Assembly (NCBI GenBank): GCA_025062095.1
Contig: JANXAZ010000019.1
Location: forward strand, 1-57,798
Direction: 5' to 3'
Origin: Geminicoccaceae bacterium
Lineage (GTDB): Bacteria; Pseudomonadota; Alphaproteobacteria; Geminicoccales; Geminicoccaceae
Length of the DNA stretch: 57,798 bases
Each line of letters opens with the position of its first letter. Positions within the stretch are counted from its first letter, which is position 1. The translations under genes and the position numbers were made by a program. The notes below the pieces were generated by a model that ran no database searches, was not told where the DNA came from, and worked only from the letters and a program-made list of their open reading frames with translations. This document shows positions 1 through 57,798 of the stretch, one piece after another.

Positions 1-904
1 CGAGCGTCGTGGTGATCTGACCGAAGAGCAAGAGATAGACGACATAGGCGGCGAAGGCGAGGACGGCGAGGAACGCCAGGATCTGGATCCTGGGGACGTA
101 GAGTGCGCCTTTGGCGGCGCGCGGTCCCACGAGGAAAAGCGGGACGGCAAGCGCCACGGCCGCGCCCAGAAGCGAGGCGCGGGCACCGGCCGCGAGCGCG
201 AACAGAACGAACAACCCGATCAGGGCCGTGCCCAGGAGCCGGAGCCCGAGGTTGGCGGAGGGAGCGAAGACGAGAGTGGAAGCCGCGGCGATCCCGGCCA
301 AGAGAGGAACGGTCCAGTTCAAATAAGCCGGCGTGTCCAAGAATTCTTCATAGAACATGAACGAGCCGTGCTCCATGTAAATCTGAAGTCCCTTGACCGA
401 GAGGACCACGCAGACGACGACGACCCAGACGAAGAACCGCCGCAGCCGCTCGCGGTCGCCGGCGAGCACGAGACAACCGACGGCCAGACAATAAAGATCG
501 AAGACGAGACCGTAAGCGACGGCGCGCAGCGCCATGCCCCGCGCCGGGGTCCAGAGCAGACTCAGCGTCATCCAGCCGAAGAACAGAAAGGCGGTGGCGA
601 GGACGGGGATCGCCTCGCGTCGGATACCGTCGCGCCAGACGATCCACGCCGCGAAAGGAAAGCCGGCGGCCAAGAACAGCACCGTCTCGTCGATCGGCAA
701 CCTCGGCAAGAAATATTTGATGTTGTTGGAATAGAGGAACAGCGCGAAGAGCGCTTCGAAGGAGAAGACGATCCGCACGAGCGCCCGCAGGCCGCGCAGC
801 GACCGCGCCCGGAAGCTCCCTTCGCCCAACCCGTCGCCCGCGGTTGCGAAAAGACGCGGGGAGGAAGAGAAGGCGGGGGAGGGGATCGGCGGGCTTCGCT
901 CCAC
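1..904 (-). CDS. Integral membrane protein of the exopolysaccharide locus, 3' end beyond the window
   Basis: An open minus-strand frame with no stop runs from a GTG start at 904 off the left edge, so the C-terminus is missing. It encodes a chain of hydrophobic segments, for example around ILAFLAVLAFAAYVVYLLLF near the window edge and FVWVVVVCVVLSVKGLQIYM further in. A GGGAG lies 8 bases before the GTG, which starts 20 bases after the stop of the sugar dehydrogenase, so the two are probably co-transcribed. In this context an O-antigen polymerase or ligase type protein is possible, but I see no diagnostic motif. It is not a GT-C protein with an obvious acidic loop motif in the visible part. Confidence 0.6.
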   Translation of the reverse strand, partial: MERSPPIPSPAFSSSPRLFATAGDGLGEGSFRARSLRGLRALVRIVFSFEALFALFLYSNNIKYFLPRLPIDETVLFLAAGFPFAAWIVWRDGIRREAIPVLATAFLFFGWMTLSLLWTPARGMALRAVAYGLVFDLYCLAVGCLVLAGDRERLRRFFVWVVVVCVVLSVKGLQIYMEHGSFMFYEEFLDTPAYLNWTVPLLAGIAAASTLVFAPSANLGLRLLGTALIGLFVLFALAAGARASLLGAAVALAVPLFLVGPRAAKGALYVPRIQILAFLAVLAFAAYVVYLLLFGQITTTL

Positions 905-923
905 GGGGTCGGCTCCCGGGCGA

Positions 924-2261
924 TCAGGCGGCCCCTCGGGTGGTCCGAGGGGATCGCTCCCGCGGATCGGGGAGATCGAGCCGCAGGAGATCGACGATCG
1001 GCAGCCCCGGCGGTAGCCGGCGGAGGAGATCGGGCGGGCGCTTGGCGAGGATCACCAGGCGGGCGCCGGCGAGCGCCGCCTCGACGGCGCCGCGGCCGTG
1101 CAGCCGCGCCCCGGCCGGCAGACCGCGCTCGACCGCAAGGGCGTCCTCGGGCTCGAGGTCGGGGTCGAACACCTCGATCGCGTAATCGCGCGCCGCCAGC
1201 TGTGCGAGCAGCTCGAGCTGCGGGCTGCCGCGGACGTCTTCGACCCCTTCCTTGAAGGCGAGGCCGAGCAGGAAAAGGGGGCCCGGTGGCGGCACGAGCG
1301 CCGCGATGCGCTCGACGAGGAAGGCGAGGTGCAGCCGATTGCTCGCCTCGACCGCGCGCAAGACCGGCAGCTCGAGCGCGCACGCCCGCGCCGTGGCGAG
1401 GAGCGCGCGCAGATCCTTGGGAAGGCAGGGCCCGCCGTAAGGAGCGCCGGGGCGCAGATAGGCGGCCGAGAGGTTGAGCTTGCCGTCGGCGAGGAAGAGT
1501 TCGGCGAGCCGGGCGGGGAGAAGGCCGAGGCCGAAGGCGAGCCGGCCGATCTCGTTGGCGAAGGCGACCTTGAGGGCGTGGAAGGCGTTGTCGACGAGCT
1601 TGATGGTCTCCGCTTCCCGATAGCCGACCTCGAAGACGGGCGCCGCCGCACCCTCGTAGATCCCCAACAGCCGCCCGCTCGCACCCGGCCGCCGCTCGCC
1701 GATGACGATCCGCGCCGGCGCCCGATGGTCGGCGAGCGCGCTGCCCTCGCGCAGGAACTCCGGATTGAGCGCGAGCTCGAAACCCTCTCCGGGCGCGCGG
1801 CCGGAGGCCTCGACGAGGCCGGGCAGGAGGCGGGTCTCGGTCGCCCCGGGCGGGACCGTGCTGCGCAGGACGAGCAGAAGCGGTGCCGCGGTGCGCGGAC
1901 GGCGGGAGAGCAGCCGGCCGACCTCGGCGAGCGCGGCGCACAAGGGGCGCACGTCCAACCGATCGTCCGCGCCGAGCGGGGTCTCGACGCAGATCGCGAG
2001 GAGATCGAGCTCGGCCGAGATCGGCTCGAGGTCGGCGCGCAGCGCGAGGGTCCCGGCGTCGAGCGTCGTCCGCAGGAGCTCGTCGAGCCCCGGCTCGCGC
2101 CAGGGCAGACGTCCCCGGGCCACTTGGGCGAGCCGTTCCGCGCGGCGGTCGAGGGCGAAGACCCGGTGGCCGGCCGCCGCGAGGCTCGCGGCGGTGACCA
2201 AGCCGACCCGGCCGAGGCCGAGGACGGCCGCGCGGAGGGGCCTCGTGCGGGAGGGGCTCAC
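924..2261 (-). CDS. UDP-glucose/GDP-mannose 6-dehydrogenase family protein
   Basis: This NAD-dependent enzyme oxidises a nucleotide-sugar C6 hydroxyl to the uronic acid, a supply step for acidic exopolysaccharide. Visible features are an N-terminal Rossmann motif GLGRVGLVTAASLA, the NPEFLREGSA signature near the middle, and GGPCLPKD, which carries the catalytic cysteine. The C-terminal domain also fits the family. I chose the GTG at 2261 (GGAGAG 8 bases upstream) over a start 138 bases further out, because the added 46 residues are low-complexity and precede the beta strand VLGLG that normally begins the protein. It is followed after 20 bases by the membrane protein gene. Family certain; substrate (UDP-glucose or GDP-mannose) not determined. 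Confidence 0.9.
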   Translation of the reverse strand: MSPSRTRPLRAAVLGLGRVGLVTAASLAAAGHRVFALDRRAERLAQVARGRLPWREPGLDELLRTTLDAGTLALRADLEPISAELDLLAICVETPLGADDRLDVRPLCAALAEVGRLLSRRPRTAAPLLLVLRSTVPPGATETRLLPGLVEASGRAPGEGFELALNPEFLREGSALADHRAPARIVIGERRPGASGRLLGIYEGAAAPVFEVGYREAETIKLVDNAFHALKVAFANEIGRLAFGLGLLPARLAELFLADGKLNLSAAYLRPGAPYGGPCLPKDLRALLATARACALELPVLRAVEASNRLHLAFLVERIAALVPPPGPLFLLGLAFKEGVEDVRGSPQLELLAQLAARDYAIEVFDPDLEPEDALAVERGLPAGARLHGRGAVEAALAGARLVILAKRPPDLLRRLPPGLPIVDLLRLDLPDPRERSPRTTRGAA

Positions 2262-2450
2262 CCGGTGCTCTCCGGCGATCGGCGGCGGTCGCCACTTTAG
2301 CGCGGATCCGCTCGTGCGGAAGGCGGAAGCCCCGCGGCGCGCGGTTCCGGGATACGCTTTTCCGGCCGGTCTTTCGCCTTCCTCCCGAGACAAGCGCACG
2401 CGCCGCGGCTAAACGCGCTCTTCGAAGGCGACAACGCGGCGGGTTCGTCC

Positions 2451-4112
2451 ATGGAGCGCGTCGGAACGGCGGCAGAAACGCGGGAAAGCGCGGGCGGGTC
2501 GTTTCGGCCGGCGCTTTTTCTGTTCGGTGCGAGCCTCGCGTTCTATGCGATCAACTTGGACCGACCGGAGATCCACGACGAGCTGCACCACGTGCTCGCC
2601 GCCCGCGGCCTGCTCGAGACCGGGGAACCCCGGATCGCCGAGGGGCTCTATTGGCGCGGCTATCTCGTCACCCGGCTCGTCGCCTTCTCCTTCGCGCTCT
2701 TCGGCGAGGGGCTGTGGAGCGCGCGGCTGCCCTCGGTGCTCGTGGCCGCGCTTTTGCCGCCCTTGCTCTTCTTCTGGGTGCGCCGCGCCGCGGGGCCGCT
2801 CGCCGCCTGGCTCGCGGCCGGGCTCTACGCGGTTTCCCCCTTCGCGGTCGAGATCGCCCAGTTCGCCCGCTTCTATGCGCTTCAGACTCTCGCCTTCACC
2901 CTCGCCGCCTGGGCGGTCTGGTCCTCGTTCTGCGAGGCCGCCACGCTCGGGGGGAGGCTCGCGCGGGCGGCGATCGCCTTCGGTGGTCTGGCTCTCGCCT
3001 TCGAGCTGCAGCCCGTGACCGCGATCGGCGTTCTCGGCCTCGCCGCCTGGGCGGTTCCGGCCCTCCTCCTGCGCCTGCCGGACCGGCGCTCTCGGGTTCT
3101 GTTCGCGATCGGTCTCGTGCTCGCCGGGCTCGTCTTTCTCCTGTTCTTCGGGGAAGAGCGTCTTCGGTGGTTGTGGCGTCTTTATCGCGAGGTCCCGCTT
3201 TTCAACGTGCCTTACAAGGATCAGTTCTGGTTCTATTATGTATGGTATCTCATGCTCTACCCGACGCTGTGGACGTTGCTCGCGCCCTGCACGCTGCTCG
3301 CGCTCTCGCGCGCACCCGCCCTCGCGAGCTTCGCCGCCGCGACCTTCGCCGTGACTTTCCTCCTGAGCTCGTTCGCCGGCTCCAAGGGTCTGCGCTATCT
3401 CGCCTATGCTCAGCCGCTGTTGTTCGTGCTCTGGGGGATCGGCCTCGCCCGGGTCGTCGAGCATCTGCCGGCTCTGTGGCAGAAGGGGCGGAAGGCCCTG
3501 GCGGAGGTCCTGGCCGGGCTCGGCCCGCGGGCGGATGCGGCGGCGCGCGTCCTGCTCGCCGCCGCCGCGGTGCACGTCCTTCTCGTCAACCCCTTCTGGT
3601 TGCGCACGATCGGGCTTCTGGCGGCGATCCCGATCGGACCCGAGATCCCCGATCCCGACTGGCGGCGGGCGGCGGCCGTCCTGCGCCCGCTTCTGGCCGA
3701 GGTCGCGGTGGTGACCGGGACCGACGATCTCGCCAACCTCTACTATTTCGGCCGCCACGACGTCCTCTACAGCCCCACCAAGTTCCACGAGCTCTACGAT
3801 GTCGTCTTCAGGGACTTCGATCGCGATCCGCGCACCGGCCGTCCGGTGATCGCGACCCCCGCGGCGCTCGAGCGGGTGATCCGCTGCTATCCGAGCGGTC
3901 TCTTCGCGACGGCCGAAGGACACTGGGGGAAGCGGTTCTTCGTCGACGAGCCGATCATCGCGCTTCTGGAGCGGACCGCCGAGCGGGTTCCGCTTCCCCC
4001 GGGAAGCCACGTCCGCGCCTATCGGTGGTCGGAATCCTCGCGCCCGTCCCTGCCCGCCGAGGCCTGCCGCGATCTCCCGCGGCCGCGTCCGGCCGGAAAT
4101 CCGGAAAAGTGA
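2451..4112 (+). CDS. GT39-like (GT-C fold) polyprenyl-phosphate-sugar glycosyltransferase
   Basis: A 553-residue polytopic membrane protein of the ArnT/PMT type, which transfers sugars from a polyprenyl-phosphate donor on the outer face of the inner membrane. After a short N-terminal tail the first membrane segment is followed by a loop with the acidic motif RPEIHDELHH, where the catalytic acidic residues of this superfamily lie. A second signature-like stretch is IAQFARFYALQTL. About ten further hydrophobic segments and a soluble C-terminal domain follow. It is transcribed away from the sugar dehydrogenase, which fits a role in polysaccharide assembly or protein/lipid glycosylation. Substrate unknown. 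Related in type, not closely in sequence, to the protein at 40856-42586. Confidence 0.8.
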   Translation: MERVGTAAETRESAGGSFRPALFLFGASLAFYAINLDRPEIHDELHHVLAARGLLETGEPRIAEGLYWRGYLVTRLVAFSFALFGEGLWSARLPSVLVAALLPPLLFFWVRRAAGPLAAWLAAGLYAVSPFAVEIAQFARFYALQTLAFTLAAWAVWSSFCEAATLGGRLARAAIAFGGLALAFELQPVTAIGVLGLAAWAVPALLLRLPDRRSRVLFAIGLVLAGLVFLLFFGEERLRWLWRLYREVPLFNVPYKDQFWFYYVWYLMLYPTLWTLLAPCTLLALSRAPALASFAAATFAVTFLLSSFAGSKGLRYLAYAQPLLFVLWGIGLARVVEHLPALWQKGRKALAEVLAGLGPRADAAARVLLAAAAVHVLLVNPFWLRTIGLLAAIPIGPEIPDPDWRRAAAVLRPLLAEVAVVTGTDDLANLYYFGRHDVLYSPTKFHELYDVVFRDFDRDPRTGRPVIATPAALERVIRCYPSGLFATAEGHWGKRFFVDEPIIALLERTAERVPLPPGSHVRAYRWSESSRPSLPAEACRDLPRPRPAGNPEK

Positions 4113-4148
4113 AAAAGGGACCGGGCCGCGCGCGGGCGCGACCCGGTC
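4112..4148 (-). terminator. Hairpin terminator between convergent genes
   Basis: GACCGGG (4119-4125) pairs with CCCGGTC (4142-4148), and the GC-rich interior can pair further. On the minus strand the stem is followed by CC and five T, so it should terminate the hydrolase transcript ending at 4177. It may also stop the GT39 transcript, whose stop codon ends at 4112. Confidence 0.6.
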
Positions 4149-4176
4149 GTCTTCTCCACCGGTCGGGAGAACCGGT

Positions 4177-7100
4177 TCACAACTTGTAGAGCTGCCGGAA
4201 CGGCTCGCCCCAGCCGTCGGGCTGCCAGAGCTGGGTGACGAGCGCGTCCGTGCGGTTGCGGTCTCCCGACACCCACATGTAACAGAAGTACAAGAACCGC
4301 CCGTCGTAGCGCCGGCGCAGCGGCTCGAAGCCGTTGGTCCACATGACGTGCATGTTCTGCGTGCGCGGATGGATCGGGTTCGTGGGCGGATACGTGTTCA
4401 CGTTGCTGCAGATCTCGCTCGTCCCGATCCATTTGTTGCGGCTGGCGCCGAAGTCGAACCAGTCCTGGATGCCTTCGACCCACGCTCCCAGGTAGTTGTT
4501 CTTGACGAGCATCGCGTCCCAGTCTTGCTGGACGGTCATCCCCTTGTAGTCGTGGATGCCCATACCGATGACGTCGACCCAGTCGTCGCCGGGGTAGACG
4601 TTCCACAGACGCTCGACGGTCGGTCCCTGGCCGAAATGCAGGTGCATGGTCGGGCCGAACTCGACCATGAAGGTCTTGCCGGCCCCGAGCACGTTGCCGA
4701 CTTCCTGACGCATGAGATCGATCGTGCGCCGGAAGCCGTCGATGAAGCTCTGCTTGTCGGGGCCGATCGAGTCGGGCTTCCAGTTCGCCGTGTTCTCGCC
4801 GCACCAGCGGATGACGAGGGTGTTGGGGTCGCGGTTCTGTTGCCCGCAGCGGGTGGCCAGCCTGCGCCACAACCGCCGGTAGTAGGCGTCGTAGGTGCCG
4901 GTCTTGATCTCCGCCCAGATCGAGGGGTTGCGCCACTGCCCGTTCGAAGGGTTGTAGTTGCGGTGGCTGTAGGGCGCGCCCACGAGGTAGATCACCACCG
5001 GAAGGTCGCGCGGCCACCATTCGTGTCGCAGCCAGCGGTCGTTGTCGGTGAGCTGCCCGGCCCAGGTGGTGTCGCTCGTCCCCGCCCCGCCGGCGACGTC
5101 GTCCCAGGTCGCGGGCGCGGCGAAGAGGGCGGCGGCGATGTTCGGCTCGCGGCCGTTCAGCCAGTCGCGGAACTGGCCGGGGATGCCGCCGTTCCAGGGG
5201 TTGTTGACGACCAGCCCGAGCCCGAGGTGCGAGCCCAACGGCGGTCGCGGTCCCCAGCCCGCCGGCCAGGGCCGCTGGTTCGTCTGTTGGCTGCCGACGT
5301 TGGCGAGCCAGTCGACCGCGTCGAGGGTGTAAAAACCGCTCGACAAGTCGCTCTTGAGCGTCACCTCCGCTTGGACGTTCTGCGGATTGCTCACCTCGCT
5401 CGCTTGCCATTCCCAGGAGAGAGTCTGGAAGCCGGTCCCGGAGAGCGCCCTGGTGCCGAGGTCGCGCACGAGCGTACCGCCCTCGAAGAGCCGCACCCGC
5501 ACCGCTCCGCCGCTGACGCTGCAGCGCGCGCGCACGCGGAAGACCTGGGTACCGACGAGCGGTCCTTGGGGGTTCTCGAAGCCGAGGCGCACACCGCCCC
5601 AGTCGCCCACCGTCGCGGCTCTGTTCGCGCCCTGGTTGTCGCCGATGCCGGCGTCTTCTCTGACGAGATCGAGGCTCCAGCCGCCCCAGTTGATCCATGC
5701 CACGATCTCGTCCGGCCGCAGCCGCTGCTGCGTCGCGGCGGTATGCGAGCTCCCCGCACCCGCCGGATCGGCGAGCCAGTCGATGGCGTCGATCGCGTAA
5801 TAGCCGCTCGCGAGATTGTCGACGAGCCAGAGCCTGAGCTCGACGCCGGCACCGCTGCGATCGGAGAGGAGCGCGGCGTCCCAGGCGAAAGAAAGGGTCG
5901 AAAAGGACGTTCCGAGGGGTTGCGTGCCGAGGTCTCTGCGGAACGCACCGTTCTCGAACAACTCGACCTTGATCGCGCCGCCCGCGACCGAGCAGCGCGC
6001 GCGGATGCGGAAGAGCTGCCGGCCGACCGGCGGGCGGGCGGGCGTGGGGAAGCCGAAATGCGCCCAAGCGGTTTGACCGTTGGTCGTGCCGCGCGCCTCC
6101 ACGGTGCCGTCGCCCACACCGGCGTCCTCGGACAGACGCCGGAAATCGGTGATCGGGAAATTGTGGCTTCCGATCAAGCCGTCGACGCCCAGGCGCTCGA
6201 GGCTCCCGGCGACGGTGAAGGCCACGGGCAGATGGCAATCGGTGCGCGCCACACCGGAAGGATCGCCGGCGTCGTCCCACCCGCGCCAGCTCGTCCCGCC
6301 GTTCGTGGAGATTTCCGCCCAGGCCTGCGGCCACTGATCGCGGCTCGCGTTCTCGGCCCGTCGTACGGCCTGGGCCACGTAAGAGCCGCTCGCGGTGGAA
6401 AGACGCAGCACGTAGCTGCGGCCGCGCTCGAGGATGTGGCTCTGGGCGAAGCGGCGATAGACCCAGAAGGCCGGCGGGCTCGAGGGATCGCCCGCGACGT
6501 TGCGGGTCTGCGGGAGCGCGCTGCGCGGGATCGCGAGCTGCTCGAGGAGCGTGCCTTCGAGCGTCTCGAGGCGGACGAGGAGGTCGGCCGGCGTGCCGCT
6601 CTCCCACCAGACCCGCAGCCAGAGCCCGTCGACCTTGCGGGTGTAATCCGTGACGGTGAACCGCTGGCGGATCAGGGTCGAGCCTCCGAAGCTCTTCTTG
6701 AGCCCGGGCTTGCCCTCGAGGATCGGGTTGCCGGTGACCGCACCGTCGGCCCAGTGGAGTTCGAGGAACCCCCCGTGCTCGTCGCCGGGCTGCCAACTGC
6801 CCGAGACCCGCTGGTGGACGGTGCCGGCATCGCCTTCGTAGGGGCCCCCGCGCAGGTTCTGACCCGAGGCGAGGGGAACGTCGGCGCGGTGGAAGAGGAT
6901 CGCGGCGCCGCCCGAGCCGGCCAGCTGGTGCCAAACGAGGTGATAGGCCCGGCCGGCCTCGATCGGGACCGGTTGCTCGAAGCGCCAGAAGGGATACGGG
7001 CCTTGCGTCGCGAGCGCACCGGCATCGCCGTTGATCGCGGTGGTGCCGATGACCAGGCCCGAGGGTTTGCCCTGCTGATCGGTTTCGACCTGGAGCACGA

Positions 7101-9741
7101 GCTCGCCGCCGTCGCCGGAGAGGACCCGGCAGGGCCAACGGACCCCGACGAGCGATCCGCTGCGGTCGGCGAGGAAACGCTTGGCGACCGGTCCGTGGAG
7201 CACGGGCGTGCGCGGGGAGAGCGCATCGACGTGGAAGGGGTTGCCGAAGAAACGATCGGCGAAGGGGCGGTCCGCTTGGGGCGAGGTCTCGCTCGCCGCC
7301 GCCGCGACGACGACCGTCGCGGTTCCGGTCGAGCTCTTGCCGTTGGCGCTGATCGTGAAGGTGAACCGGTCGGTGCCGACGAAACCGCTCGCCGGGGTGT
7401 AGCGGATCTTGCCGGCTTCGATCGCGGCCGTGCCGTTGCTCGGCGTGCCGACCGCGACGAGGCTCGCGGAACCGCCCTCGACGAGCAGGGCCGAGGCGAG
7501 CGGGTCGACGGTCACCGCCGTGCCGCGGACGGTCCGGGCCACCACCGGCGCAGCGACCGGCGCCGAGCCCGCATCGCCGAAGGCGTCCTCGCCGCCGAGC
7601 CCGTAGAAGGCGCGCGGTGCGCTCTGGTTGGCGTATTCCATCGCCAGCCAGGCGGCGGGAAGGGCGCTCGCCCGGATGCGCACCTGGTCGATGAGCCCCT
7701 GCCAGGTGCCGGCCGCCCCGGGGCGCGGGCCGGTGCCGATCCGCAGCGGCCCCCGGCCGATGCGGGTCGGACCGAGGAGCGTGGCGCCGGCCGTATACGA
7801 GGGGGTGTCGGCGACACCGTCGATCACGAGGGTGGCGCCCTCGCCGCGCTCGAAGACGAGGGCGAGGGCGTGCGGCCGGTCGTCGGCGCGACCGGGTCCG
7901 CTCTCGTGGATCAGCCGACCGTCGGCGAGGGCCATCTGGACCGCGAAGACCCGTCGCTGAGCGGCGAAGGGACCGATGTCCGCGTGGCGGAGGACGAAGG
8001 CGGCATCGTGGTCGGCGCCGGTGCGCGGCCCGCACATGAGCAGCCCCTGCTCGCTGTCGAGCCGGCCGCTCCGCAGCCACAGCTGGACGGTGAGCGCCCG
8101 GTGGCCGTCCAGGAAGGAAGGATCGGCGAGCAGGAGCTCGCTCGTCGCTCCGTCGAAGCTTCCCGCCGGTCCGACCGGCCCTTCGGCCGCGGCGACGCCG
8201 CTCCCGCCGAGATCGCGACCGCGGCCGGTGCGGTCGCGCAGATCGGGCAGATGCCAGACGGCGAGATAGTCGCGCCAGGTGGCGGCGGGATCGGCCTCGC
8301 TCTCGGAAAGACCGGCTTTGCCGTAGTAGAGGAAGAATACGAGATCTTCTTGCGGGCGCAGCTCGGGCAGGCGGACCCAGGCGAGCAATCGACCGCCCGA
8401 GGGATCGTAGAGCTCGATATCGTGGGCCAACTTGGTGCCGTCCGCGAGCTCGAAGCGGAGATCGAAGCCTTGCGGGCTCTCGATCCGGCCGCCCGCGCTT
8501 TTGTTCTTGAGCCAGTCTCCTTCCTCGCGCACGAGCAAGGGGAAGCGCGAGAGCGGCGCGGTGCCGAGGATCGAGCTCTTGGGAACGACGAGCCGACGGC
8601 GGTAGCGATAACCGTTGAGATAGGTCGTGGGCGCGCTCGGCGGGGCGACCTCGACCCTGACCGTCGCGCTCGCCGTGGCCCCGCGGGGATCGCGCACCGT
8701 GTAGGAGAACGCGTCCTCCCCGACGAAGCCCGGGTCGGGCGTGTAGGTCACGCGGCCGTCGGCGGAGACCGCGAGCCGGCCGTGCGCCGGGACGCTCAAC
8801 GCGGCGAGCACCAGAGGATCGCCGTCGGGATCGGAATCGTTGGCGAGCGGGGCGAAGGTGACGGATCGGCCGGTCTCGGTCGTCACTCTGTCGTCGACGG
8901 CGCGCGGTGCCGCGTTCGGTCGCTGGACCAGGATCTCGACCTCGCCCGTGGCGGTGCCGCCGCGGCCGTCGCCGACCGTATAAGTGAAGCGGTCCGTCCC
9001 TTCGAAACCGGGTCTCGGCGTATAGGTGACGCGGCCGCCGGCGAGCAGGGCGAGATCGCCGTGCTCGGGCAGGCTCAGGTTCAAAAGGACGAGCGGATCG
9101 CCGTCGGGGTCGGAATCGTTGGCGAGGAGATCGATCGTCACCGGCTCTCCGCTCGTCGTCGCGACCCGATCGGGGTGTGCCGCGGGTGGACGGTTGGCGG
9201 GGCGGACGGCGACCCGGACGGTGGCGGTGGCGGTGCCGCCGCGGCCGTCGCCGATGGTGTAGGTGAAGGAATCCTCGCCCGTGAAGCCGCTGCGCGGAGC
9301 GTAGCGGACCCGCTGATCCGGGAGCACCGCGACGCTGCCGGCGGTCGGCGCGCTCACGCCGATAAGCGCGAGCGGATCGCCGTCCGGATCGGAATCGTTG
9401 GCCAGGACCGGGATGTCGACGATCCCGCCGGGTGCCACCTCGGCGACATCGTCGGTGGCGCGGGGCGGGCCGTTGGGGCGCCGGACGCGGATCGTCACGG
9501 TCGCGCGCCCCACCGAGCCGTCCGGAGCGCGGACGGTGTATTCGAAGCTGTCCTCGCCGACGAAGCCCGCGGCCGGGGTGTAGGTGAAGGTCCGGGCGCC
9601 GGGGTCGAAGGCGAGGGTGCCGAAGCTCGGCTGCTGGAAGGCGAGGAGGACGAGGCCTTCGGGGCTGTCGTTGGCGAGGGGGGCGAAGGTGACGGGACTG
9701 CCCGCCACCGTCTCGACGAGATCGGGTCGGGGGTCGGCCAA
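4177..9741 (-). CDS. Giant multidomain glycoside hydrolase: Ig-like repeats, DUF2341/LamG-like region, C-terminal GH26-like barrel
   Basis: 1854 residues. Residues about 1-372 are four roughly 94-residue Ig/cadherin-like repeats, each with a LANDS(DPDGDP) element and a YTP..GF.G.D.F.YTV core. A DUF2341-like segment (about 375-475), a LamG-like lectin region (480-700) and a fifth Ig-like repeat (about 715-800) follow. Next come beta-rich binding modules, including two similar copies (about 1190-1480) ending in DAIDWLAD and DAVDWLAN. The last 370 residues look like a GH26-type TIM barrel, with VIRWCGENTANW as candidate acid/base and GTSEI as candidate nucleophile. The start is TTG with GAGAGGA 8 bases upstream; no ATG is available. 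No N-terminal signal peptide is visible, so export would need a non-Sec route or cell lysis. Its position between exopolysaccharide genes suggests action on the cell's own or a related polymer. Domain calls are by eye. Confidence 0.8.
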   Translation of the reverse strand: MADPRPDLVETVAGSPVTFAPLANDSPEGLVLLAFQQPSFGTLAFDPGARTFTYTPAAGFVGEDSFEYTVRAPDGSVGRATVTIRVRRPNGPPRATDDVAEVAPGGIVDIPVLANDSDPDGDPLALIGVSAPTAGSVAVLPDQRVRYAPRSGFTGEDSFTYTIGDGRGGTATATVRVAVRPANRPPAAHPDRVATTSGEPVTIDLLANDSDPDGDPLVLLNLSLPEHGDLALLAGGRVTYTPRPGFEGTDRFTYTVGDGRGGTATGEVEILVQRPNAAPRAVDDRVTTETGRSVTFAPLANDSDPDGDPLVLAALSVPAHGRLAVSADGRVTYTPDPGFVGEDAFSYTVRDPRGATASATVRVEVAPPSAPTTYLNGYRYRRRLVVPKSSILGTAPLSRFPLLVREEGDWLKNKSAGGRIESPQGFDLRFELADGTKLAHDIELYDPSGGRLLAWVRLPELRPQEDLVFFLYYGKAGLSESEADPAATWRDYLAVWHLPDLRDRTGRGRDLGGSGVAAAEGPVGPAGSFDGATSELLLADPSFLDGHRALTVQLWLRSGRLDSEQGLLMCGPRTGADHDAAFVLRHADIGPFAAQRRVFAVQMALADGRLIHESGPGRADDRPHALALVFERGEGATLVIDGVADTPSYTAGATLLGPTRIGRGPLRIGTGPRPGAAGTWQGLIDQVRIRASALPAAWLAMEYANQSAPRAFYGLGGEDAFGDAGSAPVAAPVVARTVRGTAVTVDPLASALLVEGGSASLVAVGTPSNGTAAIEAGKIRYTPASGFVGTDRFTFTISANGKSSTGTATVVVAAAASETSPQADRPFADRFFGNPFHVDALSPRTPVLHGPVAKRFLADRSGSLVGVRWPCRVLSGDGGELVLQVETDQQGKPSGLVIGTTAINGDAGALATQGPYPFWRFEQPVPIEAGRAYHLVWHQLAGSGGAAILFHRADVPLASGQNLRGGPYEGDAGTVHQRVSGSWQPGDEHGGFLELHWADGAVTGNPILEGKPGLKKSFGGSTLIRQRFTVTDYTRKVDGLWLRVWWESGTPADLLVRLETLEGTLLEQLAIPRSALPQTRNVAGDPSSPPAFWVYRRFAQSHILERGRSYVLRLSTASGSYVAQAVRRAENASRDQWPQAWAEISTNGGTSWRGWDDAGDPSGVARTDCHLPVAFTVAGSLERLGVDGLIGSHNFPITDFRRLSEDAGVGDGTVEARGTTNGQTAWAHFGFPTPARPPVGRQLFRIRARCSVAGGAIKVELFENGAFRRDLGTQPLGTSFSTLSFAWDAALLSDRSGAGVELRLWLVDNLASGYYAIDAIDWLADPAGAGSSHTAATQQRLRPDEIVAWINWGGWSLDLVREDAGIGDNQGANRAATVGDWGGVRLGFENPQGPLVGTQVFRVRARCSVSGGAVRVRLFEGGTLVRDLGTRALSGTGFQTLSWEWQASEVSNPQNVQAEVTLKSDLSSGFYTLDAVDWLANVGSQQTNQRPWPAGWGPRPPLGSHLGLGLVVNNPWNGGIPGQFRDWLNGREPNIAAALFAAPATWDDVAGGAGTSDTTWAGQLTDNDRWLRHEWWPRDLPVVIYLVGAPYSHRNYNPSNGQWRNPSIWAEIKTGTYDAYYRRLWRRLATRCGQQNRDPNTLVIRWCGENTANWKPDSIGPDKQSFIDGFRRTIDLMRQEVGNVLGAGKTFMVEFGPTMHLHFGQGPTVERLWNVYPGDDWVDVIGMGIHDYKGMTVQQDWDAMLVKNNYLGAWVEGIQDWFDFGASRNKWIGTSEICSNVNTYPPTNPIHPRTQNMHVMWTNGFEPLRRRYDGRFLYFCYMWVSGDRNRTDALVTQLWQPDGWGEPFRQLYKL
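8620..9735 (-). repeat. Four tandem ~282-bp units encoding Ig-like domains
   Basis: The strand encodes the LANDS element at about 8840, 9112, 9394 and 9676, a period of roughly 272-282 bases. The three inner units share a near-identical stretch around GGATCGGAATCGTTGGC, which indicates recent duplication or recombination between units. Confidence 0.75.
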
Positions 9742-9792
9742 GGCGGGTTCCTCTCGGCTGCGGCGCGCGGCCGCGGGGTGTCCGACGACCCT

Positions 9793-9819
9793 CTTATACT
9801 AGGTTTTCAATCCTGTCAA
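9793..9819 (-). promoter_or_regulatory. Candidate sigma-70 promoter for the giant hydrolase
   Basis: Read on the minus strand, TTGACA (9814-9819) is followed 15 bases later by TATAAG (9793-9798), about 50 bases before the TTG start. The -35 is a perfect match and the -10 is close; the spacer is shorter than the ideal 17. The AT content stands out from the flanks. Confidence 0.5.
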
Positions 9820-9866
9820 ATCGGCGCGAAAACAGCGATAAAGGACGACCGTCCTCCAAAACGCGG

Positions 9867-11318
9867 TCAGTAAGCGCCGCGGCGCGAAAAGACGACGCGG
9901 ATGGTCATCAAGAGGATCGCAATGTCGAGAAGAAGACTCCAATTCTGAACATAGTACACGTCGAGATGCACTCTGCGTCGGAAGTCGAGCTGATTGCGGC
10001 CGCTCACCTGCCACAAGCCGGTGATACCGGGACGCGATTGCAAATAATAATCACGATACTCGCCGTAGGCTTCCACTTCCTCGGCGGTGACCGGGCGCGG
10101 CCCGACGAGGCTCATGTCGCCCTTGATGACGTTGAGGAGTTGCGGAAGCTCGTCCAGGCTCGTGCGCCGCAAGAAACGGCCGATCCTCGTGACCCGCGGA
10201 TCGTTCTTGAGCTTGCGATGGCGCGCCCATTCGGCGGCGGCGCGCGGATCGCGCTCGAGGATCGCCGCCAGTCGGCGCTCCGCGTCGGGGACCATGGTAC
10301 GGAATTTGAGGCAGGCGAAGGGACGTCCGTAGCGTCCGATCCGATGGTGTGGGAAGAAAATCGGGCGTCCGCTCGTCGCGACACAGGCCGCGAGCAAAAG
10401 GAAGAGAGGCCCCGACACCACGAGGAGCAGGCTCGCCACGATCAAATCGAAAGCCCGCTTGGCGAAGCGTCGGGCGCGCGATCCCAGATCCGGCGCCAAG
10501 CGCACCGCGGCGAGGTCGTGGTCGATCCGGTGCACGCGGTAGCGGCGCCGCCGCGGCAAGCCGCGCAGCGGCAACACGAGCTCGACGCCTCGGCAGATGC
10601 GGCTCAACCGATCGACGAAGGGTTCGAGGTTCGCGAACTCGTCGGGCTCGAGGGCGACGAAGACGCGGGCCTCGGGGAAGCGGCGAACGAGCGCGAACGG
10701 ATCCCGCAGGGGGAGGACCGGCAAGCTCCGGCCGCGCTCGATCGCGAGCGCGCCGCTCCGCTCGCCCCCGGGATCGACGAAGGCCATCGGCCGGAAGGTC
10801 GGCGAGGGGTCGTCGAGCAGCGCGCGGGCGAGCTCCCGCGCGTTCTGCCCGGTCCCGACGATCACCGCCGGCGACGACCACAGACCGCGGCCGACGAGCC
10901 AGCTCTTGGCGAGCCGTCGTCCGGCGATCAGCACGACCGAGCCGATCGCCCAAAACCCGAGCACGCTCGCACGCGGAGGTTCGAGCGCGAGGAAGAACAT
11001 CGCCGCCGCGTCGAGCGACAGCGCCACCGCGAAGCCGCCCAGGATCTCGGCCAGTTCCTGCCGGAAGGGGCGCCTCTCGGTATAATGACCGCTCGCTCGG
11101 AAAAAGAGCAGGAGACCGGCGACGAGTGCGAGGTCGACGGCCAGTCGCGCCGGCGCGAGCTGCGAGGCGGCGGCGAAATTCGGTCGGAGTTCCCAAATCG
11201 CCAGTGCGACCGAAAACCCGCCCGCGATCGCGAGCGCGTCGATCGCGGCCAGGAGTGTTTCTTTCGGGAACGGACGCGCATCGACAAACGCGATTGCATC
11301 CGCACGCGTCGTCGCCAT
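9867..11318 (-). CDS. Undecaprenyl-phosphate sugar-1-phosphate transferase (WbaP/exopolysaccharide initiating type)
   Basis: The enzyme starts a polysaccharide repeat unit by moving a sugar-1-phosphate from a nucleotide sugar to undecaprenyl phosphate at the inner membrane. The N-terminal half has about four hydrophobic segments and a Rossmann-like cytoplasmic region (VIVGTGQNARELARAL). The C-terminal catalytic domain begins with a hydrophobic hairpin after KRAFDLIVA and contains CLKFRTM, SLDELPQLLNVIKGDMSLVGPRP (in part) and RPGITGLWQVSGRN, all family signatures. The 483-residue length matches WbaP. The start is ATG 11318; no strong Shine-Dalgarno is seen there, so the exact start is uncertain, and the frame stays open upstream. 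The giant hydrolase follows downstream with its own candidate promoter. Confidence 0.9.
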   Translation of the reverse strand: MATTRADAIAFVDARPFPKETLLAAIDALAIAGGFSVALAIWELRPNFAAASQLAPARLAVDLALVAGLLLFFRASGHYTERRPFRQELAEILGGFAVALSLDAAAMFFLALEPPRASVLGFWAIGSVVLIAGRRLAKSWLVGRGLWSSPAVIVGTGQNARELARALLDDPSPTFRPMAFVDPGGERSGALAIERGRSLPVLPLRDPFALVRRFPEARVFVALEPDEFANLEPFVDRLSRICRGVELVLPLRGLPRRRRYRVHRIDHDLAAVRLAPDLGSRARRFAKRAFDLIVASLLLVVSGPLFLLLAACVATSGRPIFFPHHRIGRYGRPFACLKFRTMVPDAERRLAAILERDPRAAAEWARHRKLKNDPRVTRIGRFLRRTSLDELPQLLNVIKGDMSLVGPRPVTAEEVEAYGEYRDYYLQSRPGITGLWQVSGRNQLDFRRRVHLDVYYVQNWSLLLDIAILLMTIRVVFSRRGAY

Positions 11319-11739
11319 CGTCGTCGTTCGCGACTCGGGCGTTCCTCGGCTCGAGCGAGCGACCGTACCCGCACGGGTCCGCTTCCACTTCGAGCAGACT
11401 ACACGACCCGATGGTGATCGGTCAAAGATACTAGCGCATCCGGATATGTTGATCGCGCCCGACCTCTCGGAGGCGAACTCGATACTAAGAGATGAACGAG
11501 TCTCGTTCGCGTTCGTTTGTTTTTTGCTGCACCCGCGGGCGAGGCTCCCGGACGACGGCCCCGACGCCTCCGAGGCGACCGTGGCCTCGATGCCACTTCG
11601 GGGCCGCGTCCGCCGCCGCTCGCCCCCTCGCCCGGAGGAGAGCGTCCGCGCGCGGATGAATCGCGGCCCCTTCCTCCCCATCTGCGGAGATGCGAAAAGC
11701 CCGGATCGTCGGGTTGCGGCATTCAGGGGAGCGAGAGGG
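11319..11739. other. Intergenic region between wbaP-like gene and hsp20
   Basis: 421 bases between divergent genes with no convincing gene. It is less GC-rich than the surroundings. It contains a perfect inverted repeat GAACGAG-T-CTCGTTC at 11494-11508, followed on the plus strand by a T-rich stretch ending in six T. A weak heat-shock-like element is possible (GATGAA near 11655, then CCCCATCT near 11676, 15-base spacer). I do not see a ROSE-type RNA thermometer anti-SD near the hsp20 start. Confidence 0.4.
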
Positions 11740-12219
11740 ATGGACTTCAGATCGCTCATTCCGTTCGGTCGGCGCGAGCTCGCCGAAGATCCGTTCACGG
11801 CCATGCGCCGCGAGATGGATCGGCTGTTCGAGGAGATGACCAAGAGCTTCAGCCTCGTCCGCCCGGCTCTGGGCATGGGGCTGTTGGCGCCCAGGGTCGA
11901 CATGCGCGAGACCGAAACGGCGGTCGAGGTGCAGGTCGAGCTGCCGGGGGTCAGCGAAAAGGACGTCGAGGTCCAGCTCGCCGACGGCGTGCTCACCATC
12001 AAAGGCGAAAAGAAGCAGGAACGCGAGGAAAAAGAGCGCGGCTATTACCTCATGGAGCGCGCCTACGGTTCGTTCCTGCGCCAGATCCCGATCCCGGTCG
12101 AGGTCGAAGAGGACAAGGTCGAGGCCAAATTCGACAAAGGCGTGTTGACCATCACCTTGCCCAAGAAGCCCACCGCTGAAGGAAAGGCCAAGAAAATCGA
12201 AATCAAAACGGCGGGATGA
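11740..12219 (+). CDS. Hsp20/alpha-crystallin small heat shock protein
   Basis: A 159-residue ATP-independent holdase chaperone. A short N-terminal arm (MDFRSLIPFGRRELAED, then an amphipathic REMDRLFEEM helix) precedes the alpha-crystallin domain, roughly residues 50-145. That domain contains VDMRETETAVEVQVELPGV and ends with the classical FDKGVLTITLPK motif. The lysine-rich tail KKIEIKTAG is typical. I chose the ATG at 11740, preceded by GGGGAG 7 bases upstream; an open frame extends about 290 bases further out but does not resemble protein. It is monocistronic, closed by a strong hairpin terminator 31 bases after the stop. Confidence 0.95.
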   Translation: MDFRSLIPFGRRELAEDPFTAMRREMDRLFEEMTKSFSLVRPALGMGLLAPRVDMRETETAVEVQVELPGVSEKDVEVQLADGVLTIKGEKKQEREEKERGYYLMERAYGSFLRQIPIPVEVEEDKVEAKFDKGVLTITLPKKPTAEGKAKKIEIKTAG

Positions 12220-12249
12220 ACGGTTCTCTCGCCGACCCGCACCTTCGCG

Positions 12250-12274
12250 GCCGGCCGCCGAGGCCGGCTTTTTT
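12250..12274 (+). terminator. Rho-independent terminator after hsp20
   Basis: GCCGGCC (12250-12256), a five-base loop, then GGCCGGC (12262-12268) and six T (12269-12274). The T tract ends just before the stop codon of the convergent tag gene at 12278. Confidence 0.9.
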
Positions 12275-12277
12275 CTT

Positions 12278-12940
12278 TCAGCCGCTTCCTTCCACCGGCG
12301 AACCCGCCCCGGCCGCGGCGCGGACCTCGCCCGCGGGACAGCCGAGGACGTGGTCGTTCACCAGGCCCATCGCCTGCATGAAGGCGTAGATCGTCACCGG
12401 TCCGAGGAAGCGGAAGCCGCGCTCCCGGAGCGCACGGGCGAGCGCCCGGCTCTCGGGACTCTCGGTCCGCGCGACGAACTCGGCCCGGCTGTTCGGCCTT
12501 CGGTGACGGGCGGGATCGGGGGCGAACCGCCACACGAAGGCGGAAAGCGAACCTTCCCGCTCGATCAGGCCGCAAACCGCGCGGGCATTCGCGATCACCG
12601 CCTCGATCTTGCCCCGATGGCGCACGATCGCCGGATCGGCGAGGAGCCGGGCGATGTCGCTTTCGGCGAAGCGGGCGAGGGCGAAAGGTTCGAAGCCGGC
12701 GAAAGCGCGCCGCAAAGCGGCGCGCCGCGCGAGGATCAGCCGCCAGGACAGACCGGCCTGGAAGGTCTCGAGGCAGAGCTTTTCGAAAAGCGCGCGATCC
12801 TCGTACGCGGGTCGCCCCCACTCCCGATCGTGATAGCCCTCGTAGACCGGATCGCCCGCACACCAGAAACACCGCATCCGGCCGTCGGAACCCGGGACGA
12901 GCCCGTCGTCGGCGATGGTTCGCCCGATCATCGGTGCCAT
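12278..12940 (-). CDS. tag: DNA-3-methyladenine glycosylase I
   Basis: Removes 3-methyladenine from alkylated DNA by base excision. The family core is visible: MRCFWCAGDPVYEGYHDREWG with the zinc-binding cysteines, EDRALFEKLCLETFQAGLSW, the FLGPVTIYAFMQAMG segment, and a C-terminal NDHVLGCP that supplies the remaining zinc ligands. Length 220 residues, slightly more than the E. coli enzyme because of an N-terminal DDGLVPGSDGR stretch, which alphaproteobacterial homologues often have. ATG at 12940 or the in-frame ATG nine bases later (12931) are both possible. Convergent with hsp20. Confidence 0.95.
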   Translation of the reverse strand: MAPMIGRTIADDGLVPGSDGRMRCFWCAGDPVYEGYHDREWGRPAYEDRALFEKLCLETFQAGLSWRLILARRAALRRAFAGFEPFALARFAESDIARLLADPAIVRHRGKIEAVIANARAVCGLIEREGSLSAFVWRFAPDPARHRRPNSRAEFVARTESPESRALARALRERGFRFLGPVTIYAFMQAMGLVNDHVLGCPAGEVRAAAGAGSPVEGSG

Positions 12941-13044
12941 CGCAGCACCATTGTGTCATCGAGACGGTGCCGCCCGCGAAGCTGACCGGATCGCGGCCGC
13001 CGCCCATCTCGAAAGGGCATCGCGAACCAGGGGAGGGGGAGCCG

Positions 13045-14007
13045 ATGATCACCCGACGCCAGACGATGATCGCCACCGCCGGCCTCGCCGCGGCCGCGGC
13101 TCTGCCCCCCGGCTCGACCGCCGAAGCGGCGGCGCCCAAGCGCGGCGAGCGGCTGCCGGCCGTCTACCGGTTCGCGCTCGGGGAGCTCGAGGTCACGCTC
13201 GTCCACGACGGTCACGCCCGTCGGCCGCTCGATGCGAATTACGTCCGCAACGCCCCGCTCGAAGAGGTCCGCGCCGCGCTCGTCGAGGCCTTCCAGCCCG
13301 CCGATGCCGTCCTGAGCCCGTTCACGACCGTGGTCGTCAACACCGGCGCGGAGCTCGTCGCCATCGATGCCGGCAACGGCGATCTCGGCGCCCCGGGCAC
13401 CGGCCTGTGGCGGGCGAACCTCGCCGCCGCCGGCTATCGGCCGGACGAGATCGACGTCGTGATCGTGAGCCATTTCCACGGCGACCACATCAACGGCATC
13501 CGCCTCAAGGACGGCACGCCGGGCTTTCCCAACGCGCGGCTTCTCGTCCCCGAGGCCGAATGGGCCTTCTGGATGGACGACGGCCAGATGAGCCGCGCAC
13601 CCGAGGCGATGCAGGGGGCCTTCCGCAACGTGCGCCGGGTGTTCGGCCCCGAAGCGCAGAAGGTGGAGCGCTTTTCGGGCGAGCGCGAGCTCGTTTCCGG
13701 CGTCACGGCGGTGCCGGCCTTCGGCCACACTCCGGGTCATCACGCCTTCCGGCTCGCGAGCGGCGGGCAGAGCCTGCTGGTCTTGTCCGATGCCGCGACC
13801 AAGCCCGAGCTCTTCGTCCGCCGCCCGGATTGGCAGGTGATGTTCGACATGGACGGACCGCGCGCGGCCGAGACCCGCAAGAGACTCCTCGACATGCTCG
13901 CGACCGAACGGACGATGGTCGCGGGCTACCACTTCCCCTTCCCGGCCGTGGGCTACATCGCCCGCGAAGGAAGCGGCTACCGCTTCGTGCCGGCGTTCTG
14001 GACCTGA
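13045..14007 (+). CDS. Exported MBL-fold metallo-hydrolase
   Basis: A metallo-beta-lactamase fold protein of 320 residues. The N-terminus MITRRQTMIATAGLAAAAAL with an AEAAAP cleavage region reads as a twin-arginine-type signal peptide. The metal-binding motif HFHGDH (about residue 150) is intact, followed by a GHTPGHH segment and a C-terminal GYHFPFP histidine. The start at 13045 has a strong GGGGAGGGGGA upstream. It resembles generic periplasmic MBL hydrolases of quorum-quenching or lactonase type; the substrate cannot be read from sequence. Divergent from tag, with about 100 bases between the two starts. Confidence 0.85.
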   Translation: MITRRQTMIATAGLAAAAALPPGSTAEAAAPKRGERLPAVYRFALGELEVTLVHDGHARRPLDANYVRNAPLEEVRAALVEAFQPADAVLSPFTTVVVNTGAELVAIDAGNGDLGAPGTGLWRANLAAAGYRPDEIDVVIVSHFHGDHINGIRLKDGTPGFPNARLLVPEAEWAFWMDDGQMSRAPEAMQGAFRNVRRVFGPEAQKVERFSGERELVSGVTAVPAFGHTPGHHAFRLASGGQSLLVLSDAATKPELFVRRPDWQVMFDMDGPRAAETRKRLLDMLATERTMVAGYHFPFPAVGYIAREGSGYRFVPAFWT

Positions 14008-14266
14008 CCCCGAAAAGGCCACCCGCCGCGGCCGCCCTTCGGCCGGGCGCGCGCTCCGAAAAGGCGATCGCGGGGCCGCGGGCGAGCCCGGCCGCCGCGC
14101 GCGGGGATCGCGCGAGAGCGAGCCGCGAACCGCACGCGCCCGGTGCGGAGCGGGGCCCCGGATCGCGCGCCCGCCGCGGATCCGCGCTCGGGGAAGCGAC
14201 GGCATCGACCCGCGGGCCGCGCCGCGGGTATACGAGCCTCGTTTGAAACGACCGCGGGAGATCGCC

Positions 14267-14623
14267 TTGGCCAAGGACTATTTGGCACTCGAGCAGGAAT
14301 ATCTCGCCCGTTCCAAGGCCCTGCACCAGGCGGGCGGGGAGCCGGTGAAGGCTTTTCGCGCCCTCGTCCAGGCGGCGAGCCGAGACGGGGCGCTCACGCA
14401 CGCGCAAAAGGAGCTGATCGCGCTCGCGATCTCGATCGCCCTCCGCTGCGAGGGCTGTATCGTCTTCCATACGCGCGCCTGCGTGCGGCTCGGGGTCACC
14501 CGCGAGCAGATCCTGGAGACGATCGGGGTGGCGATCGAGATGGGCGGCGGGCCTTCTTCCGTCTACGGCGCCGAGGCCCTCGCCTGTTACGACCAGATGG
14601 TGGCGGCCGGCGCGGGCTCTTGA
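14267..14623 (+). CDS. Carboxymuconolactone decarboxylase/AhpD-like protein
   Basis: A 118-residue all-helical protein of the CMD family, which includes AhpD peroxidase partners. The CxxC active site is CEGCIVFHTRAC, followed by the usual GVTREQILETIGVAIEMGGG and Y..A segments. No ATG fits; the TTG at 14267 has GGGAG 6 bases upstream and is preferred to a TTG at 14243 without one. It is co-oriented with the MBL gene 260 bases upstream; that gap is GC-rich and I see no gene in it. Small redox role likely, not proven. Confidence 0.85.
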   Translation: MAKDYLALEQEYLARSKALHQAGGEPVKAFRALVQAASRDGALTHAQKELIALAISIALRCEGCIVFHTRACVRLGVTREQILETIGVAIEMGGGPSSVYGAEALACYDQMVAAGAGS

Positions 14624-14641
14624 GCGCGGCCGGTGCCGCGC
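14624..14641 (+). terminator. Hairpin directly after the CMD gene
   Basis: GCGCGGC (14624-14630), CGGT loop, GCCGCGC (14635-14641), starting at the base after the stop codon. It lacks a T tract, so intrinsic termination would be weak. Confidence 0.4.
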
Positions 14642-14653
14642 ACGGCCTTGCCT

Positions 14654-14697
14654 TTCCGTTCGCGCGTCGCGGCCGTTCCGTTCGCGCGTCGCGGCCG
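14654..14697. repeat. Perfect tandem duplication of a 22-bp unit
   Basis: Two adjacent identical 22-base copies (14654-14675 and 14676-14697), each starting TTCCGTTCGCG and ending GCGGCCG. They lie in the 165-base convergent gap between the CMD gene and fhcD. No coding role. Confidence 0.9.
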
Positions 14698-14788
14698 TCG
14701 CTCGGGACGCGGGCCGTGGCGGACGGCTCCGATCCGCTCGGTTCGCGAACGGTCGGGCCCGATCGGTGCTCGCGCGGACCGGGCGGCC

Positions 14789-15724
14789 TCACGGCGCCGC
14801 CGGTGGCGTCGCCGCGGCGAGCAGCTGGTGCAGGTGGAAATGATAGGGGCCGAGCGCGCCGCCGTAGTTCCCGGCGTCGACGGCCACGAGCCCGGAGGCG
14901 CGGCCGAGGGCGCAGGCCGCGCGAATGCCCTCGACCATGGCACGGGCGACCGAGGCCTCGTCGAGCCCGTCGATCACGATCTCGAGCACCGAGCCGACCT
15001 CGGGCGGCAGCGCGGAATCGGCCAAGAGCCCGCGCAAAGTCGGACAATAGCGGTGGTTGGTGGAGGCCGCGAGGCCCTTGTAGCGCGATCCCACCTTGGA
15101 TCCCGAGCGCACGATCCCGCCCGGGAAGGGCAGGATCACGTTCGGCACGCGGGCGATCGCGGCGACCGCCGCTTCCGCCGCGCGCAGGGCCGCTTCCGGC
15201 CGCTCGGCGAGGAGGAGGAAGTTGCCCCCGCCCACCCCCTTCGTCACCCCCACCCGGTCCTCGACCAGGAACTCGCCCTCCATCACGGGAATCCGCCAGA
15301 AGCGACGGGAGCCGATGCGCTTGCTCGTCTGATAGCCGTCGCCGAAGAAACGCAGGCTGCGACCCAAGGGCAGGGTGCGCTCGGCGTCGAGCCCCGACCA
15401 GGCGGCGGCGGTGGGACAGGTGAGCACGCATTGGCCCACGCGCTTGACGAGCTGGTCGGCGAGCCTCTCTTCGCTCGTCGCGAAGAACAGCACCGCCACG
15501 CCCGGCCGCTCGTCCGGGGTCTCGTGCGGGGCGAGTCGGCGCTCGATGCCCGCCTCGCAGCCACAGGCGATCACCGAAGTGGCGAAGCCGGTCGCGGTCC
15601 GCGCCGCGGTTTCCGCCCAGCTCTCGCTCTCGGCGGTGATCAGAAGGCGCGTGGCGCGCATCGGGAAGGCTTCGGCGAAGCTCGGCCGGACGAGCACGCC
15701 CGAAAGCTCGAGGGTCTCGCTCAC
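14789..15724 (-). CDS. fhcD: Formylmethanofuran:H4MPT formyltransferase subunit
   Basis: Catalytic formyltransferase of the bacterial Fhc complex, moving the formyl group from H4MPT to the methanofuran analogue in the cytoplasm. It is a close Ftr homologue of 311 residues. Recognisable stretches are SVIACGCEAGIE, the GDGYQTSKRIG segment, GVGGGNFLLL, PFPGGIVRSGSKVGS with YKGL, STNHRYCPTLRG, and the C-terminal NYGGALGPYHFHLHQLL. The start is the GTG at 15724, overlapping the fhcA stop as GTGA, so the pair is translationally coupled. fhcB and fhcC are not adjacent; they lie 12 and 15 kb away on the opposite strand. Confidence 0.97.
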   Translation of the reverse strand: MSETLELSGVLVRPSFAEAFPMRATRLLITAESESWAETAARTATGFATSVIACGCEAGIERRLAPHETPDERPGVAVLFFATSEERLADQLVKRVGQCVLTCPTAAAWSGLDAERTLPLGRSLRFFGDGYQTSKRIGSRRFWRIPVMEGEFLVEDRVGVTKGVGGGNFLLLAERPEAALRAAEAAVAAIARVPNVILPFPGGIVRSGSKVGSRYKGLAASTNHRYCPTLRGLLADSALPPEVGSVLEIVIDGLDEASVARAMVEGIRAACALGRASGLVAVDAGNYGGALGPYHFHLHQLLAAATPPAAP

Positions 15725-17415
15725 GGCGCGGTCGCTTCCTCGCGCGCGCGCGGAAGAGGCGGGGCGCCGCGGCAAGGGTGCACGACGACCTCCCCCGCTT
15801 CCGCGAGCTCGTCTTCGCCCAGAACGAAGCTCGACAGGCGCTGATCGCGGTAGCTTTCGAAGAACGCGCGGATCCGCGTCTCGATCGCCGGATCGAACTC
15901 GGGTCGCACGAGATGGACCGCCCCGCGCGGCTCCGGTTCGAGCACCTCGCCGTCGCGCACCACGAGCCGACCCCCTTTGAAGAGCAGATGCGCGCGCGCG
16001 AACATCCGCTCCCGATCCGGATCGTCGCGGTAGACGGCGACATCGGCCCGCGCCCCGGGCCCGAGATGGCCGAGCTCGCGCTCGAGGCCCAAAAGGCGCG
16101 CGGGTCCGGCGCGGGTCAGGATGGCGATCTCGAAAAGCGAATATTCGCGTCGGATCGAGGGCAGGATCGAAAGCGCGCGCGCCGCCCGCGGCAGGCGGGC
16201 GAAGGCGGCGTCGCGGAAATCCTTGTCCATGAGGAGCCGGACGAGTTCGGGATAACGGGTGAAGGCGGCTCCGTTGGGATGGTCGGTGGTGAGCGCGATC
16301 CGCCAGGGGTCCTCGACGAGCAAGAACAGCTCGAGGCCGATCGCCCATTGCAGGGCGTTGACGAAGCTCTTGTCCCGATAGCGGAAAGGGACGACGCCGC
16401 AGCCCGCCTCGCACTCGATGTCCATGCCCACCCAGCGGCGCGGATGCGCGTGCGCGGCGTTGCGGAACTGGGCCATGGTGTCGGCCGAAGCGGTCACGGT
16501 CTGGCCGAACATGACCTGGCCCACGTCCAGGCTCACGTTCGGGCAGGCGTTGACGAGTTCGGCGATCGCCGGCGCGGCGGAAGAGAAGCGCCGGGGGCCC
16601 TCGCTGCCGTAGGCGTGGAACTGCAGATGGGTGAGGTGGATCCGCCGTCCCTCCATGGCCCGGATGGTGGCGAGCGTGCTCGCCGCATTGCCCGGCACGC
16701 CCAGGTTGCAGCCGTGGACGTGGATCGGATGGGGCACGGCGAGCCGCTCGAGGGCATCGGAAAGGGCCAGGAGCACGGCACGGGGGGTGACGCCGTAAGG
16801 GGCGGCGCGTTCGTCGAGGTCGAGTCGGCGCTGACCGTATTTGAAAGCCGCGATGCCGCCCGGGTTGACGATCTTGACCGCGAGCGCTCCCGTCGCCCGC
16901 AGCGTCCAGCCGACGTAATCGGCGATCGCCTCCGCGCCCGCGCCTTCGGCCAACAAGCGCAAGAAGAAATCGTCGTTGCCGAGGAGCACGTAGGCGCCGC
17001 GGTCGACGAGCGGGATGTCCGCCATCTCGTGGTGCGCGGCGCGTGCGTTGGCGGGCGGCATGGCGGGCTCGAAAGCGGCCGTGTAGCCGAGCCGGGCGTA
17101 ACGGTAGCCGGTGAGAAAAGACGAGGGCGTGACCTCGCCGGTTCCGGCGCGGCGCCCGGGCCCGCGGCTTTCGCGACGGGCGCGGTGCTCCTCGGCCATG
17201 AGCAGCCGGGCGATGGCCACCTTGCCGCCGCCGATGTGGCTGTGCAGGTCGATCCCGCCCGGCATCACCGCGCAGCCCGAAACGTCGATGGTCTCGGCGG
17301 GCGTGCCGGGAGGCGGCTCCGGAACGATGCGGCCGTCCGCGATCCACAGGTCGCGCACCGCACCGTCGATACCGTTGAGCGGATCGAAGATCCGCCCGCC
17401 CGTGAGCCGGATCAT
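15721..17415 (-). CDS. fhcA: Formyltransferase/hydrolase complex subunit A (formylmethanofuran hydrolase)
   Basis: Amidohydrolase-type subunit that hydrolyses formylmethanofuran to formate and free cofactor. 564 residues, related to archaeal FwdA/FmdA. Near the N-terminus it shows MPGGIDLHSHIGGGKVAIAR with the metal-binding histidines, then EPAMPPANARAAHHEMADIP, HPIHVHGCNLGVPGN, IHLTHLQFHAYGSEG, and TDHPNGAAFTRYP. All are conserved in the family, so the metal site looks intact. The ATG at 17415 is used. The gene starts a two-gene unit fhcAD. Downstream overlap with fhcD is 4 bases; the upstream neighbour mfnB is divergent, 85 bases away. Confidence 0.97.
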   Translation of the reverse strand: MIRLTGGRIFDPLNGIDGAVRDLWIADGRIVPEPPPGTPAETIDVSGCAVMPGGIDLHSHIGGGKVAIARLLMAEEHRARRESRGPGRRAGTGEVTPSSFLTGYRYARLGYTAAFEPAMPPANARAAHHEMADIPLVDRGAYVLLGNDDFFLRLLAEGAGAEAIADYVGWTLRATGALAVKIVNPGGIAAFKYGQRRLDLDERAAPYGVTPRAVLLALSDALERLAVPHPIHVHGCNLGVPGNAASTLATIRAMEGRRIHLTHLQFHAYGSEGPRRFSSAAPAIAELVNACPNVSLDVGQVMFGQTVTASADTMAQFRNAAHAHPRRWVGMDIECEAGCGVVPFRYRDKSFVNALQWAIGLELFLLVEDPWRIALTTDHPNGAAFTRYPELVRLLMDKDFRDAAFARLPRAARALSILPSIRREYSLFEIAILTRAGPARLLGLERELGHLGPGARADVAVYRDDPDRERMFARAHLLFKGGRLVVRDGEVLEPEPRGAVHLVRPEFDPAIETRIRAFFESYRDQRLSSFVLGEDELAEAGEVVVHPCRGAPPLPRAREEATAP

Positions 17416-17500
17416 CGAGGCTCGCGCTCCCCCTCGCGTTGCGAGGCGGTCTTACCGGGGGTAGGGACCGCTCGCCAAGGAACCCCGCGAGGCCCCGCCC

Positions 17501-18232
17501 ATGCGCGCTCCGCCGCTCTTCCCTTTTCGCCCGGCGCTTCTCGCGAGCGTGGCCGATCTCGAAGAGGCCGAACGCGCGCTCGCGCTCGGCGCGGAGGTCC
17601 TCGATCTCAAGGATCCGCGCGCAGGCGCCCTCGGGGCCTGGGAGCCGCGACGGCTCGCCACCGCCGTCGCGCGCTTGCGCCATCGGGCGGTCCTGTCCGC
17701 GACCACGGGCGATCTGCCGATGGATCCCCGATCGTTGCGCACCGCCGCCGAGCGGATCGCGGAAACGGGGGTGGACGTGGTCAAGGTCGGCTTCTTCGCG
17801 AACGAGGGACGAGAAGCGGTTCTGCGCGCTCTCGCTCCCCTCGCCGCGGCGGGCTTTCGCCTGGTCGCGGTGCTCATGGCCGATCGCCGGCCCGATCTCT
17901 CCGATCTCGCTCCTTTCGCGGAGGCCGGGTTCGCGGGCGTGATGCTCGATACCGCGGACAAGACCGGAGGCGGGCTGCGGGCGCGTCTCGACGAGGCGGC
18001 CCTCGCCCGTTTCGTGCGGGAAGCTCGGGATCTCGGTCTTCTGTGCGGGCTCGCGGGCTCGCTGGGGCTCGCCGACATCGCCCCGCTCGCCCGGCTCGGT
18101 CCGGATTATCTCGGCTTTCGCGGCGCGCTGTGCGGCGGGGCGCGCACCGATCGTCTCGATCCCGGGGCGTTCCGGCGGGTGCGCGCCGAACTCGCGGCCG
18201 CGCGCGGAGAAGCGGTTCGCCTCTCGGGCTGA
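17501..18232 (+). CDS. mfnB: (5-formylfuran-3-yl)methyl phosphate synthase
   Basis: TIM-barrel enzyme (DUF556) that makes the furan precursor of methanofuran from two glyceraldehyde-3-phosphate. 243 residues. The Schiff-base-type lysines expected for the family are visible in EVLDLKDPRAGALGAW, VVKVGFF and MLDTADKTGG, as is LAGSLGLADI near the phosphate-binding end and the terminal DYLGFRGALCGG.R. ATG at 17501, with GAGG 8 bases upstream. It stands alone on the plus strand between fhcAD and mfnF-like genes, and its last 127 bases are antisense to the 3' end of the mfnF-like gene. Confidence 0.9.
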   Translation: MRAPPLFPFRPALLASVADLEEAERALALGAEVLDLKDPRAGALGAWEPRRLATAVARLRHRAVLSATTGDLPMDPRSLRTAAERIAETGVDVVKVGFFANEGREAVLRALAPLAAAGFRLVAVLMADRRPDLSDLAPFAEAGFAGVMLDTADKTGGGLRARLDEAALARFVREARDLGLLCGLAGSLGLADIAPLARLGPDYLGFRGALCGGARTDRLDPGAFRRVRAELAAARGEAVRLSG

Positions 18233-19305
18233 TCGGTCTTCTCCTCGCGGGCGAGCAGGGCGACGGAAAGCGCCGGGGCGGCGACCCGCGCCCAACGCGC
18301 GCATTCGCCCTCGAGCCCGAGCAGGGCGGCGAGATCGAGGTGCGGCCGGCGCGCGCGTCGGGCGAGTTCCTCGACGAGGAAGGCTCCGCAGCCGGCGGCG
18401 ACGAGCGGAGCTTCGGCGGGAAGCTCGCCGCGCGAAAGGACGAGCGAGAGTCCGTCGGCGATCCGTCTGAGCTGCGCTTCGGCGAAGACGGCGGCGAGAG
18501 CGCGGGCCTCCGCGAGCGAGGCCGGACCGAGGTCGGTTCCGACCATGCGCAAGAGCCTGCGCGCGCTGCCCGCGACGGTCTTGGGGCCGCCGTCGGCGGC
18601 GGGGTGACGATCGAAGTCCTCGTCGAGGAGGCCCAAGAGCCGATAGACGTCGGCCGCGGTCGCGAACCGCTCGGCCATGAGGCCCACGAGCCGGCCGCGG
18701 AAGGGCGCGCGCTCGAGGAAAGCGAGGGCGGGCGTGCGCACCACGCCGTGGTAGACGAGCTCCCCTTCCGCCAGGCGTGCGGCGTCGTCGAACCCGCGCG
18801 CGCACACGCGCCCGCCGGCGAAGGGCACGAGATCGGTCGTCGTGCTGCCGATATCGACGAGGATCCCGGCCGCGAGCCGTCGGGCGAGGAGTTCGGCGGT
18901 GGCGAGCCAGTTCGCCGAGGCCACGGCGAGCGGCTCGGCCGCCGCCGCCTCGGGATCGAGGAAGCCCCGCGCGCTCCAGACCCGGATCGGCCGGTCCGGG
19001 AAGCGCGCCGTCGCGCGCGCGAGCAGCTGCAGGACACCGCTCCGTCGATCCGGGAAGAGGTCGACGAGCTCGCCCGTCATGGTGAGGGCGACGCGCTCGG
19101 GCGAGGGCCAATCCGCGAGCGCCTCGCCGAAGGCCGCCTCGAGCCGGTCCAGCCCTTCCCACAGCCGACAGGCGACCTCGCGGATCGCCCGCGGTTCGCC
19201 CTCGACGAGGAGCGCGGCCTTGAGGTGCGCTCCGCCCAGGTCCAGACCCAAGAGCACGGGCCCCGACCCGGGGGCCCGGGGGAGAACCAGCGTGTCGTCT
19301 TTCAC
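18106..19305 (-). CDS. MfnF-like ASKHA-fold protein of H4MPT-linked C1 transfer (methanofuran biosynthesis)
   Basis: 399 residues of the hydantoinase/oxoprolinase-related family found in bacterial H4MPT clusters and homologous to methanogen MfnF, which joins the furan diphosphate to glutamyl-tyramine. ASKHA phosphate motifs are LLGLDLGGAHLKAAL at the N-terminus and ILVDIGSTTTDLVPF in the middle; MTGELVDLF and VAAGCGAFLVEEL also fit. GTG start at 19305. The natural family end is near VALLAREE; the last 45 or so residues are arginine/serine-rich and come from reading antisense through the end of mfnB, so they may be dispensable. The start overlaps that of the divergent HisA-like gene by 14 bases. 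Confidence 0.85.
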   Translation of the reverse strand: MKDDTLVLPRAPGSGPVLLGLDLGGAHLKAALLVEGEPRAIREVACRLWEGLDRLEAAFGEALADWPSPERVALTMTGELVDLFPDRRSGVLQLLARATARFPDRPIRVWSARGFLDPEAAAAEPLAVASANWLATAELLARRLAAGILVDIGSTTTDLVPFAGGRVCARGFDDAARLAEGELVYHGVVRTPALAFLERAPFRGRLVGLMAERFATAADVYRLLGLLDEDFDRHPAADGGPKTVAGSARRLLRMVGTDLGPASLAEARALAAVFAEAQLRRIADGLSLVLSRGELPAEAPLVAAGCGAFLVEELARRARRPHLDLAALLGLEGECARWARVAAPALSVALLAREEKTDQPERRTASPRAAASSARTRRNAPGSRRSVRAPPHSAPRKPR

Positions 19306-20014
19306 CGTCGTTCCCGTTCTCGATCTCGAGGGAGGTCTCGTGGTCCACGCGCGCGCGGGCGCGCGCGAACGCTACCGCCCGCTCGCGGGCTCGCGGCTCG
19401 CGGATACGGCCGAACCTCGCGCGGTCGTCGCGGCCTTTCTCGCCCTCCACCCCTTTCCCGTCGTCTATCTCGCCGATCTCGACGCGATCGCGGGCCGCGG
19501 CGATCACCGCGCTCTTTTGGCCGCGCTCGCGGCGCGTTTTCCCACGACCCGCTTCTGGGTCGACGCCGGGATCGACACCGAGGAGAAGCTGCGCGCGCTC
19601 GCGGGTCTGCCACGGGTGCGCGCCGTGCTCGGAAGCGAGAGTCAGAAGGACGTCGATCTGCTCGCGCGCGCCCGCGCGCTCGTCCCGGAGGGGGTGGTGC
19701 TCTCGCTCGATTGGCGCGCGGACGAGCCGCTCGATCCGGCGGGCTTGAGCGAGCGACCGGAGCTCTGGCCCGAGGACGTGATCGTCATGACGCTCGCGCG
19801 GGTGGGAACCGGGGCGGGGCCGGATCTCGCGCGGCTCGAAGCGGTGCGCCGCGCGGCCGGACCGAAGCGGCGGATCTGGGCGGCGGGCGGGGTGCGCGGC
19901 CTCGAGGATCTCCTCTGTCTGCGCCGAGCGGGCTTCGCGGGCGCCCTCGTCGCCACCGCCTTCCACGAGGGCAGGCTCGGAAAGGCCGAACTCGCCCGGC
20001 TCGCCGAGGCATGA
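19292..20014 (+). CDS. HisA/HisF-related TIM-barrel protein of the H4MPT cluster
   Basis: 240 residues of the uncharacterised HisA-related family. The first strand VVPVLDLEGGLVVHARAG resembles the HisA start; VVYLADLDAIAGRGD, FWVDAGIDT, VLGSESQKD, LSLDWR and IWAAGGVRGLEDL follow the barrel order, ending with GALVATAFHEGRLG. This family is repeatedly found near H4MPT/methanofuran genes, but I know no demonstrated reaction. The histidine pathway is not otherwise present here. GTG at 19292 with GGAG 7 bases upstream is the only start that keeps strand 1. A strong inverted repeat follows the stop. Confidence 0.85.
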   Translation: MSSFTVVPVLDLEGGLVVHARAGARERYRPLAGSRLADTAEPRAVVAAFLALHPFPVVYLADLDAIAGRGDHRALLAALAARFPTTRFWVDAGIDTEEKLRALAGLPRVRAVLGSESQKDVDLLARARALVPEGVVLSLDWRADEPLDPAGLSERPELWPEDVIVMTLARVGTGAGPDLARLEAVRRAAGPKRRIWAAGGVRGLEDLLCLRRAGFAGALVATAFHEGRLGKAELARLAEA

Positions 20015-20028
20015 AATCACCCGCACGG

Positions 20029-20062
20029 GAACGGGCGCCGATCGCGCGACCGGCGCCCGTTC
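20029..20062. terminator. 12-bp stem inverted repeat between convergent units
   Basis: GAACGGGCGCCG (20029-20040), a ten-base loop, then CGGCGCCCGTTC (20051-20062), a perfect stem. No long T tract follows on either strand. It sits 15 bases after the HisA-like stop and just beyond the end of the fae 3' region, so it probably serves both transcripts. Confidence 0.65.
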
Positions 20063-20067
20063 TCGGC

Positions 20068-20316
20068 TCAGTCGCGTTTGAGGCCGATCAACCGGAGCAG
20101 GGTTTCCCACCAGCCCGTGCTCTGAGGAGCCGTCGGTCCCGCCGGCCGGACCGGAGCTTCGGGTTCCCCTCGCGCCTCCTCCCGCGGCCGTTCGGGTGGC
20201 GGAGAAGGGGCGCGCGGCGGGGCCGGAGGTTCCGGAGGCGGTGGAGGCGGCCGAACGCGTTCGGCCTCGCGAGCCCTCGCCTCACCGGCCGACGCAGGTG
20301 GGGCCGCTGGTTCCTT
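20068..20316 (-). other. Stop-free proline-rich frame in phase with fae after its UGA, no usable start
   Basis: Directly after the fae stop codon the same frame stays open for 82 codons to a TGA at 20068-20070. The translation is rich in Pro, Glu and Arg, with a run of six prolines, and ends STGWWETLLRLIGLKRD, which looks like an amphipathic, tryptophan-anchored tail. There is no ATG, GTG or TTG except a TTG near its end, so normal initiation is impossible. G/C at third positions is lower than in neighbouring genes. It may be untranslated 3' sequence, a relic, or a UGA-readthrough extension of Fae. It ends next to the hairpin at 20029-20062. Confidence 0.35.
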
Positions 20317-20826
20317 TCAATCGGCGCCGAAGGGATGCTTCGTCTTGTCCTTGCGCGCGACCACCGTGCGGGCGCGCGGCAGGCCGGCCACCGCGCGCTC
20401 GATCGCGAGCTTGGTGGCCTCGTAGTTGTACTGCTGGATCTTCCTGTCGTCCTGGGCTTCCCAGTGGATGAACACGCCGACCGAGATGAAGAGATCCTCG
20501 CACTCTTCCTCGGGAATCGTGCCCTCGGCGACGCAATCCGCGACCGCGAGCGCGACCGCGCGCTGCGCCGGGCCGAACATCTGGGTCGCCTGTCTGGCGT
20601 TCTTGATCGTGACCTTGTTGAACATCACGGTCGCGGGCTTGACCATGAGGTTGGGCTCGAGCACCGCGAGGAGCGCGTTCACCCCTTCTTTCTGATTGGT
20701 CAAGGTGAGCGCGAAGGCGGTCTCGGCCGGCGTGCCGCGCGGGCCGATGATGAGGTCGATGTGCGCGACCTCGTTGCCCTCGCCGACGAGCGCTTCGCCT
20801 ACGAGCATCCGATCGATCTTGGCCAT
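20317..20826 (-). CDS. fae: Formaldehyde-activating enzyme
   Basis: Catalyses condensation of formaldehyde with H4MPT to methylene-H4MPT, the entry step of the pathway. 169 residues, the usual length. The family sequence is evident: [20 protein letters not shown] (with the conserved active-site histidine), [51 protein letters not shown] and a KHPF tail. The ATG at 20826 has GGGGGAGG 7 bases upstream, an unusually strong site that fits high expression. The gap of 134 bases to the upstream CitG-like gene may hold a promoter of its own, though I see no clear -35/-10 pair. Confidence 0.98.
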
Positions 20827-20960
20827 GGGAAGCCTCCCCCTGGGGGTTGGGACCGCGAAACAAGCCCGCTGCTTAAAAGACGGGACGATCCTCGGCAATC
20901 CTCGCGATGCCGACGGCGGGGGCGCGCCTCGTGCCGGACCGCGGCCATGGCGCGGCTGCA

Positions 20961-21806
20961 TCACTTCGTTTCCGTCGCGAGGCGCAGGAGGCGGCGGGCG
21001 AAGAGCGAGGCCACGACGAGATCGGCCGTGGTCCCGGGGTTGATCCCGCGGGCCTTGAGCGCGGCATCGAAAAGCAGGAGTTCGCCCGCGAGCGTCTCGG
21101 GCCGCGCGGCGGCGAGCAGCCGCCGGGCGAAAGGAGCCGCTTCGGCCGCGAGCGCTCGTGCCGCGCCCGCTCCGAACTTGCGCGCCACGTGGCTGTCGGG
21201 GATGCGGGCCAGAAAGTGCAGGTGCAGCCCCGAAAGCGCCCAGGCCTCGCTCCAGCCGCGCGCTTCGAGCTCGTCCAAAAGCGGCACGCCGGTCGCGAAC
21301 AGATCCGCGAACCCGTGCGTCCAGTTCCAGGCGATGCGGTCGCGCTCTTCGGCCAGACGCATCGCTTCGCGGAGCGAAACCGTGGGCTCTTCGGCGACAT
21401 CGGCCTCCGCGACCCGTCCGAGCCCGCCCGGTGCGGCGAGCCGGATGGCGGCGTACAGATCGCGGGCGTCCTCGGGACCGGTGGCCGCGAGCACGGCCAC
21501 GACCGCTTCCGGCAGAGGATCCGGCCGCTCGGCGGCGACCGCCAGGGGCGTGCACAAGAGCAGGATGCCGAGATTGGTGTTGGTCCCGACCGCCTTTCGG
21601 GTCGCCGCGACCGCATCGAGGATCCGTCTGCCGAGCCGCGCACCGGATCTCGCGAGGGCGGGTGCGGCGGCCCGCGCGCTCGCTGCGAAATCCGCCACCC
21701 GCAGGCCGTGGCCTTCGGCGAAACGGTGCACGTTGCCGGGCTTGAGGGCCTCGAGCTCGGCCAGGCAGGCCGAAACGAAGGCGGCCGCGATCCGCTCCGG
21801 GCTCAT
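20961..21806 (-). CDS. CitG/MdcB-like (triphosphoribosyl-dephospho-CoA synthase family) protein of the H4MPT cluster
   Basis: 281 residues, related to the enzymes that build the prosthetic-group precursor of citrate lyase and malonate decarboxylase. The visible signature is [16 protein letters not shown] near the N-terminus, then [18 protein letters not shown], and near the C-terminus [22 protein letters not shown]. The family member in bacterial H4MPT clusters has no proven reaction; a ribosyl or phosphoribosyl transfer in cofactor assembly is a guess. No citrate lyase or malonate decarboxylase genes lie nearby. The ATG at 21806 overlaps the preceding stop as ATGA, making it the last gene of the operon that starts at 26775. 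Confidence 0.88.
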
Positions 21807-22696
21807 CGCCGCATCCGTCTGGCGATCGCCGCGAGCAGCTCTCGGGCGATGTCGAAGGGGGTGACCGCCTGCAACCCCTGCCAGGCCGGCTGGCTGTTGA
21901 CCTCGAGCACGAGGAGCCGACCCGTGCCGCGCTCCTCGAGGATGTCGACCCCGGCGTAGAACGCCCCCACCGCCCGCACCGCGGCCACGGCGAGTTCGCC
22001 CAGGGCTCCGGCGCGCGCGATCGGCTCGGGCCTGCCGCCTCGGCGGAGATTGGTGATCCAGCTCGATCCGCGGCGCGCCATCGCCGCTATCGGCTCGCCG
22101 TCGATCACGAAGACGCGGAAATCCCGATCGCCACCTTCGGGCGGGACGTAGCGCTGCAGGTACCACACCCCGGACGCCTCTTCCGCGCTCGGGAGATCCT
22201 CGGGGCCGCGCAGCCGCTCGAGGCCTCTGCCCTGGGCGCCGAAGAGCGGCTTGAAGACGAGCTCGAAGCCGGCGGCGGCTTCCGCTTCCAAGATCGCGCG
22301 GGCGTCTTCTTCCCGCTCCACGGTCCAACTCGGCGGGGTGGGCAGCCCCGCGAGCCGGAGCCGGAAGCTCGTCTGGGACTTGTCGACGCAGCGCTCGATC
22401 GCGGTGGCGGGGTTGATCACGGGTACGGCGAGCGCCTCCAAGGCGTGCAACAGCCCGAGCCGGCGCGTCACCTGTTCGAAGCTGCCCCCCGGGACGAAGC
22501 GCACGAGCACGGCACCGGGCAAGTCTTCGTCCTCTCCCAGGCGCAGCCCGTACCGCGCCGTGGCGTCGAAGCGCAGAGCGGGAAAGCCGAGCCGACGGAC
22601 GGGAAGGGCGAGCTCCCGCGCGGCGCGGGCGAGCCGCTCCCAATGCCAACCGCCGCCACCGAGGACGAGCAGCTCCGGCCGCCGCGCACCGTCCAC
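21803..22696 (-). CDS. RimK/MptN-like ATP-grasp ligase
   Basis: A 297-residue ATP-grasp enzyme. By family it probably adds L-glutamate to the tetrahydromethanopterin precursor or to a methanofuran chain. Motifs include [19 protein letters not shown], a P-loop-like [35 protein letters not shown], and the metal-binding end GVDILEE and [15 protein letters not shown]. Start GTG 22696 with GGAG 8 bases upstream; the longer open frame upstream runs into mch and is not family-like. It lies 17 bases after the mch stop and overlaps the CitG-like gene by 4 bases. The precise acceptor is not known. Confidence 0.88.
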
Positions 22697-22713
22697 GGGC
22701 AGGCTCCGCCGGC

Positions 22714-23715
22714 TCAGAGACCGAAGGAGCGGGCCAAGAGCTCGGGGGCGAGGGTGCCGGCCGTGAAACTGCGGCCCGTGGCGAGGGCGACGACCGTCAC
22801 CCGGGCGGGGCTGAAGAGCATCGGGTCGATCTTGTAGAAGTCGTATCCGGCCTCGGCGAAGAGCTCGGCGAAGGGCCGCCCGTAATCGCGCGAGGCCGAG
22901 CTCGGGAGCGCGCGGGCGAGTTCCGCCGCCTCCTCCTCGGGGCCGCTCACGAAGAGCTCGACCTCGCCACCGAAGAGCACGGCGTCGTTGGTCCGCCCCA
23001 TGGCCGAAAGGAGATCGGGGGCCGGCGGGGGCAGGGGCGCGGAGCCCAGACCGTCGACGAGCCGCGCGAGGGGAAAGCCGAGCACGTGCGCCTTGTGCAG
23101 CGCCACCTCGAGCACCCGCGCGACGATCTGCACCGTCCCGGCGAGGCTGGTCGTGGGCGCGAGCACGAAGCCGAGGGCGGAGGGCGGAAGCGCGCAGTCG
23201 GCCGCCACCTTCTCGATCAGCCCTTCGGGCGGCTCGCGCGCGGTCTCGAGCACGAACCAGGCGCTCTCGGCGTCGCGGTCGCGAAAGCCGAGCTCGGCGA
23301 AGAGCGGCTCTTTCGCCGCGCGCGCGCGGCCGGGGCCGGAGGCCATGGCGCGGAAGCGGTTCTCGCCTTCCCCCCAGGCGAGGCTCCAGCCGGCGTACTG
23401 GCTCAGAAGACAAGCGAGCACCGGATCGGCCGAGCGCACCTCGACGCGGAAGGGGACGCCGGGAAAGCGGGTCTCGGTCGAAAACCCCACCCAGCCCGCA
23501 CCGCCCATGCACAGCTCGGCGATCCGCCGACCGGCCTCGAGGCTTCCCGGAGCCGCGATCCCGGCATCGACGAGCGTCGCCCCGCAGGCGCTTCGGCGCA
23601 CCCCGAGCCCGAGGAGTTCCGCTTCGGCGACGAGCTCGCGAGCGAGCCGCTCGGTGCGGGCGGAAAGCGAAGGCCGGTGACGCCCCGACGCGCGCGCGTC
23701 CTCGCTGCCGCTCAT
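22714..23715 (-). CDS. mch: Methenyltetrahydromethanopterin cyclohydrolase
   Basis: Converts methenyl-H4MPT to 5-formyl-H4MPT by hydrolysis. 333 residues, near the family norm. Conserved stretches: ACGATLVDAGI, AELCMGGAGWVGF, SADPVLACLLSQYAGWSL, FRAMASGPGRA, APTTSLAGTVQIVARVLEVA with LHKAHVLGF, GRTNDAVLFGG, and the end segment YDFYKIDPMLFSPARV. The ATG at 23715 has GGAGGAGAG upstream and overlaps the preceding ATP-grasp stop (ATGA). Cytoplasmic, in the operon mptG-mtdB-ATP-grasp-mch-ATP-grasp-citG-like, so cofactor synthesis and the catalytic steps are expressed together. Confidence 0.97.
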   Translation of the reverse strand: MSGSEDARASGRHRPSLSARTERLARELVAEAELLGLGVRRSACGATLVDAGIAAPGSLEAGRRIAELCMGGAGWVGFSTETRFPGVPFRVEVRSADPVLACLLSQYAGWSLAWGEGENRFRAMASGPGRARAAKEPLFAELGFRDRDAESAWFVLETAREPPEGLIEKVAADCALPPSALGFVLAPTTSLAGTVQIVARVLEVALHKAHVLGFPLARLVDGLGSAPLPPPAPDLLSAMGRTNDAVLFGGEVELFVSGPEEEAAELARALPSSASRDYGRPFAELFAEAGYDFYKIDPMLFSPARVTVVALATGRSFTAGTLAPELLARSFGL

Positions 23716-24878
23716 CGCTCTCCTCCCCCCGCCGGTGCAGGATGCCGTGCGCGCCCGCGCGCGTCGAGCATCCGGGCGAGCAACAGGCGCTCGCGCTCGG
23801 CGAGCGCCCGGCGCACCGCCCGAGCGTCGTCGCCGCCGGCGCGGACCGTGGCGAGCGGCCGACCCGCGCTTATCCGCGTACCGGGCGGCGTGCGATCGCC
23901 CGCCCATTCCGGCCAGACGAACCCTTCCGGGACGAGGAGATCGCGGTCGGCGCGCACGATCGCCGTGCCCCGAAAACCGCCTTCCGGCCGCAGCGGCCGC
24001 TCGGGCAGCCGACCGCGGCAGGCGGCGACGTGCAAAGCCACGAGATTCGTCGCGAGCGCGGCTTCCGCCGCCTCGAGCGAGCCGCCCGGGCGCGGGTTGA
24101 TCTCCAGGAGGTGGAAGCTTCCGTCCTCGTCGAGCAGGAAGTCGGCGCTCGCGAGCCCGCGCAGGCCCAGAGCCGTGCCGACGGCGACGGCGGCGCGCGC
24201 GAGGCGGGCTCGGCTGTCCTCGTCGAGCGGGGCGGGAGCGAGCACGCCCTTGAAGTGCGGCGGCGCACCCGTGTTCCACTGCTCGCTCGCGAGAAGCGCG
24301 AGCACGCGGCGCCCGTCGCCCAAGAGCAGGATCGAGACCGGCCGGCCGGGGACCCGTCTTTGCACGTAGTCGAGCGGATGCGGCCGATCGACCGCTTCGG
24401 CCGGGCGCACGTGCCATCCCCCGCCCGCGCCTGCGCGCTTGACGAGCCAGCCCCGGCGTTCGGCCGGGAGCTCGGCTCGCGTCTCGGGGAAAGGGACGTC
24501 GAGCGCCCGGCAGAGCTCGCACAGTGCGAAGGGATCGACGGCGCGGGCCACGGTCGCCGGCGGATTGCCCAGGAGCTCGCGGCCGCGGGCGAGGGCGGCG
24601 AGCAGACGGGGTCGGCCTTCGAGCCCGCCGCCCACGAGCAGCGGCACGGGCGGCGGGGCGACGCCGCGGGCCGCGCGCGACAGCGCCCCGGAAGCGAGCG
24701 GCCCCGCCCGGCCGGGCGGGATCCGCAAGGCGAGCTCGGCGACCTCGCGCGTGTCGAGATCGGCGAAGCGGTCGAGAACGATCGGAACGAAACCGGCGCG
24801 CCGCGCCGATTGCGCGAGCGCCCGACCGGAGAGCGCGACGATCAGGATCCGCGCGCCCGCGCGCGCCGCTTCCGCCAT
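23712..24878 (-). CDS. ATP-grasp protein of the H4MPT cluster (Orf17-like)
   Basis: 388 residues with an N-terminal ILIVALSGRALAQSARRAG Rossmann-like region and an ATP-grasp core. The core shows GWLVKRAGAGGGWHVR (nucleotide-binding lysine region), DYVQRRVPGRPVSILLLGDG, GLASADFLLDEDGSFHLLEINPRPGGSLE (metal-binding acidic/Asn residues, quoted in part) and a C-terminal beta-barrel-like FRGTAIVRAD..VP..FVWPEWAGDR. It matches the ATP-grasp found beside mch and mtdB in methylotrophs, which is needed for the pathway but whose substrate is not established to my knowledge. ATG at 24878, five bases after the mtdB stop; the upstream reading frame is a shadow. Confidence 0.85.
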   Translation of the reverse strand: MAEAARAGARILIVALSGRALAQSARRAGFVPIVLDRFADLDTREVAELALRIPPGRAGPLASGALSRAARGVAPPPVPLLVGGGLEGRPRLLAALARGRELLGNPPATVARAVDPFALCELCRALDVPFPETRAELPAERRGWLVKRAGAGGGWHVRPAEAVDRPHPLDYVQRRVPGRPVSILLLGDGRRVLALLASEQWNTGAPPHFKGVLAPAPLDEDSRARLARAAVAVGTALGLRGLASADFLLDEDGSFHLLEINPRPGGSLEAAEAALATNLVALHVAACRGRLPERPLRPEGGFRGTAIVRADRDLLVPEGFVWPEWAGDRTPPGTRISAGRPLATVRAGGDDARAVRRALAERERLLLARMLDARGRARHPAPAGGGER

Positions 24879-24883
24879 CGCCT

Positions 24884-25786
24884 TCAGCCCGCGGCGAGTT
24901 CGCGCGCCCGGGCGAGCGTCTCTTCGATGCCGATGAACCGGCGCGGCTCGGCATCCCGCATCGAGGCCAAAAGGGCGTGCTCGGTCTTGAATTTGAGCCG
25001 GCCCACGGCGAGCGCCCCGATGCCCAGGGCCCGCGTACCGGAAAGGGGCTTGCCGTCGTCGGTGGGCTCGACGCCCTCGATCCCGGAGGGCGGGACGGCG
25101 TTGACGTCGACCGCGACCAGAAGCTCCCGCGCCGCTGCGAGCTGCTCCGCCTCGAGGATCCGGATCCCCGCCTTGCCGGCGGCGAGCACGATCTCGGCGC
25201 GGGCGAGAAGCGCCTTTTTCTTCTCGGCGTCGGAGCCGTCGGCGCCTTCGAGGCGGACGCCGAAGCGCCCGCCGAGCTCGCCCGCCGCCTGGCGGACGCG
25301 CGTGGGCCCGTCGTGGCCGACGAGGGTGACCTCGGCTCCGGCGAGCGCGGCCATGAGCCCCGCGATCCTGCCCACGGGGCCGGTCGCCCCGAACACCACG
25401 ACGCGTCTGCCGGGAAGATCGAGACCCGAGGCGCGCAGGGTTTTTTCGACCACCGCGATCATCGCCGCGGCGGTGGTGAAGGCGCCCGCGGGATCGGCCA
25501 TGAGCGAGATCTGGAACCGAGGCGGCAGCATCGCCGCCCTGGCCGCCTCGAGCATGTCGAGGGCCAGAAGCGGATCGCGGCCGCCGACGAGCATCGCCGT
25601 CGCCCGACCGTGGTCGGGTGCGCGCGAGAAGATCGCGTCTTGAACGAGCGGGCGGATCTCCTCGAGCGTGACCTGGGTGTAGGGCAGGATGTGGTCGAAG
25701 CCGGCATCGGCCGCCATGTTGACGTCGAAAGGGCTCACGTTCTTGAGCGGGGTCACGAAGTGCAAGACGCTCGGCACCTGTTTCAC
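24884..25786 (-). CDS. mtdB: NAD(P)-dependent methylene-H4MPT dehydrogenase
   Basis: Oxidises methylene-H4MPT to methenyl-H4MPT. 300 residues, family length. The N-terminal substrate domain reads SVLHFVTPLKNVSPFDVNMA; the Rossmann motif is VVVFGATGPVGRIAGLMAAL, and the ending LAVGRLKFKTEHALL matches MtdB/MtdA proteins. MtdA works on folate and MtdB on H4MPT; the surrounding H4MPT genes favour MtdB. GTG start at 25786 overlaps the stop of the RFAP synthase gene (GTGA). The pair puts cofactor synthesis and use in one transcript. Confidence 0.95.
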   Translation of the reverse strand: MKQVPSVLHFVTPLKNVSPFDVNMAADAGFDHILPYTQVTLEEIRPLVQDAIFSRAPDHGRATAMLVGGRDPLLALDMLEAARAAMLPPRFQISLMADPAGAFTTAAAMIAVVEKTLRASGLDLPGRRVVVFGATGPVGRIAGLMAALAGAEVTLVGHDGPTRVRQAAGELGGRFGVRLEGADGSDAEKKKALLARAEIVLAAGKAGIRILEAEQLAAARELLVAVDVNAVPPSGIEGVEPTDDGKPLSGTRALGIGALAVGRLKFKTEHALLASMRDAEPRRFIGIEETLARARELAAG

Positions 25787-26775
25787 GGCTCGGGCTCCGG
25801 TTCGGAGGTCGACGGAAAGGCGAGGATCTCGGCCGGGCGGTTGCGCCCCGCCACGACGCGAAAGCGCAGCCCCGAAGCGGCGAAGCGCCGTTCGGCGTCG
25901 ATCCGGGCGGCCTCGGCCGAGACGACATCGGGGAACAGCGCCCAGCCCGTGGGCCCCCAGGAGGTCTGACCGACCCCGCGCACGCCCCGCGCTCCGAGCC
26001 GGGCGAGAACCTCCGCCACGGCGGGGCTGGCGAAGGCTCCACCGCCCTGAAAGGCGGCGAAGCGCTCGCCCATCGCGCGTTGGATCTCGGCCAAGGCCTC
26101 GGCCACGGGCGCGAATTCGGCGCGCACGAGCCCGGGCAAGAGGCGCAAGAGCACGAGCCGGCACAAAGACCCCGCGCGTTCGTCGCGCTCGGGCGAGAAG
26201 CTCGCGAAGGCCGCCTTTTCGGCCGCACCGTGCACCCCTTGCCGGGCGGGATCGAAGACGAGGAGGATCCGCCAGGCCTCGGGGAAAGGCAGGCGCAGGA
26301 TCAGAGGCGGGGGCAGCCGGTCTTCGGGAGCGCGGCCGCCGTCCACGAGGAACCCGCCGCCGGCGAAGGCCTCGAGCCCGATCGCCGACCGTGCGCCGCG
26401 CTCCAAGAGCCCGGCGATCGCCGCGAGCGGCTCGGATCGGCCGAACAGCCGCGCGAGGCCGGCACCGATCGCGAGACCGAGCTGGGTCCCCGAGCCGAGC
26501 CCGGCGTGCGCCGGGATGGCCTCGCGGATGCGCACCGCCACCGGCTCGGCGATGCCCCAGGCCGCGCGCAAGGCGGCGAGATGGCGCGCGGCGCGCGCCG
26601 TTTCCGGCCCCTCGACACCCTCGGCGTCGCGGCGGAGCTCGACCTCGGTCGCCACCCCCTCGATCGCGAGACCGAGGCTGCCGAAACGCCGCCCGAGCGC
26701 GCCCGAGAGGTCGAGGAAGCCGAAATGGAGCCGCGCCGGTGCGCGCACCCGGACCCGCTCGATCCGCTCCCCCAC
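25783..26775 (-). CDS. mptG: Beta-ribofuranosylaminobenzene 5'-phosphate synthase
   Basis: GHMP-superfamily enzyme that condenses 4-aminobenzoate or 4-hydroxybenzoate with PRPP, the first committed step to H4MPT. Visible motifs: VRAPARLHFGFLDLSG, then AIPAHAGLGSGTQLGLAIGAG, the GHMP phosphate loop, FAGGGFLVDGG, and a C-terminal GVGQTSWGPTGWALF. The GTG at 26775 gives a 330-residue protein with the expected N-terminus; an ATG 57 bases upstream is possible but adds an arginine-rich tail. First gene of the six-gene minus-strand operon ending at 20961. pabABC, 5 kb away, may supply its aromatic substrate. Confidence 0.93.
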   Translation of the reverse strand: MGERIERVRVRAPARLHFGFLDLSGALGRRFGSLGLAIEGVATEVELRRDAEGVEGPETARAARHLAALRAAWGIAEPVAVRIREAIPAHAGLGSGTQLGLAIGAGLARLFGRSEPLAAIAGLLERGARSAIGLEAFAGGGFLVDGGRAPEDRLPPPLILRLPFPEAWRILLVFDPARQGVHGAAEKAAFASFSPERDERAGSLCRLVLLRLLPGLVRAEFAPVAEALAEIQRAMGERFAAFQGGGAFASPAVAEVLARLGARGVRGVGQTSWGPTGWALFPDVVSAEAARIDAERRFAASGLRFRVVAGRNRPAEILAFPSTSEPEPEP

Positions 26776-26906
26776 CCTCCGGCTCTCCCTCCCGCTCGCG
26801 CGGGGTCTAGCCCTCCGCGCGGCGGAGAGCAAATCCGCTCGGCGCCTTGCCCCCCGGCCTGCGCCCTCTAGATCGGCTCTCGATCGCGAGAGAGGGGAGG
26901 CCGGTC

Positions 26907-27311
26907 ATGGCCGAAGGACAGAAGCTCAAAGTCTACAGCGAAGAAGAGGCGGCCGAACGGCTCGCGCGCGAACTGCCGCACTGGCGCGTGGAAGGCGGCT
27001 GGATCCGCCGCACCTACCGCACCAACAGCTGGAAGGGCACGCTCATGGTGATCAACGCCGTCGGTCACCTGGCCGAGGCGGCCTGGCACCATCCGGACAT
27101 CACGGCCTCTTACGCCTGGGTCGAGGTCCGGCTCAAGACCCACGACCACAAGGGCATCACCGACAAGGACTTCGCCCTCGCCAAGAAGATCGAAGAAGTC
27201 GTCATGTGGCAGCCGGCGCTCGAGGGCGGCCCGCTCGAGGGCACGCCCCAGAACGACCTGCGCTTCGCCTACATCAAATACGACAAGCCGGCGACGCCGA
27301 AGACCGGTTGA
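26907..27311 (+). CDS. Pterin-4a-carbinolamine dehydratase
   Basis: 134 residues of the DCoH/PhhB fold, which dehydrates 4a-hydroxytetrahydropterins. LPHWRVEGGWIRRTYRTNSW, VGHLAEAAWHHPDITASYAW and VRLKTHDHKGITDKDFALAK contain the expected His and Trp residues. ATG at 26907 with AGAGGGGAGG six to seven bases upstream. Divergent from mptG with 131 bases between them. No phenylalanine hydroxylase gene is present, and the enzyme is common in bacterial H4MPT clusters, so a role in pterin cofactor protection or synthesis is likely but not shown. Confidence 0.92.
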   Translation: MAEGQKLKVYSEEEAAERLARELPHWRVEGGWIRRTYRTNSWKGTLMVINAVGHLAEAAWHHPDITASYAWVEVRLKTHDHKGITDKDFALAKKIEEVVMWQPALEGGPLEGTPQNDLRFAYIKYDKPATPKTG

Positions 27312-27387
27312 GAAGCGCGCGGGTTCCCCGGCCCCTCCTTCGGGGCTAAGCGGAGCCCGAGGCGGAACGATCGGGGGCGGGGGAAGC

Positions 27388-28617
27388 GTGCAGGCATCCC
27401 GAGCGAGGCTCGAGCGCGAGGTCGTCTGCCCCTTCTGCGCGCTCTTGTGCGACGATCTCGAGGTCGCGGTCGAAGGCGAGCGGCTCGCGGTGCGGGACAA
27501 GGGGTGCGCACGGGCGCGCGAGGCCTTCGCGCGCCCGTTGCCCGAAGACCGCCGCCCGCGCCTGCGCGGGGAACCCGTCCCGCTCGAAGCGGCCGCGGGC
27601 CGCGCCGCCGAGCTCCTGGGCAGCGCCGGGCTGCCGCTTTTCGCCGGCCTCGAGGCCGATCTCGCCGGTCTGCGCGCGGTGGTGGCCCTGGCCGAGCGCA
27701 CGGGCGGGGTGGTGGATCCGATGACCGGGGAGGGCGCGCGCGCGCAGCTCCGCGCCGTCCAACGCTCGGGCTGGGTCGCGGGTACGCTCGCGGAGGCCCG
27801 CAACCGCCCCGATCTCGTGCTGCTCGTGGGCGACGGCTGGCGGGCGGCGGCACCGCGCCTGTTCGAGCGGGTGCTCGCACCCGCCGCGCGGCTCGACGAG
27901 CGCCCCCGCCGTCTCCTCCAGCTCGGCGGTGCCCCGCCCCGCGAGCCGGAGATCGAACATCTGCCCTGTCCCGAAGCCGCGCTCGCCGAGCAGGTGGCGC
28001 TCCTGCGCGCGCTGTTGCGCGATCGACCGGTCGCCGCCCCCGAGTCCCTCCGGGCCCTCGCCGACGCGATCCGCACCGCCTCGTATCGGCTGCTGCTCTG
28101 GGCGACGGAGAGCCTGCCGGCGCCCGCCGTCCTCGTCCATCACCTCGCCGCCCTCAGCCGCGAGCTCAACGCACGCGGGCGCGCCGTCGCCTTGCCGCTC
28201 GCCTCGTCTCCGGGCCCCGTGACGGCCCGCCAGCTCCTGCTCTGGCAGACGGGCGTGCCGGATCCGGTGGGCTTCGCGGACGGCGCTCCCGAGCAGGATC
28301 CCGTCCGCTGGGCGGGCGAACGGCTGTCGGCCGAGAAGGCGGCGGATCTCCTGGTGTGGATCGACGCCTCGGGCTTCCGGCCGCCTCCGGTGGTCTCCGT
28401 TCCCGCCGTCTTGCTGATCCGCGCGGGCATCGACCCGCCCTTCGTGCCCGAGGTGCTGATCCCGATCGCCACCCCCGGCCTCGACCATCCGGGGGATCTC
28501 TACCGCACCGATACGGTGGTGGCGCTGCGCGCCCGCGGCCTGCGCCGCACGGCGCTGCCGAGTGCGGCCGAGGTGCTCGCGGCGATCGCCGGGGCCCTTC
28601 CCGATCCGGCGCGCTAA
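27388..28617 (+). CDS. fhcB: Formyltransferase/hydrolase complex subunit B
   Basis: 409 residues, homologue of archaeal FwdB/FmdB that in bacteria serves as a structural and cofactor-tail-binding subunit without molybdopterin redox activity. The N-terminus has the relic cluster motif VVCPFCALLCDDLEV and a later DKGCARAREAF. A Rossmann-like middle (LVLLVGDGWR) and a TSYRLLLWATES segment follow. GTG start at 27388 after a GGGGGCGGGGGAAG tract. It forms a short plus-strand unit with the pterin dehydratase, away from fhcAD and fhcC. Its TAA shares bases with the TAG of the convergent DUF447 gene. Confidence 0.93.
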   Translation: MQASRARLEREVVCPFCALLCDDLEVAVEGERLAVRDKGCARAREAFARPLPEDRRPRLRGEPVPLEAAAGRAAELLGSAGLPLFAGLEADLAGLRAVVALAERTGGVVDPMTGEGARAQLRAVQRSGWVAGTLAEARNRPDLVLLVGDGWRAAAPRLFERVLAPAARLDERPRRLLQLGGAPPREPEIEHLPCPEAALAEQVALLRALLRDRPVAAPESLRALADAIRTASYRLLLWATESLPAPAVLVHHLAALSRELNARGRAVALPLASSPGPVTARQLLLWQTGVPDPVGFADGAPEQDPVRWAGERLSAEKAADLLVWIDASGFRPPPVVSVPAVLLIRAGIDPPFVPEVLIPIATPGLDHPGDLYRTDTVVALRARGLRRTALPSAAEVLAAIAGALPDPAR

Positions 28618-29183
28618 CGGGGCTCGTCGGGGCTCTCCGCGCGCGCCTTCTCGAGCCAGTCCCAGGCTTCGCGTTCGGCCTCGCCCGCGGTCTTGTCGAC
28701 GAGCGGGCGCAGCCGGGCGAAGCCCTCCTCGATCTCCGCGCTCGGCAAGAGCCGGCGGCGGGAGAGGAGGATGGCCGCTTCGATGACGGCGAAGCGCGCC
28801 CGGTTCAGCCCCTTGAAGGGCGCGTGCTGGGCGGTGTGGACCACCCGGCACAGAAAACGCGGCCGCAGGGCGTCGGGTTCGACCGCGACCACCTCGAGCT
28901 CGTCGTGGGCGAGACAGGCCGCCAGGCGGAAGCCCGGGATCCGCTCGGTCGGCACGACCGGCCAATCGCGCCTGCGGCCGGTCACGCAACCGGCGAAGAC
29001 GCGCACCTCGTCGGTGTAACACGCGCTCGCGAAAGGACGGCGCTCGAGATTGGCGAGCGTGGTCGAGGGGCGAAAAGGCGCGATCACCACGAGATCGCCG
29101 CGCTCGATGAGACCCAGGGGGGCGACGTGCGGCCGATCGCGGTGATCGAGGGTGACGACGATCGCCTCGCGGATGAACGGCAT
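28614..29183 (-). CDS. DUF447 family flavin-reductase-like protein
   Basis: 189 residues. The N-terminal half has the split-barrel flavin-binding look (MPFIREAIVVTLDHRDRPHVAPLG, FRPSTTLANLERRPFASACY in part, VRVFAGCVTGR) seen in FMN-binding domains. VVHTAQHAPFKGLNRARFAVIEAAILLSRR is the hallmark of this archaeal and methylotroph family. Function not established; its constant association with H4MPT genes suggests a role in cofactor synthesis. The start overlaps the preceding stop by one base (TGATG), so it is the second gene after the dihydropteroate-synthase-like gene. Confidence 0.85.
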   Translation of the reverse strand: MPFIREAIVVTLDHRDRPHVAPLGLIERGDLVVIAPFRPSTTLANLERRPFASACYTDEVRVFAGCVTGRRRDWPVVPTERIPGFRLAACLAHDELEVVAVEPDALRPRFLCRVVHTAQHAPFKGLNRARFAVIEAAILLSRRRLLPSAEIEEGFARLRPLVDKTAGEAEREAWDWLEKARAESPDEPR

Positions 29184-30583
29184 CAGCGCTCGCCCCCGCC
29201 GCGGCCGAGGAGGGTGACGCCGGGGGCCTCGTGGCGGTCGCGATCCGCGCGCGGAAGATCGACCGCGCAGCCCCAGCGCAAGGGTTCGTCTTGCACGTAG
29301 CGTTTGCCGAGGCGGAAGGCGATCTCGGCCTTGGCGATCTCGTAGCCGAGATAAAAGGCGTGCGCTCCGTCCCTTTCGACCCCGAGGAGAGGGAAGAGGT
29401 CGTAAGGATCTCGGCTCACGTGGTGGCCGTCGCGGTTGAAGACGTGCACCCCGTCGCGCGCGACGCGGATGCGGAAGTTGGGATCGCGGATCTGTGCCGC
29501 CTCGGCGGCGATGTCCTCCGGTTCTTCGGTGAACGGACGGCGATCGCGCAGGCACAACAGAGCCGGATCGATCCCTTGCGGGGTCGCGCCGCGCTCCTTG
29601 GCGGCGAAGAGGATCCGCCGCGCGCGATCGGCCTCCACCACCGCGCGCCGGCAGTGCGGGCTCACCCGCACGACGAGCACGTTGCGGATCGCGAGCTCCG
29701 AGCAGACCGCCATCAAGAGCATGGTGATCCCGCTGGTATCGGCGTCGGTGAGCTCGGTGAGGTTGCCGACCCCCATGAGCATCTCGGCCCGCGGCAGGCG
29801 CTCGCGCAGCGCGCAATAGCGCATCAGAGAGCGGGTGAAGCCGAAGTGGACGGGATCGAGGATCGGATCGGCGAGATAGGACTTGCCCGCTTCTTCGAGC
29901 CGCGCGCAAGCGCGCAGGAGGCTTTCGAGATCGCCCGGGCGCGCGGGCACGAGCACGGGTGTGCTCGCGCATTCGAACGCGAGACCGAGGGTGCGCTCGT
30001 CGAGGCTCAAGAGGAAGTCCGCCCCGGCCCGGGCGCCGCGGCGCAGCTCCTCGGGATCGCCCGAATCGACGCTCACCGCGAAGCCCGCGCTCTTGAGCGC
30101 GCTCACCGCCTCTTCGAGATGCGGGAAGGGACGGCCGGGAAGGCAGCCGAGATCGATCACGTCCGCCCCTTCGGCGGCGAGTTCGCGCGCCCGCTCGAGG
30201 ATCGCCTCCACCCCGAGCTCGGGGGCCTCGACGATCTCGGCGAAGATCCGACAATCGTGCCGCGAGAGATCGACAGGAGGCCCCTTGCGCCCGAGATGGC
30301 TCGGGAGATCGTCGAGTTCGTCGGGACCGCGCTCGAAGGGCACGCCGAAGTGGTCGGAAAGAGCCCGGAGATCGCCGCGGACGCGACCGGGCAGGACGAC
30401 CTTCGCCGCTCCTTCCACCGAGCCGAGCCGTCGCTTGATGATCTCGGGGGTCATGAGAGCGGCGACCTGCACGCCCATCTGACGGATTTCCCAAGAAAAG
30501 GGCGTCTCGCCCAGCCCCTCGAGCACGCGCCTGAGGCGCGGCTCGGCGAGCCGGCCGGTCAAGAAGACCAGATGTTCGCGCAT
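29183..30583 (-). CDS. Dihydropteroate synthase-like protein (DUF6513/archaeal type) for H4MPT
   Basis: 466 residues. The N-terminal 130 residues form a unique domain (LVFLTGRLAEPRLRRVLEGL...WEIRQMGVQVAALMTPEIIKRR), then a TIM barrel resembling DHPS: ADVIDLGCLPGRPFPHLEEA, VSVDSGDPEELR, YLADPILDPVHFGFTRSLMRY, MLMGVGNLTELTDADTSG. It probably joins the pterin diphosphate to the ribofuranosyl-aminobenzene phosphate, or a neighbouring step. ATG 30583. Transcribed divergently from fhcC with 98 bases between, coupled to DUF447. A second, FolP-type protein lies at 38613-39470. Confidence 0.87.
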   Translation of the reverse strand: MREHLVFLTGRLAEPRLRRVLEGLGETPFSWEIRQMGVQVAALMTPEIIKRRLGSVEGAAKVVLPGRVRGDLRALSDHFGVPFERGPDELDDLPSHLGRKGPPVDLSRHDCRIFAEIVEAPELGVEAILERARELAAEGADVIDLGCLPGRPFPHLEEAVSALKSAGFAVSVDSGDPEELRRGARAGADFLLSLDERTLGLAFECASTPVLVPARPGDLESLLRACARLEEAGKSYLADPILDPVHFGFTRSLMRYCALRERLPRAEMLMGVGNLTELTDADTSGITMLLMAVCSELAIRNVLVVRVSPHCRRAVVEADRARRILFAAKERGATPQGIDPALLCLRDRRPFTEEPEDIAAEAAQIRDPNFRIRVARDGVHVFNRDGHHVSRDPYDLFPLLGVERDGAHAFYLGYEIAKAEIAFRLGKRYVQDEPLRWGCAVDLPRADRDRHEAPGVTLLGRGGGER

Positions 30584-30681
30584 GGCGGCGATCGTGCCAC
30601 GACCGGGCTCCTTCGGCCAGGACGCGCCGCGCGCCTCGGGCCCTTGCGGGCGGAGGCGAACCGTGCCGAAGCTCGCGCGCC

Positions 30682-31491
30682 ATGACCGCCCGCATCCTCC
30701 GCCTGCGCGAATCCCCCGCCCTGCCCCTCGATCTTTCCCCGCTCCTGCCGGAAACCGTGCTCGGGCGCAGCGAGCGCGAGATCGCGGCCATTCCCTTGCG
30801 CCTGGGCAACCGGTCGGTGCGTTCGGGCGACTTGTTCGCGGTGCGGACCGCGCCGGAAGACACGGATACGCTCGTCCTCGAGGGCACGAGCCGGACCTGC
30901 GACCGGATCGGGGCCGGGCTCCGCGCCGGAACGCTCCGGGTCGTCGGTGACGCCGGGGTCGAGCTCGGCCTCGGCATGTCCGGTGGGCGCATCGAGGTCG
31001 AGGGCAGCGTCGGCGCCCTCGCCGCGGCGCAAGCGACGGGCGGCTTCGTGCGCGTCCGCGGCGCCGCGGGGGCGCGGCTCGCCGGAGCGCTTCCCGGAAG
31101 CGGCGGAACGGCGGGGGCGACGGTCGTCGTCGAGGGACGCTGCGGCCCCATGGCCGGAGAGGCGATGCGGCGCGGGCTCCTGATCCTGCTCGGCGGCTGC
31201 GACGAGCATCTCGGCTTCGGCTTGCGCGGGGGCACGGTGATCCTGCGCGGGGCGTGCGGTCCCGGGCCCGGTGCCGCGATGCGCCGCGGCTCTCTCCTCC
31301 TGCTCGACGGCACCGCCGATCCCGGCCCGAGCTTCGCCGACGCCGGAATCCACGATCTCCTGTGGCTCGCGCTCGTGCAGCGTCAGCTCCGGCTCCTCGG
31401 TCTCGGGGATCTCCTGCCGGGGCGCCGGGTGCGCCGCCTGCTCGGCGATCTCGCCGATCTCGGCAAGGGCGAGCTCTTGCTCTTTTCCTAG
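30682..31491 (+). CDS. fhcC: Formyltransferase/hydrolase complex subunit C
   Basis: 269 residues, homologue of FwdC/FmdC and of the GltB C-terminal beta-helix. The centre is a right-handed beta-helix with GXXG repeats (LGMSGGRIEVEGSVG, GGFVRVRGAAGARLAG, MAGEAMRRGLLILLGGC, GLRGGTVILRGACGPGPG). It scaffolds the complex. ATG at 30682 with no clear Shine-Dalgarno. It is a single-gene unit 15 kb from fhcAD, an unusual split since fhc genes normally form one operon. 362 bases follow before pabB. Confidence 0.93.
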   Translation: MTARILRLRESPALPLDLSPLLPETVLGRSEREIAAIPLRLGNRSVRSGDLFAVRTAPEDTDTLVLEGTSRTCDRIGAGLRAGTLRVVGDAGVELGLGMSGGRIEVEGSVGALAAAQATGGFVRVRGAAGARLAGALPGSGGTAGATVVVEGRCGPMAGEAMRRGLLILLGGCDEHLGFGLRGGTVILRGACGPGPGAAMRRGSLLLLDGTADPGPSFADAGIHDLLWLALVQRQLRLLGLGDLLPGRRVRRLLGDLADLGKGELLLFS

Positions 31492-31853
31492 CCCCTACCT
31501 GAAATCGCGCCATCGGGATCGCACCGTCGCGCGCCGGGGACGAAAAGGACCGACGGCGACCCGTTCGACGTCGCCGGAGCCGGGCCGTGTTCTCCGTTCT
31601 CGTGTTCGTCGCTCGTCTCGTCGGCCCGCCCGAGCCGCGCCGCGCGCGCGTCGAGCCGCCCCGGGACGGCTCCGCCTTCCGCTGCCGACTCTTCGGGCAG
31701 ATGGCGATCGCGCGGTGGCGGCGCGAGCATCCGGGCTTCGTCCTCGGGGGCGGCCGGCGCTGCGAGCGCGGCCGGAGCCTCTGAAACCTCGACGATCCCG
31801 GCAGCCGCGGAGAACCGTTGCCGGAAGACGCGGGGGCGGCCTAGCCTGCGCGC
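31492..31853. other. Intergenic region between fhcC and pabB
   Basis: 362 bases without a supportable gene. A 65-codon plus-strand frame (31587-31784, GTG start) exists but has no Shine-Dalgarno and its second half is arginine-rich noise. I see no clear hairpin terminator or promoter. Confidence 0.5.
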
Positions 31854-33254
31854 ATGGAGCCGCTTTTGTGCGAAATCCCGTTTCTCGATCCGTTGCGCGC
31901 CTTCGCGGCGCTCCGCGACCTGCCGGCTCCGCTGCTCCTGGACAGCGCCCGGCTCGACCCCCGCCTCGGCCGGTGGAGCTTCGTCGCCGCCGATCCCTTC
32001 CTTTTCCTCTCGAGCCGGGACGGACGCATCCGGCTCGACGGGGAGCGACGGACGGGCGATCCCTGGCTCGTGCTCGAGCGCTGCCTCGCCCGCTTCCGCC
32101 TTCCTTTCGATCCCGCCTCGCCCGTGCCCTTCCGGACCGGCGTCGCGGGGTGGATCGGCTTCGAGGCGGCGCGGCACCTCGAGCGCTTGCCCGCCGCGGC
32201 CGGCGACGATCCGGCTTTTCCCGATCTCGAGCTCGGTTTTTACGACACGATCGCGGCTTTCGATCTCCGCGAGCGCCGCGGCTGGATCGCGAGCTCGGGC
32301 TTTCCCGAACGCACCCCCGAGGCGCGTCTCGCCCGCCGTCGCGCACGGCTCGAGCTCTTCCGCGAGCGCCTCGCCCGCGCTCCCGAACTCCCGCCGCCCG
32401 ATCCGCGGCCGGTTCCGCGTCCCGCGAGCAATTTCACCCGTCCCGGCTTCGCGGCCGCGGTCCGCAAGGCGATCGATTACGTCCTCGCCGGGGACGTCTT
32501 CCAGGTCAATCTCGCCCGGCGCTTCACCACGGCCCTGCCCGAAGGGCTCGATCCCTTCGACCTCTACCGCCGGCTGCGCCGGGTCAATCCCGCGCCCATG
32601 GCGGCGTTCTTGGACTTCGGGGAGACCGTGATCGCCTCGGCCTCGCCCGAGCGGTTCCTGCGCCTTCTCGGCGGTCGGGTCGAAACGCGGCCGATCAAGG
32701 GCACCCGCCCGCGCGGCCGCACGCCCGAACAGGACGCGGCTCTCGCCCGCGAGCTCCTCGAGAGCGAGAAGGACCGGGCCGAGAACGTGATGATCGTCGA
32801 TCTCCTGCGCAACGATCTGTCGCGCGTGTGCCGCCCGCACAGCGTGCGGGTCCCCGAGCTCTGCGTCCTCGAACGCCACCCCACGGTCTTCCACCTCGTC
32901 TCGACCGTGGTCGGCACCCTCGAGCCCGGTCGCGGGCCGCTCGATCTGTTGCGCGCGAGCTTTCCGGGCGGCTCGATCACCGGCGCTCCCAAGATCCGGG
33001 CGATCGAGATCGTCGCCGAACTCGAACCCGACCGCCGCGGGCCTTATTGCGGCACGATCCTGTGGATCGGCTTCGACGGCGCGATGGACAGCGCGATCGC
33101 GATCCGCACCTTCGCGATCCGCGGCCGCACCCTCACCTTCGCCGCGGGCGGCGGGATCACCGCTCTGAGCGATCCCGAAGCCGAATACGCCGAGACCGAA
33201 GCCAAAGCCGAAGGGCTGGTGCGGGCGCTCGCGGGCGAGGGAGCCGTCCCGTGA
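31854..33254 (+). CDS. pabB: Aminodeoxychorismate synthase component I
   Basis: Aminates chorismate to 4-amino-4-deoxychorismate with PabA. 466 residues. The C-terminal chorismate-binding domain shows PIKGTRPRG, where the lysine is the PabB-type hallmark (anthranilate synthase has Ala), VIASASPERFL, ENVMIVDLLRNDLSRVC, FPGGSITGAPKIRAIEIV and GGGITALSDPEAEYAET. The N-terminal domain contains GVAGWIGFEAARHLERLP. ATG at 31854. First gene of pabB-pabA-pabC-cxxcw, each overlapping the next by 4 bases. It feeds folate and probably the aryl amine of H4MPT. Confidence 0.95.
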   Translation: MEPLLCEIPFLDPLRAFAALRDLPAPLLLDSARLDPRLGRWSFVAADPFLFLSSRDGRIRLDGERRTGDPWLVLERCLARFRLPFDPASPVPFRTGVAGWIGFEAARHLERLPAAAGDDPAFPDLELGFYDTIAAFDLRERRGWIASSGFPERTPEARLARRRARLELFRERLARAPELPPPDPRPVPRPASNFTRPGFAAAVRKAIDYVLAGDVFQVNLARRFTTALPEGLDPFDLYRRLRRVNPAPMAAFLDFGETVIASASPERFLRLLGGRVETRPIKGTRPRGRTPEQDAALARELLESEKDRAENVMIVDLLRNDLSRVCRPHSVRVPELCVLERHPTVFHLVSTVVGTLEPGRGPLDLLRASFPGGSITGAPKIRAIEIVAELEPDRRGPYCGTILWIGFDGAMDSAIAIRTFAIRGRTLTFAAGGGITALSDPEAEYAETEAKAEGLVRALAGEGAVP

Positions 33255-33862
33255 TCCTGCTCGTCGACAACTACGACAGCTTCGTCTTCAACCTCGCCCG
33301 CTACGTGGCCGAGCTCGGCTACGAGCGCCGCGTCGTGCGCAACGATGCGATCGGGCTTTCCGAGATCGAGGCTGCGAACCCTTCGCACATCGTCCTTTCG
33401 CCCGGCCCCTGCGGCCCCGACGAGGCCGGGATCTCGGTCGCTCTCGTCCGCCGGTTCGGCGCGCGCATCCCGATCTTGGGCGTCTGCTTGGGCCATCAAT
33501 GCATCGCCGTGGCCTACGGCGGCCGCGTGGGCCGCGCCCGCCGGCCGATGCACGGTCGCACGAGCCCGATCGTGCATCGGGGCACCGGCGTCTTTTCGGG
33601 CCTTCCCTCGCCGTTGCGGGTCACCCGCTACCATTCCCTGATCGTCGAGGACGAGGGGTTGCCCGACGACCTCGAGGTCACCGCCCGCAGCCCCGAAGGC
33701 GAGATCATGGCCATCGCCCACCGCCGTCATCCCGTGCACGGCGTCCAGTTCCATCCCGAGGCGGTGCTCACCGAGCACGGCTACGATCTCTTGCGCAACT
33801 TCCTCGCGCTTCGCGCCGAAGGTCCGAGCGCGCCGTCTCGGCCGGAGGGGCACGAGCGATGA
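33251..33862 (+). CDS. pabA: Aminodeoxychorismate synthase component II (glutamine amidotransferase)
   Basis: Class I glutaminase subunit, 203 residues. ILLVDNYDSFVFNLARYV, LSPGPCGPDEAG, the nucleophile motif GVCLGHQCIA, YHSLIVED and HGVQFHPEAVLTEHG give the Cys-His-Glu triad. GTG start overlaps the pabB stop (GTGA) and its own stop overlaps the pabC ATG. It could also serve anthranilate synthase, but its position is with pabB and pabC. Confidence 0.95.
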   Translation: MILLVDNYDSFVFNLARYVAELGYERRVVRNDAIGLSEIEAANPSHIVLSPGPCGPDEAGISVALVRRFGARIPILGVCLGHQCIAVAYGGRVGRARRPMHGRTSPIVHRGTGVFSGLPSPLRVTRYHSLIVEDEGLPDDLEVTARSPEGEIMAIAHRRHPVHGVQFHPEAVLTEHGYDLLRNFLALRAEGPSAPSRPEGHER

Positions 33863-34692
33863 TCGTCTGGCACCAAGGAGCGTTGCGCCCCGTCGAGGCG
33901 ACCCGCATCGATCCCACCGATCGCGGCCTCGCTCTCGCCGATGGCCTGTTCGAGACGATGAAGGCCCGCGACGGCCGCATCCTCCGCCTCGAGCGGCACT
34001 GGCTGCGGCTGGCGGAAGGCGCCAAGCTGCTCGGCATCCCCCTGCCGCTCGACGAGACCGGGCTCGCCGCCGCGGCGCGCGAGCTCCTCTTGGCCAACGG
34101 CTTCGCCCGCGGCGAAGCGGCGCTGCGCCTCACGCTCACCCGCGGTCCCGCCCCGCGCGGGCTCCTGCCCCCCGAACGCCCGACGCCCACCGTGCTCTTG
34201 ACCGCCTTCCCGCTGCCCGAGGCCCCGCCACCGGCCCGCGCCGTGCTCGTCAAGAGCGTCCGCCGCAACGAGCACTCGCCCACGAGCCGGATCAAGAGCC
34301 TGGCCTATCTCGACCAGATCCTGGCCCTGCGCGAGGCGATCGCGGCGGGCGGGGACGAGGCGCTCTTGTGCAACACCGCGGGGCGCCTGGCCTGCGCCTC
34401 GGCCGCCAATCTCTTCCTCGTCGTCGACGGCCGGATCTGGACGCCCGCGCCGAGCGAAGGCGCCCTTCCCGGCGTCACCCGCGCGGTCCTGCTCGAGCGC
34501 GCGCGCGCGCGGGGTCTGCTCGTCGTCGAAGCCGAACTGCCGCGGCATCTGCTCGCCCGGGCGCAAGAGGCCTTCACCACCAACGCCCTTTCCGGCCTGC
34601 GCCCGATCGCGAGCGTCGACGGCTTCGCCTTCCCCGAACCCTGTCCCGGGCCGATCACCCGGCGGCTCGCCGAATTGCTCGAGGCCGAGTGA
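33859..34692 (+). CDS. pabC: Aminodeoxychorismate lyase (fold-type IV PLP enzyme)
   Basis: 277 residues. It resembles branched-chain aminotransferase/ADC lyase proteins: DRGLALADGLFETMKARDG, HWLRLAEGAKLLGI, then the PLP-lysine segment TSRIKSLAYLDQILALREA, and CASAANLFLVVDGRIWTPAPSEGALPG in pieces, with a terminal ARAQEAFTTNALSGLRPI. D-amino-acid aminotransferase activity cannot be ruled out, but the operon with pabBA strongly favours release of pyruvate to give 4-aminobenzoate. ATG overlaps pabA, stop overlaps the CXXCW gene. Confidence 0.92.
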   Translation: MIVWHQGALRPVEATRIDPTDRGLALADGLFETMKARDGRILRLERHWLRLAEGAKLLGIPLPLDETGLAAAARELLLANGFARGEAALRLTLTRGPAPRGLLPPERPTPTVLLTAFPLPEAPPPARAVLVKSVRRNEHSPTSRIKSLAYLDQILALREAIAAGGDEALLCNTAGRLACASAANLFLVVDGRIWTPAPSEGALPGVTRAVLLERARARGLLVVEAELPRHLLARAQEAFTTNALSGLRPIASVDGFAFPEPCPGPITRRLAELLEAE

Positions 34693-35249
34693 GCCCCTTA
34701 TCGCGGTGCGCCGCGGTCGTCGCCGTCCTTTCGGGCCTTCTCCTCGCCCCCGCGGCCTCCGCCGGTGTCCCGGAACCCGAAGGCTATCGGCTCGAGGACT
34801 ACCGCGCTCCCGTTCCGTCCGCGCTCGCGGGCGCCACCGTTCTCGACACCGCCGGGCTGCTCGCGCTCCTGGCGGAAGAGCCGGTGGTGCTCCTCGACGT
34901 CATGCCGGCCCCGCGCCGCCCGCCCGGACGCGGCCGCGACCGGCCCTGGCTCGCGCCCCCGCGCCGGCACCTGCCGGGTTCGGTGTGGCTGCCCAACGTC
35001 GGCCTCGGGGAGCCGCCGCCTTCGACCTCGGCCTGGTTCGCGAAGCGGCTCGCCGAGCTCACGGGCGGAGCCAAGGACCGGGCGATCGTCGTCTATTGCG
35101 AGCGCGACTGCTGGATGAGTTGGAACGCCGCCAAGCGCGCCGTCGTCGAATTCGGCTACCGGCGCGTCTATTGGTACCCGGACGGCGTTCAGGGCTGGGA
35201 GGAGGCGGGGCTGCCTCTCGTCGCCGCCGTCCCCGAAGAGGAGCCGTGA
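34689..35249 (+). CDS. PQQ-associated CXXCW-motif rhodanese-like periplasmic protein
   Basis: 186 residues with a signal peptide (VVAVLSGLLLAPAASA). The rhodanese-like fold ends in the motif YCERDCWMSWNAAKRA, where C-x3-CW is the mark of proteins that accompany PQQ-dependent alcohol catabolism. PGSVWLPNVGLG and YWYPDGVQGWEEAGLPL are also family-like. GTG start at 34689 overlaps the pabC stop (GTGA). It is probably a periplasmic sulfur-relay or cysteine-redox partner of a quinoprotein dehydrogenase. The last 61 bases overlap the convergent TPR gene. Confidence 0.87.
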   Translation: MSPLSRCAAVVAVLSGLLLAPAASAGVPEPEGYRLEDYRAPVPSALAGATVLDTAGLLALLAEEPVVLLDVMPAPRRPPGRGRDRPWLAPPRRHLPGSVWLPNVGLGEPPPSTSAWFAKRLAELTGGAKDRAIVVYCERDCWMSWNAAKRAVVEFGYRRVYWYPDGVQGWEEAGLPLVAAVPEEEP

Positions 35250-35764
35250 GCGCCCGCGCCTCGGTTCGGCAACGGCCAGGGGACGCCCCGTTCGGCGAAG
35301 GCCTTCTCGAGTTCCTCGCGCTCTTCGCAGCCGCGCTTCCAGCCCTGGTTGTCGAAGGCCATGACGATGAAACGGCACACCTCGTCGAGCCGCAGCGCGA
35401 CCGCTTTCGCCTCTTCGATGCGACCGAGCTCGAGATAGGCCTCGCCCAGATATTCCAGCGCCTGCTTGTGGCGCGGGTTGAGTTCGAGCGCCTTTTCGTA
35501 GTGATACAAGGCGCGCTCGTAATCGCCCAGTTTGCGATAGGCGAAGCCCAGCATGTTGTGGGCGTTGTCGTGGTGCGGCCGACGCTCGACGACCTTCAAA
35601 AGGGCTTCGATCGCCGCCTTCCAATCCTCGCGCAAGAAAGCTTCGCGCCCGTCGGCGTAATCCGAATCCGATGACCGCGCGCGCGGACTTTCGGCGCCGC
35701 TCATGATCGCCTGCGCCGAAGCGGACAGGAGCGCGAAGAAGAGGACGAGCGAGGCGAGCCGCAT
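35189..35764 (-). CDS. Exported TPR-repeat protein, PQQ-associated
   Basis: 191 residues with signal peptide MRLASLVLFFALLSASAQA. Three TPR-like helical pairs are visible: WKAAIEALLKVVERRPHHDNAH, MLGFAYRKLGDYERALYHYE, and ALEYLGEAYLELGRIEEAKAV (roughly residues 45-125). A Cys-containing LDEVCRFI...GWKRGCEEREELEKAF follows, typical of small periplasmic TPR proteins near PQQ genes. SD GGGGAGG upstream of the ATG at 35764. The C-terminal 20 residues are Gly/Ser-rich and antisense to the CXXCW gene. Likely a periplasmic scaffold. Confidence 0.83.
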   Translation of the reverse strand: MRLASLVLFFALLSASAQAIMSGAESPRARSSDSDYADGREAFLREDWKAAIEALLKVVERRPHHDNAHNMLGFAYRKLGDYERALYHYEKALELNPRHKQALEYLGEAYLELGRIEEAKAVALRLDEVCRFIVMAFDNQGWKRGCEEREELEKAFAERGVPWPLPNRGAGAHGSSSGTAATRGSPASSQP

Positions 35765-35839
35765 CGTCGAGCCTCCCCGGGACCGACCCGTCGGAATCCA
35801 TCCACGCGATTCGTACGCGGGAACGGCGCGCGCGGATCG

Positions 35840-36223
35840 CTAACTCCGGGGGCGCTCGCGGATCGCGAGGATCTCGGGGATCCCGCGGCCGCCGTGCGCC
35901 TCGGGCTTGCGGATGCGCACCCGGCACCGCTCGACGCGCGGATCCTCGAAGCATTTGGCGAAGACGTCCTCGACCAGTTGCTCCAAGAGCTCGGTGTGCG
36001 GCCGCGCGGGCCAGGTCTCGACGAGCCAGCGGTAGATCCGATCGTAGTCGAGACAATCGGCGAGGCTCGTGCCCTCGAAGCGGTCGAGCCGACGCCACAG
36101 CTCGACGTCGACGAGAATGCGCTGCGGCCGCTCCCGCTCGTGCGGATAGACCCCGAGCCGCACCCGAAGGGGCACGTCGCGCAAGGCCAGGCACTGCCAG
36201 TTCCCCCTCTCCGGTCCCTCCAT
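35840..36223 (-). CDS. folB: Dihydroneopterin aldolase
   Basis: 127 residues. Cleaves dihydroneopterin to 6-hydroxymethyl-dihydropterin, shared by folate and H4MPT synthesis. LGVYPHERERPQRILVDVEL carries the conserved Glu, DCLDYDRIYRWLVE the Tyr-containing segment, HTELLEQLVEDVF a helix, and RVRIRKPEA the catalytic lysine. GGGGGAGG lies upstream of ATG 36223. Same strand as the TPR gene, 75 bases upstream of it; folK and folP lie within 3.5 kb. Confidence 0.93.
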   Translation of the reverse strand: MEGPERGNWQCLALRDVPLRVRLGVYPHERERPQRILVDVELWRRLDRFEGTSLADCLDYDRIYRWLVETWPARPHTELLEQLVEDVFAKCFEDPRVERCRVRIRKPEAHGGRGIPEILAIRERPRS

Positions 36224-36344
36224 CGCCCTCCCCCGCGCTCGCGATGCACGCCCCCTGCGGCGACCTCGCTGGTCGGCGGTGGCGTCGCGCTGCTATGGAG
36301 ATCGCATTCGGTTCCGGCAAGCGGAAGCGAAGGGGAGGCGGGAG

Positions 36345-37277
36345 ATGCGCTCCGCGGGCGTCCGGCGACGCGAGGTCCTCCTCGGCTCGGTGGCCCTGGC
36401 CGCGCCGCGTCCGAGCGCAGCCGAGCCCCTGCCGCTCGTCGCGATCGCCCCCGGCCTCTTCGTTCACGCGGGCGTGCACGAAGACTTCGCCCCCTCCAAC
36501 CGCGGCGGCATCGCCAATCTCGCCGTTCTTCTGGGCGAGGAAGCGGTGGCGGTGGTGGACGCGGGCGGAAGCCCGGCGCAGGCGCGCGATCTTCTGGCCG
36601 CGATCCGGGCGCGCACCGATCGGCCGATCCGCCATCTGATCCTCACCCACCACCATCCCGATCACGTCATGGGGGCCGGGGTCTTCCGCGCCGTCGGAGC
36701 GAGGATCTGGGGTCACGCCCGCCTCGAGGCCGCCCTTCGCGACCGCTTCGCGGTCTACCGCGCGGCCATGGAACGGCTCTTGGGCCCGGCGATCGCGGGG
36801 GCGGAGGCGGTTCCGATCGAGGAGACCGTGGCGATCGGAAAGCCGCGGCGGATCGATCTCGGCGGCCGGCCGCTCGAGCTCGTCGCCTGGCCCACGGCGC
36901 ACACGGACTGCGATCTCACCGTCTTCGATCTCGGCACCGACACCCTTCTCGCGGGCGATCTCCTCTTTTCGCGGCGCATGCCCGTGATCGACGGTTCGCT
37001 TCCGGGCTGGCTCGCGGTGATGGACGAGCTCGCCCGGATCCCCGCCGCCCGCGTCGTCCCCGGCCACGGCCCGGTTTCGGCTCCCTGGCCCGAGGCGCTC
37101 GGTCCGCAACGGCGCTATCTCGAGGAGCTCGCCGCCGCCGTGCGGCGGGCGATCCGCGCCGGTCGATCGCTTCCGGCGCTTTTGGCCGATCCGCCCCCGG
37201 CCGGAGACTGGCTGTTGTCGGAGGACAATCACCCGCGCAACATCACGGCTGCGTACAAGGAGCTTGAGTGGGAATGA
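36345..37277 (+). CDS. Quinoprotein relay system zinc metallohydrolase (SoxH-like MBL fold)
   Basis: 310 residues. N-terminus MRSAGVRRREVLLGSVALAAP is a Tat-type signal (VRRREVLLG). HHHPDHVMGAGVF is the MBL metal motif; THHHPDH, AHTDCD and VVPGHGPV supply the other metal ligands. The C-terminal helix ends DNHPRNITAAYKELE, a family hallmark. ATG 36345 with GGGGAGGCGGGAG upstream. The downstream SoxYZ-like gene overlaps by 4 bases (ATGA). This pair is known beside PQQ alcohol dehydrogenases and may transfer sulfur or electrons; its true substrate is unknown. Confidence 0.87.
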   Translation: MRSAGVRRREVLLGSVALAAPRPSAAEPLPLVAIAPGLFVHAGVHEDFAPSNRGGIANLAVLLGEEAVAVVDAGGSPAQARDLLAAIRARTDRPIRHLILTHHHPDHVMGAGVFRAVGARIWGHARLEAALRDRFAVYRAAMERLLGPAIAGAEAVPIEETVAIGKPRRIDLGGRPLELVAWPTAHTDCDLTVFDLGTDTLLAGDLLFSRRMPVIDGSLPGWLAVMDELARIPAARVVPGHGPVSAPWPEALGPQRRYLEELAAAVRRAIRAGRSLPALLADPPPAGDWLLSEDNHPRNITAAYKELEWE

Positions 37278-38086
37278 GCACGCATCCTCTGTCGCGGCGT
37301 CGCGTCCTCGTCTCGGTCGCGGCCGCGTCGATCTCGGCCCTTTCGGTTCCCGTCCGCGCCCAGAGCCAATGGGACGTCTTGCGCGAACTCTTCTTCGAGA
37401 ACCGTCCGGTCGCGGACGGCACCGGGGTGATCGAACTCGAAGCACCCGCGCGCGCCCACGATGCCGCCCTCGTCGAGGTCGCGGTGCGCGCCCTTTTGCC
37501 CCAGACCCCCGAGCGCTACGTCCGCGCCGTCCATCTCCTGATCGATCGCAACCCCGCCCCGCGCGCCGCCGTCTTCCGCTTCTCGCCCCGCACCGGCTCG
37601 GCCTCGATCGCGACCCGCATCCGCGTCAACGAATACACGCCCGTGCGCGCGGTGGCCGAGCTCGACGACGGGACGCTGTTCACGGTCGAGCGCTTCGTCA
37701 AGGCCTCGGGCGGCTGCTCGGCGCCGGCTTCCAAGGACAAGGAGGTGGCTTACGCCCGGATCGGCAAGATGAAACTCGTGCAGCCCGAAAAGTTGACCTT
37801 CGGTGCTCCCAACGAGCTCCGGCTGTTGATCAGCCACCCGCAATATTCCGGGATGCAGATCGACCAGTTGACTCGCAATTGGATTCCGGCGGATCATCTC
37901 GAAACGATCCGGATCACCTGGAACGACGAGCCCGTTCTCGAGATCGAGGCCGACATCTCGCTCTCCGAGGATCCGATGATCGCCTTTCACCTGGTACCCG
38001 AAGGGCCGGGCACGCTGCGGGTGGAGGCCTCCGACATCAAGGGCCGGCGCTTCGTCCAGACCTGGCAGCTGGGCGCGGGCGCGTGA
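37274..38086 (+). CDS. Quinoprotein dehydrogenase-associated SoxYZ-like carrier
   Basis: 270 residues, exported by a Tat-like leader (MSTHPLSRRRVLVSVAAASI). It fuses a SoxY-like domain (MELEAP-type strand, RVNEYTPVRAVAELDDGTLF, then KASGGCSAPASKDKEVAYA with the single carrier cysteine) to a SoxZ-like C-terminal domain (SHPQYSGMQIDQLTR, WNDEPVLEIEADISLSEDP). In SoxYZ the cysteine carries sulfur intermediates; here the cargo is unknown. ATG 37274 is preferred to the GTG at 37268 because of the ATGA coupling with the MBL gene. folK follows with GTGA overlap. Confidence 0.87.
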   Translation: MSTHPLSRRRVLVSVAAASISALSVPVRAQSQWDVLRELFFENRPVADGTGVIELEAPARAHDAALVEVAVRALLPQTPERYVRAVHLLIDRNPAPRAAVFRFSPRTGSASIATRIRVNEYTPVRAVAELDDGTLFTVERFVKASGGCSAPASKDKEVAYARIGKMKLVQPEKLTFGAPNELRLLISHPQYSGMQIDQLTRNWIPADHLETIRITWNDEPVLEIEADISLSEDPMIAFHLVPEGPGTLRVEASDIKGRRFVQTWQLGAGA

Positions 38087-38622
38087 ACGGCGAGGAAGAA
38101 CGAGCGGGGATCCGCCGCGCGGTCGTCGCCTTGGGCGCGAACCTGGGGGAACCGCGGCGCACCTTCGAAGCCGCGCTTTCGCTGCTCGCCGAAGAAGCCG
38201 GCCGGATCCTCGCCCGCTCGCGATGGATCCTCACCCCGGCGCTCGTGCACCCTTGCGATCCCGTGCGCGAGCATCCGCCCTATCTCAACGGCGTGGTCGT
38301 GCTCGCCACCACCCTTTCCGCGGAAGCTCTCCTGGCGGTGCTGCACGGGATCGAGCGCGCCTTGGGGCGCGATCGCAACCGCGAGCTCTTGCCCTGGCAA
38401 CCGCGCCTGCTCGACCTCGACCTCGTCGCCCTCGAAGACGAAGTCCGCCTTCCCCCGGCCCGCCCCGTCCTGCCGCATCCGCGCATGCACGAGCGCGCCT
38501 TCGTGCTCGCCCCTTTGTGCGAGCTCTGGCCCGACTGGCGCCATCCCCTCCTCGGGCGCACGGCCGCGGAGCTCTTGGCCGCGCTCGCCGACCCGCGCCC
38601 GCCTCTCGGCGCTCAGGGGTGA
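38083..38622 (+). CDS. folK: 6-hydroxymethyl-7,8-dihydropterin pyrophosphokinase
   Basis: 179 residues. Activates hydroxymethyl-dihydropterin as the diphosphate. VVALGANLGEPRRTFEAAL, PYLNGVVVL, RNRELLPWQPRLLDLDLVAL (with the ATP-binding Arg/Trp and the metal-binding aspartates) and PHPRMHERAFVLAPL are all canonical. GTG start overlapping the SoxYZ-like stop shows folate and PQQ-accessory genes share one transcript. The last ten bases overlap the end of the convergent folP. Confidence 0.94.
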   Translation: MNGEEERAGIRRAVVALGANLGEPRRTFEAALSLLAEEAGRILARSRWILTPALVHPCDPVREHPPYLNGVVVLATTLSAEALLAVLHGIERALGRDRNRELLPWQPRLLDLDLVALEDEVRLPPARPVLPHPRMHERAFVLAPLCELWPDWRHPLLGRTAAELLAALADPRPPLGAQG

Positions 38623-39470
38623 GCGGAAGCGGGCGCATCCGGCAGCGGCCAAGCGCAGCGCCGCGCCGTCTCGAGGAACTGGACCATCATCTTGGGGGCG
38701 TGGGTGCGCACGTAGAGCGCGCCCCGCGCGACCGCGACGAGCGCCGCGAGCTGGGAGATCGGATCGCGCTCGGCCAGCGGCACCTTCAAGACGCCTTTGC
38801 GCGAGATCGCGACCATGAGCGGGATCGGGCGGAAACGCGCCACGAGCCGCTCGAAGTCCCGCAACAGCCGGAAGGTGTCCTCCGGATCGTGGCTCAAGAA
38901 AGCGCTCCAGCCGGGATCGAGGATCAACCGTTCGGCCGGGATGCCGCGCGACAAGGCGAAGTCGACCCGCGCGGCCAAGAAATCCCCCACCTCGCGCACC
39001 ACGTCCGCATAGCGCCGTTCGCTCGGTGTCACGTGCGGCAAGGGCCCGTCTTTGGCGTGCATGAGCACGAGGAACGCACCGTGCTCGCGCACGACGTCGG
39101 CGAGCGCGGGTTCGGCGCGCAGGGCCGAGGTGTCGTTGATCATCCGCGCACCCGAGGCGAGACAGCGCGCCGCCGTGGCGGCGTGATAGGTGTCGATCGA
39201 CACGAAGGCCTCGGGCGCGAGGGCCGCGACCACCGGTTCGATGCGCGCGAGCTCTTCTTCGGCGGTGATCGGCCGGCGCCCGGGGGCGGTCGATTCGCCC
39301 CCGATGTCGATCAGATGCGCTCCGTCCGCGAGCATCTGCCGCGCCGCCGCGATCGCCGCCTCGGCGGCGAGAAACCGCCCGCCGTCGGAGAAGCTGTCGG
39401 GGGTGACGTTGACGATCCCCATGATCCAGGGCGGGGGCGGGGGGAAGAGGGTGAGCGTGGTCGTGCCCAT
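38613..39470 (-). CDS. FolP-type dihydropteroate synthase, divergent
   Basis: 285 residues. The N-terminus is canonical (IMGIVNVTPDSFSDGGRFL, LIDIGGESTAPG, SIDTYHA), but later motifs differ from ordinary FolP. ARMINDTSAL replaces the usual IND(V)SG, LILDPGWSAFLSHDPED replaces DPG.GF.K, and the end THAPKMMVQF stands where R.HDV is expected. The SRK motif is present (AISRKGVL). It may be a second pterin-coupling enzyme dedicated to H4MPT rather than folate. ATG 39470 has AAGGA five bases upstream; that ATG shares the CCATGG palindrome with the start region of the divergent kinase. Confidence 0.87.
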   Translation of the reverse strand: MGTTTLTLFPPPPPWIMGIVNVTPDSFSDGGRFLAAEAAIAAARQMLADGAHLIDIGGESTAPGRRPITAEEELARIEPVVAALAPEAFVSIDTYHAATAARCLASGARMINDTSALRAEPALADVVREHGAFLVLMHAKDGPLPHVTPSERRYADVVREVGDFLAARVDFALSRGIPAERLILDPGWSAFLSHDPEDTFRLLRDFERLVARFRPIPLMVAISRKGVLKVPLAERDPISQLAALVAVARGALYVRTHAPKMMVQFLETARRCAWPLPDAPASAHP

Positions 39471-40155
39471 GGCGTCCTTCTCGAACGAAGCGGGACCGGC
39501 CCCGATCCCGCGCGCGATCGTCAAGCTCGGCGGCAGCCTCGCCGGAAGCCCCCGGCTCGATCCTTGGCTGCGGGCGATCGCCGAGGCGCCCGAACCGCGG
39601 CTGCTCGTGCCGGGAGGCGGTCCCTTCGCGGATGCGGTGCGCGCGCTCCAACCGCGCCTCGGCTTCGACGATCGGGTGGCGCACGGCGCCGCCGTTCTCG
39701 CGATGCAGCAATATGCGCTCTGGCTCGCCGCCCGCGAACCCCGGCTCGTGCCGGTCGAGCGGGAAGAGGAGATCGCGCGGGCGGCGCGCGCGGGTCGTGC
39801 GATGCTCTGGCTTCCCTGGGCGATGGCCGGCCGCGACGCGACGATCGAAGCCTCCTGGCGGATCACCTCCGACAGCCTCGCGCTTCTGCTCGCGATCCGG
39901 CTCGGCGTCCCGGAGCTCCTGCTCGTCAAGGCGGCGGCGCTGCCCGAAGGACCGGTCGCCCTCGCCGCCCTCGCCGAGGAAGGGATCCTCGATCCGGCCT
40001 TCCCCGAGCTCGCGCGCGGCTATCGCGGGCGGATCCGCCTCGCCCGTGCCGAGAGGCCCGAGACCCTGGGAGAAGGCGGGCTCGAGCCCGAGCGCCCGCC
40101 CTTGCGCTCGAGGGCGGGCGCTCCCAAGCTCGAAGAAGACGAGGCGAAGCGATGA
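39457..40155 (+). CDS. MfnE-like amino acid kinase superfamily protein
   Basis: 232 residues. The N-terminus PRAIVKLGGSLAGSPRLDPW holds the kinase lysine and glycine loop, with LLVPGGGPFADAVRALQ and ITSDSLALLLAIRLGVPELLLVKAAAL. It belongs to the family of MfnE, which phosphorylates aminomethylfuran phosphate to the diphosphate in methanofuran synthesis. Possible starts are GTG 39457 (AGAGG six bases upstream, chosen), GTG 39463 and ATG 39469. It is coupled to the flavoprotein gene by ATGA and transcribed divergently from folP with overlapping 5' ends. Assignment rests on family and context. Confidence 0.85.
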   Translation: MVVPMASFSNEAGPAPIPRAIVKLGGSLAGSPRLDPWLRAIAEAPEPRLLVPGGGPFADAVRALQPRLGFDDRVAHGAAVLAMQQYALWLAAREPRLVPVEREEEIARAARAGRAMLWLPWAMAGRDATIEASWRITSDSLALLLAIRLGVPELLLVKAAALPEGPVALAALAEEGILDPAFPELARGYRGRIRLARAERPETLGEGGLEPERPPLRSRAGAPKLEEDEAKR

Positions 40156-40739
40156 GCGATCCCCGCGAGGCCCTCGAGGAGCGGGAGGAACGGCCGCGCC
40201 GGCCGCGGCTCGCCTGGGCGCTCACCGGCTCGGGCCACGATTTTCTCGCCTGTCTCGAGATCATCCGCCGCATCGGCGAGCTCGATCTCTTTCTCTCGAA
40301 AGCCGCGGCGGAAGTGATCTTCCTTTATACGCGCGAGCGCAAACCCTTCCCTTCCGGCATCCGGCTCATCCGCGACACGACCGCCTCCGCCCCGCCCGTG
40401 GGTCGCTTTTACGACGGCTGGTACCACACGCTGGTCGTGGCACCCGCGACCTCGAACACGGTGGCCAAGTTCGTCTGCGGCATTTCCGATACGCTCGTGA
40501 CCAACGTCTTCGCCCAGGCCGGGAAGTGCCGGATCCCGATCATCGTCTACGCGTGCGACACCAAGCCCGTGCACGACAGCATGGCGCCGCACCGCATGGT
40601 GCGCTTGTGGCCGCGCCGCATCGATCTCGAGAACACGGCGCGGCTCAAGGAGTTCGAAGGGGTGACGGTGGTCGAGGACACGGCCGCCCTCGCGGCCGCG
40701 GTCGACGCCCGGCTCGCCGAGGTGGCCCGCGAAGGGTGA
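40152..40739 (+). CDS. DmrB-like dihydromethanopterin reductase flavoprotein
   Basis: 195 residues of the archaeoflavoprotein/DmrB type, which reduces dihydromethanopterin to H4MPT. Visible: LAWALTGSGHDFLACLEII (FMN phosphate loop), ELDLFLSKAAAEVIFLY, APATSNTVAKFVCGISDTL, NVFAQAGKCRIPIIVYACD, and KPVHDSMAPHRMVRL. Members of this family carry FMN and, in characterised ones, an iron-sulfur cluster; C-containing spots are present but I cannot confirm the cluster. ATG overlaps the upstream stop (ATGA). The N-terminal 18 residues are charged. It is probably the last step of the cofactor pathway. Confidence 0.85.
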   Translation: MSDPREALEEREERPRRPRLAWALTGSGHDFLACLEIIRRIGELDLFLSKAAAEVIFLYTRERKPFPSGIRLIRDTTASAPPVGRFYDGWYHTLVVAPATSNTVAKFVCGISDTLVTNVFAQAGKCRIPIIVYACDTKPVHDSMAPHRMVRLWPRRIDLENTARLKEFEGVTVVEDTAALAAAVDARLAEVAREG

Positions 40740-40855
40740 CCCTTCGGACGCGCGCGGCCCGCGCGCGAACCGGATCGGGGAGACGGGATCCGGGCCCGCG
40801 GCGCGCCTTCCGTTCTTCGGCGGGGGCGGGGACGGGAAGGATCGGATAAGAAAGT

Positions 40856-42586
40856 TTATGGTAAAAGCGGCTCGCCCGCGCCGGATCGGTTCGCCGGACG
40901 CTCGGCGAGGACCAGCTCGGCCACGCGGTAATGGCCGTGCTCGAACAGCGGCACGACGCGGATCCGCGGCTCGCGCCACACCCAGGTCTCGTAGAAGTGA
41001 CGCCGCTTGGCCACCTTCTCGACGATGCCGAACGCCCAGGCGCGCAGACCGGCGAACGGCAGATGGGCGACGAGCCGACGGACGTTGGCGATCGCGGGAT
41101 TGGCCTCGAAGCCGACATAGATCCACGGTCGCGGCACGCGGGCGAGCGCATCGAAATCGAGCAGGATCCCATCGCCGTAAAAGCGCCGGTCTTTCTCGTC
41201 GAGAACCGTCACCGAGCGCCGATAGTGACTGCGCTCCACGCTGTGGATGCGACGATGCGGATAAACGACCCTCAAATAATGGTAATCCGAATGATGCCAA
41301 GCCGTGAGCAGCGTGTATCCGTCCCGATATTCGCGATCGAGGGTCGCGATCACGGTGTCGAGTTGATCGGCCTCGACCTCGTGTTCCAAGAAGGGCTGGG
41401 CGGCGCGGCCGAGAACCCCCGCCGTCACCACGAAGACGGCGAAGGCGAGCAGCGCCCGGCCGGGACGCGCGCCGAGCCGCGCCGCGAGCGCACCGATCCC
41501 CAGACATCCCAGGCCCAGAAGAGGTACGAGGTTGACGAGGAGATACCGGGTCTCGACATCGGCCAACAGGAGATAGACCGCCCCGGTGGCGAAGGCGAAC
41601 CACACGAGGAAGAAGACCGCTTCGACCCGCGGACGATGCAACGGAACCACCGGGAAGATCGCGAGGAGCGGACCGACGGCCATCACGCCCGCGTAGAGCC
41701 GGACCGCCCAGGGCGCGTGTTCCGTACCGGCTATGCCGTAGACCCAGAAATAAGCCGAAGGTGCGATCCCGAGCAGGACGAGGGCGGCGAGCGAGAGGGA
41801 GACGGCGAGGCCCCCGACGAGAACGCCGCGCGCGAGCACGCGGCCGAAAGGGAACCGCCAGCCGCGGAAGAGAAGAAGCGTCGCCCCGAGGGTCAAAGGC
41901 GCCAGAAGAAAAGCGTTGCGGGTGAGCGCCACCGCGACGAGAGCGACGGCGGCGAGCGTCGACCAGGGCAGCGCCCGCCGGATCTCCGGGGCTTCGAGGC
42001 TGCGCACGAAAGCGTAGAGTGCGAGGCTCGTCGCGAGCAGAGCCGGACTTTCCGGAAGGGTCTTGCCGACCAGCCACACCAGGACCGGGCTCGTGGCCAG
42101 GAGCGGAACGGCGAGCGCCATTTCCGCGCGCCAGGTGACGAGGCGCCGGACCGTGGCCGTCCCGAGCAGGATCGCGGCGAGCGCGAAGAAAGCGTACAGA
42201 GCGGCGAGGAGCTGCACGGCGGCACCACCCGGACCGCGAAGCGCGAAGATCGCCCGCGCGATCAGAAGATGCAAAATCCGCGAGACGTAGAACGGATAGG
42301 CCGGTGCTCCTCGGGGATCGAGAAGAGTCCGAACGTCCGCGTAAGCGGCGAGATAGAGATAAAGCCCTTCGTCCGGATGATGGCGGGCGTCGAGCGCGAG
42401 GAACGACCAGAGAACGAGCGCGCACAGCGCGAAAAACAGGAGAGAAATCTTCCGGAACGCGAAAGCCGCAACGAGAGAGCGGTCGGCTGCGGGCGAGAAG
42501 AGCTCGGAACGGATCACGAGGAGGCTCCGCGCGCGGATCCCGGAGAAGGATGCCAGACGATGTGCGATTCGGTGCGACCGCGTCAC
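40856..42586 (-). CDS. GT39-like integral membrane glycosyltransferase
   Basis: 576 residues with a long N-terminal tail and about eleven membrane segments. The first periplasmic loop carries LDARHHPDEGLYLYLAAYAD, the acidic pair expected in GT-C enzymes. A soluble C-terminal region of about 170 residues includes AWHHSDYHYLRVVYPHRR. ATG at 42586; an internal GTG before RSELFSP is also possible. It lies between the C1 cluster and the DNA-repair pair and is divergent from the exonuclease gene. Substrate unknown; similar in type to 2451-4112. Confidence 0.75.
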   Translation of the reverse strand: MTRSHRIAHRLASFSGIRARSLLVIRSELFSPAADRSLVAAFAFRKISLLFFALCALVLWSFLALDARHHPDEGLYLYLAAYADVRTLLDPRGAPAYPFYVSRILHLLIARAIFALRGPGGAAVQLLAALYAFFALAAILLGTATVRRLVTWRAEMALAVPLLATSPVLVWLVGKTLPESPALLATSLALYAFVRSLEAPEIRRALPWSTLAAVALVAVALTRNAFLLAPLTLGATLLLFRGWRFPFGRVLARGVLVGGLAVSLSLAALVLLGIAPSAYFWVYGIAGTEHAPWAVRLYAGVMAVGPLLAIFPVVPLHRPRVEAVFFLVWFAFATGAVYLLLADVETRYLLVNLVPLLGLGCLGIGALAARLGARPGRALLAFAVFVVTAGVLGRAAQPFLEHEVEADQLDTVIATLDREYRDGYTLLTAWHHSDYHYLRVVYPHRRIHSVERSHYRRSVTVLDEKDRRFYGDGILLDFDALARVPRPWIYVGFEANPAIANVRRLVAHLPFAGLRAWAFGIVEKVAKRRHFYETWVWREPRIRVVPLFEHGHYRVAELVLAERPANRSGAGEPLLP

Positions 42587-42675
42587 CGGCCCGTGTCATA
42601 TCCGGGTACCAGCGGTCCGAGGAGCGGACGCAGAAGACGCGGGACGTGTGATCGCCGCGCCACGCGGGCCGCACC

Positions 42676-43692
42676 GTGAGCCGCTTCGCCTGGCTGGAGC
42701 CGCGCCCGGAAGGGCTCTTCGTCCGCCCGGGCGGCTTCTTCCTCGATCCCCTGCGGGCCGTCGCGCGCGCGGTGATCAGCCACGGCCACGGCGACCACGC
42801 GCGCCCGGGCCACGGCGAGGCGATCGCCACGCCCGAGACCTGCGCGATCCTGGAAGCACGCTACGGCCGCGAGGCCTTCGGCCGGCTGCGCCCCTTGCCG
42901 CTCGAGACCCCGATCGAACTCGGCGAGGTCTCCTTGTGGTTCGCCCCCGCCGGGCACGTGCTCGGCTCGGCCCAGATCGTCCTCGAGCATCGGGGCACGC
43001 GCGTGGTCTGGTCGGGCGATTACAAGCGCCGAGCGGATCCCACCTGCGCTCCCTTCCGCCTCGTGCCCTGCGATCTGTGGATCACGGAAGCCACGTTCGG
43101 CCTTCCCGTCTTCCGCCACCCCCCGGCCGAGGGCGAGATCGCCGAGCTCTTGCGCGCGCGCGAGGCGAACCCCGAGCGGGCGATCGTCGTCGGTGCCTAC
43201 GGCCTGGGCAAGGCCCAACGGCTGATCGCCCTGCTGCGCCGCGCCGGCTACGACCGCCCGATCTTCCTGCACGGCGCCCTTCTTCCTCTGTGCGCCCTTT
43301 ACGAACGGCTCGGCGTGCGCCTGGAGCCGCTCCTGCCGGCCACGACGACCGAGCGCGGGCGCATCCGGCGCGAGCTCGCAGGCGAGATCGTCCTCGCCCC
43401 CCCTTCCGCTCTCGCCGACCGTTGGATCCGGCGCCTGCCGGATCCGCTTCTCGCCTTCGCCTCGGGTTGGATGCGGATCAAGCAGCGGGCCAAGCGGCGC
43501 GGGGTGGAGCTCCCGCTCGTGATTTCCGACCACGCCGACTGGGACGAGCTCCTCGCCACCTGCGGGGAGGTCGGAGCCGAGGAGATCTGGATCACCCACG
43601 GCCGCGAGGAAGCGCTGATCCACGTTCTGAGCCGACGCGGCATCCGCGCGCGGCCGCTCGCGCTTTCCGGCTACGAGGAGGAGACCGACTGA
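42676..43692 (+). CDS. Ligase-associated MBL-fold DNA exonuclease
   Basis: 338 residues of the beta-CASP-type MBL family usually encoded beside a bacterial ATP-dependent DNA ligase. HGHGDHARPGHG provides the metal motif, AGHVLGSAQIVLEH and WSGDYKRRADPTCAPF the next ligands, ITEATFGLP and VISDHADWDEL the later conserved His/Asp, and ITHGREEALI the C-terminal region. GTG start at 42676. The next gene on this strand is unrelated (lactonase-like), and the ligase comes third, so the usual pair is split. A strong hairpin follows the stop. Confidence 0.9.
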   Translation: MSRFAWLEPRPEGLFVRPGGFFLDPLRAVARAVISHGHGDHARPGHGEAIATPETCAILEARYGREAFGRLRPLPLETPIELGEVSLWFAPAGHVLGSAQIVLEHRGTRVVWSGDYKRRADPTCAPFRLVPCDLWITEATFGLPVFRHPPAEGEIAELLRAREANPERAIVVGAYGLGKAQRLIALLRRAGYDRPIFLHGALLPLCALYERLGVRLEPLLPATTTERGRIRRELAGEIVLAPPSALADRWIRRLPDPLLAFASGWMRIKQRAKRRGVELPLVISDHADWDELLATCGEVGAEEIWITHGREEALIHVLSRRGIRARPLALSGYEEETD

Positions 43693-43704
43693 GCGAGCAC
43701 GGCA

Positions 43705-43737
43705 CCGGACCGGACGGGGACGCCCCGTCCGGTCCGG
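43705..43737 (+). terminator. Perfect 15-bp stem hairpin after the exonuclease gene
   Basis: Left arm CCGGACCGGACGGGG (43705-43719), loop ACG, right arm perfectly complementary (43723-43737), 12 bases after the stop. No T tract follows, so it may stabilise the RNA or act with Rho. Confidence 0.55.
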
Positions 43738-43912
43738 CCGAGGTACAGGGAGGCTGAACAGACTTTTCTCGTTTAGGCTCCGCGCGGGCGCGGGCGAACC
43801 GCGGCACGTGCAACCGTCGCATCCTTTCGTGCATGGGCCGGCTTTCGCGCTCTGCCGGTGCGCGCGGGAGCGTGCTAGCGCTCGCGCGGAAAAGGACGGG
43901 AGGCAGGGGGCG

Positions 43913-44716
43913 ATGCTCTGGGAGCTCTTCGCGATCCGCTACGCCCGGCTCGAAACGCGCACCCGCCGGGAGAACTTCTTGGGCGTCGATCCGCACGATT
44001 CGGCGCCGATGCCGATCGACTTCTACGTCTGGCTGCTGCGCGCGGGGGACCGCGCGATCCTGGTCGACACCGGCTTCGACGCCGAGGAGGGCGCGCGGCG
44101 GGGGCGAACGATCGAACGCCTGCCGCGCGAGGGGCTGGCGATGCTCGGCGTCCGCGCGGAGACGATCGCGGACGTGATCGTCACCCATCTCCATTACGAC
44201 CACGCCGGCACCCTCGACCATTTCCCCGCCGCCCGCTTCCACCTGCAAGAAGCCGAGCTCGCCTACGCCACGGGGCGCTGCATGAGCTACGCCGAGCTCC
44301 GACGGCCCTACAGCGTCGAGCACGTCTGCACCGTGGTCCGTCGGGTGTTCGAGGGCCGGGTCCTGTTCCACGACGGCGAGGGGGAGATCGCACCCGGGAT
44401 CACCGTTCACCGCATCGGCGGCCACGCCAAGGGCATCCAATGCGTCCGCGTGGTCACTGCCCGCGGGCCCGTCGTGCTCGCCTCGGATACCGCGCATTAT
44501 TACGAGAACTTCCTCGACTACCGCCCTTTCCCGATCGTCCACGACGTGGAAGCGACCTTGCGCGGCTACGATCGGCTGCGCGCCCTCGCCCCCTCGCTCG
44601 ACCACATCGTCCCCGGCCACGACCCCCTGGTGATGGAACGCTACCCCGCCCCCGATCCCCGCCTCGCGGGCGTGGTCGTCCGACTCGACGCGCCCCCGCG
44701 GCCGCTCGCCCGCTAG
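43913..44716 (+). CDS. N-acyl-homoserine-lactonase-type MBL hydrolase
   Basis: 267 residues, without a signal peptide. The MBL motif is HLHYDHAGTLDHF, with an RIGGHAKGIQCVRV segment and a later VLASDTAHYYEN and IVPGHDPLVM that provide ligands. This matches the AHL lactonase-like family, though many members hydrolyse other esters or lactones. ATG 43913 with GGGAGGCAGGGGG upstream; a 105-base longer frame is unlikely. It sits between exonuclease and DNA ligase. No luxI/luxR genes are in the window. Confidence 0.83.
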   Translation: MLWELFAIRYARLETRTRRENFLGVDPHDSAPMPIDFYVWLLRAGDRAILVDTGFDAEEGARRGRTIERLPREGLAMLGVRAETIADVIVTHLHYDHAGTLDHFPAARFHLQEAELAYATGRCMSYAELRRPYSVEHVCTVVRRVFEGRVLFHDGEGEIAPGITVHRIGGHAKGIQCVRVVTARGPVVLASDTAHYYENFLDYRPFPIVHDVEATLRGYDRLRALAPSLDHIVPGHDPLVMERYPAPDPRLAGVVVRLDAPPRPLAR

Positions 44717-44834
44717 CCGGACGCGGCGGGAAGCGGCCGCTCTTGCTCGCGGCCGCGATCGCGCTACCTCGCCTTCCGCCTTCCCCGCACAAACCCGCCG
44801 CGAGGGCCGCGGACGGGAACCGGCGTTCGGTGCG

Positions 44835-46457
44835 ATGCAGGCCTTCGCCGAACTCCTCGAGCGGCTCCTCCACGCCCCGCAGCGCACGGCCAAGCTCGCG
44901 CTGCTGTGCGACTATCTCCGGCGCACCCCGGATCCCGACCGGGGCTGGGCCCTGGCCGCGCTTCTCGGCACCCTCGAGCTTCCGCACGCCAAGCCCGCTC
45001 TCGTGCGCGCGCTCTCGGCCGAGCGCAGCGATCCCGTGCTCTTCGCCTGGTCCTACGATTACGTGGGGGATCTCGCCGAGACCGCGGCTCTGCTCTGGCC
45101 CGAACCGGCATCCGACGCGCGCGCCGCTCCGCCGCGGCTGTCGGAAGCGATCGCCGCCCTCGCCGCCGCGCCCAAGTCGCGGCTCCCCGCCCTGCTCGCC
45201 GATCTCCTCGATCGGCTCGACGCGACCGGCCGCTGGGCGCTCCTGAAGCTTCTCACGGGAGGGCTGCGCGTGGGCGTTTCGGTCGGGCTCGTGCGCGAGG
45301 CGCTCGCCAGGCTCGGGGGCGTCGATCCGGTGCGCGTGGAAGAGCACTGGCACGCGCAAGCGCCGCCTTACGAAGCGCTCTTCGCCTGGCTCGAGGGCCG
45401 AGCCCCCGAGCCGGCGGGGCGCGACGCGCTCGCCTTCCGCCCGTTCATGCTCGCCCATCCGCTCGACGAGGCGGATCTGCCGGCGATCGCCGACACGCTC
45501 GCGGACTGGGCGGTGGAGTGGAAGTGGGACGGAATCCGCGTCCAGCTCGTCGCGGGACCATCGGGCGCGCGCCTGTATTCGCGCAGCGGCGAGGAGATCG
45601 GCGCGAGCTTTCCCGAGCTCCTCGAAACCGCCCGCGGCCTCGATCCGGGCACCGTGCTCGACGGCGAGCTCGTGGTGATGCGCGGGGAAGAGATCGGCGG
45701 CTTCGACGAGCTCCAACAGCGCCTGAACCGCAAACGGCCCTCGGCGCGGATCCTCGCCCGCTGTCCGGTCGGGCTCGTGCTCTACGATCTCTTGTTCGAG
45801 AGCGGCGAGGATCTCCGCCCGTTGCCCTTCGCCGCGCGGCGCCGCCGGCTCGAATCCCTCCTCGCGCGGTGCCCTTCGCCGCGGCTGCGGCTCTCGCCGC
45901 TGCTGTCGGCGCATTCTCTCGAGGAGCTCGGGCGGCTGCGCCGCGCTCCGCCGCATCCGGCGATCGAGGGCCTCGTGCTCAAGCACAAGGCGAGCCCCTA
46001 TCGCGCGGGGCGCGTCAAGGGATCGTGGTGGAAATGGAAGCGCGATCCCTTCTCGGCCGATCTCGTGCTGCTCTACGCGCAGCGCGGCCACGGCAAGCGC
46101 TCCTCGTTTTATTCGGACTACACCTTCGGCGCCTGGCGGGAAGGACCCTCGGGACCCGAGCTCGTGCCGGTGGCCAAGGCCTATTCGGGCTACACGGACG
46201 AAGAGCTCGTCCGCCTCGACCGCTGGATCCGCGCGCACACGATCGCGCGCTTCGGCCCGGTGCGGGCGGTGGAACCGGTGCTCGTCTTCGAGATCGGCTT
46301 CGAGGGCATCCGCCGCTCGAGCCGGCACAAGTCGGGCATCGCCCTGCGCTTTCCGCGCGTCTTGCGGATCCGCTGGGACAAGCCGGCGGCCGAGGCGGAG
46401 CGGCTCGCGGTGCTGGAAGCCCTTCTCGAGACCCGCGCGCGTGCGGCCGCCGCCTGA
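44835..46457 (+). CDS. ATP-dependent DNA ligase (bacterial, ligase-associated cluster type)
   Basis: 540 residues. The adenylation motif EWKWDGIRVQL (lysine near residue 230), RLYSRSGEEIG, LDGELVVM, EGLVLKHKASPY and the motif V KGSWWKWKRDPF are clear. The OB-fold domain follows, with YTFGAWREG and a C-terminal RSSRHKSGIALRFPRVLRIRWDKP. The N-terminal helical domain of about 220 residues matches the ligase type that co-occurs with an MBL exonuclease and a large DEXH helicase. ATG at 44835. The helicase partner is not in this window. Confidence 0.95.
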   Translation: MQAFAELLERLLHAPQRTAKLALLCDYLRRTPDPDRGWALAALLGTLELPHAKPALVRALSAERSDPVLFAWSYDYVGDLAETAALLWPEPASDARAAPPRLSEAIAALAAAPKSRLPALLADLLDRLDATGRWALLKLLTGGLRVGVSVGLVREALARLGGVDPVRVEEHWHAQAPPYEALFAWLEGRAPEPAGRDALAFRPFMLAHPLDEADLPAIADTLADWAVEWKWDGIRVQLVAGPSGARLYSRSGEEIGASFPELLETARGLDPGTVLDGELVVMRGEEIGGFDELQQRLNRKRPSARILARCPVGLVLYDLLFESGEDLRPLPFAARRRRLESLLARCPSPRLRLSPLLSAHSLEELGRLRRAPPHPAIEGLVLKHKASPYRAGRVKGSWWKWKRDPFSADLVLLYAQRGHGKRSSFYSDYTFGAWREGPSGPELVPVAKAYSGYTDEELVRLDRWIRAHTIARFGPVRAVEPVLVFEIGFEGIRRSSRHKSGIALRFPRVLRIRWDKPAAEAERLAVLEALLETRARAAAA

Positions 46458-46469
46458 GCGCCCCTCTTC

Positions 46470-46724
46470 TCAGAGTGCCTCGCGACCTTCCGCGAGCATC
46501 CGCCGTGCCGCCTCGGCGAGGAACGCGGAGCGGGTCTGACCGCGCAGTTCGGCGACCCGGTCGATCCGGGCCAAGAGCCCCTCTTCGATCGTCCCTTCGA
46601 TGTGCGCGAAGAGCGCCTCGAGAGCGTTCCGCGTCGCCTCCTCGGCGTCTCGACCCGCCGTCGCGCGGCCCGGGAGGTCGGGGCGGATCCTGTCGAGCGG
46701 TCGATCCGCGACGGGACGCGGCAC
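46470..46724 (-). CDS. HicB-like antitoxin fragment
   Basis: A GTG at 46724 gives 84 residues. IRPDLPGRATAGRDAEEATRNAL resembles the middle of HicB antitoxins (PDLPG...AGDT.EEA), and LLARIDRVAELRGQTRSAFLAEAARRML resembles the ribbon-helix-helix end. The normal N-terminal beta strands and a HicA toxin gene are missing. It may be a degenerate remnant or short stand-alone regulator. Located downstream of the terminator after the YeeE/YedE gene. Confidence 0.4.
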   Translation of the reverse strand: MPRPVADRPLDRIRPDLPGRATAGRDAEEATRNALEALFAHIEGTIEEGLLARIDRVAELRGQTRSAFLAEAARRMLAEGREAL

Positions 46725-46862
46725 GGCCGCGAAGCCGGGGCGATCGGGAGGTTCGGAAGCGTCGGCGCGTTCTCTTCGCGCAGACGAGCCCCGGCCGTGC
46801 CGATCGGCGCGCGACGCGCCATCCGTTCGGCTCGCCCTCCTCGCCTCGCTCGACGTCTCCGG

Positions 46863-46891
46863 AAAAAAAGCCCGCCGGAGGGCCGGCGGGC
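46863..46891 (-). terminator. Rho-independent terminator of the YeeE/YedE pair
   Basis: On the minus strand a GC stem (GCCCGCCGG / CCGGCGGGC at 46870-46878 and 46883-46891, loop of four) is followed by seven T (46863-46869). It lies about 40 bases after the stop at 46928. Confidence 0.9.
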
Positions 46892-46927
46892 GAGCGGTCG
46901 GGGAAGCCGAGGAAAAAAGGGAGAGGT

Positions 46928-47554
46928 TCAGGCGCGGCCGGTGGCGACGGGCGCAGCGGCGGGCGCCCGGGCCTCGGGCGGCGGCAACAGGCCGTCGGCG
47001 TTGGCGCCGATCTCGGCGCGCCAGGGGCGCCACCGCTCGAGCGCCACGAGCCCGGCGACGAGAAGGGCGGCGAAGCCGAAGGCGAGCCAGGGGAAGGGAA
47101 CGCCCAGGACCTTGTCGAGGGTGAGCTTCCCGGCCCCGCCCGCGAGCAGCACGGGGTGCAAGACGGGCTCGAGATAGGTGAAGACGAGCGCCCCCGAGAG
47201 ACCGCCCGCGAGGGTGAACCAGGCGTCGCGATAGCCCGCCCCGATCTGGGCGAGGGTGGTACCCGGGCAGGCCCCGGCGAGGGCGATCCCGGCGCCCAGG
47301 ATCAGCCCGCCCACGACGTCGGCGGTCCAGATCGCGGACTTGGGATGCAGGCCGGAAAGGCCCGTGGCCACGAGCAGGCCGATGACCACGAGTCCGGCCG
47401 CGACACCGGACAAGAAGATCTTGAGCATCAAGAAATTGCGCAGCTGCAGCTGGCCCAGGATCACGGCCGGCTCGAACACGCGCGATTTCTCGAGCACGAA
47501 GCCGAAGACCACGCCCATGGCGAGGCCCAAGAGCACGGCGGAGAGGATCGACAT
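46928..47554 (-). CDS. YeeE/YedE-family transporter, C-terminal half protein
   Basis: 208 residues with several membrane segments, part of the thiosulfate/sulfur-compound transporter superfamily. LGLAMGVVFGFVLEKSRVFEP begins it, followed by LQLRNFLMLKIFLSG, GGLILGAGIALAGACPGT (the conserved GAC motif) and AQIGAGYRDAWFTLAGGLSGA. It is the second gene of a two-gene unit; together with 47568-48083 it covers the domains that TsuA-type proteins carry in one chain. AAGGAGATC precedes ATG 47554. Likely imports thiosulfate or a related sulfur species. Confidence 0.85.
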   Translation of the reverse strand: MSILSAVLLGLAMGVVFGFVLEKSRVFEPAVILGQLQLRNFLMLKIFLSGVAAGLVVIGLLVATGLSGLHPKSAIWTADVVGGLILGAGIALAGACPGTTLAQIGAGYRDAWFTLAGGLSGALVFTYLEPVLHPVLLAGGAGKLTLDKVLGVPFPWLAFGFAALLVAGLVALERWRPWRAEIGANADGLLPPPEARAPAAAPVATGRA

Positions 47555-47567
47555 CGGACGATCTCCT

Positions 47568-48083
47568 TCAGATGCGCCGCAACAGATGGGCGGTGGCGAT
47601 GCCCCCGGCGAAGGTCGCGGCGATCGCCACGAAAGAACCGAGCGCGAGCTGGGCCATGCCGGAAAGCCCGTGGCCGGAGGTGCAGCCGTCGGCGATGCGG
47701 GCGCCGGCGAGCATCAAAAAGCCGCCCAAGAAGGCGAGGACGAAACGGGTGGCGGGGCTCTTCGTGCCGAGGGCCCGCTCCCACACCGGCGCGATGCCGC
47801 GTCGCACCGTTCCCGAGAGCTTGGCCGAGAGGAAGGCGCCGAGGGCGATGCCGATCACGAGCGCCACCTGCCACCAGTTCTTGGCGCCGGCGAGATGTCT
47901 GGCGGCGTATTCGATCTCCCGGATCGCGGGATCGACGAAGGAGGCGAGCGTGGCGGAAACGGTGACGAAGGAGGAGGAGGCGCCGAGGGCGGTACCGATC
48001 AAGAGAAAGGCGGGGATCTGGAGCAGGCCCAGAAGCGCCCCGGCGAAATAGGGCGACCAGGCGCGGTCGGTGAACGCGGGCAT
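47568..48083 (-). CDS. YeeE/YedE-family transporter, N-terminal half protein
   Basis: 171 residues. The signature GGFLMLAGARIADGCTSGHGL (21 residues in this segment are conserved; key part GARIADGCTSGHGLSG) holds the cysteine that binds sulfur compounds in the family. Other hydrophobic stretches: LGLLQIPAFLLIG and FVLAFLGGF. Start ATG 48083 with GGGAGAC upstream; the next gene begins 13 bases after its stop. The promoter region 48084-48220 contains a perfect CTAATATTAG palindrome. Cysteine biosynthesis genes (cysD/cysNC) lie 3 kb away. Confidence 0.85.
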   Translation of the reverse strand: MPAFTDRAWSPYFAGALLGLLQIPAFLLIGTALGASSSFVTVSATLASFVDPAIREIEYAARHLAGAKNWWQVALVIGIALGAFLSAKLSGTVRRGIAPVWERALGTKSPATRFVLAFLGGFLMLAGARIADGCTSGHGLSGMAQLALGSFVAIAATFAGGIATAHLLRRI

Positions 48084-48121
48084 GGCTGCGTCTCCCGTAC
48101 AGCGGCGTACTCGCGCAAGAG

Positions 48122-48131
48122 CTAATATTAG
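48122..48131 (-). promoter_or_regulatory. Candidate operator/-10 palindrome upstream of YeeE/YedE genes
   Basis: CTAATATTAG is a perfect palindrome in an otherwise GC-rich region, 38 bases from the start codon of the upstream YeeE/YedE gene. It could be an operator for an ArsR-type sulfide/persulfide sensor or simply contain the -10 element (TAATAT). No regulator gene is in the window. Confidence 0.3.
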
Positions 48132-48220
48132 AAGGTTCTGAAATCAAGGGGTCGCGCGGGCACGGCCGGCCGGACGCGCGGCGTCCGCCCGTCGGCGGGG
48201 CGCGTCCACTCGGGGTGCGG

Positions 48221-49177
48221 CTATTCGACGATGCGCTCGACCCGGTGATCGGCGCTCTCGCGCGCCCAGGCGAAGGTGACGAGCTCGCCGATCAGGCCCA
48301 CAGCGATGATCTGGATGCCGAGCACGACCATGAGCGTCGCGAGGATGAGGGCCGGGCGGTCGCCCAGGGGCACGCCCAGGACGAGGCGCTCGAAGACGAG
48401 CCAAGCGGTGGCGAGCCCGCCCAGGACGAGGACGAGAAGTCCGAAGCCGCCGAAGAAGCGGAACGGTTTTTCGAGGAAGCGCAACAAGAAGAAGACCGTG
48501 ACGACGTCCAGGAGCAACGACGGCCAACCGACGGCGCGGACGAGACCGGGACCGTTGCGGCCGAGGGCCGGGACCGGCAGTTCCTCGACCGCGAAGCCCT
48601 GGGCCTGGGCGAGGAGCGGCAGGAAGCGGTGTTGGTTGCCGTAGAGCGTGAGCTCGGCCGCGACCCGCGCGCGCAGGGCGCGGACGGGGCTGCGGACGTC
48701 TTCGAAGCGGCAGCCGAGCAGCCAGCCCAACAGCCGCTCGAGCTTGCCCCCGCCCGCCCGTCCCGGGACGCGGCGGGCGGCGGTGACGAGATCGGCCTCG
48801 CCCGCCTCGAGCCGGTGCACGAGGCGCGGCAGTTCGGCGGGATCGATCGGGAACTCGGGATCGAGGGTGAGCACGACCGCCCCGCGCGCGTGGCGCAAGC
48901 CCACGGTCAGGGCCGCGGCTTCGCCGGTGGGGCGGGCGAAGGCGAGGATCTCGATCGGCTCGCCGGCCCGGCGCAGCGCCGCGAGCGCGGCGCGGCTGCG
49001 GGCGAGCGGCCCGTCGAGCACGTAGACGAACTCGAGCGGCCGGGCCAAGAGCTCGAGGCCGGCGCGCAGCCGGGCGTGGCGGGCCTCGAGATCCTCGAGG
49101 TCACGGGAAAGGGGCACGACCACGGACACCGTGCCGGTCGCGGCGGCGAGGCGACGGGGGGCGGGTTCGGCGGTCAC
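48221..49177 (-). CDS. Dolichol/polyprenyl-phosphate sugar transferase-like GT2 with membrane anchor
   Basis: 318 residues. The GT-A domain begins TGTVSVVVPLSRDLEDLEA, has LEFVYVLDGPLARS and VLTLDPEFPIDPAEL (the DxD equivalent is LDPE), then a C-terminal pair of membrane segments (FGGFGLLVLVLGGLATAW and ALILATLMVVLGIQIIAVGL). GTG 49177 overlaps the preceding GT2 gene by 4 bases. Such pairs modify lipids or supply polyprenyl-phosphate sugars to GT-C enzymes, two of which are in this window. The first DPM-like acidic motif is altered, so activity is less certain. Confidence 0.83.
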   Translation of the reverse strand: MTAEPAPRRLAAATGTVSVVVPLSRDLEDLEARHARLRAGLELLARPLEFVYVLDGPLARSRAALAALRRAGEPIEILAFARPTGEAAALTVGLRHARGAVVLTLDPEFPIDPAELPRLVHRLEAGEADLVTAARRVPGRAGGGKLERLLGWLLGCRFEDVRSPVRALRARVAAELTLYGNQHRFLPLLAQAQGFAVEELPVPALGRNGPGLVRAVGWPSLLLDVVTVFFLLRFLEKPFRFFGGFGLLVLVLGGLATAWLVFERLVLGVPLGDRPALILATLMVVLGIQIIAVGLIGELVTFAWARESADHRVERIVE

Positions 49178-50136
49178 GGGGCGAACCTCTCCGCGGCGGC
49201 GCCCGGCTCGCGCGACGCGCGCGCGGCGAGCAGCCGGAAGCGATCGAAGCGGGCGGCGCGCGTGCTGTGCAAGAGGTAACTCAAGAAGGCGAGGAAGAGG
49301 AGAAAAGCGGCGAGCGCCCCGCTCAGCATGACCACCCCCTGGAAAGCCACCCCGGGCGCGGGACGGGCGAAAAGGAAGAGCGCCCCCGCGAGGGTGGCGC
49401 ACAGCGCCGCGAGAAGGCCGGCACCGGCCAGCCAGGGCACCGGCCGGCGCGCGAAATCGAGGATCGTGGCGATCGCGAGGAGATCGACGAGCACTTTGTA
49501 GATGCGCGAAAATCCGTATTTCGAGCGGCCGAAGCGGCGGGGGTGGTGGCGCACCTCGAGTTCGGCGATGCGCGCCCCGGCGAGGCTCGCCATGGCCGGG
49601 ATGAAGCGGTGCATCTCGGCGTAAAGCGGGATCGCCTTGATGAGGTCGGCGCGATAGGCCTTCAACGAACAGCCGTTGTCCCGGATCGGCACCCCCGTGA
49701 CCCAGCCGATCAGGCGGTTGGCGATCTTGGAGGGGAGCACGCGCGACCAGTGGTCCTTGCGCTCGCGCCGCCAGCCGACGACGAGATCGAACCCCTCCTC
49801 GAGCTTGGCCAAAAGGCGCGGGATGTCGGCGGGGTCGTTCTGGAGATCCCCGTCCATGGTCACGATCACCCGGCCGCGGGCGTGCGCGATGCCGGCGGCC
49901 ATGGCCGCGGTCTGGCCGTAGTTGCGGCGCAGCTTGAGGATCCGCAGCCGCGGCCGCCCCCCGCGCGGCAGCTCGAGCGCCCGCGCGAAGGTCGCATCGC
50001 TCGAGCCGTCGTCGACCAGGACGAGCTCGGCGGACAGCGGCAGCGGCCGCAGCGCGGCCGCGATCGCCTCGAAGAGCGGGCGGACGTTCTCCTCTTCGTT
50101 GAAAAGCGGCACGACGATCGAGAGGTCCGGGGTCAT
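49174..50136 (-). CDS. DPM1-like GT2 glycosyltransferase
   Basis: 320 residues. Canonical motifs: LSIVVPLFNEEENVRPLFEA, LVLVDDGSSDATF, LRILKLRRNYGQTAAMAAGI, VIVTMDGDLQNDPADIPRLL (DxD) and LPSKIANRLIGWVTGVPIRD. Two membrane segments at the C-terminus (WLAGAGLLAALCATLAGALF and FQGVVMLSGALAAFLLFLAF) match ArnC/GtrB-type enzymes that make polyprenyl-phosphate sugar donors. ATG 50136 is preferred because it begins directly at the first beta strand. First gene of a two-gene unit. Confidence 0.9.
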   Translation of the reverse strand: MTPDLSIVVPLFNEEENVRPLFEAIAAALRPLPLSAELVLVDDGSSDATFARALELPRGGRPRLRILKLRRNYGQTAAMAAGIAHARGRVIVTMDGDLQNDPADIPRLLAKLEEGFDLVVGWRRERKDHWSRVLPSKIANRLIGWVTGVPIRDNGCSLKAYRADLIKAIPLYAEMHRFIPAMASLAGARIAELEVRHHPRRFGRSKYGFSRIYKVLVDLLAIATILDFARRPVPWLAGAGLLAALCATLAGALFLFARPAPGVAFQGVVMLSGALAAFLLFLAFLSYLLHSTRAARFDRFRLLAARASREPGAAAERFAP

Positions 50137-50506
50137 CGCCGAAAGAATCGTCGATTCGCGCGGGCACGGGAAGATCGCCGCCGCTTTTTGCGTCTGTATC
50201 GCGATACCGCCGGAGCACGCCGCGGACCCGATGCTCGCGCGCAGGCATCGGAACCGGTGTTCGCGCGGCGCCATCAGCACATCGCGTGGCTCTTCCGCCA
50301 CGGATGCAGTTGCCGTGAAGTCACATTCGGCGAATGTTCGAGCATCGCGTCACGGTACTCCAGTATCTCGAGAGCGAACGACACGGACCGTGTTGCAGAT
50401 TCACCTCGGATCGCCTAGGTAGGGCGCCGTTCAGCTGAACCCGAACCGACGAAATCGGCGTTTCGCGGCCTCGCGCTACGCGAGAGACTGGGAAGGGGGG
50501 AACGGC
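50137..50506. other. Intergenic region with several short palindromes
   Basis: 370 bases between the divergent GT2 and YcbK-like genes, with lower GC than the flanks. It contains perfect inverted repeats: ACATTCGGCGAATGT (50323-50337), ACACGGACCGTGT (50381-50393) and GTTCAGCTGAAC (50429-50440). I see no gene. They could be operators for either divergent transcript. Confidence 0.5.
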
Positions 50507-51193
50507 ATGTCGGAGCGGTCGGTCCGATCCCGTCGACGTTTTCTCCTCGGCCTCGCCTTCGGCCTGCCCGTGCTCGGCGGCGGCCTCTTCGGTCGCTGGC
50601 GGAAGGCCCTCGCCGCGGTGCCGGTCCGGCAGATCGCGCTCCACCATCGGCACACCGGCGAGAGCGTGCGCACCGTCTATTTCGCCGACGGGCGGTATCT
50701 CGAAGAGGGCCTGCGCTCGATCGATCGCCTCTTGCGCGACTGGCGGACCGACGAGATCGTCGAGATCGATCCCCAGGTCCTGGACATCGCCTATCTCTTG
50801 CAGCGCCAGCTCGACCTCTCGGGCCCGCTCGAGGTCCTCTCGGGCTACCGCTCGCCCGAGACGAACGCCATGCTGCGCCGGCGCTCGCGCGCGGTCGCCC
50901 GCAACAGCCTGCACATGTACGGCATGGCGATCGACCTGCGCTTTCCGGGGGTGCCGCTCTCCACCGCCCATCGCGCGGCCCTCGCCCTGCAGGCCGGTGG
51001 CGTGGGCTATTATCCGAGCTCCGATTTCCTGCACATCGACAGCGGCCCGGTCCGCCAGTGGACCCAGCTCGGCCGCGTCCAGAGCGGTCGCGACGGCGGG
51101 GTGCCCAAAGGCGCGGTCGCCAACCGCCGCCGGGCGGCGCGCCAACGCCGGCTCGCCGCGCTCAAGAAGCGGCTGGCCTCGGCTCGGCGCTGA
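50507..51193 (+). CDS. YcbK/DUF882 family D,D-endopeptidase-like protein
   Basis: 228 residues with a Tat signal ([20 protein letters not shown]). The peptidase M15-like core has [27 protein letters not shown] (His/Asp zinc ligands) and [13 protein letters not shown] (His), as in MepK/YcbK, which cuts peptidoglycan cross-links. A basic tail of about 40 residues ends it. ATG 50507 with GGAAGGGGGG upstream. Periplasmic cell-wall enzyme, alone on this strand. Confidence 0.9.
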
Positions 51194-51309
51194 GCCGCCC
51201 CGCGCGCGGGGGCGCGGCGCGAGCGGCGTTGACGTTCCGGGAAGCGGCGGCTACACGGCGGCGCTTCCCGGCGTTTCGCGTCCGCCCGGATCGCCATCGG
51301 ATCGGAACC

Positions 51310-52104
51310 ATGGACCATCTCGACGCGCTCGAAGCCGAGAGCATCTACATCTTGCGCGAAGCCAAGGCGAAGCTCGACAAGCTCGCCATCCTGTGGTCGC
51401 TCGGCAAGGACAGCAACGTCGTCATCTGGCTGTGCAAGAAGGCCTTCTTCGGCCACGTCCCGTTCCCCGTGCTGCACGTCGACACGGGCAAGAAGTTCCC
51501 CGAGATGTACGCCTTCCGCGACCGCTACGCCAAGGAATGGGGCCTGACCTTCATCCGCCAGGAGTGCCCGCCGCTCGAGGCCACCGATCCCGGCCTTCCG
51601 CCCGCCGCGCGCGCGGCCGCGCGCAAGACGCTCGGGCTCAAGGCGGCGCTCGAGAAATACGGCTTCGAAGGCCTCATCCTCGGCATCCGGCGCGACGAGG
51701 AGGCGATCCGGGCCAAGGAACGGATCTTCAGCCCGCGCGACGAGAGCGGCCAGTGGCAGCTCAAGGACCAGCCGCCCGAGTTCTGGGACCAGTACATGAC
51801 GAGCTTCCCGCGCGGCACGCACGTGCGCGTGCACCCGATCTTGAACTGGACCGAACTCGACGTCTGGAAATACACGCGGCGCGAGGGGATCCCGGTGATC
51901 GAGCTCTATTTCGCCAAGGACGGCAAGCGCTACCGCTCGCTCGGCGACCGCGACATCACCTTCCCGGTGCCGAGCACGGCGGATACCCTCGATGCGATCA
52001 TCGCCGAGCTCGAAACCACCACGATCCCCGAGCGCGCCGGCCGCGCCATGGACCACGAGGCGGAAGACAGCTTCGAGCGCCTGCGCCGGGCGGGCTACAT
52101 GTGA
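51310..52104 (+). CDS. cysD: Sulfate adenylyltransferase subunit 2
   Basis: 264 residues. Makes APS from sulfate and ATP with Cys[23 protein letters not shown] begins the family core, the PP-loop is [12 protein letters not shown], then [44 protein letters not shown] and a C-terminal GYM end. ATG at 51310 aligns with the E. coli start. The stop overlaps a GTG that could begin the next gene (GTGA). First gene of the sulfate-activation unit. Confidence 0.96.
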
Positions 52105-52145
52105 TCGCTCGCGCCGGCCGAGCCCCTCTCGCAACGGAACCCGCG

Positions 52146-54008
52146 ATGTCCGGAGCCGCCGCGCGCCCCTTGCCGATCGTCATCCTCGGCCACGTCGACC
52201 ACGGCAAATCGACCTTCGTGGGCCGGCTGTTGTTCGAGACCGGCTCTTTGCCCGAGGGCAAGCTCGAGGCGATCCGAGCGAGCTCGGCGCGCCGCGGCAT
52301 GCCCTTCGAATGGGCCTTCGTGCTCGACGCCATGCAGAGCGAGCGCGACCAGGGGGTGACGATCGACACCACCCAGATCCGCTTCCGCACCGCGCTGCGA
52401 CCTTACGTCGTCATCGACGCTCCCGGTCACAAGGAGTTCTTGAAGAACATGGTGACCGGAGCCGCTCGGGCGGAAGCGGCGCTCCTGGTCGTCGACGCGC
52501 AGGAAGGCGTGCAAGAACAGTCCAGAAGGCACGGCTATCTCTTGCATCTCCTCGGCATCCGGGAGATCGCCGTGCTCGTCAACAAGATGGACCTCGTGGA
52601 CTACTCGGCCGAGCGGTTCGGTGCCGTGGCCGAAGACTTCCGCGCCTATCTGGCCGAGCTCGGGCTCGAGCCGCGGGCGATCGTCCCCGTCTCCGCCCGC
52701 GAGGGCGACAACCTCCTCCGCCACAGCCCGCGCATGCCCTGGTACCAGGGCCCGCCGGTGGTCGCGGTGCTCGATTCTTTTCCTTACGCCGCGCTTCCCG
52801 TCGACCGACCGCTGCGGATGCCGGTCCAGGACGTCTACAAGTTCGACCAGCGGCGGATCGTCGCCGGACGGATCGAATCCGGCCGGCTGCGGGTGGGCGA
52901 TCGCGTGCTCTTCTCGCCCTCCAACAAGACCGCGCGGATCAAGACCATCGAAGCCTGGCACGTGCCCGAGCCGCCCTCCGAGGCGGTGGCCGGGCAGAGC
53001 ATCGGGGTCACGCTCGATCAGCCGATCTTCGTCGAGCGCGGGGAGATCATGAGCCACGAGAGCGACCCCCCGCTGCTCACCAACGTCTTCAAGGCGCGCG
53101 TCTTCTGGCTCGGCGAGCGGCCCCTTACGATCGGTTCGACCTACAAGCTCAAGCTCGCGACGAGCGAGGCCACGGTCACCGTCGAGGCGATCGAGAAGGC
53201 GATCGATACCGCCGAGCTCAAGCCTCTGCCGCCCGAGCGGATCGAGCGCAACGGCGCGGGCGAGATCGTCTTGCGCAGCAAGCGCCTGCTCGCCCTCGAC
53301 GAGTTCCGCGCCAACCCGCGCACCGGCCGCTTCGTCCTGGTCGAGGACTACGTCCCCGTGGGCGGCGGCATCGTCTCGATGGAGGGCTATCCCGATCAGC
53401 GCCAGCTCGTGACCGTGCGGGCGAGCAACATCAGCGCCGTGGGGCACGCCGTGAGCCGCGCCGCGCGGGCGGCGCGCAACGGTCACAAAGGCGGGGTGCT
53501 GTGGTTCACGGGGCTGAGCGGGGCGGGCAAGTCGACCCTCGCCCTCGCCCTCGAGCGCGAGCTCTTCGCCAAGGGCTACCAGGTCTACGTGCTCGACGGC
53601 GACAACATCCGCGGCGGCCTGTGCCGCGACCTCGGTTTCTCGCCCGAAGACCGCGCCGAGAACATCCGTCGGGTGGGCGAGGTCGCGGCACTGTTCGCCG
53701 ATGCCGGGTTCATCGCGATCTCGAGCTTCATCTCGCCTTATCGCAGCGACCGTCAGCGGGCGCGCGAGGCGGCGGGCGAGAACTTCCACGAGATCTACAT
53801 CAAAGCCGATCTCGCGGTCTGCGAAAAGCGCGACCCCAAGGGCCTGTACAAACGCGCGCGCAAGGGCGAGATCAAGGACTTCACCGGGATCTCCGCGCCT
53901 TACGAAGCGCCCGAGAACCCGGAGCTCGTGGTGCCCACCGACGAGCTCGGGCTCGAGGACTGCCTCGCGCTCCTCTTGCGCTACGTCGAGGAGCACTTCC
54001 GGCTCTAG
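52146..54008 (+). CDS. cysNC: Bifunctional sulfate adenylyltransferase subunit 1/APS kinase (CysNC, NodQ type)
   Basis: 620 residues. The CysN GTPase has [15 protein letters not shown] (G1), [17 protein letters not shown] (G3) and [10 protein letters not shown] (G4), then EF-Tu-like barrels. The APS kinase domain (from about residue 440) has [39 protein letters not shown] and SPYRSDR. It gives PAPS for sulfation as well as cysteine synthesis. Start ATG 52146 chosen for its family-like N-terminus; GTG 52101, overlapping the cysD stop, would add 15 residues. Its TAG shares bases with that of the convergent HAD gene. Confidence 0.95.
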
Positions 54009-54757
54009 GCGCCGAGATCCGTATCCCCTCGCGCGGCTCGGCCGCGGCGCGCCGCCTCGAAGGCGCGGGCGAAGCTCGCGAGATCGGGAAAGCGCAGGGC
54101 GGGGGCGACGGGACGCGCGGGCGGCGGGGTGGCCCCGCCCGGGCGGCCGGCGCGGCGGTCGATCCAGATCGAAGGGATGCCCACGGCCGCGGCCGGGACG
54201 TGGTCGTGGAAGAGGCTCTGAGCGACGTGCGCGAGCCCCTCCCGCGGCCAGCCGCGGCCGCGGACGAACCCCAAGAGATAGGCGAAGTTGCGAAGATCGG
54301 GCTTGTACGAGCCGATCGCCTCGGCGGTGAGGAGGGCGGCGAAGGGATCGCCGAGACGGGCGGCCGAGCGGCGGATCGAGGCCTCGTCGACGTTGGAGAG
54401 GACGACGAGCGGCACCGCCCGCGCCAGGCGCGCGAGGGCCTCGGCGCTGTCGGGAAACGGCGGCCAGTCGCCGACCGAAGCGCCGAACGCGCGCTGCTCG
54501 TCCTCGCGCATGGGAGCGCCGAAGCGCCGCCCGAGCCGCGCGCCGACGCGGGCGAGCAGGAGATCGTAGCGCAGGCTCGGGGTCTCCCGCTCTTGCGCCG
54601 CTTCTTCTTCAGCGAAGGCGGCGAGGAGGGCCTCGTCGTCGACGGCCAGGCCGGTGCGCGCCCGCCAGGGAGAAAGGGCGTCGAGGATCCCGCGCTCCCA
54701 GTCGACGAGCGTGCCGTAGCAGTCGAAGCTCAAGACGGCGATGCGGTCGAGCTGCAT
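54005..54757 (-). CDS. Haloacid dehalogenase type II-like hydrolase
   Basis: 250 residues. Motif [20 protein letters not shown] holds the nucleophilic aspartate; [16 protein letters not shown] is motif [17 protein letters not shown] the lysine motif and [21 protein letters not shown] the final acidic region. This fits the L-2-haloacid dehalogenase branch of HAD, but phosphatase activity cannot be excluded. ATG 54757 has CCGGAGGCACC upstream. Confidence 0.88.
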
Positions 54758-54824
54758 GGTGCCTCCGGGTTCGCGAGGCGGGTTAGCACGGCGGCGCGGC
54801 GGGGAACAGCCGGCAGGAGTTAGG

Positions 54825-54852
54825 TTGACAGTCCTATATAGCCGCACATAAT
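54825..54852 (+). promoter_or_regulatory. Strong sigma-70-like promoter of the small lipoprotein gene
   Basis: TTGACA (54825-54830), a 16-base spacer and CATAAT (54847-54852, five of six matches), 34 bases before the ATG at 54886. The stretch is AT-rich against the genome background, so it stands out as a promoter. Confidence 0.7.
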
Positions 54853-54885
54853 AGCTTTGCAGCCTGTTGCTAGGGATAAAAACCT

Positions 54886-55143
54886 ATGAACCGCCGTATC
54901 CGCCTCTGCGCCCTCCTCCTCGCCGCCCTCCCCGCCTGCGCCCGGCTCGAGACCTTCTCCGCCGCCGCCCTCGAACAGCGCCGGGCGATGAACGACCTCC
55001 AGGCGCGGCTCACCCTCGCCGCCACCTGCGACATCTCCCTGGGCGCCTACTTCCGCGAACTCTCCGAGCTCGAACGCCACTACGTGGGCCTCGTCTGCGG
55101 CGGCGTGCTGCCCCCCGCCCCGCCCGCGCGCCCCGCACCCTGA
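54886..55143 (+). CDS. Small predicted lipoprotein
   Basis: 85 residues. Signal peptide MNRRIRLCALLLAALPAC ends with a lipobox-like LPAC, then a helical region ETFSAAALEQRRAMNDLQAR and a Cys pair (AATCDISLGAYFRELSELE...VGLVCGG), and a proline-rich tail. No homologous family is recognised by me. It has a clear promoter and AGGGAT upstream, so it is probably expressed. The last 64 bases overlap the end of the convergent NUDIX gene. Confidence 0.65.
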   Translation: MNRRIRLCALLLAALPACARLETFSAAALEQRRAMNDLQARLTLAATCDISLGAYFRELSELERHYVGLVCGGVLPPAPPARPAP

Positions 55144-55643
55144 GCCGGCCCCTCGAGATAGAGCCGGAGCCCCGGAGCCAGGCGCGACCGCGCGAGCTCC
55201 TCCGGTGTGCGGAACTCCGCCCGCAGGATCTCGCGCCGGTCGACGCGCGGCGCGACCCGCGCCTTCGGCCGCCAGACCAGGATCCGGGTGCGGATCCGGC
55301 GCCCCTCGAGGGCGAACTCCACGGCGCCTGCCTCCTCCAACGCTCCCGGCTCGGGGGCGAGGCCGGTCTCTTCGAAGAGCTCGCGCCGCGCCGCGGCATC
55401 CGCGCTCTCCCCCGCCCCCCGCCCGCCCCCCGGCAGGTCCCACAGACCGGGGCGATAGGAGCTCTCGACCACGAGCAGCCGCCCCTCCCACCAGACCGCG
55501 ACCGCCGCGCCCTCCGCCCGCGGCCGGCGGATCGCCCACCAGACGCGCAAGAGCCGATGCGCCAGGCGCAGGCCCAGGCGCACCAGCGGGTCGAGCCCCG
55601 GAGCCCGCCAGATCCGGCGCAAACGATCCATCGCCGCGAGCAT
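55080..55643 (-). CDS. NUDIX hydrolase
   Basis: 187 residues. The NUDIX box is complete: LPGGGRGAGESADAAARREL followed by FEETGL, with the catalytic glutamates. An N-terminal basic helical arm (RRIWRAPGLDPLVRLGLRLAH) precedes it. ATG 55643 has GAGGGGG upstream and is preferred to a TTG at 55667. Substrate not predictable. The C-terminal 20 residues are glycine/proline-rich and antisense to the lipoprotein end. Confidence 0.9.
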   Translation of the reverse strand: MLAAMDRLRRIWRAPGLDPLVRLGLRLAHRLLRVWWAIRRPRAEGAAVAVWWEGRLLVVESSYRPGLWDLPGGGRGAGESADAAARRELFEETGLAPEPGALEEAGAVEFALEGRRIRTRILVWRPKARVAPRVDRREILRAEFRTPEELARSRLAPGLRLYLEGPAQGAGRAGGAGGSTPPQTRPT

Positions 55644-55766
55644 CGCGCCCCCCTCTGCGTCCGACAAGCGCGCCGTCCCGCCCGCTCCGCGCGCCGCCTT
55701 CTCCGCTCTCGACGCCGGAGCGCCCGGGCCTTAGGCTTCCCGCGTTCCTCGCGGAGGCCTTTCCCC

Positions 55767-56648
55767 GTGCTCTTGTCCGGTAAGGCCCGCCTCGCCGGGG
55801 TGCTGGGCTGGCCCGTCGCCCATTCCCTCTCCCCGCGCCTGCACGGCCATTGGTTCGCGCGGTATCGGATCGACGGCGTCTACGTACCCTTGCCCGTCCG
55901 CCCCGAAGACCTCGAGCTCGCCTTCCGCGCCCTGCCGCGGCTCGGCTTTCTCGGCTGGAACGTCACCATCCCCCACAAGGAGCGCGCCTTCGCCCTCGTC
56001 GATCGCCGCGACGCCGCGGCCGAGCGCACGGGGGTCGTGAACACCGTCCTCGTGCACCCCGACGGCACCCTCGAGGGCCGCAACACCGACGGGGCCGGCT
56101 TCCTCGCTCATCTGCGGGCCGAATATCCGGATTTCGTCCCCGCCACCGCCCTCGTCCTGGGCGCCGGCGGGGCGGCGCGGGCCGTCGCCTTCGCGCTCCT
56201 CGAGGCCGGCTGCGCGCAACTGCGCCTGTGCAACCGCACGAGCGCGCGGGCGCGCGCGCTCGCCGCCGATCTCGCCCGCCTCTTCCCCGACCGCGTCCTC
56301 GTCTGCGATTGGCCGCCCCCGCCCGCGGCGCTGTCCGATCTCGCCCTCCTCGTCAACGCCACGAGCCTGGGCATGACCGGACAACCGCCTCTTCTCCTCG
56401 ATCTCGCGCCCTTGCCGGCGGGGGCGATCGTCGCCGATCTCGTCTACGTGCCCCTCGCGACCCCGCTTCTTACGGCCGCCCGCGCCCGCGGCCTGCGCGT
56501 TCTCGACGGGCTCGGCATGCTCGTGCACCAGGCCGTCCCCGGTTTCGCCTGGTGGGGCGGGCGCGTGCCCGAGGTCGACGAAGAGCTCCGCCGCTGCCTT
56601 CTCGAAGCTCTCGAGGCTCCCGCCCGAACGGGGTTATCAGTGCACTGA
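55767..56648 (+). CDS. aroE: Shikimate dehydrogenase
   Basis: 293 residues, NADPH-dependent reduction of dehydroshikimate. GVLGWPVAHSLSPRLHGHWF, GWNVTIPHKERAF (catalytic Lys), GRNTDGAGFL (Asp), LVLGAGGAARAVAFALL (nucleotide loop), LCNRTSARARALA and LVNATSLGM are canonical. GTG start at 55767 with GGAGG upstream; a longer frame to the left runs antisense to the NUDIX gene. The chorismate it leads to feeds PabABC. The stop codon lies inside a 22-base perfect palindrome. Confidence 0.95.
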   Translation: MLLSGKARLAGVLGWPVAHSLSPRLHGHWFARYRIDGVYVPLPVRPEDLELAFRALPRLGFLGWNVTIPHKERAFALVDRRDAAAERTGVVNTVLVHPDGTLEGRNTDGAGFLAHLRAEYPDFVPATALVLGAGGAARAVAFALLEAGCAQLRLCNRTSARARALAADLARLFPDRVLVCDWPPPPAALSDLALLVNATSLGMTGQPPLLLDLAPLPAGAIVADLVYVPLATPLLTAARARGLRVLDGLGMLVHQAVPGFAWWGGRVPEVDEELRRCLLEALEAPARTGLSVH

Positions 56649-56653
56649 TAACC
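56632..56653. repeat. 22-bp perfect palindrome over the aroE stop codon
   Basis: The left half is GGTTATCAGTG (56632-56642), and 56643-56653 is its exact reverse complement, with no unpaired centre. It is AT-richer than the surroundings. It lies between the ends of two convergent genes, so a promoter-operator role is not obvious; it could form a stem of nine pairs with a four-base loop. Confidence 0.9.
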
Positions 56654-56676
56654 GCGCCGGCTCCCGTCCTCGGATC

Positions 56677-57798
56677 TCAGACGGGCGCGGCTGTCGTTTC
56701 GGCCGCGAGCCGCTCCACCGCTTCCTCGAGCACCTCGAGCGCGGCCGCGACGTCCTCGGGGTCGACGTCTTCGGCCGGATGGTGGCTCACCCCGCCGCGA
56801 CACCGCACGAAGAGCATGGCCACGGGCGCGATCGCCGCGAGCGCCGCGGCGTCGTGGCCGGCCCCGGAGACGAGCCGGCGGACCGGTCGCCCGCGCGCCG
56901 CGAGCGCCGCCTCGAGCGTCGCGAGCAGACGGGCGTCGCAGCGCACCGCCGCGAACTCCTCCCGGGTCGCGACCGCGAGCCCCACTCCCCGTCGCCGCGC
57001 GATCTCGCACAGACTCGCGTGGAGCAGCGCGGAAACCTGGGCCCGGCGGGAGTCCTCGCCGCTGCGCAGGTCGATCGTGAACCGCACCCGGCCCGGAACC
57101 GTGTTCACCGCTCCCGGCTCCACCTCCAGCCGGCCGACCGTCGCCACCACCCCCTCCGCCCCGCGGGCCACCCGCTCGACCGCGAGGACCATCTCCGCCG
57201 CCGCCGCGAGAGCGTCCTTGCGCGCCTCCATCGGCACCGTTCCGGCGTGTCCGGCCTCCCCCAACACCTCCACCGTGCTCCGCTCGGCCCCCGCGATCGC
57301 CTCGACCGGACCGAGCGCCAGTCCCTCCCGCTCGAGCACCGGCCCCTGCTCGATGTGCACCTCGAGGTAGCCCAGGATCTCCTCGGGTCGGCGCGCGGCG
57401 CGGGCGAGCGCCTCGGGTTCCAGACCGCAGGCCCACAACGCCCGGGCGAGGCTCGTCCCGTGGCGATCGACGAGCCCCAGCACGGCCGGATCGAGCGTGC
57501 CCGCCATCGCCCGCGAGCCCAGAAGGCCGGTCCCGAAGCGCACCCCTTCCTCGTCGGCGAAAGCCACGACCTCGAGCGCGAAGGGAAGCGCGCGCCCGCG
57601 CTCGCGAAGGCGCTCGACGAGCGCGAGCGCGAGGAGCACGCCGAGCGTCCCGTCGAACCGCCCGGCATCGATCACCGTATCGAGATGCGAGCCGAGCACG
57701 AGCGCCGGGCTCCCCGGCCGCGGGCCCTCCCGCCGACCGAGGAGATTGCCCGCGGCATCGATCCGCGTCGCGAGCCCCGCCGCGCCCATCCAGCCGCG
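56677..57798 (-). CDS. M20-family Zn amidohydrolase (allantoate/N-carbamoyl amino acid type), 5' end beyond the window
   Basis: The frame runs off the right edge, so the N-terminus is missing (about 45-60 residues by comparison with the usual ~420). Visible are RIDAAGNLLGRREG, LVLGSHLDTVIDAGRFDG (metal His/Asp), VAFADEEGVRFGTGLLGSRA (metal and catalytic Glu), EVHIEQGPVLE, GEAGHAGTVPM, VNTVPGRVRFTIDLRS, SGAGHDAAALA and GGVSHHPAEDV. It removes carbamoyl or ureido groups; allantoate amidohydrolase or N-carbamoyl-L-amino acid hydrolase are the main candidates. Confidence 0.9.
   Translation of the reverse strand, partial: RGWMGAAGLATRIDAAGNLLGRREGPRPGSPALVLGSHLDTVIDAGRFDGTLGVLLALALVERLRERGRALPFALEVVAFADEEGVRFGTGLLGSRAMAGTLDPAVLGLVDRHGTSLARALWACGLEPEALARAARRPEEILGYLEVHIEQGPVLEREGLALGPVEAIAGAERSTVEVLGEAGHAGTVPMEARKDALAAAAEMVLAVERVARGAEGVVATVGRLEVEPGAVNTVPGRVRFTIDLRSGEDSRRAQVSALLHASLCEIARRRGVGLAVATREEFAAVRCDARLLATLEAALAARGRPVRRLVSGAGHDAAALAAIAPVAMLFVRCRGGVSHHPAEDVDPEDVAAALEVLEEAVERLAAETTAAPV

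Follow-up and report, generated by a model that had tools for sequence, protein, structure and literature searches.

Organization of the fhc Locus

The window, the 57,798-nucleotide stretch of Geminicoccaceae DNA analyzed here, carries its fhc genes, those for the formaldehyde-oxidizing formyltransferase/hydrolase (Fhc) complex, at three places and on both strands. The genes fhcD, for the formylmethanofuran:H4MPT formyltransferase (14789–15709), and fhcA, for the amidohydrolase-type subunit (15721–17415), form a minus-strand pair spanning 14789–17415; fhcB, for a scaffold subunit (27388–28617), and fhcC (30682–31491) lie apart on the plus strand. The start of fhcB is 9,973 bp from that of fhcA, and fhcC begins 2,065 bp beyond the fhcB stop, a layout other than the contiguous, single-strand fhcBADC operon. 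Each piece adjoins cofactor genes: mfnB (4-HFC-P synthase) next to fhcA, a pterin-4a-carbinolamine dehydratase-like gene (pcd) next to fhcB, and DUF6513 and pabB-like genes next to fhcC. Both features, the split over three places and two strands at distances of ~10 and ~2 kb and the cofactor genes flanking every piece, had been described in the initial annotation, and the coordinates, family models, and distances bear it out.

An 85-bp divergent gap (17416–17500), a new junction, separates fhcA from the mfnB-like gene of methylofuran synthesis (17501–18232, plus strand; PF04476, E 2.9e-63). There follow hyd (18106–19305, minus), over the cut-off for TIGR03123 and MfnF-like with a model match below its cut-off; a hisA-like gene (19307–20014, plus; PF00977); and a minus-strand run of fae, for the formaldehyde-activating enzyme (20317–20802; PF08714, E 1.2e-71), a CitG-like protein (20961–21785; PF01874), a RimK-like ATP-grasp ligase (21803–22700; PF08443), mch, for methenyl-H4MPT cyclohydrolase (22714–23672; PF02289, E 1.2e-108), an ATP-grasp protein that we take to be orf17-like (23712–24870; PF02655), mtdB, for methylene-H4MPT dehydrogenase (24884–25735; PF09176), and a GHMP kinase-like gene (PF00288). 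The starts of the CitG-like, RimK-like, mch, and ATP-grasp genes are approximate; for the GHMP gene, 25783–26832 is the longest frame, and alignment places the true start, as a guess, nearer 26780. On the plus strand, pcd (26907–27311; PF01329) has a longest frame from 26847, and its ATG at 26907 is kept in three genomes. Beyond fhcB come two displaced partners on the minus strand, a DUF447 gene (28614–29183, start ATG at 29183; PF04289/PF20766) and a DUF6513/pterin-binding-like gene (29183–30583, inferred start; PF20123, E 1.2e-30), and then a second new divergent gap of 98 bp (30584–30681) before fhcC. The right flank (34368–38086) holds genes for a rhodanese (34368, plus), FolB (35840, minus), a metallo-beta-lactamase (36279, plus), and SoxYZ (37268, plus).

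The frame at 19302–20110 contains stops and was dropped as a gene, and a tRNA-Pro call at 32267–32354, antisense within the pabB-like frame, was set aside as likely false; no RNA family reached its gathering score. Two further frames, 17452–18078 (minus) and 29231–30685 (plus), run antisense to mfnB and duf6513.

Identity and Copy Number of the Subunits

Three of the four subunits pass their family models: FhcD with 425 bits in TIGR03119 (cut-off 292.6; also PF01913/PF02741), FhcA with 691 bits in TIGR03121 (cut-off 392.75), and FhcC with 171 bits in TIGR03122 (cut-off 130.65) and a match to 6s6y_C (E 1.7e-38). FhcB scores 171.5 bits in TIGR03129, below the cut-off of 327.8, which was passed in none of the 12 genomes searched, seven family members with a full-length match among them; the tree places it among FhcB proteins. 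Among solved structures it is closest to 6s6y_B, an entry that carries the name formylmethanofuran dehydrogenase subunit B (E 2.6e-22, residues 60–400). We take 6s6y to be the Fhc complex of Methylorubrum extorquens. Archaeal-type Fwd/Fmd formylmethanofuran dehydrogenases have a Cys or Sec ligand for tungsten or molybdenum in subunit B; the window's FhcB lacks the tungsten-ligand Cys and has Gly at the column where nine of 59 aligned rows, those of archaeal type, have Cys. It retains an N-terminal CPFCALLCDD (CxxCx3C), outside the stretch that matches 6s6y_B. We considered this motif as a special feature relative to 6s6y_B and rejected it; CxxCx3C is present in 48 of 59 FhcB rows of our own choosing and is thus common (one of the 11 rows without it, L156, is cut by a contig end). 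The window resembles the M. extorquens complex in that chains B and C are matched, FhcA and FhcD pass the family models, and FhcB is without the tungsten-ligand Cys, but it differs in its three units on two strands and in the CxxCx3C beyond the 6s6y_B-matching part.

The window's is the only full fhc set that we found in this genome, which is 99.6% complete. The search for a second operon found none, with one match for fhcD, one each over cut-off for fhcC and fhcA, and one full-length match for fhcB. The other fhcB matches are partial, in frames of 714–1,091 amino acids, and presumably represent other molybdopterin enzymes. Misassembly is unlikely because two more metagenome-assembled genomes of the genus, under different accession prefixes (G002 and G003), have the same order gene by gene through the module and the right flank.

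Gene Order in Other Bacteria

We surveyed 80 named fhc loci, of which 15 had too little context and 65 were assessable; matches below 60 bits were left out of the alignments. A single B-A-D-C block is the usual order (52/65, 20 of these alphaproteobacterial), in keeping with the initial annotation's statement that bacterial fhc genes normally form one operon. The split is not general among well-known methylotrophs: B-A-D-C is kept in the surveyed loci of Methylocystis, Methylocapsa, and Xanthobacter, in a set with no Methylorubrum locus, and the published locus tags are consecutive for fhcBADC of Methyloversatilis FAM5 and Methylosinus OB3b (PMC5023235, PMC3615186). The fhcBADC operons of Ancylobacter, Bosea, Xanthobacter, and Burkholderiales hold the same genes as the window, where fhcA-fhcD and duf6513-duf447 are exchanged. 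Jiella has the window's order from fae through ghmp and on to pcd-fhcB; Ancylobacter crimeensis and Bosea share it from citG onward, their loci ending there.

In literature searches with most subscription journals outside their scope, no title or abstract among the matches listed dealt with a split fhc order in Geminicoccaceae, and nothing related turned up on split operons. One Geminicoccaceae paper matched together with tetrahydromethanopterin (PMC12590107), and its accessible content is not on fhc. Among the matches listed for Geminicoccaceae with methanol, formaldehyde, or methylotroph, the family name occurs only in that paper.

Gene Order and Trees within the Family

The standard order of this locus is seen in G018, a family member from another genus: duf6513(+) duf447(+) mfnB(+) hyd(−) hisA(+) fae(−) through ghmp(−), followed by pcd(+) fhcB(+) fhcA(+) fhcD(+) fhcC(+). 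Relative to it, the pairs duf6513-duf447 and fhcA-fhcD of the window have swapped places and both are flipped, a signed reversal distance of 2. An ~11-kb core from mfnB to fhcB (with hisA at the same place and strand), fhcC, and the right flank have kept their relative positions; the rhodanese, folB, and metallo-beta-lactamase genes agree in order and strand, and the G018 contig stops short of SoxYZ. Past duf6513, the left flank of G018 has no match to window genes, which leaves the outer breakpoint on that side without an exact position. The genes duf6513, duf447, and mfnB occur together in nine of 97 sources and are collinear in seven, among them G018, Bosea, Ancylobacter, and Burkholderiales, but not in the window or in a distant locus (L071). 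In another distant locus (L069), mfnB and duf6513 lie on opposite strands.

The gene fhcD is present in 7/31 genomes of the family and 12/389 sampled genomes of the class. Three of six genomes of the window's genus have the module, all in the window's order, which is found in none of the four other module-bearing family genomes. The remaining three lack fhcD, full-length fhcB, fhcC, and fhcA matches, and a close SoxYZ. In Marinimicrococcus (G015), HR40 (G017), and G019, the operon is also broken, but different genes are separated: fhcB is on another contig than fhcD-fhcC, with fhcA on a third contig in G019. Fragmentation thus recurs in the family.

In trees built in quick mode, with single support values, the seven family sequences form one clade firmly for FhcA (SH-aLRT 99) and FhcC (97) and weakly for FhcB (86). 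They are not grouped in the unconstrained FhcD tree, where G018 is apart from the other six; a family clade is neither shown nor rejected for FhcD (AU p 0.527). Acquisition from Xanthobacteraceae can be dismissed for FhcA and FhcB, the two subunits put to that test, for which the AU test rejects trees that join the genus to Xanthobacteraceae (p 0.0004 and 0.0016, respectively).

Discussion

From gene order and trees, we consider it very probable that a Geminicoccaceae sub-lineage inherited this layout from an ancestor in which a standard cluster, encoding an ordinary bacterial Fhc and H4MPT/methylofuran module, had been reshuffled in situ. The minimum path from the standard order would be two nested inversions; two excision-and-reinsertion events could reach the same end state. 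The inferred ancestral order is preserved in only one family genome, G018, and a single-inversion intermediate appears in none of the seven with the module. A search for inverted repeats at the breakpoints gave, among the 25 longest of 97 pairs, just scattered GC-rich matches, in which no recombination mechanism is seen.

It is tempting to equate scattered genes with separate origin, and the initial annotation had offered independent assembly alongside a lineage mark as readings of the layout. The patchy spread of fhcD, in the genus as in the family and class, and the free FhcD tree could suggest that the pieces were acquired separately and set beside pathway genes. We give this almost no credence, however, because G018 has the same locus and flank, FhcA, FhcC, and, weakly, FhcB group with the family, and the AU test rejects the Xanthobacteraceae grouping. 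Of the two readings the lineage mark stands, and the layout is, as far as synteny can tell, a lineage-specific gene-order variant that arose by shuffling of an inherited cluster and not an independently assembled pathway. It seems very unlikely that the split represents one stage of decay, with the pathway on its way to being lost from the lineage. The genus genomes without the module would fit such a course, but all four subunits as well as fae, mtdB, and mch are open frames in the three genomes that have it; a PQQ alcohol dehydrogenase is present, yet it also occurs in genus genomes without the module.

A further possibility is that the split was selected, the catalytic FhcA-FhcD and the scaffold FhcB/FhcC gaining from separate regulation, each piece having come under a promoter that serves a cofactor step. 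Three genomes retain the order, with Fhc subunits 68–88% identical to the window's; the divergent gaps are short with invariant AT-containing blocks, and the operon has broken up repeatedly in the family. Shared ancestry alone explains the retention, however, the break-ups in sister genera part other genes, and a sigma-70 consensus scan of 14600–32000 gave no promoters; we regard selection for uncoupling as quite unlikely.

Three transcription units are predicted: fhcA-fhcD diverging from mfnB, pcd-fhcB from the GHMP gene, and fhcC from duf6513. The 85-bp gap unites two ends that look operon-internal, and any promoters in it would therefore be younger than the rearrangement, unless internal ones were already there. 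The blocks TCTTA, TAGGGA, and GCCAA in this gap are invariant in the alignment of three genomes and appear to us promoter-like, although the consensus scan gave no promoter there. Terminators number nine in 14600–32000 versus 7.1 in shuffles. The four subunits probably still form one complex, in which FhcD would pass the formyl group to methylofuran, FhcA would hydrolyze it to formate, and FhcB/FhcC would act as scaffold. A rather unlikely extension is that fhcA-fhcD and mfnB lost their inherited promoters and that a new bidirectional promoter in the 85-bp gap ties the catalytic pair to methylofuran synthesis, with the scaffold subunits tied to H4MPT genes; the enzyme would then be stable and past the need of co-transcription, a state recurring in various forms across the family.

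The family also offers a natural experiment: the complex is specified by a single operon in G018 and by two or three separated pieces in four other genera, which makes it possible to test how much co-transcription contributes when an enzyme of four subunits is assembled. Outside the family, three Planctomycetia loci (L074, L083, and L089) are scattered like the window, with fhcD adjoining none of fhcA, fhcB, or fhcC, but they belong to another phylum and no further window gene was matched there. There may be other exceptions to the operon order: in one report, the locus tags of the four fhc genes of Methylophaga thiooxydans are the non-consecutive 1429, 1334, 1520, and 1442 (PMC6548844), so that these genes may lie apart.

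Gene order of the fhc module

The split of the fhc genes is real, and it is a lineage-specific variant of the gene order of a known operon, usually fhcB-fhcA-fhcD-fhcC (B-A-D-C). The window (G+C 71.5%) comes from a 66-kb contig of a 3.3-Mb genome that is 99.57% complete. Its plus-strand order, with signs for strand, is fhcD-, fhcA-, mfnB+, hyd-, hisA-like+, fae-, citG-like-, RimK-like-, mch-, ATP-grasp-, mtdB-, GHMP-, pcd+, fhcB+, duf447-, duf6513-, fhcC+, followed by pabB-like+, pabC-like+, rhodanese+, TPR-, folB-, metallo-beta-lactamase+ and SoxYZ+. The initial annotation, which had found the fhc genes in three places on both strands, was correct in its fhc gene calls, strands and distances. 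The least secure call is FhcB, which falls below the cut-off of the curated model yet matches 6s6y_B; in the tree it places among FhcB sequences.

Right of fhcC lies a wider pterin block (31854-39929) with pabB-like, pabC-like, folB and dihydropteroate-synthase-type genes. An ARAGORN call of tRNA-Pro(cgg) at 32267-32354, antisense within the pabB-like frame, is likely false. The metallo-beta-lactamase and a SoxY-SoxZ fusion (36279-38086) adjoin the module; in three other family genera (G015, G017 and G019), genes at most about 5 kb from a PQQ alcohol dehydrogenase gene encode proteins 50-52% identical to the fusion, and the three fhc-less genomes of the window's own genus have only distant relatives of it (30-32%). 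Elsewhere, a 1,854-residue frame at 4177-9741 with bacterial Ig/cadherin-like and laminin-G domains is perhaps a surface adhesin.

Frequency of the split

A relative of FhcD was encoded in 280 stretches. The 80 named loci with the best matches, a set ranked by similarity and not random, were compared; 65 of them had enough context for order to be assessed. Contiguous, one-strand B-A-D-C was found in 52 of these 65 (20 from Alphaproteobacteria, 14 from Betaproteobacteria, 8 from Gammaproteobacteria and a few archaeal). The other 13 comprise four from Geminicoccaceae (L010, L011, L021 and L043), three from Anaerolineae, three from Planctomycetia, one archaeon and two gapped loci (L050 and L076), which are ordered B-A-D-C but in which roughly 1 kb separates B from A as detected, perhaps because of broken frames. 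Among the papers listed by literature searches of limited coverage, none was on this layout.

An even sample of the class gave fhcD in 12 of 389 genomes. All three family members among these are split, and B-A-D-C is kept in eight of the remaining nine, with an A-D gap of about 0.5 kb in G104, fhcC detected only in part in G104 and G350, and two copies in G083, one cut in fhcB by a contig end. The exception, G060 (L155), reads pcd-fhcB-fhcD-fhcC, with fhcA cleanly absent between B and D and not found within the 19.5 kb read. This order is shared by G038 (L136/L166), which has the same family code, that of an alphaproteobacterial family other than Geminicoccaceae, and in G038 fhcA is on another contig. 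The two sets of G083 are L156 and L157. In the tree of each of the four subunits L157, which keeps the tungsten-ligand Cys, falls beside Anaerolineales (L069), pointing either to transfer of a set of archaeal type or to an error in binning.

Origin of the split

We searched 31 genomes of the family, of which seven have fhcD. The family is called Geminicoccaceae here after HOT.CON.139 and Marinimicrococcus, which carry that name at NCBI. Of the relatives with a name, two MAGs are closest, Geminicoccaceae HOT.CON.139 (FhcD 85% identical) and Pseudomonadota SRBZ.bins.76 (82%), exact matches to G003 and G002 of the window's genus. In both, every gene from 14243, the one left of fhcD, through SoxYZ stands as in the window, and beyond it the agreement is nearly complete; the gene at 43808 was not found in place in G002, nor were those at 12278 and 12934 in G003.

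G018, from another genus of the family, has the standard operon. On one contig it reads duf6513+, duf447+, mfnB+, hyd-, hisA-like+, fae-, citG-, RimK-, mch-, ATP-grasp-, mtdB-, GHMP-, pcd+, fhcB+, fhcA+, fhcD+, fhcC+, then rhodanese+, PQQ alcohol dehydrogenase-, folB- and metallo-beta-lactamase+. Because rhodanese, folB and the lactamase come after fhcC in both, this is the same locus as in the window. The window's pabB-like, pabC-like and TPR genes were not found there, and the PQQ alcohol dehydrogenase of the window's genome is on a separate contig (C132). Within the module, duf6513-duf447 and fhcA-fhcD have traded ends, both flipped. A signed-block count requires at least two reversals; one path would invert both the entire stretch duf6513...fhcD and, within it, the core mfnB...fhcB.

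The G018 order is the better candidate for the ancestral one. In the 97 sources examined, duf6513-duf447-mfnB is collinear in seven of the nine loci having all three (L023, L024, L031, L046, L068, L073 and L142), and three Burkholderiales loci (L031, L068 and L073) carry the full arm duf6513+ duf447+ mfnB+ hyd- hisA+ along with B-A-D-C. Five more (L032, L033, L047, L063 and L065), and likewise L066, have all of this except duf6513, the locus ending there. With the window's order shared by G002 and G003, the change falls after this genus parted from the four remaining family members that have the module and before G002, G003 and the window's genome diverged.

We built trees, by a quick method with SH-aLRT support only, from 59 genomes or loci chosen for having all four subunits. 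The seven family members form one clade for FhcA (SH-aLRT 99), FhcC (97) and FhcB (86, not starred), and constraining the genus with ten Xanthobacteraceae-type loci was rejected (FhcA, p 0.0004; FhcB, p 0.0016); together these results speak against separate origins of the pieces. FhcD neither shows nor rejects the family clade: its free tree places G018 elsewhere, by three changes, and the tree with the clade constrained is slightly better (AU p 0.527). Thus, of the initial proposal of a distinct lineage or an independent assembly, the gene order common to G000 (the window's genome), G002 and G003 upholds a lineage-specific arrangement, and independent assembly is not borne out, given these clades and the shared locus in G018. 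The split is best explained as in-place rearrangement of an inherited cluster.

The operon is also broken in G015 (Marinimicrococcus), G017 (HR40) and G019, in each of which the contig of fhcB has no other fhc gene in the stretch read. In G019, fhcB (from C10:7272) starts about 0.3 kb after the end of a PQQ alcohol dehydrogenase gene (C10:5372-6979), D-C is on another contig, and pcd and fhcA lie near a GHMP gene on a third. Because the window's genus keeps pcd-fhcB together and G019 pairs pcd with fhcA, we infer at least two different break-ups within the family. In G015 the pieces could be close to each other, since its contigs span no more than 17.2 and 9.9 kb. Those of G017, where about 1.2 kb separates A and D, cannot be one operon, because they sit more than 12 kb inside contigs of 317 and 612 kb.

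Consequences for expression and for FhcB

The fhc genes would now form three units, each opposite a divergent cofactor gene over a short gap: fhcA/mfnB (85 bp), GHMP/pcd-fhcB (about 130 bp, given a guessed GHMP start) and duf6513/fhcC (98 bp). In G018, tens of bases separate duf447 from mfnB and fhcB from fhcA. The proposed path would have joined two operon-internal-looking ends at the fhcA/mfnB gap, so neither side would have brought its operon's promoter. Aligned across the three genomes, this gap has invariant TCTTA, TAGGGA, GCCAA and, at 17439, TTGC. A consensus scan found no promoter in it; in our reading, a testable idea, TTGCGA-17-TAGGGA toward mfnB and TTGGCG-18-TAAGAC toward fhcA resemble overlapping promoters. 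The arrangement offers a natural test case for whether a four-subunit complex must be co-transcribed.

Fhc is described as converting formyl-H4MPT to formate with bound methylofuran (PMC8141765), and FhcB as the scaffold for FhcA and FhcD (PMC10100899). The window's FhcB lacks the tungsten-ligand Cys, and so nothing suggests a departure from this chemistry. Among the 59 selected FhcB rows, 48 have CxxCx3C and only nine the ligand Cys; a motif of iron-sulfur type is thus retained in a scaffold protein. The N-terminal Cys motif is degenerate in FhcB of G018 (L091), whose operon is the standard one (SPFNALGSDD versus CPFCALLCDD), and that of Methylibium (L073) reads SPFCALLNDD.
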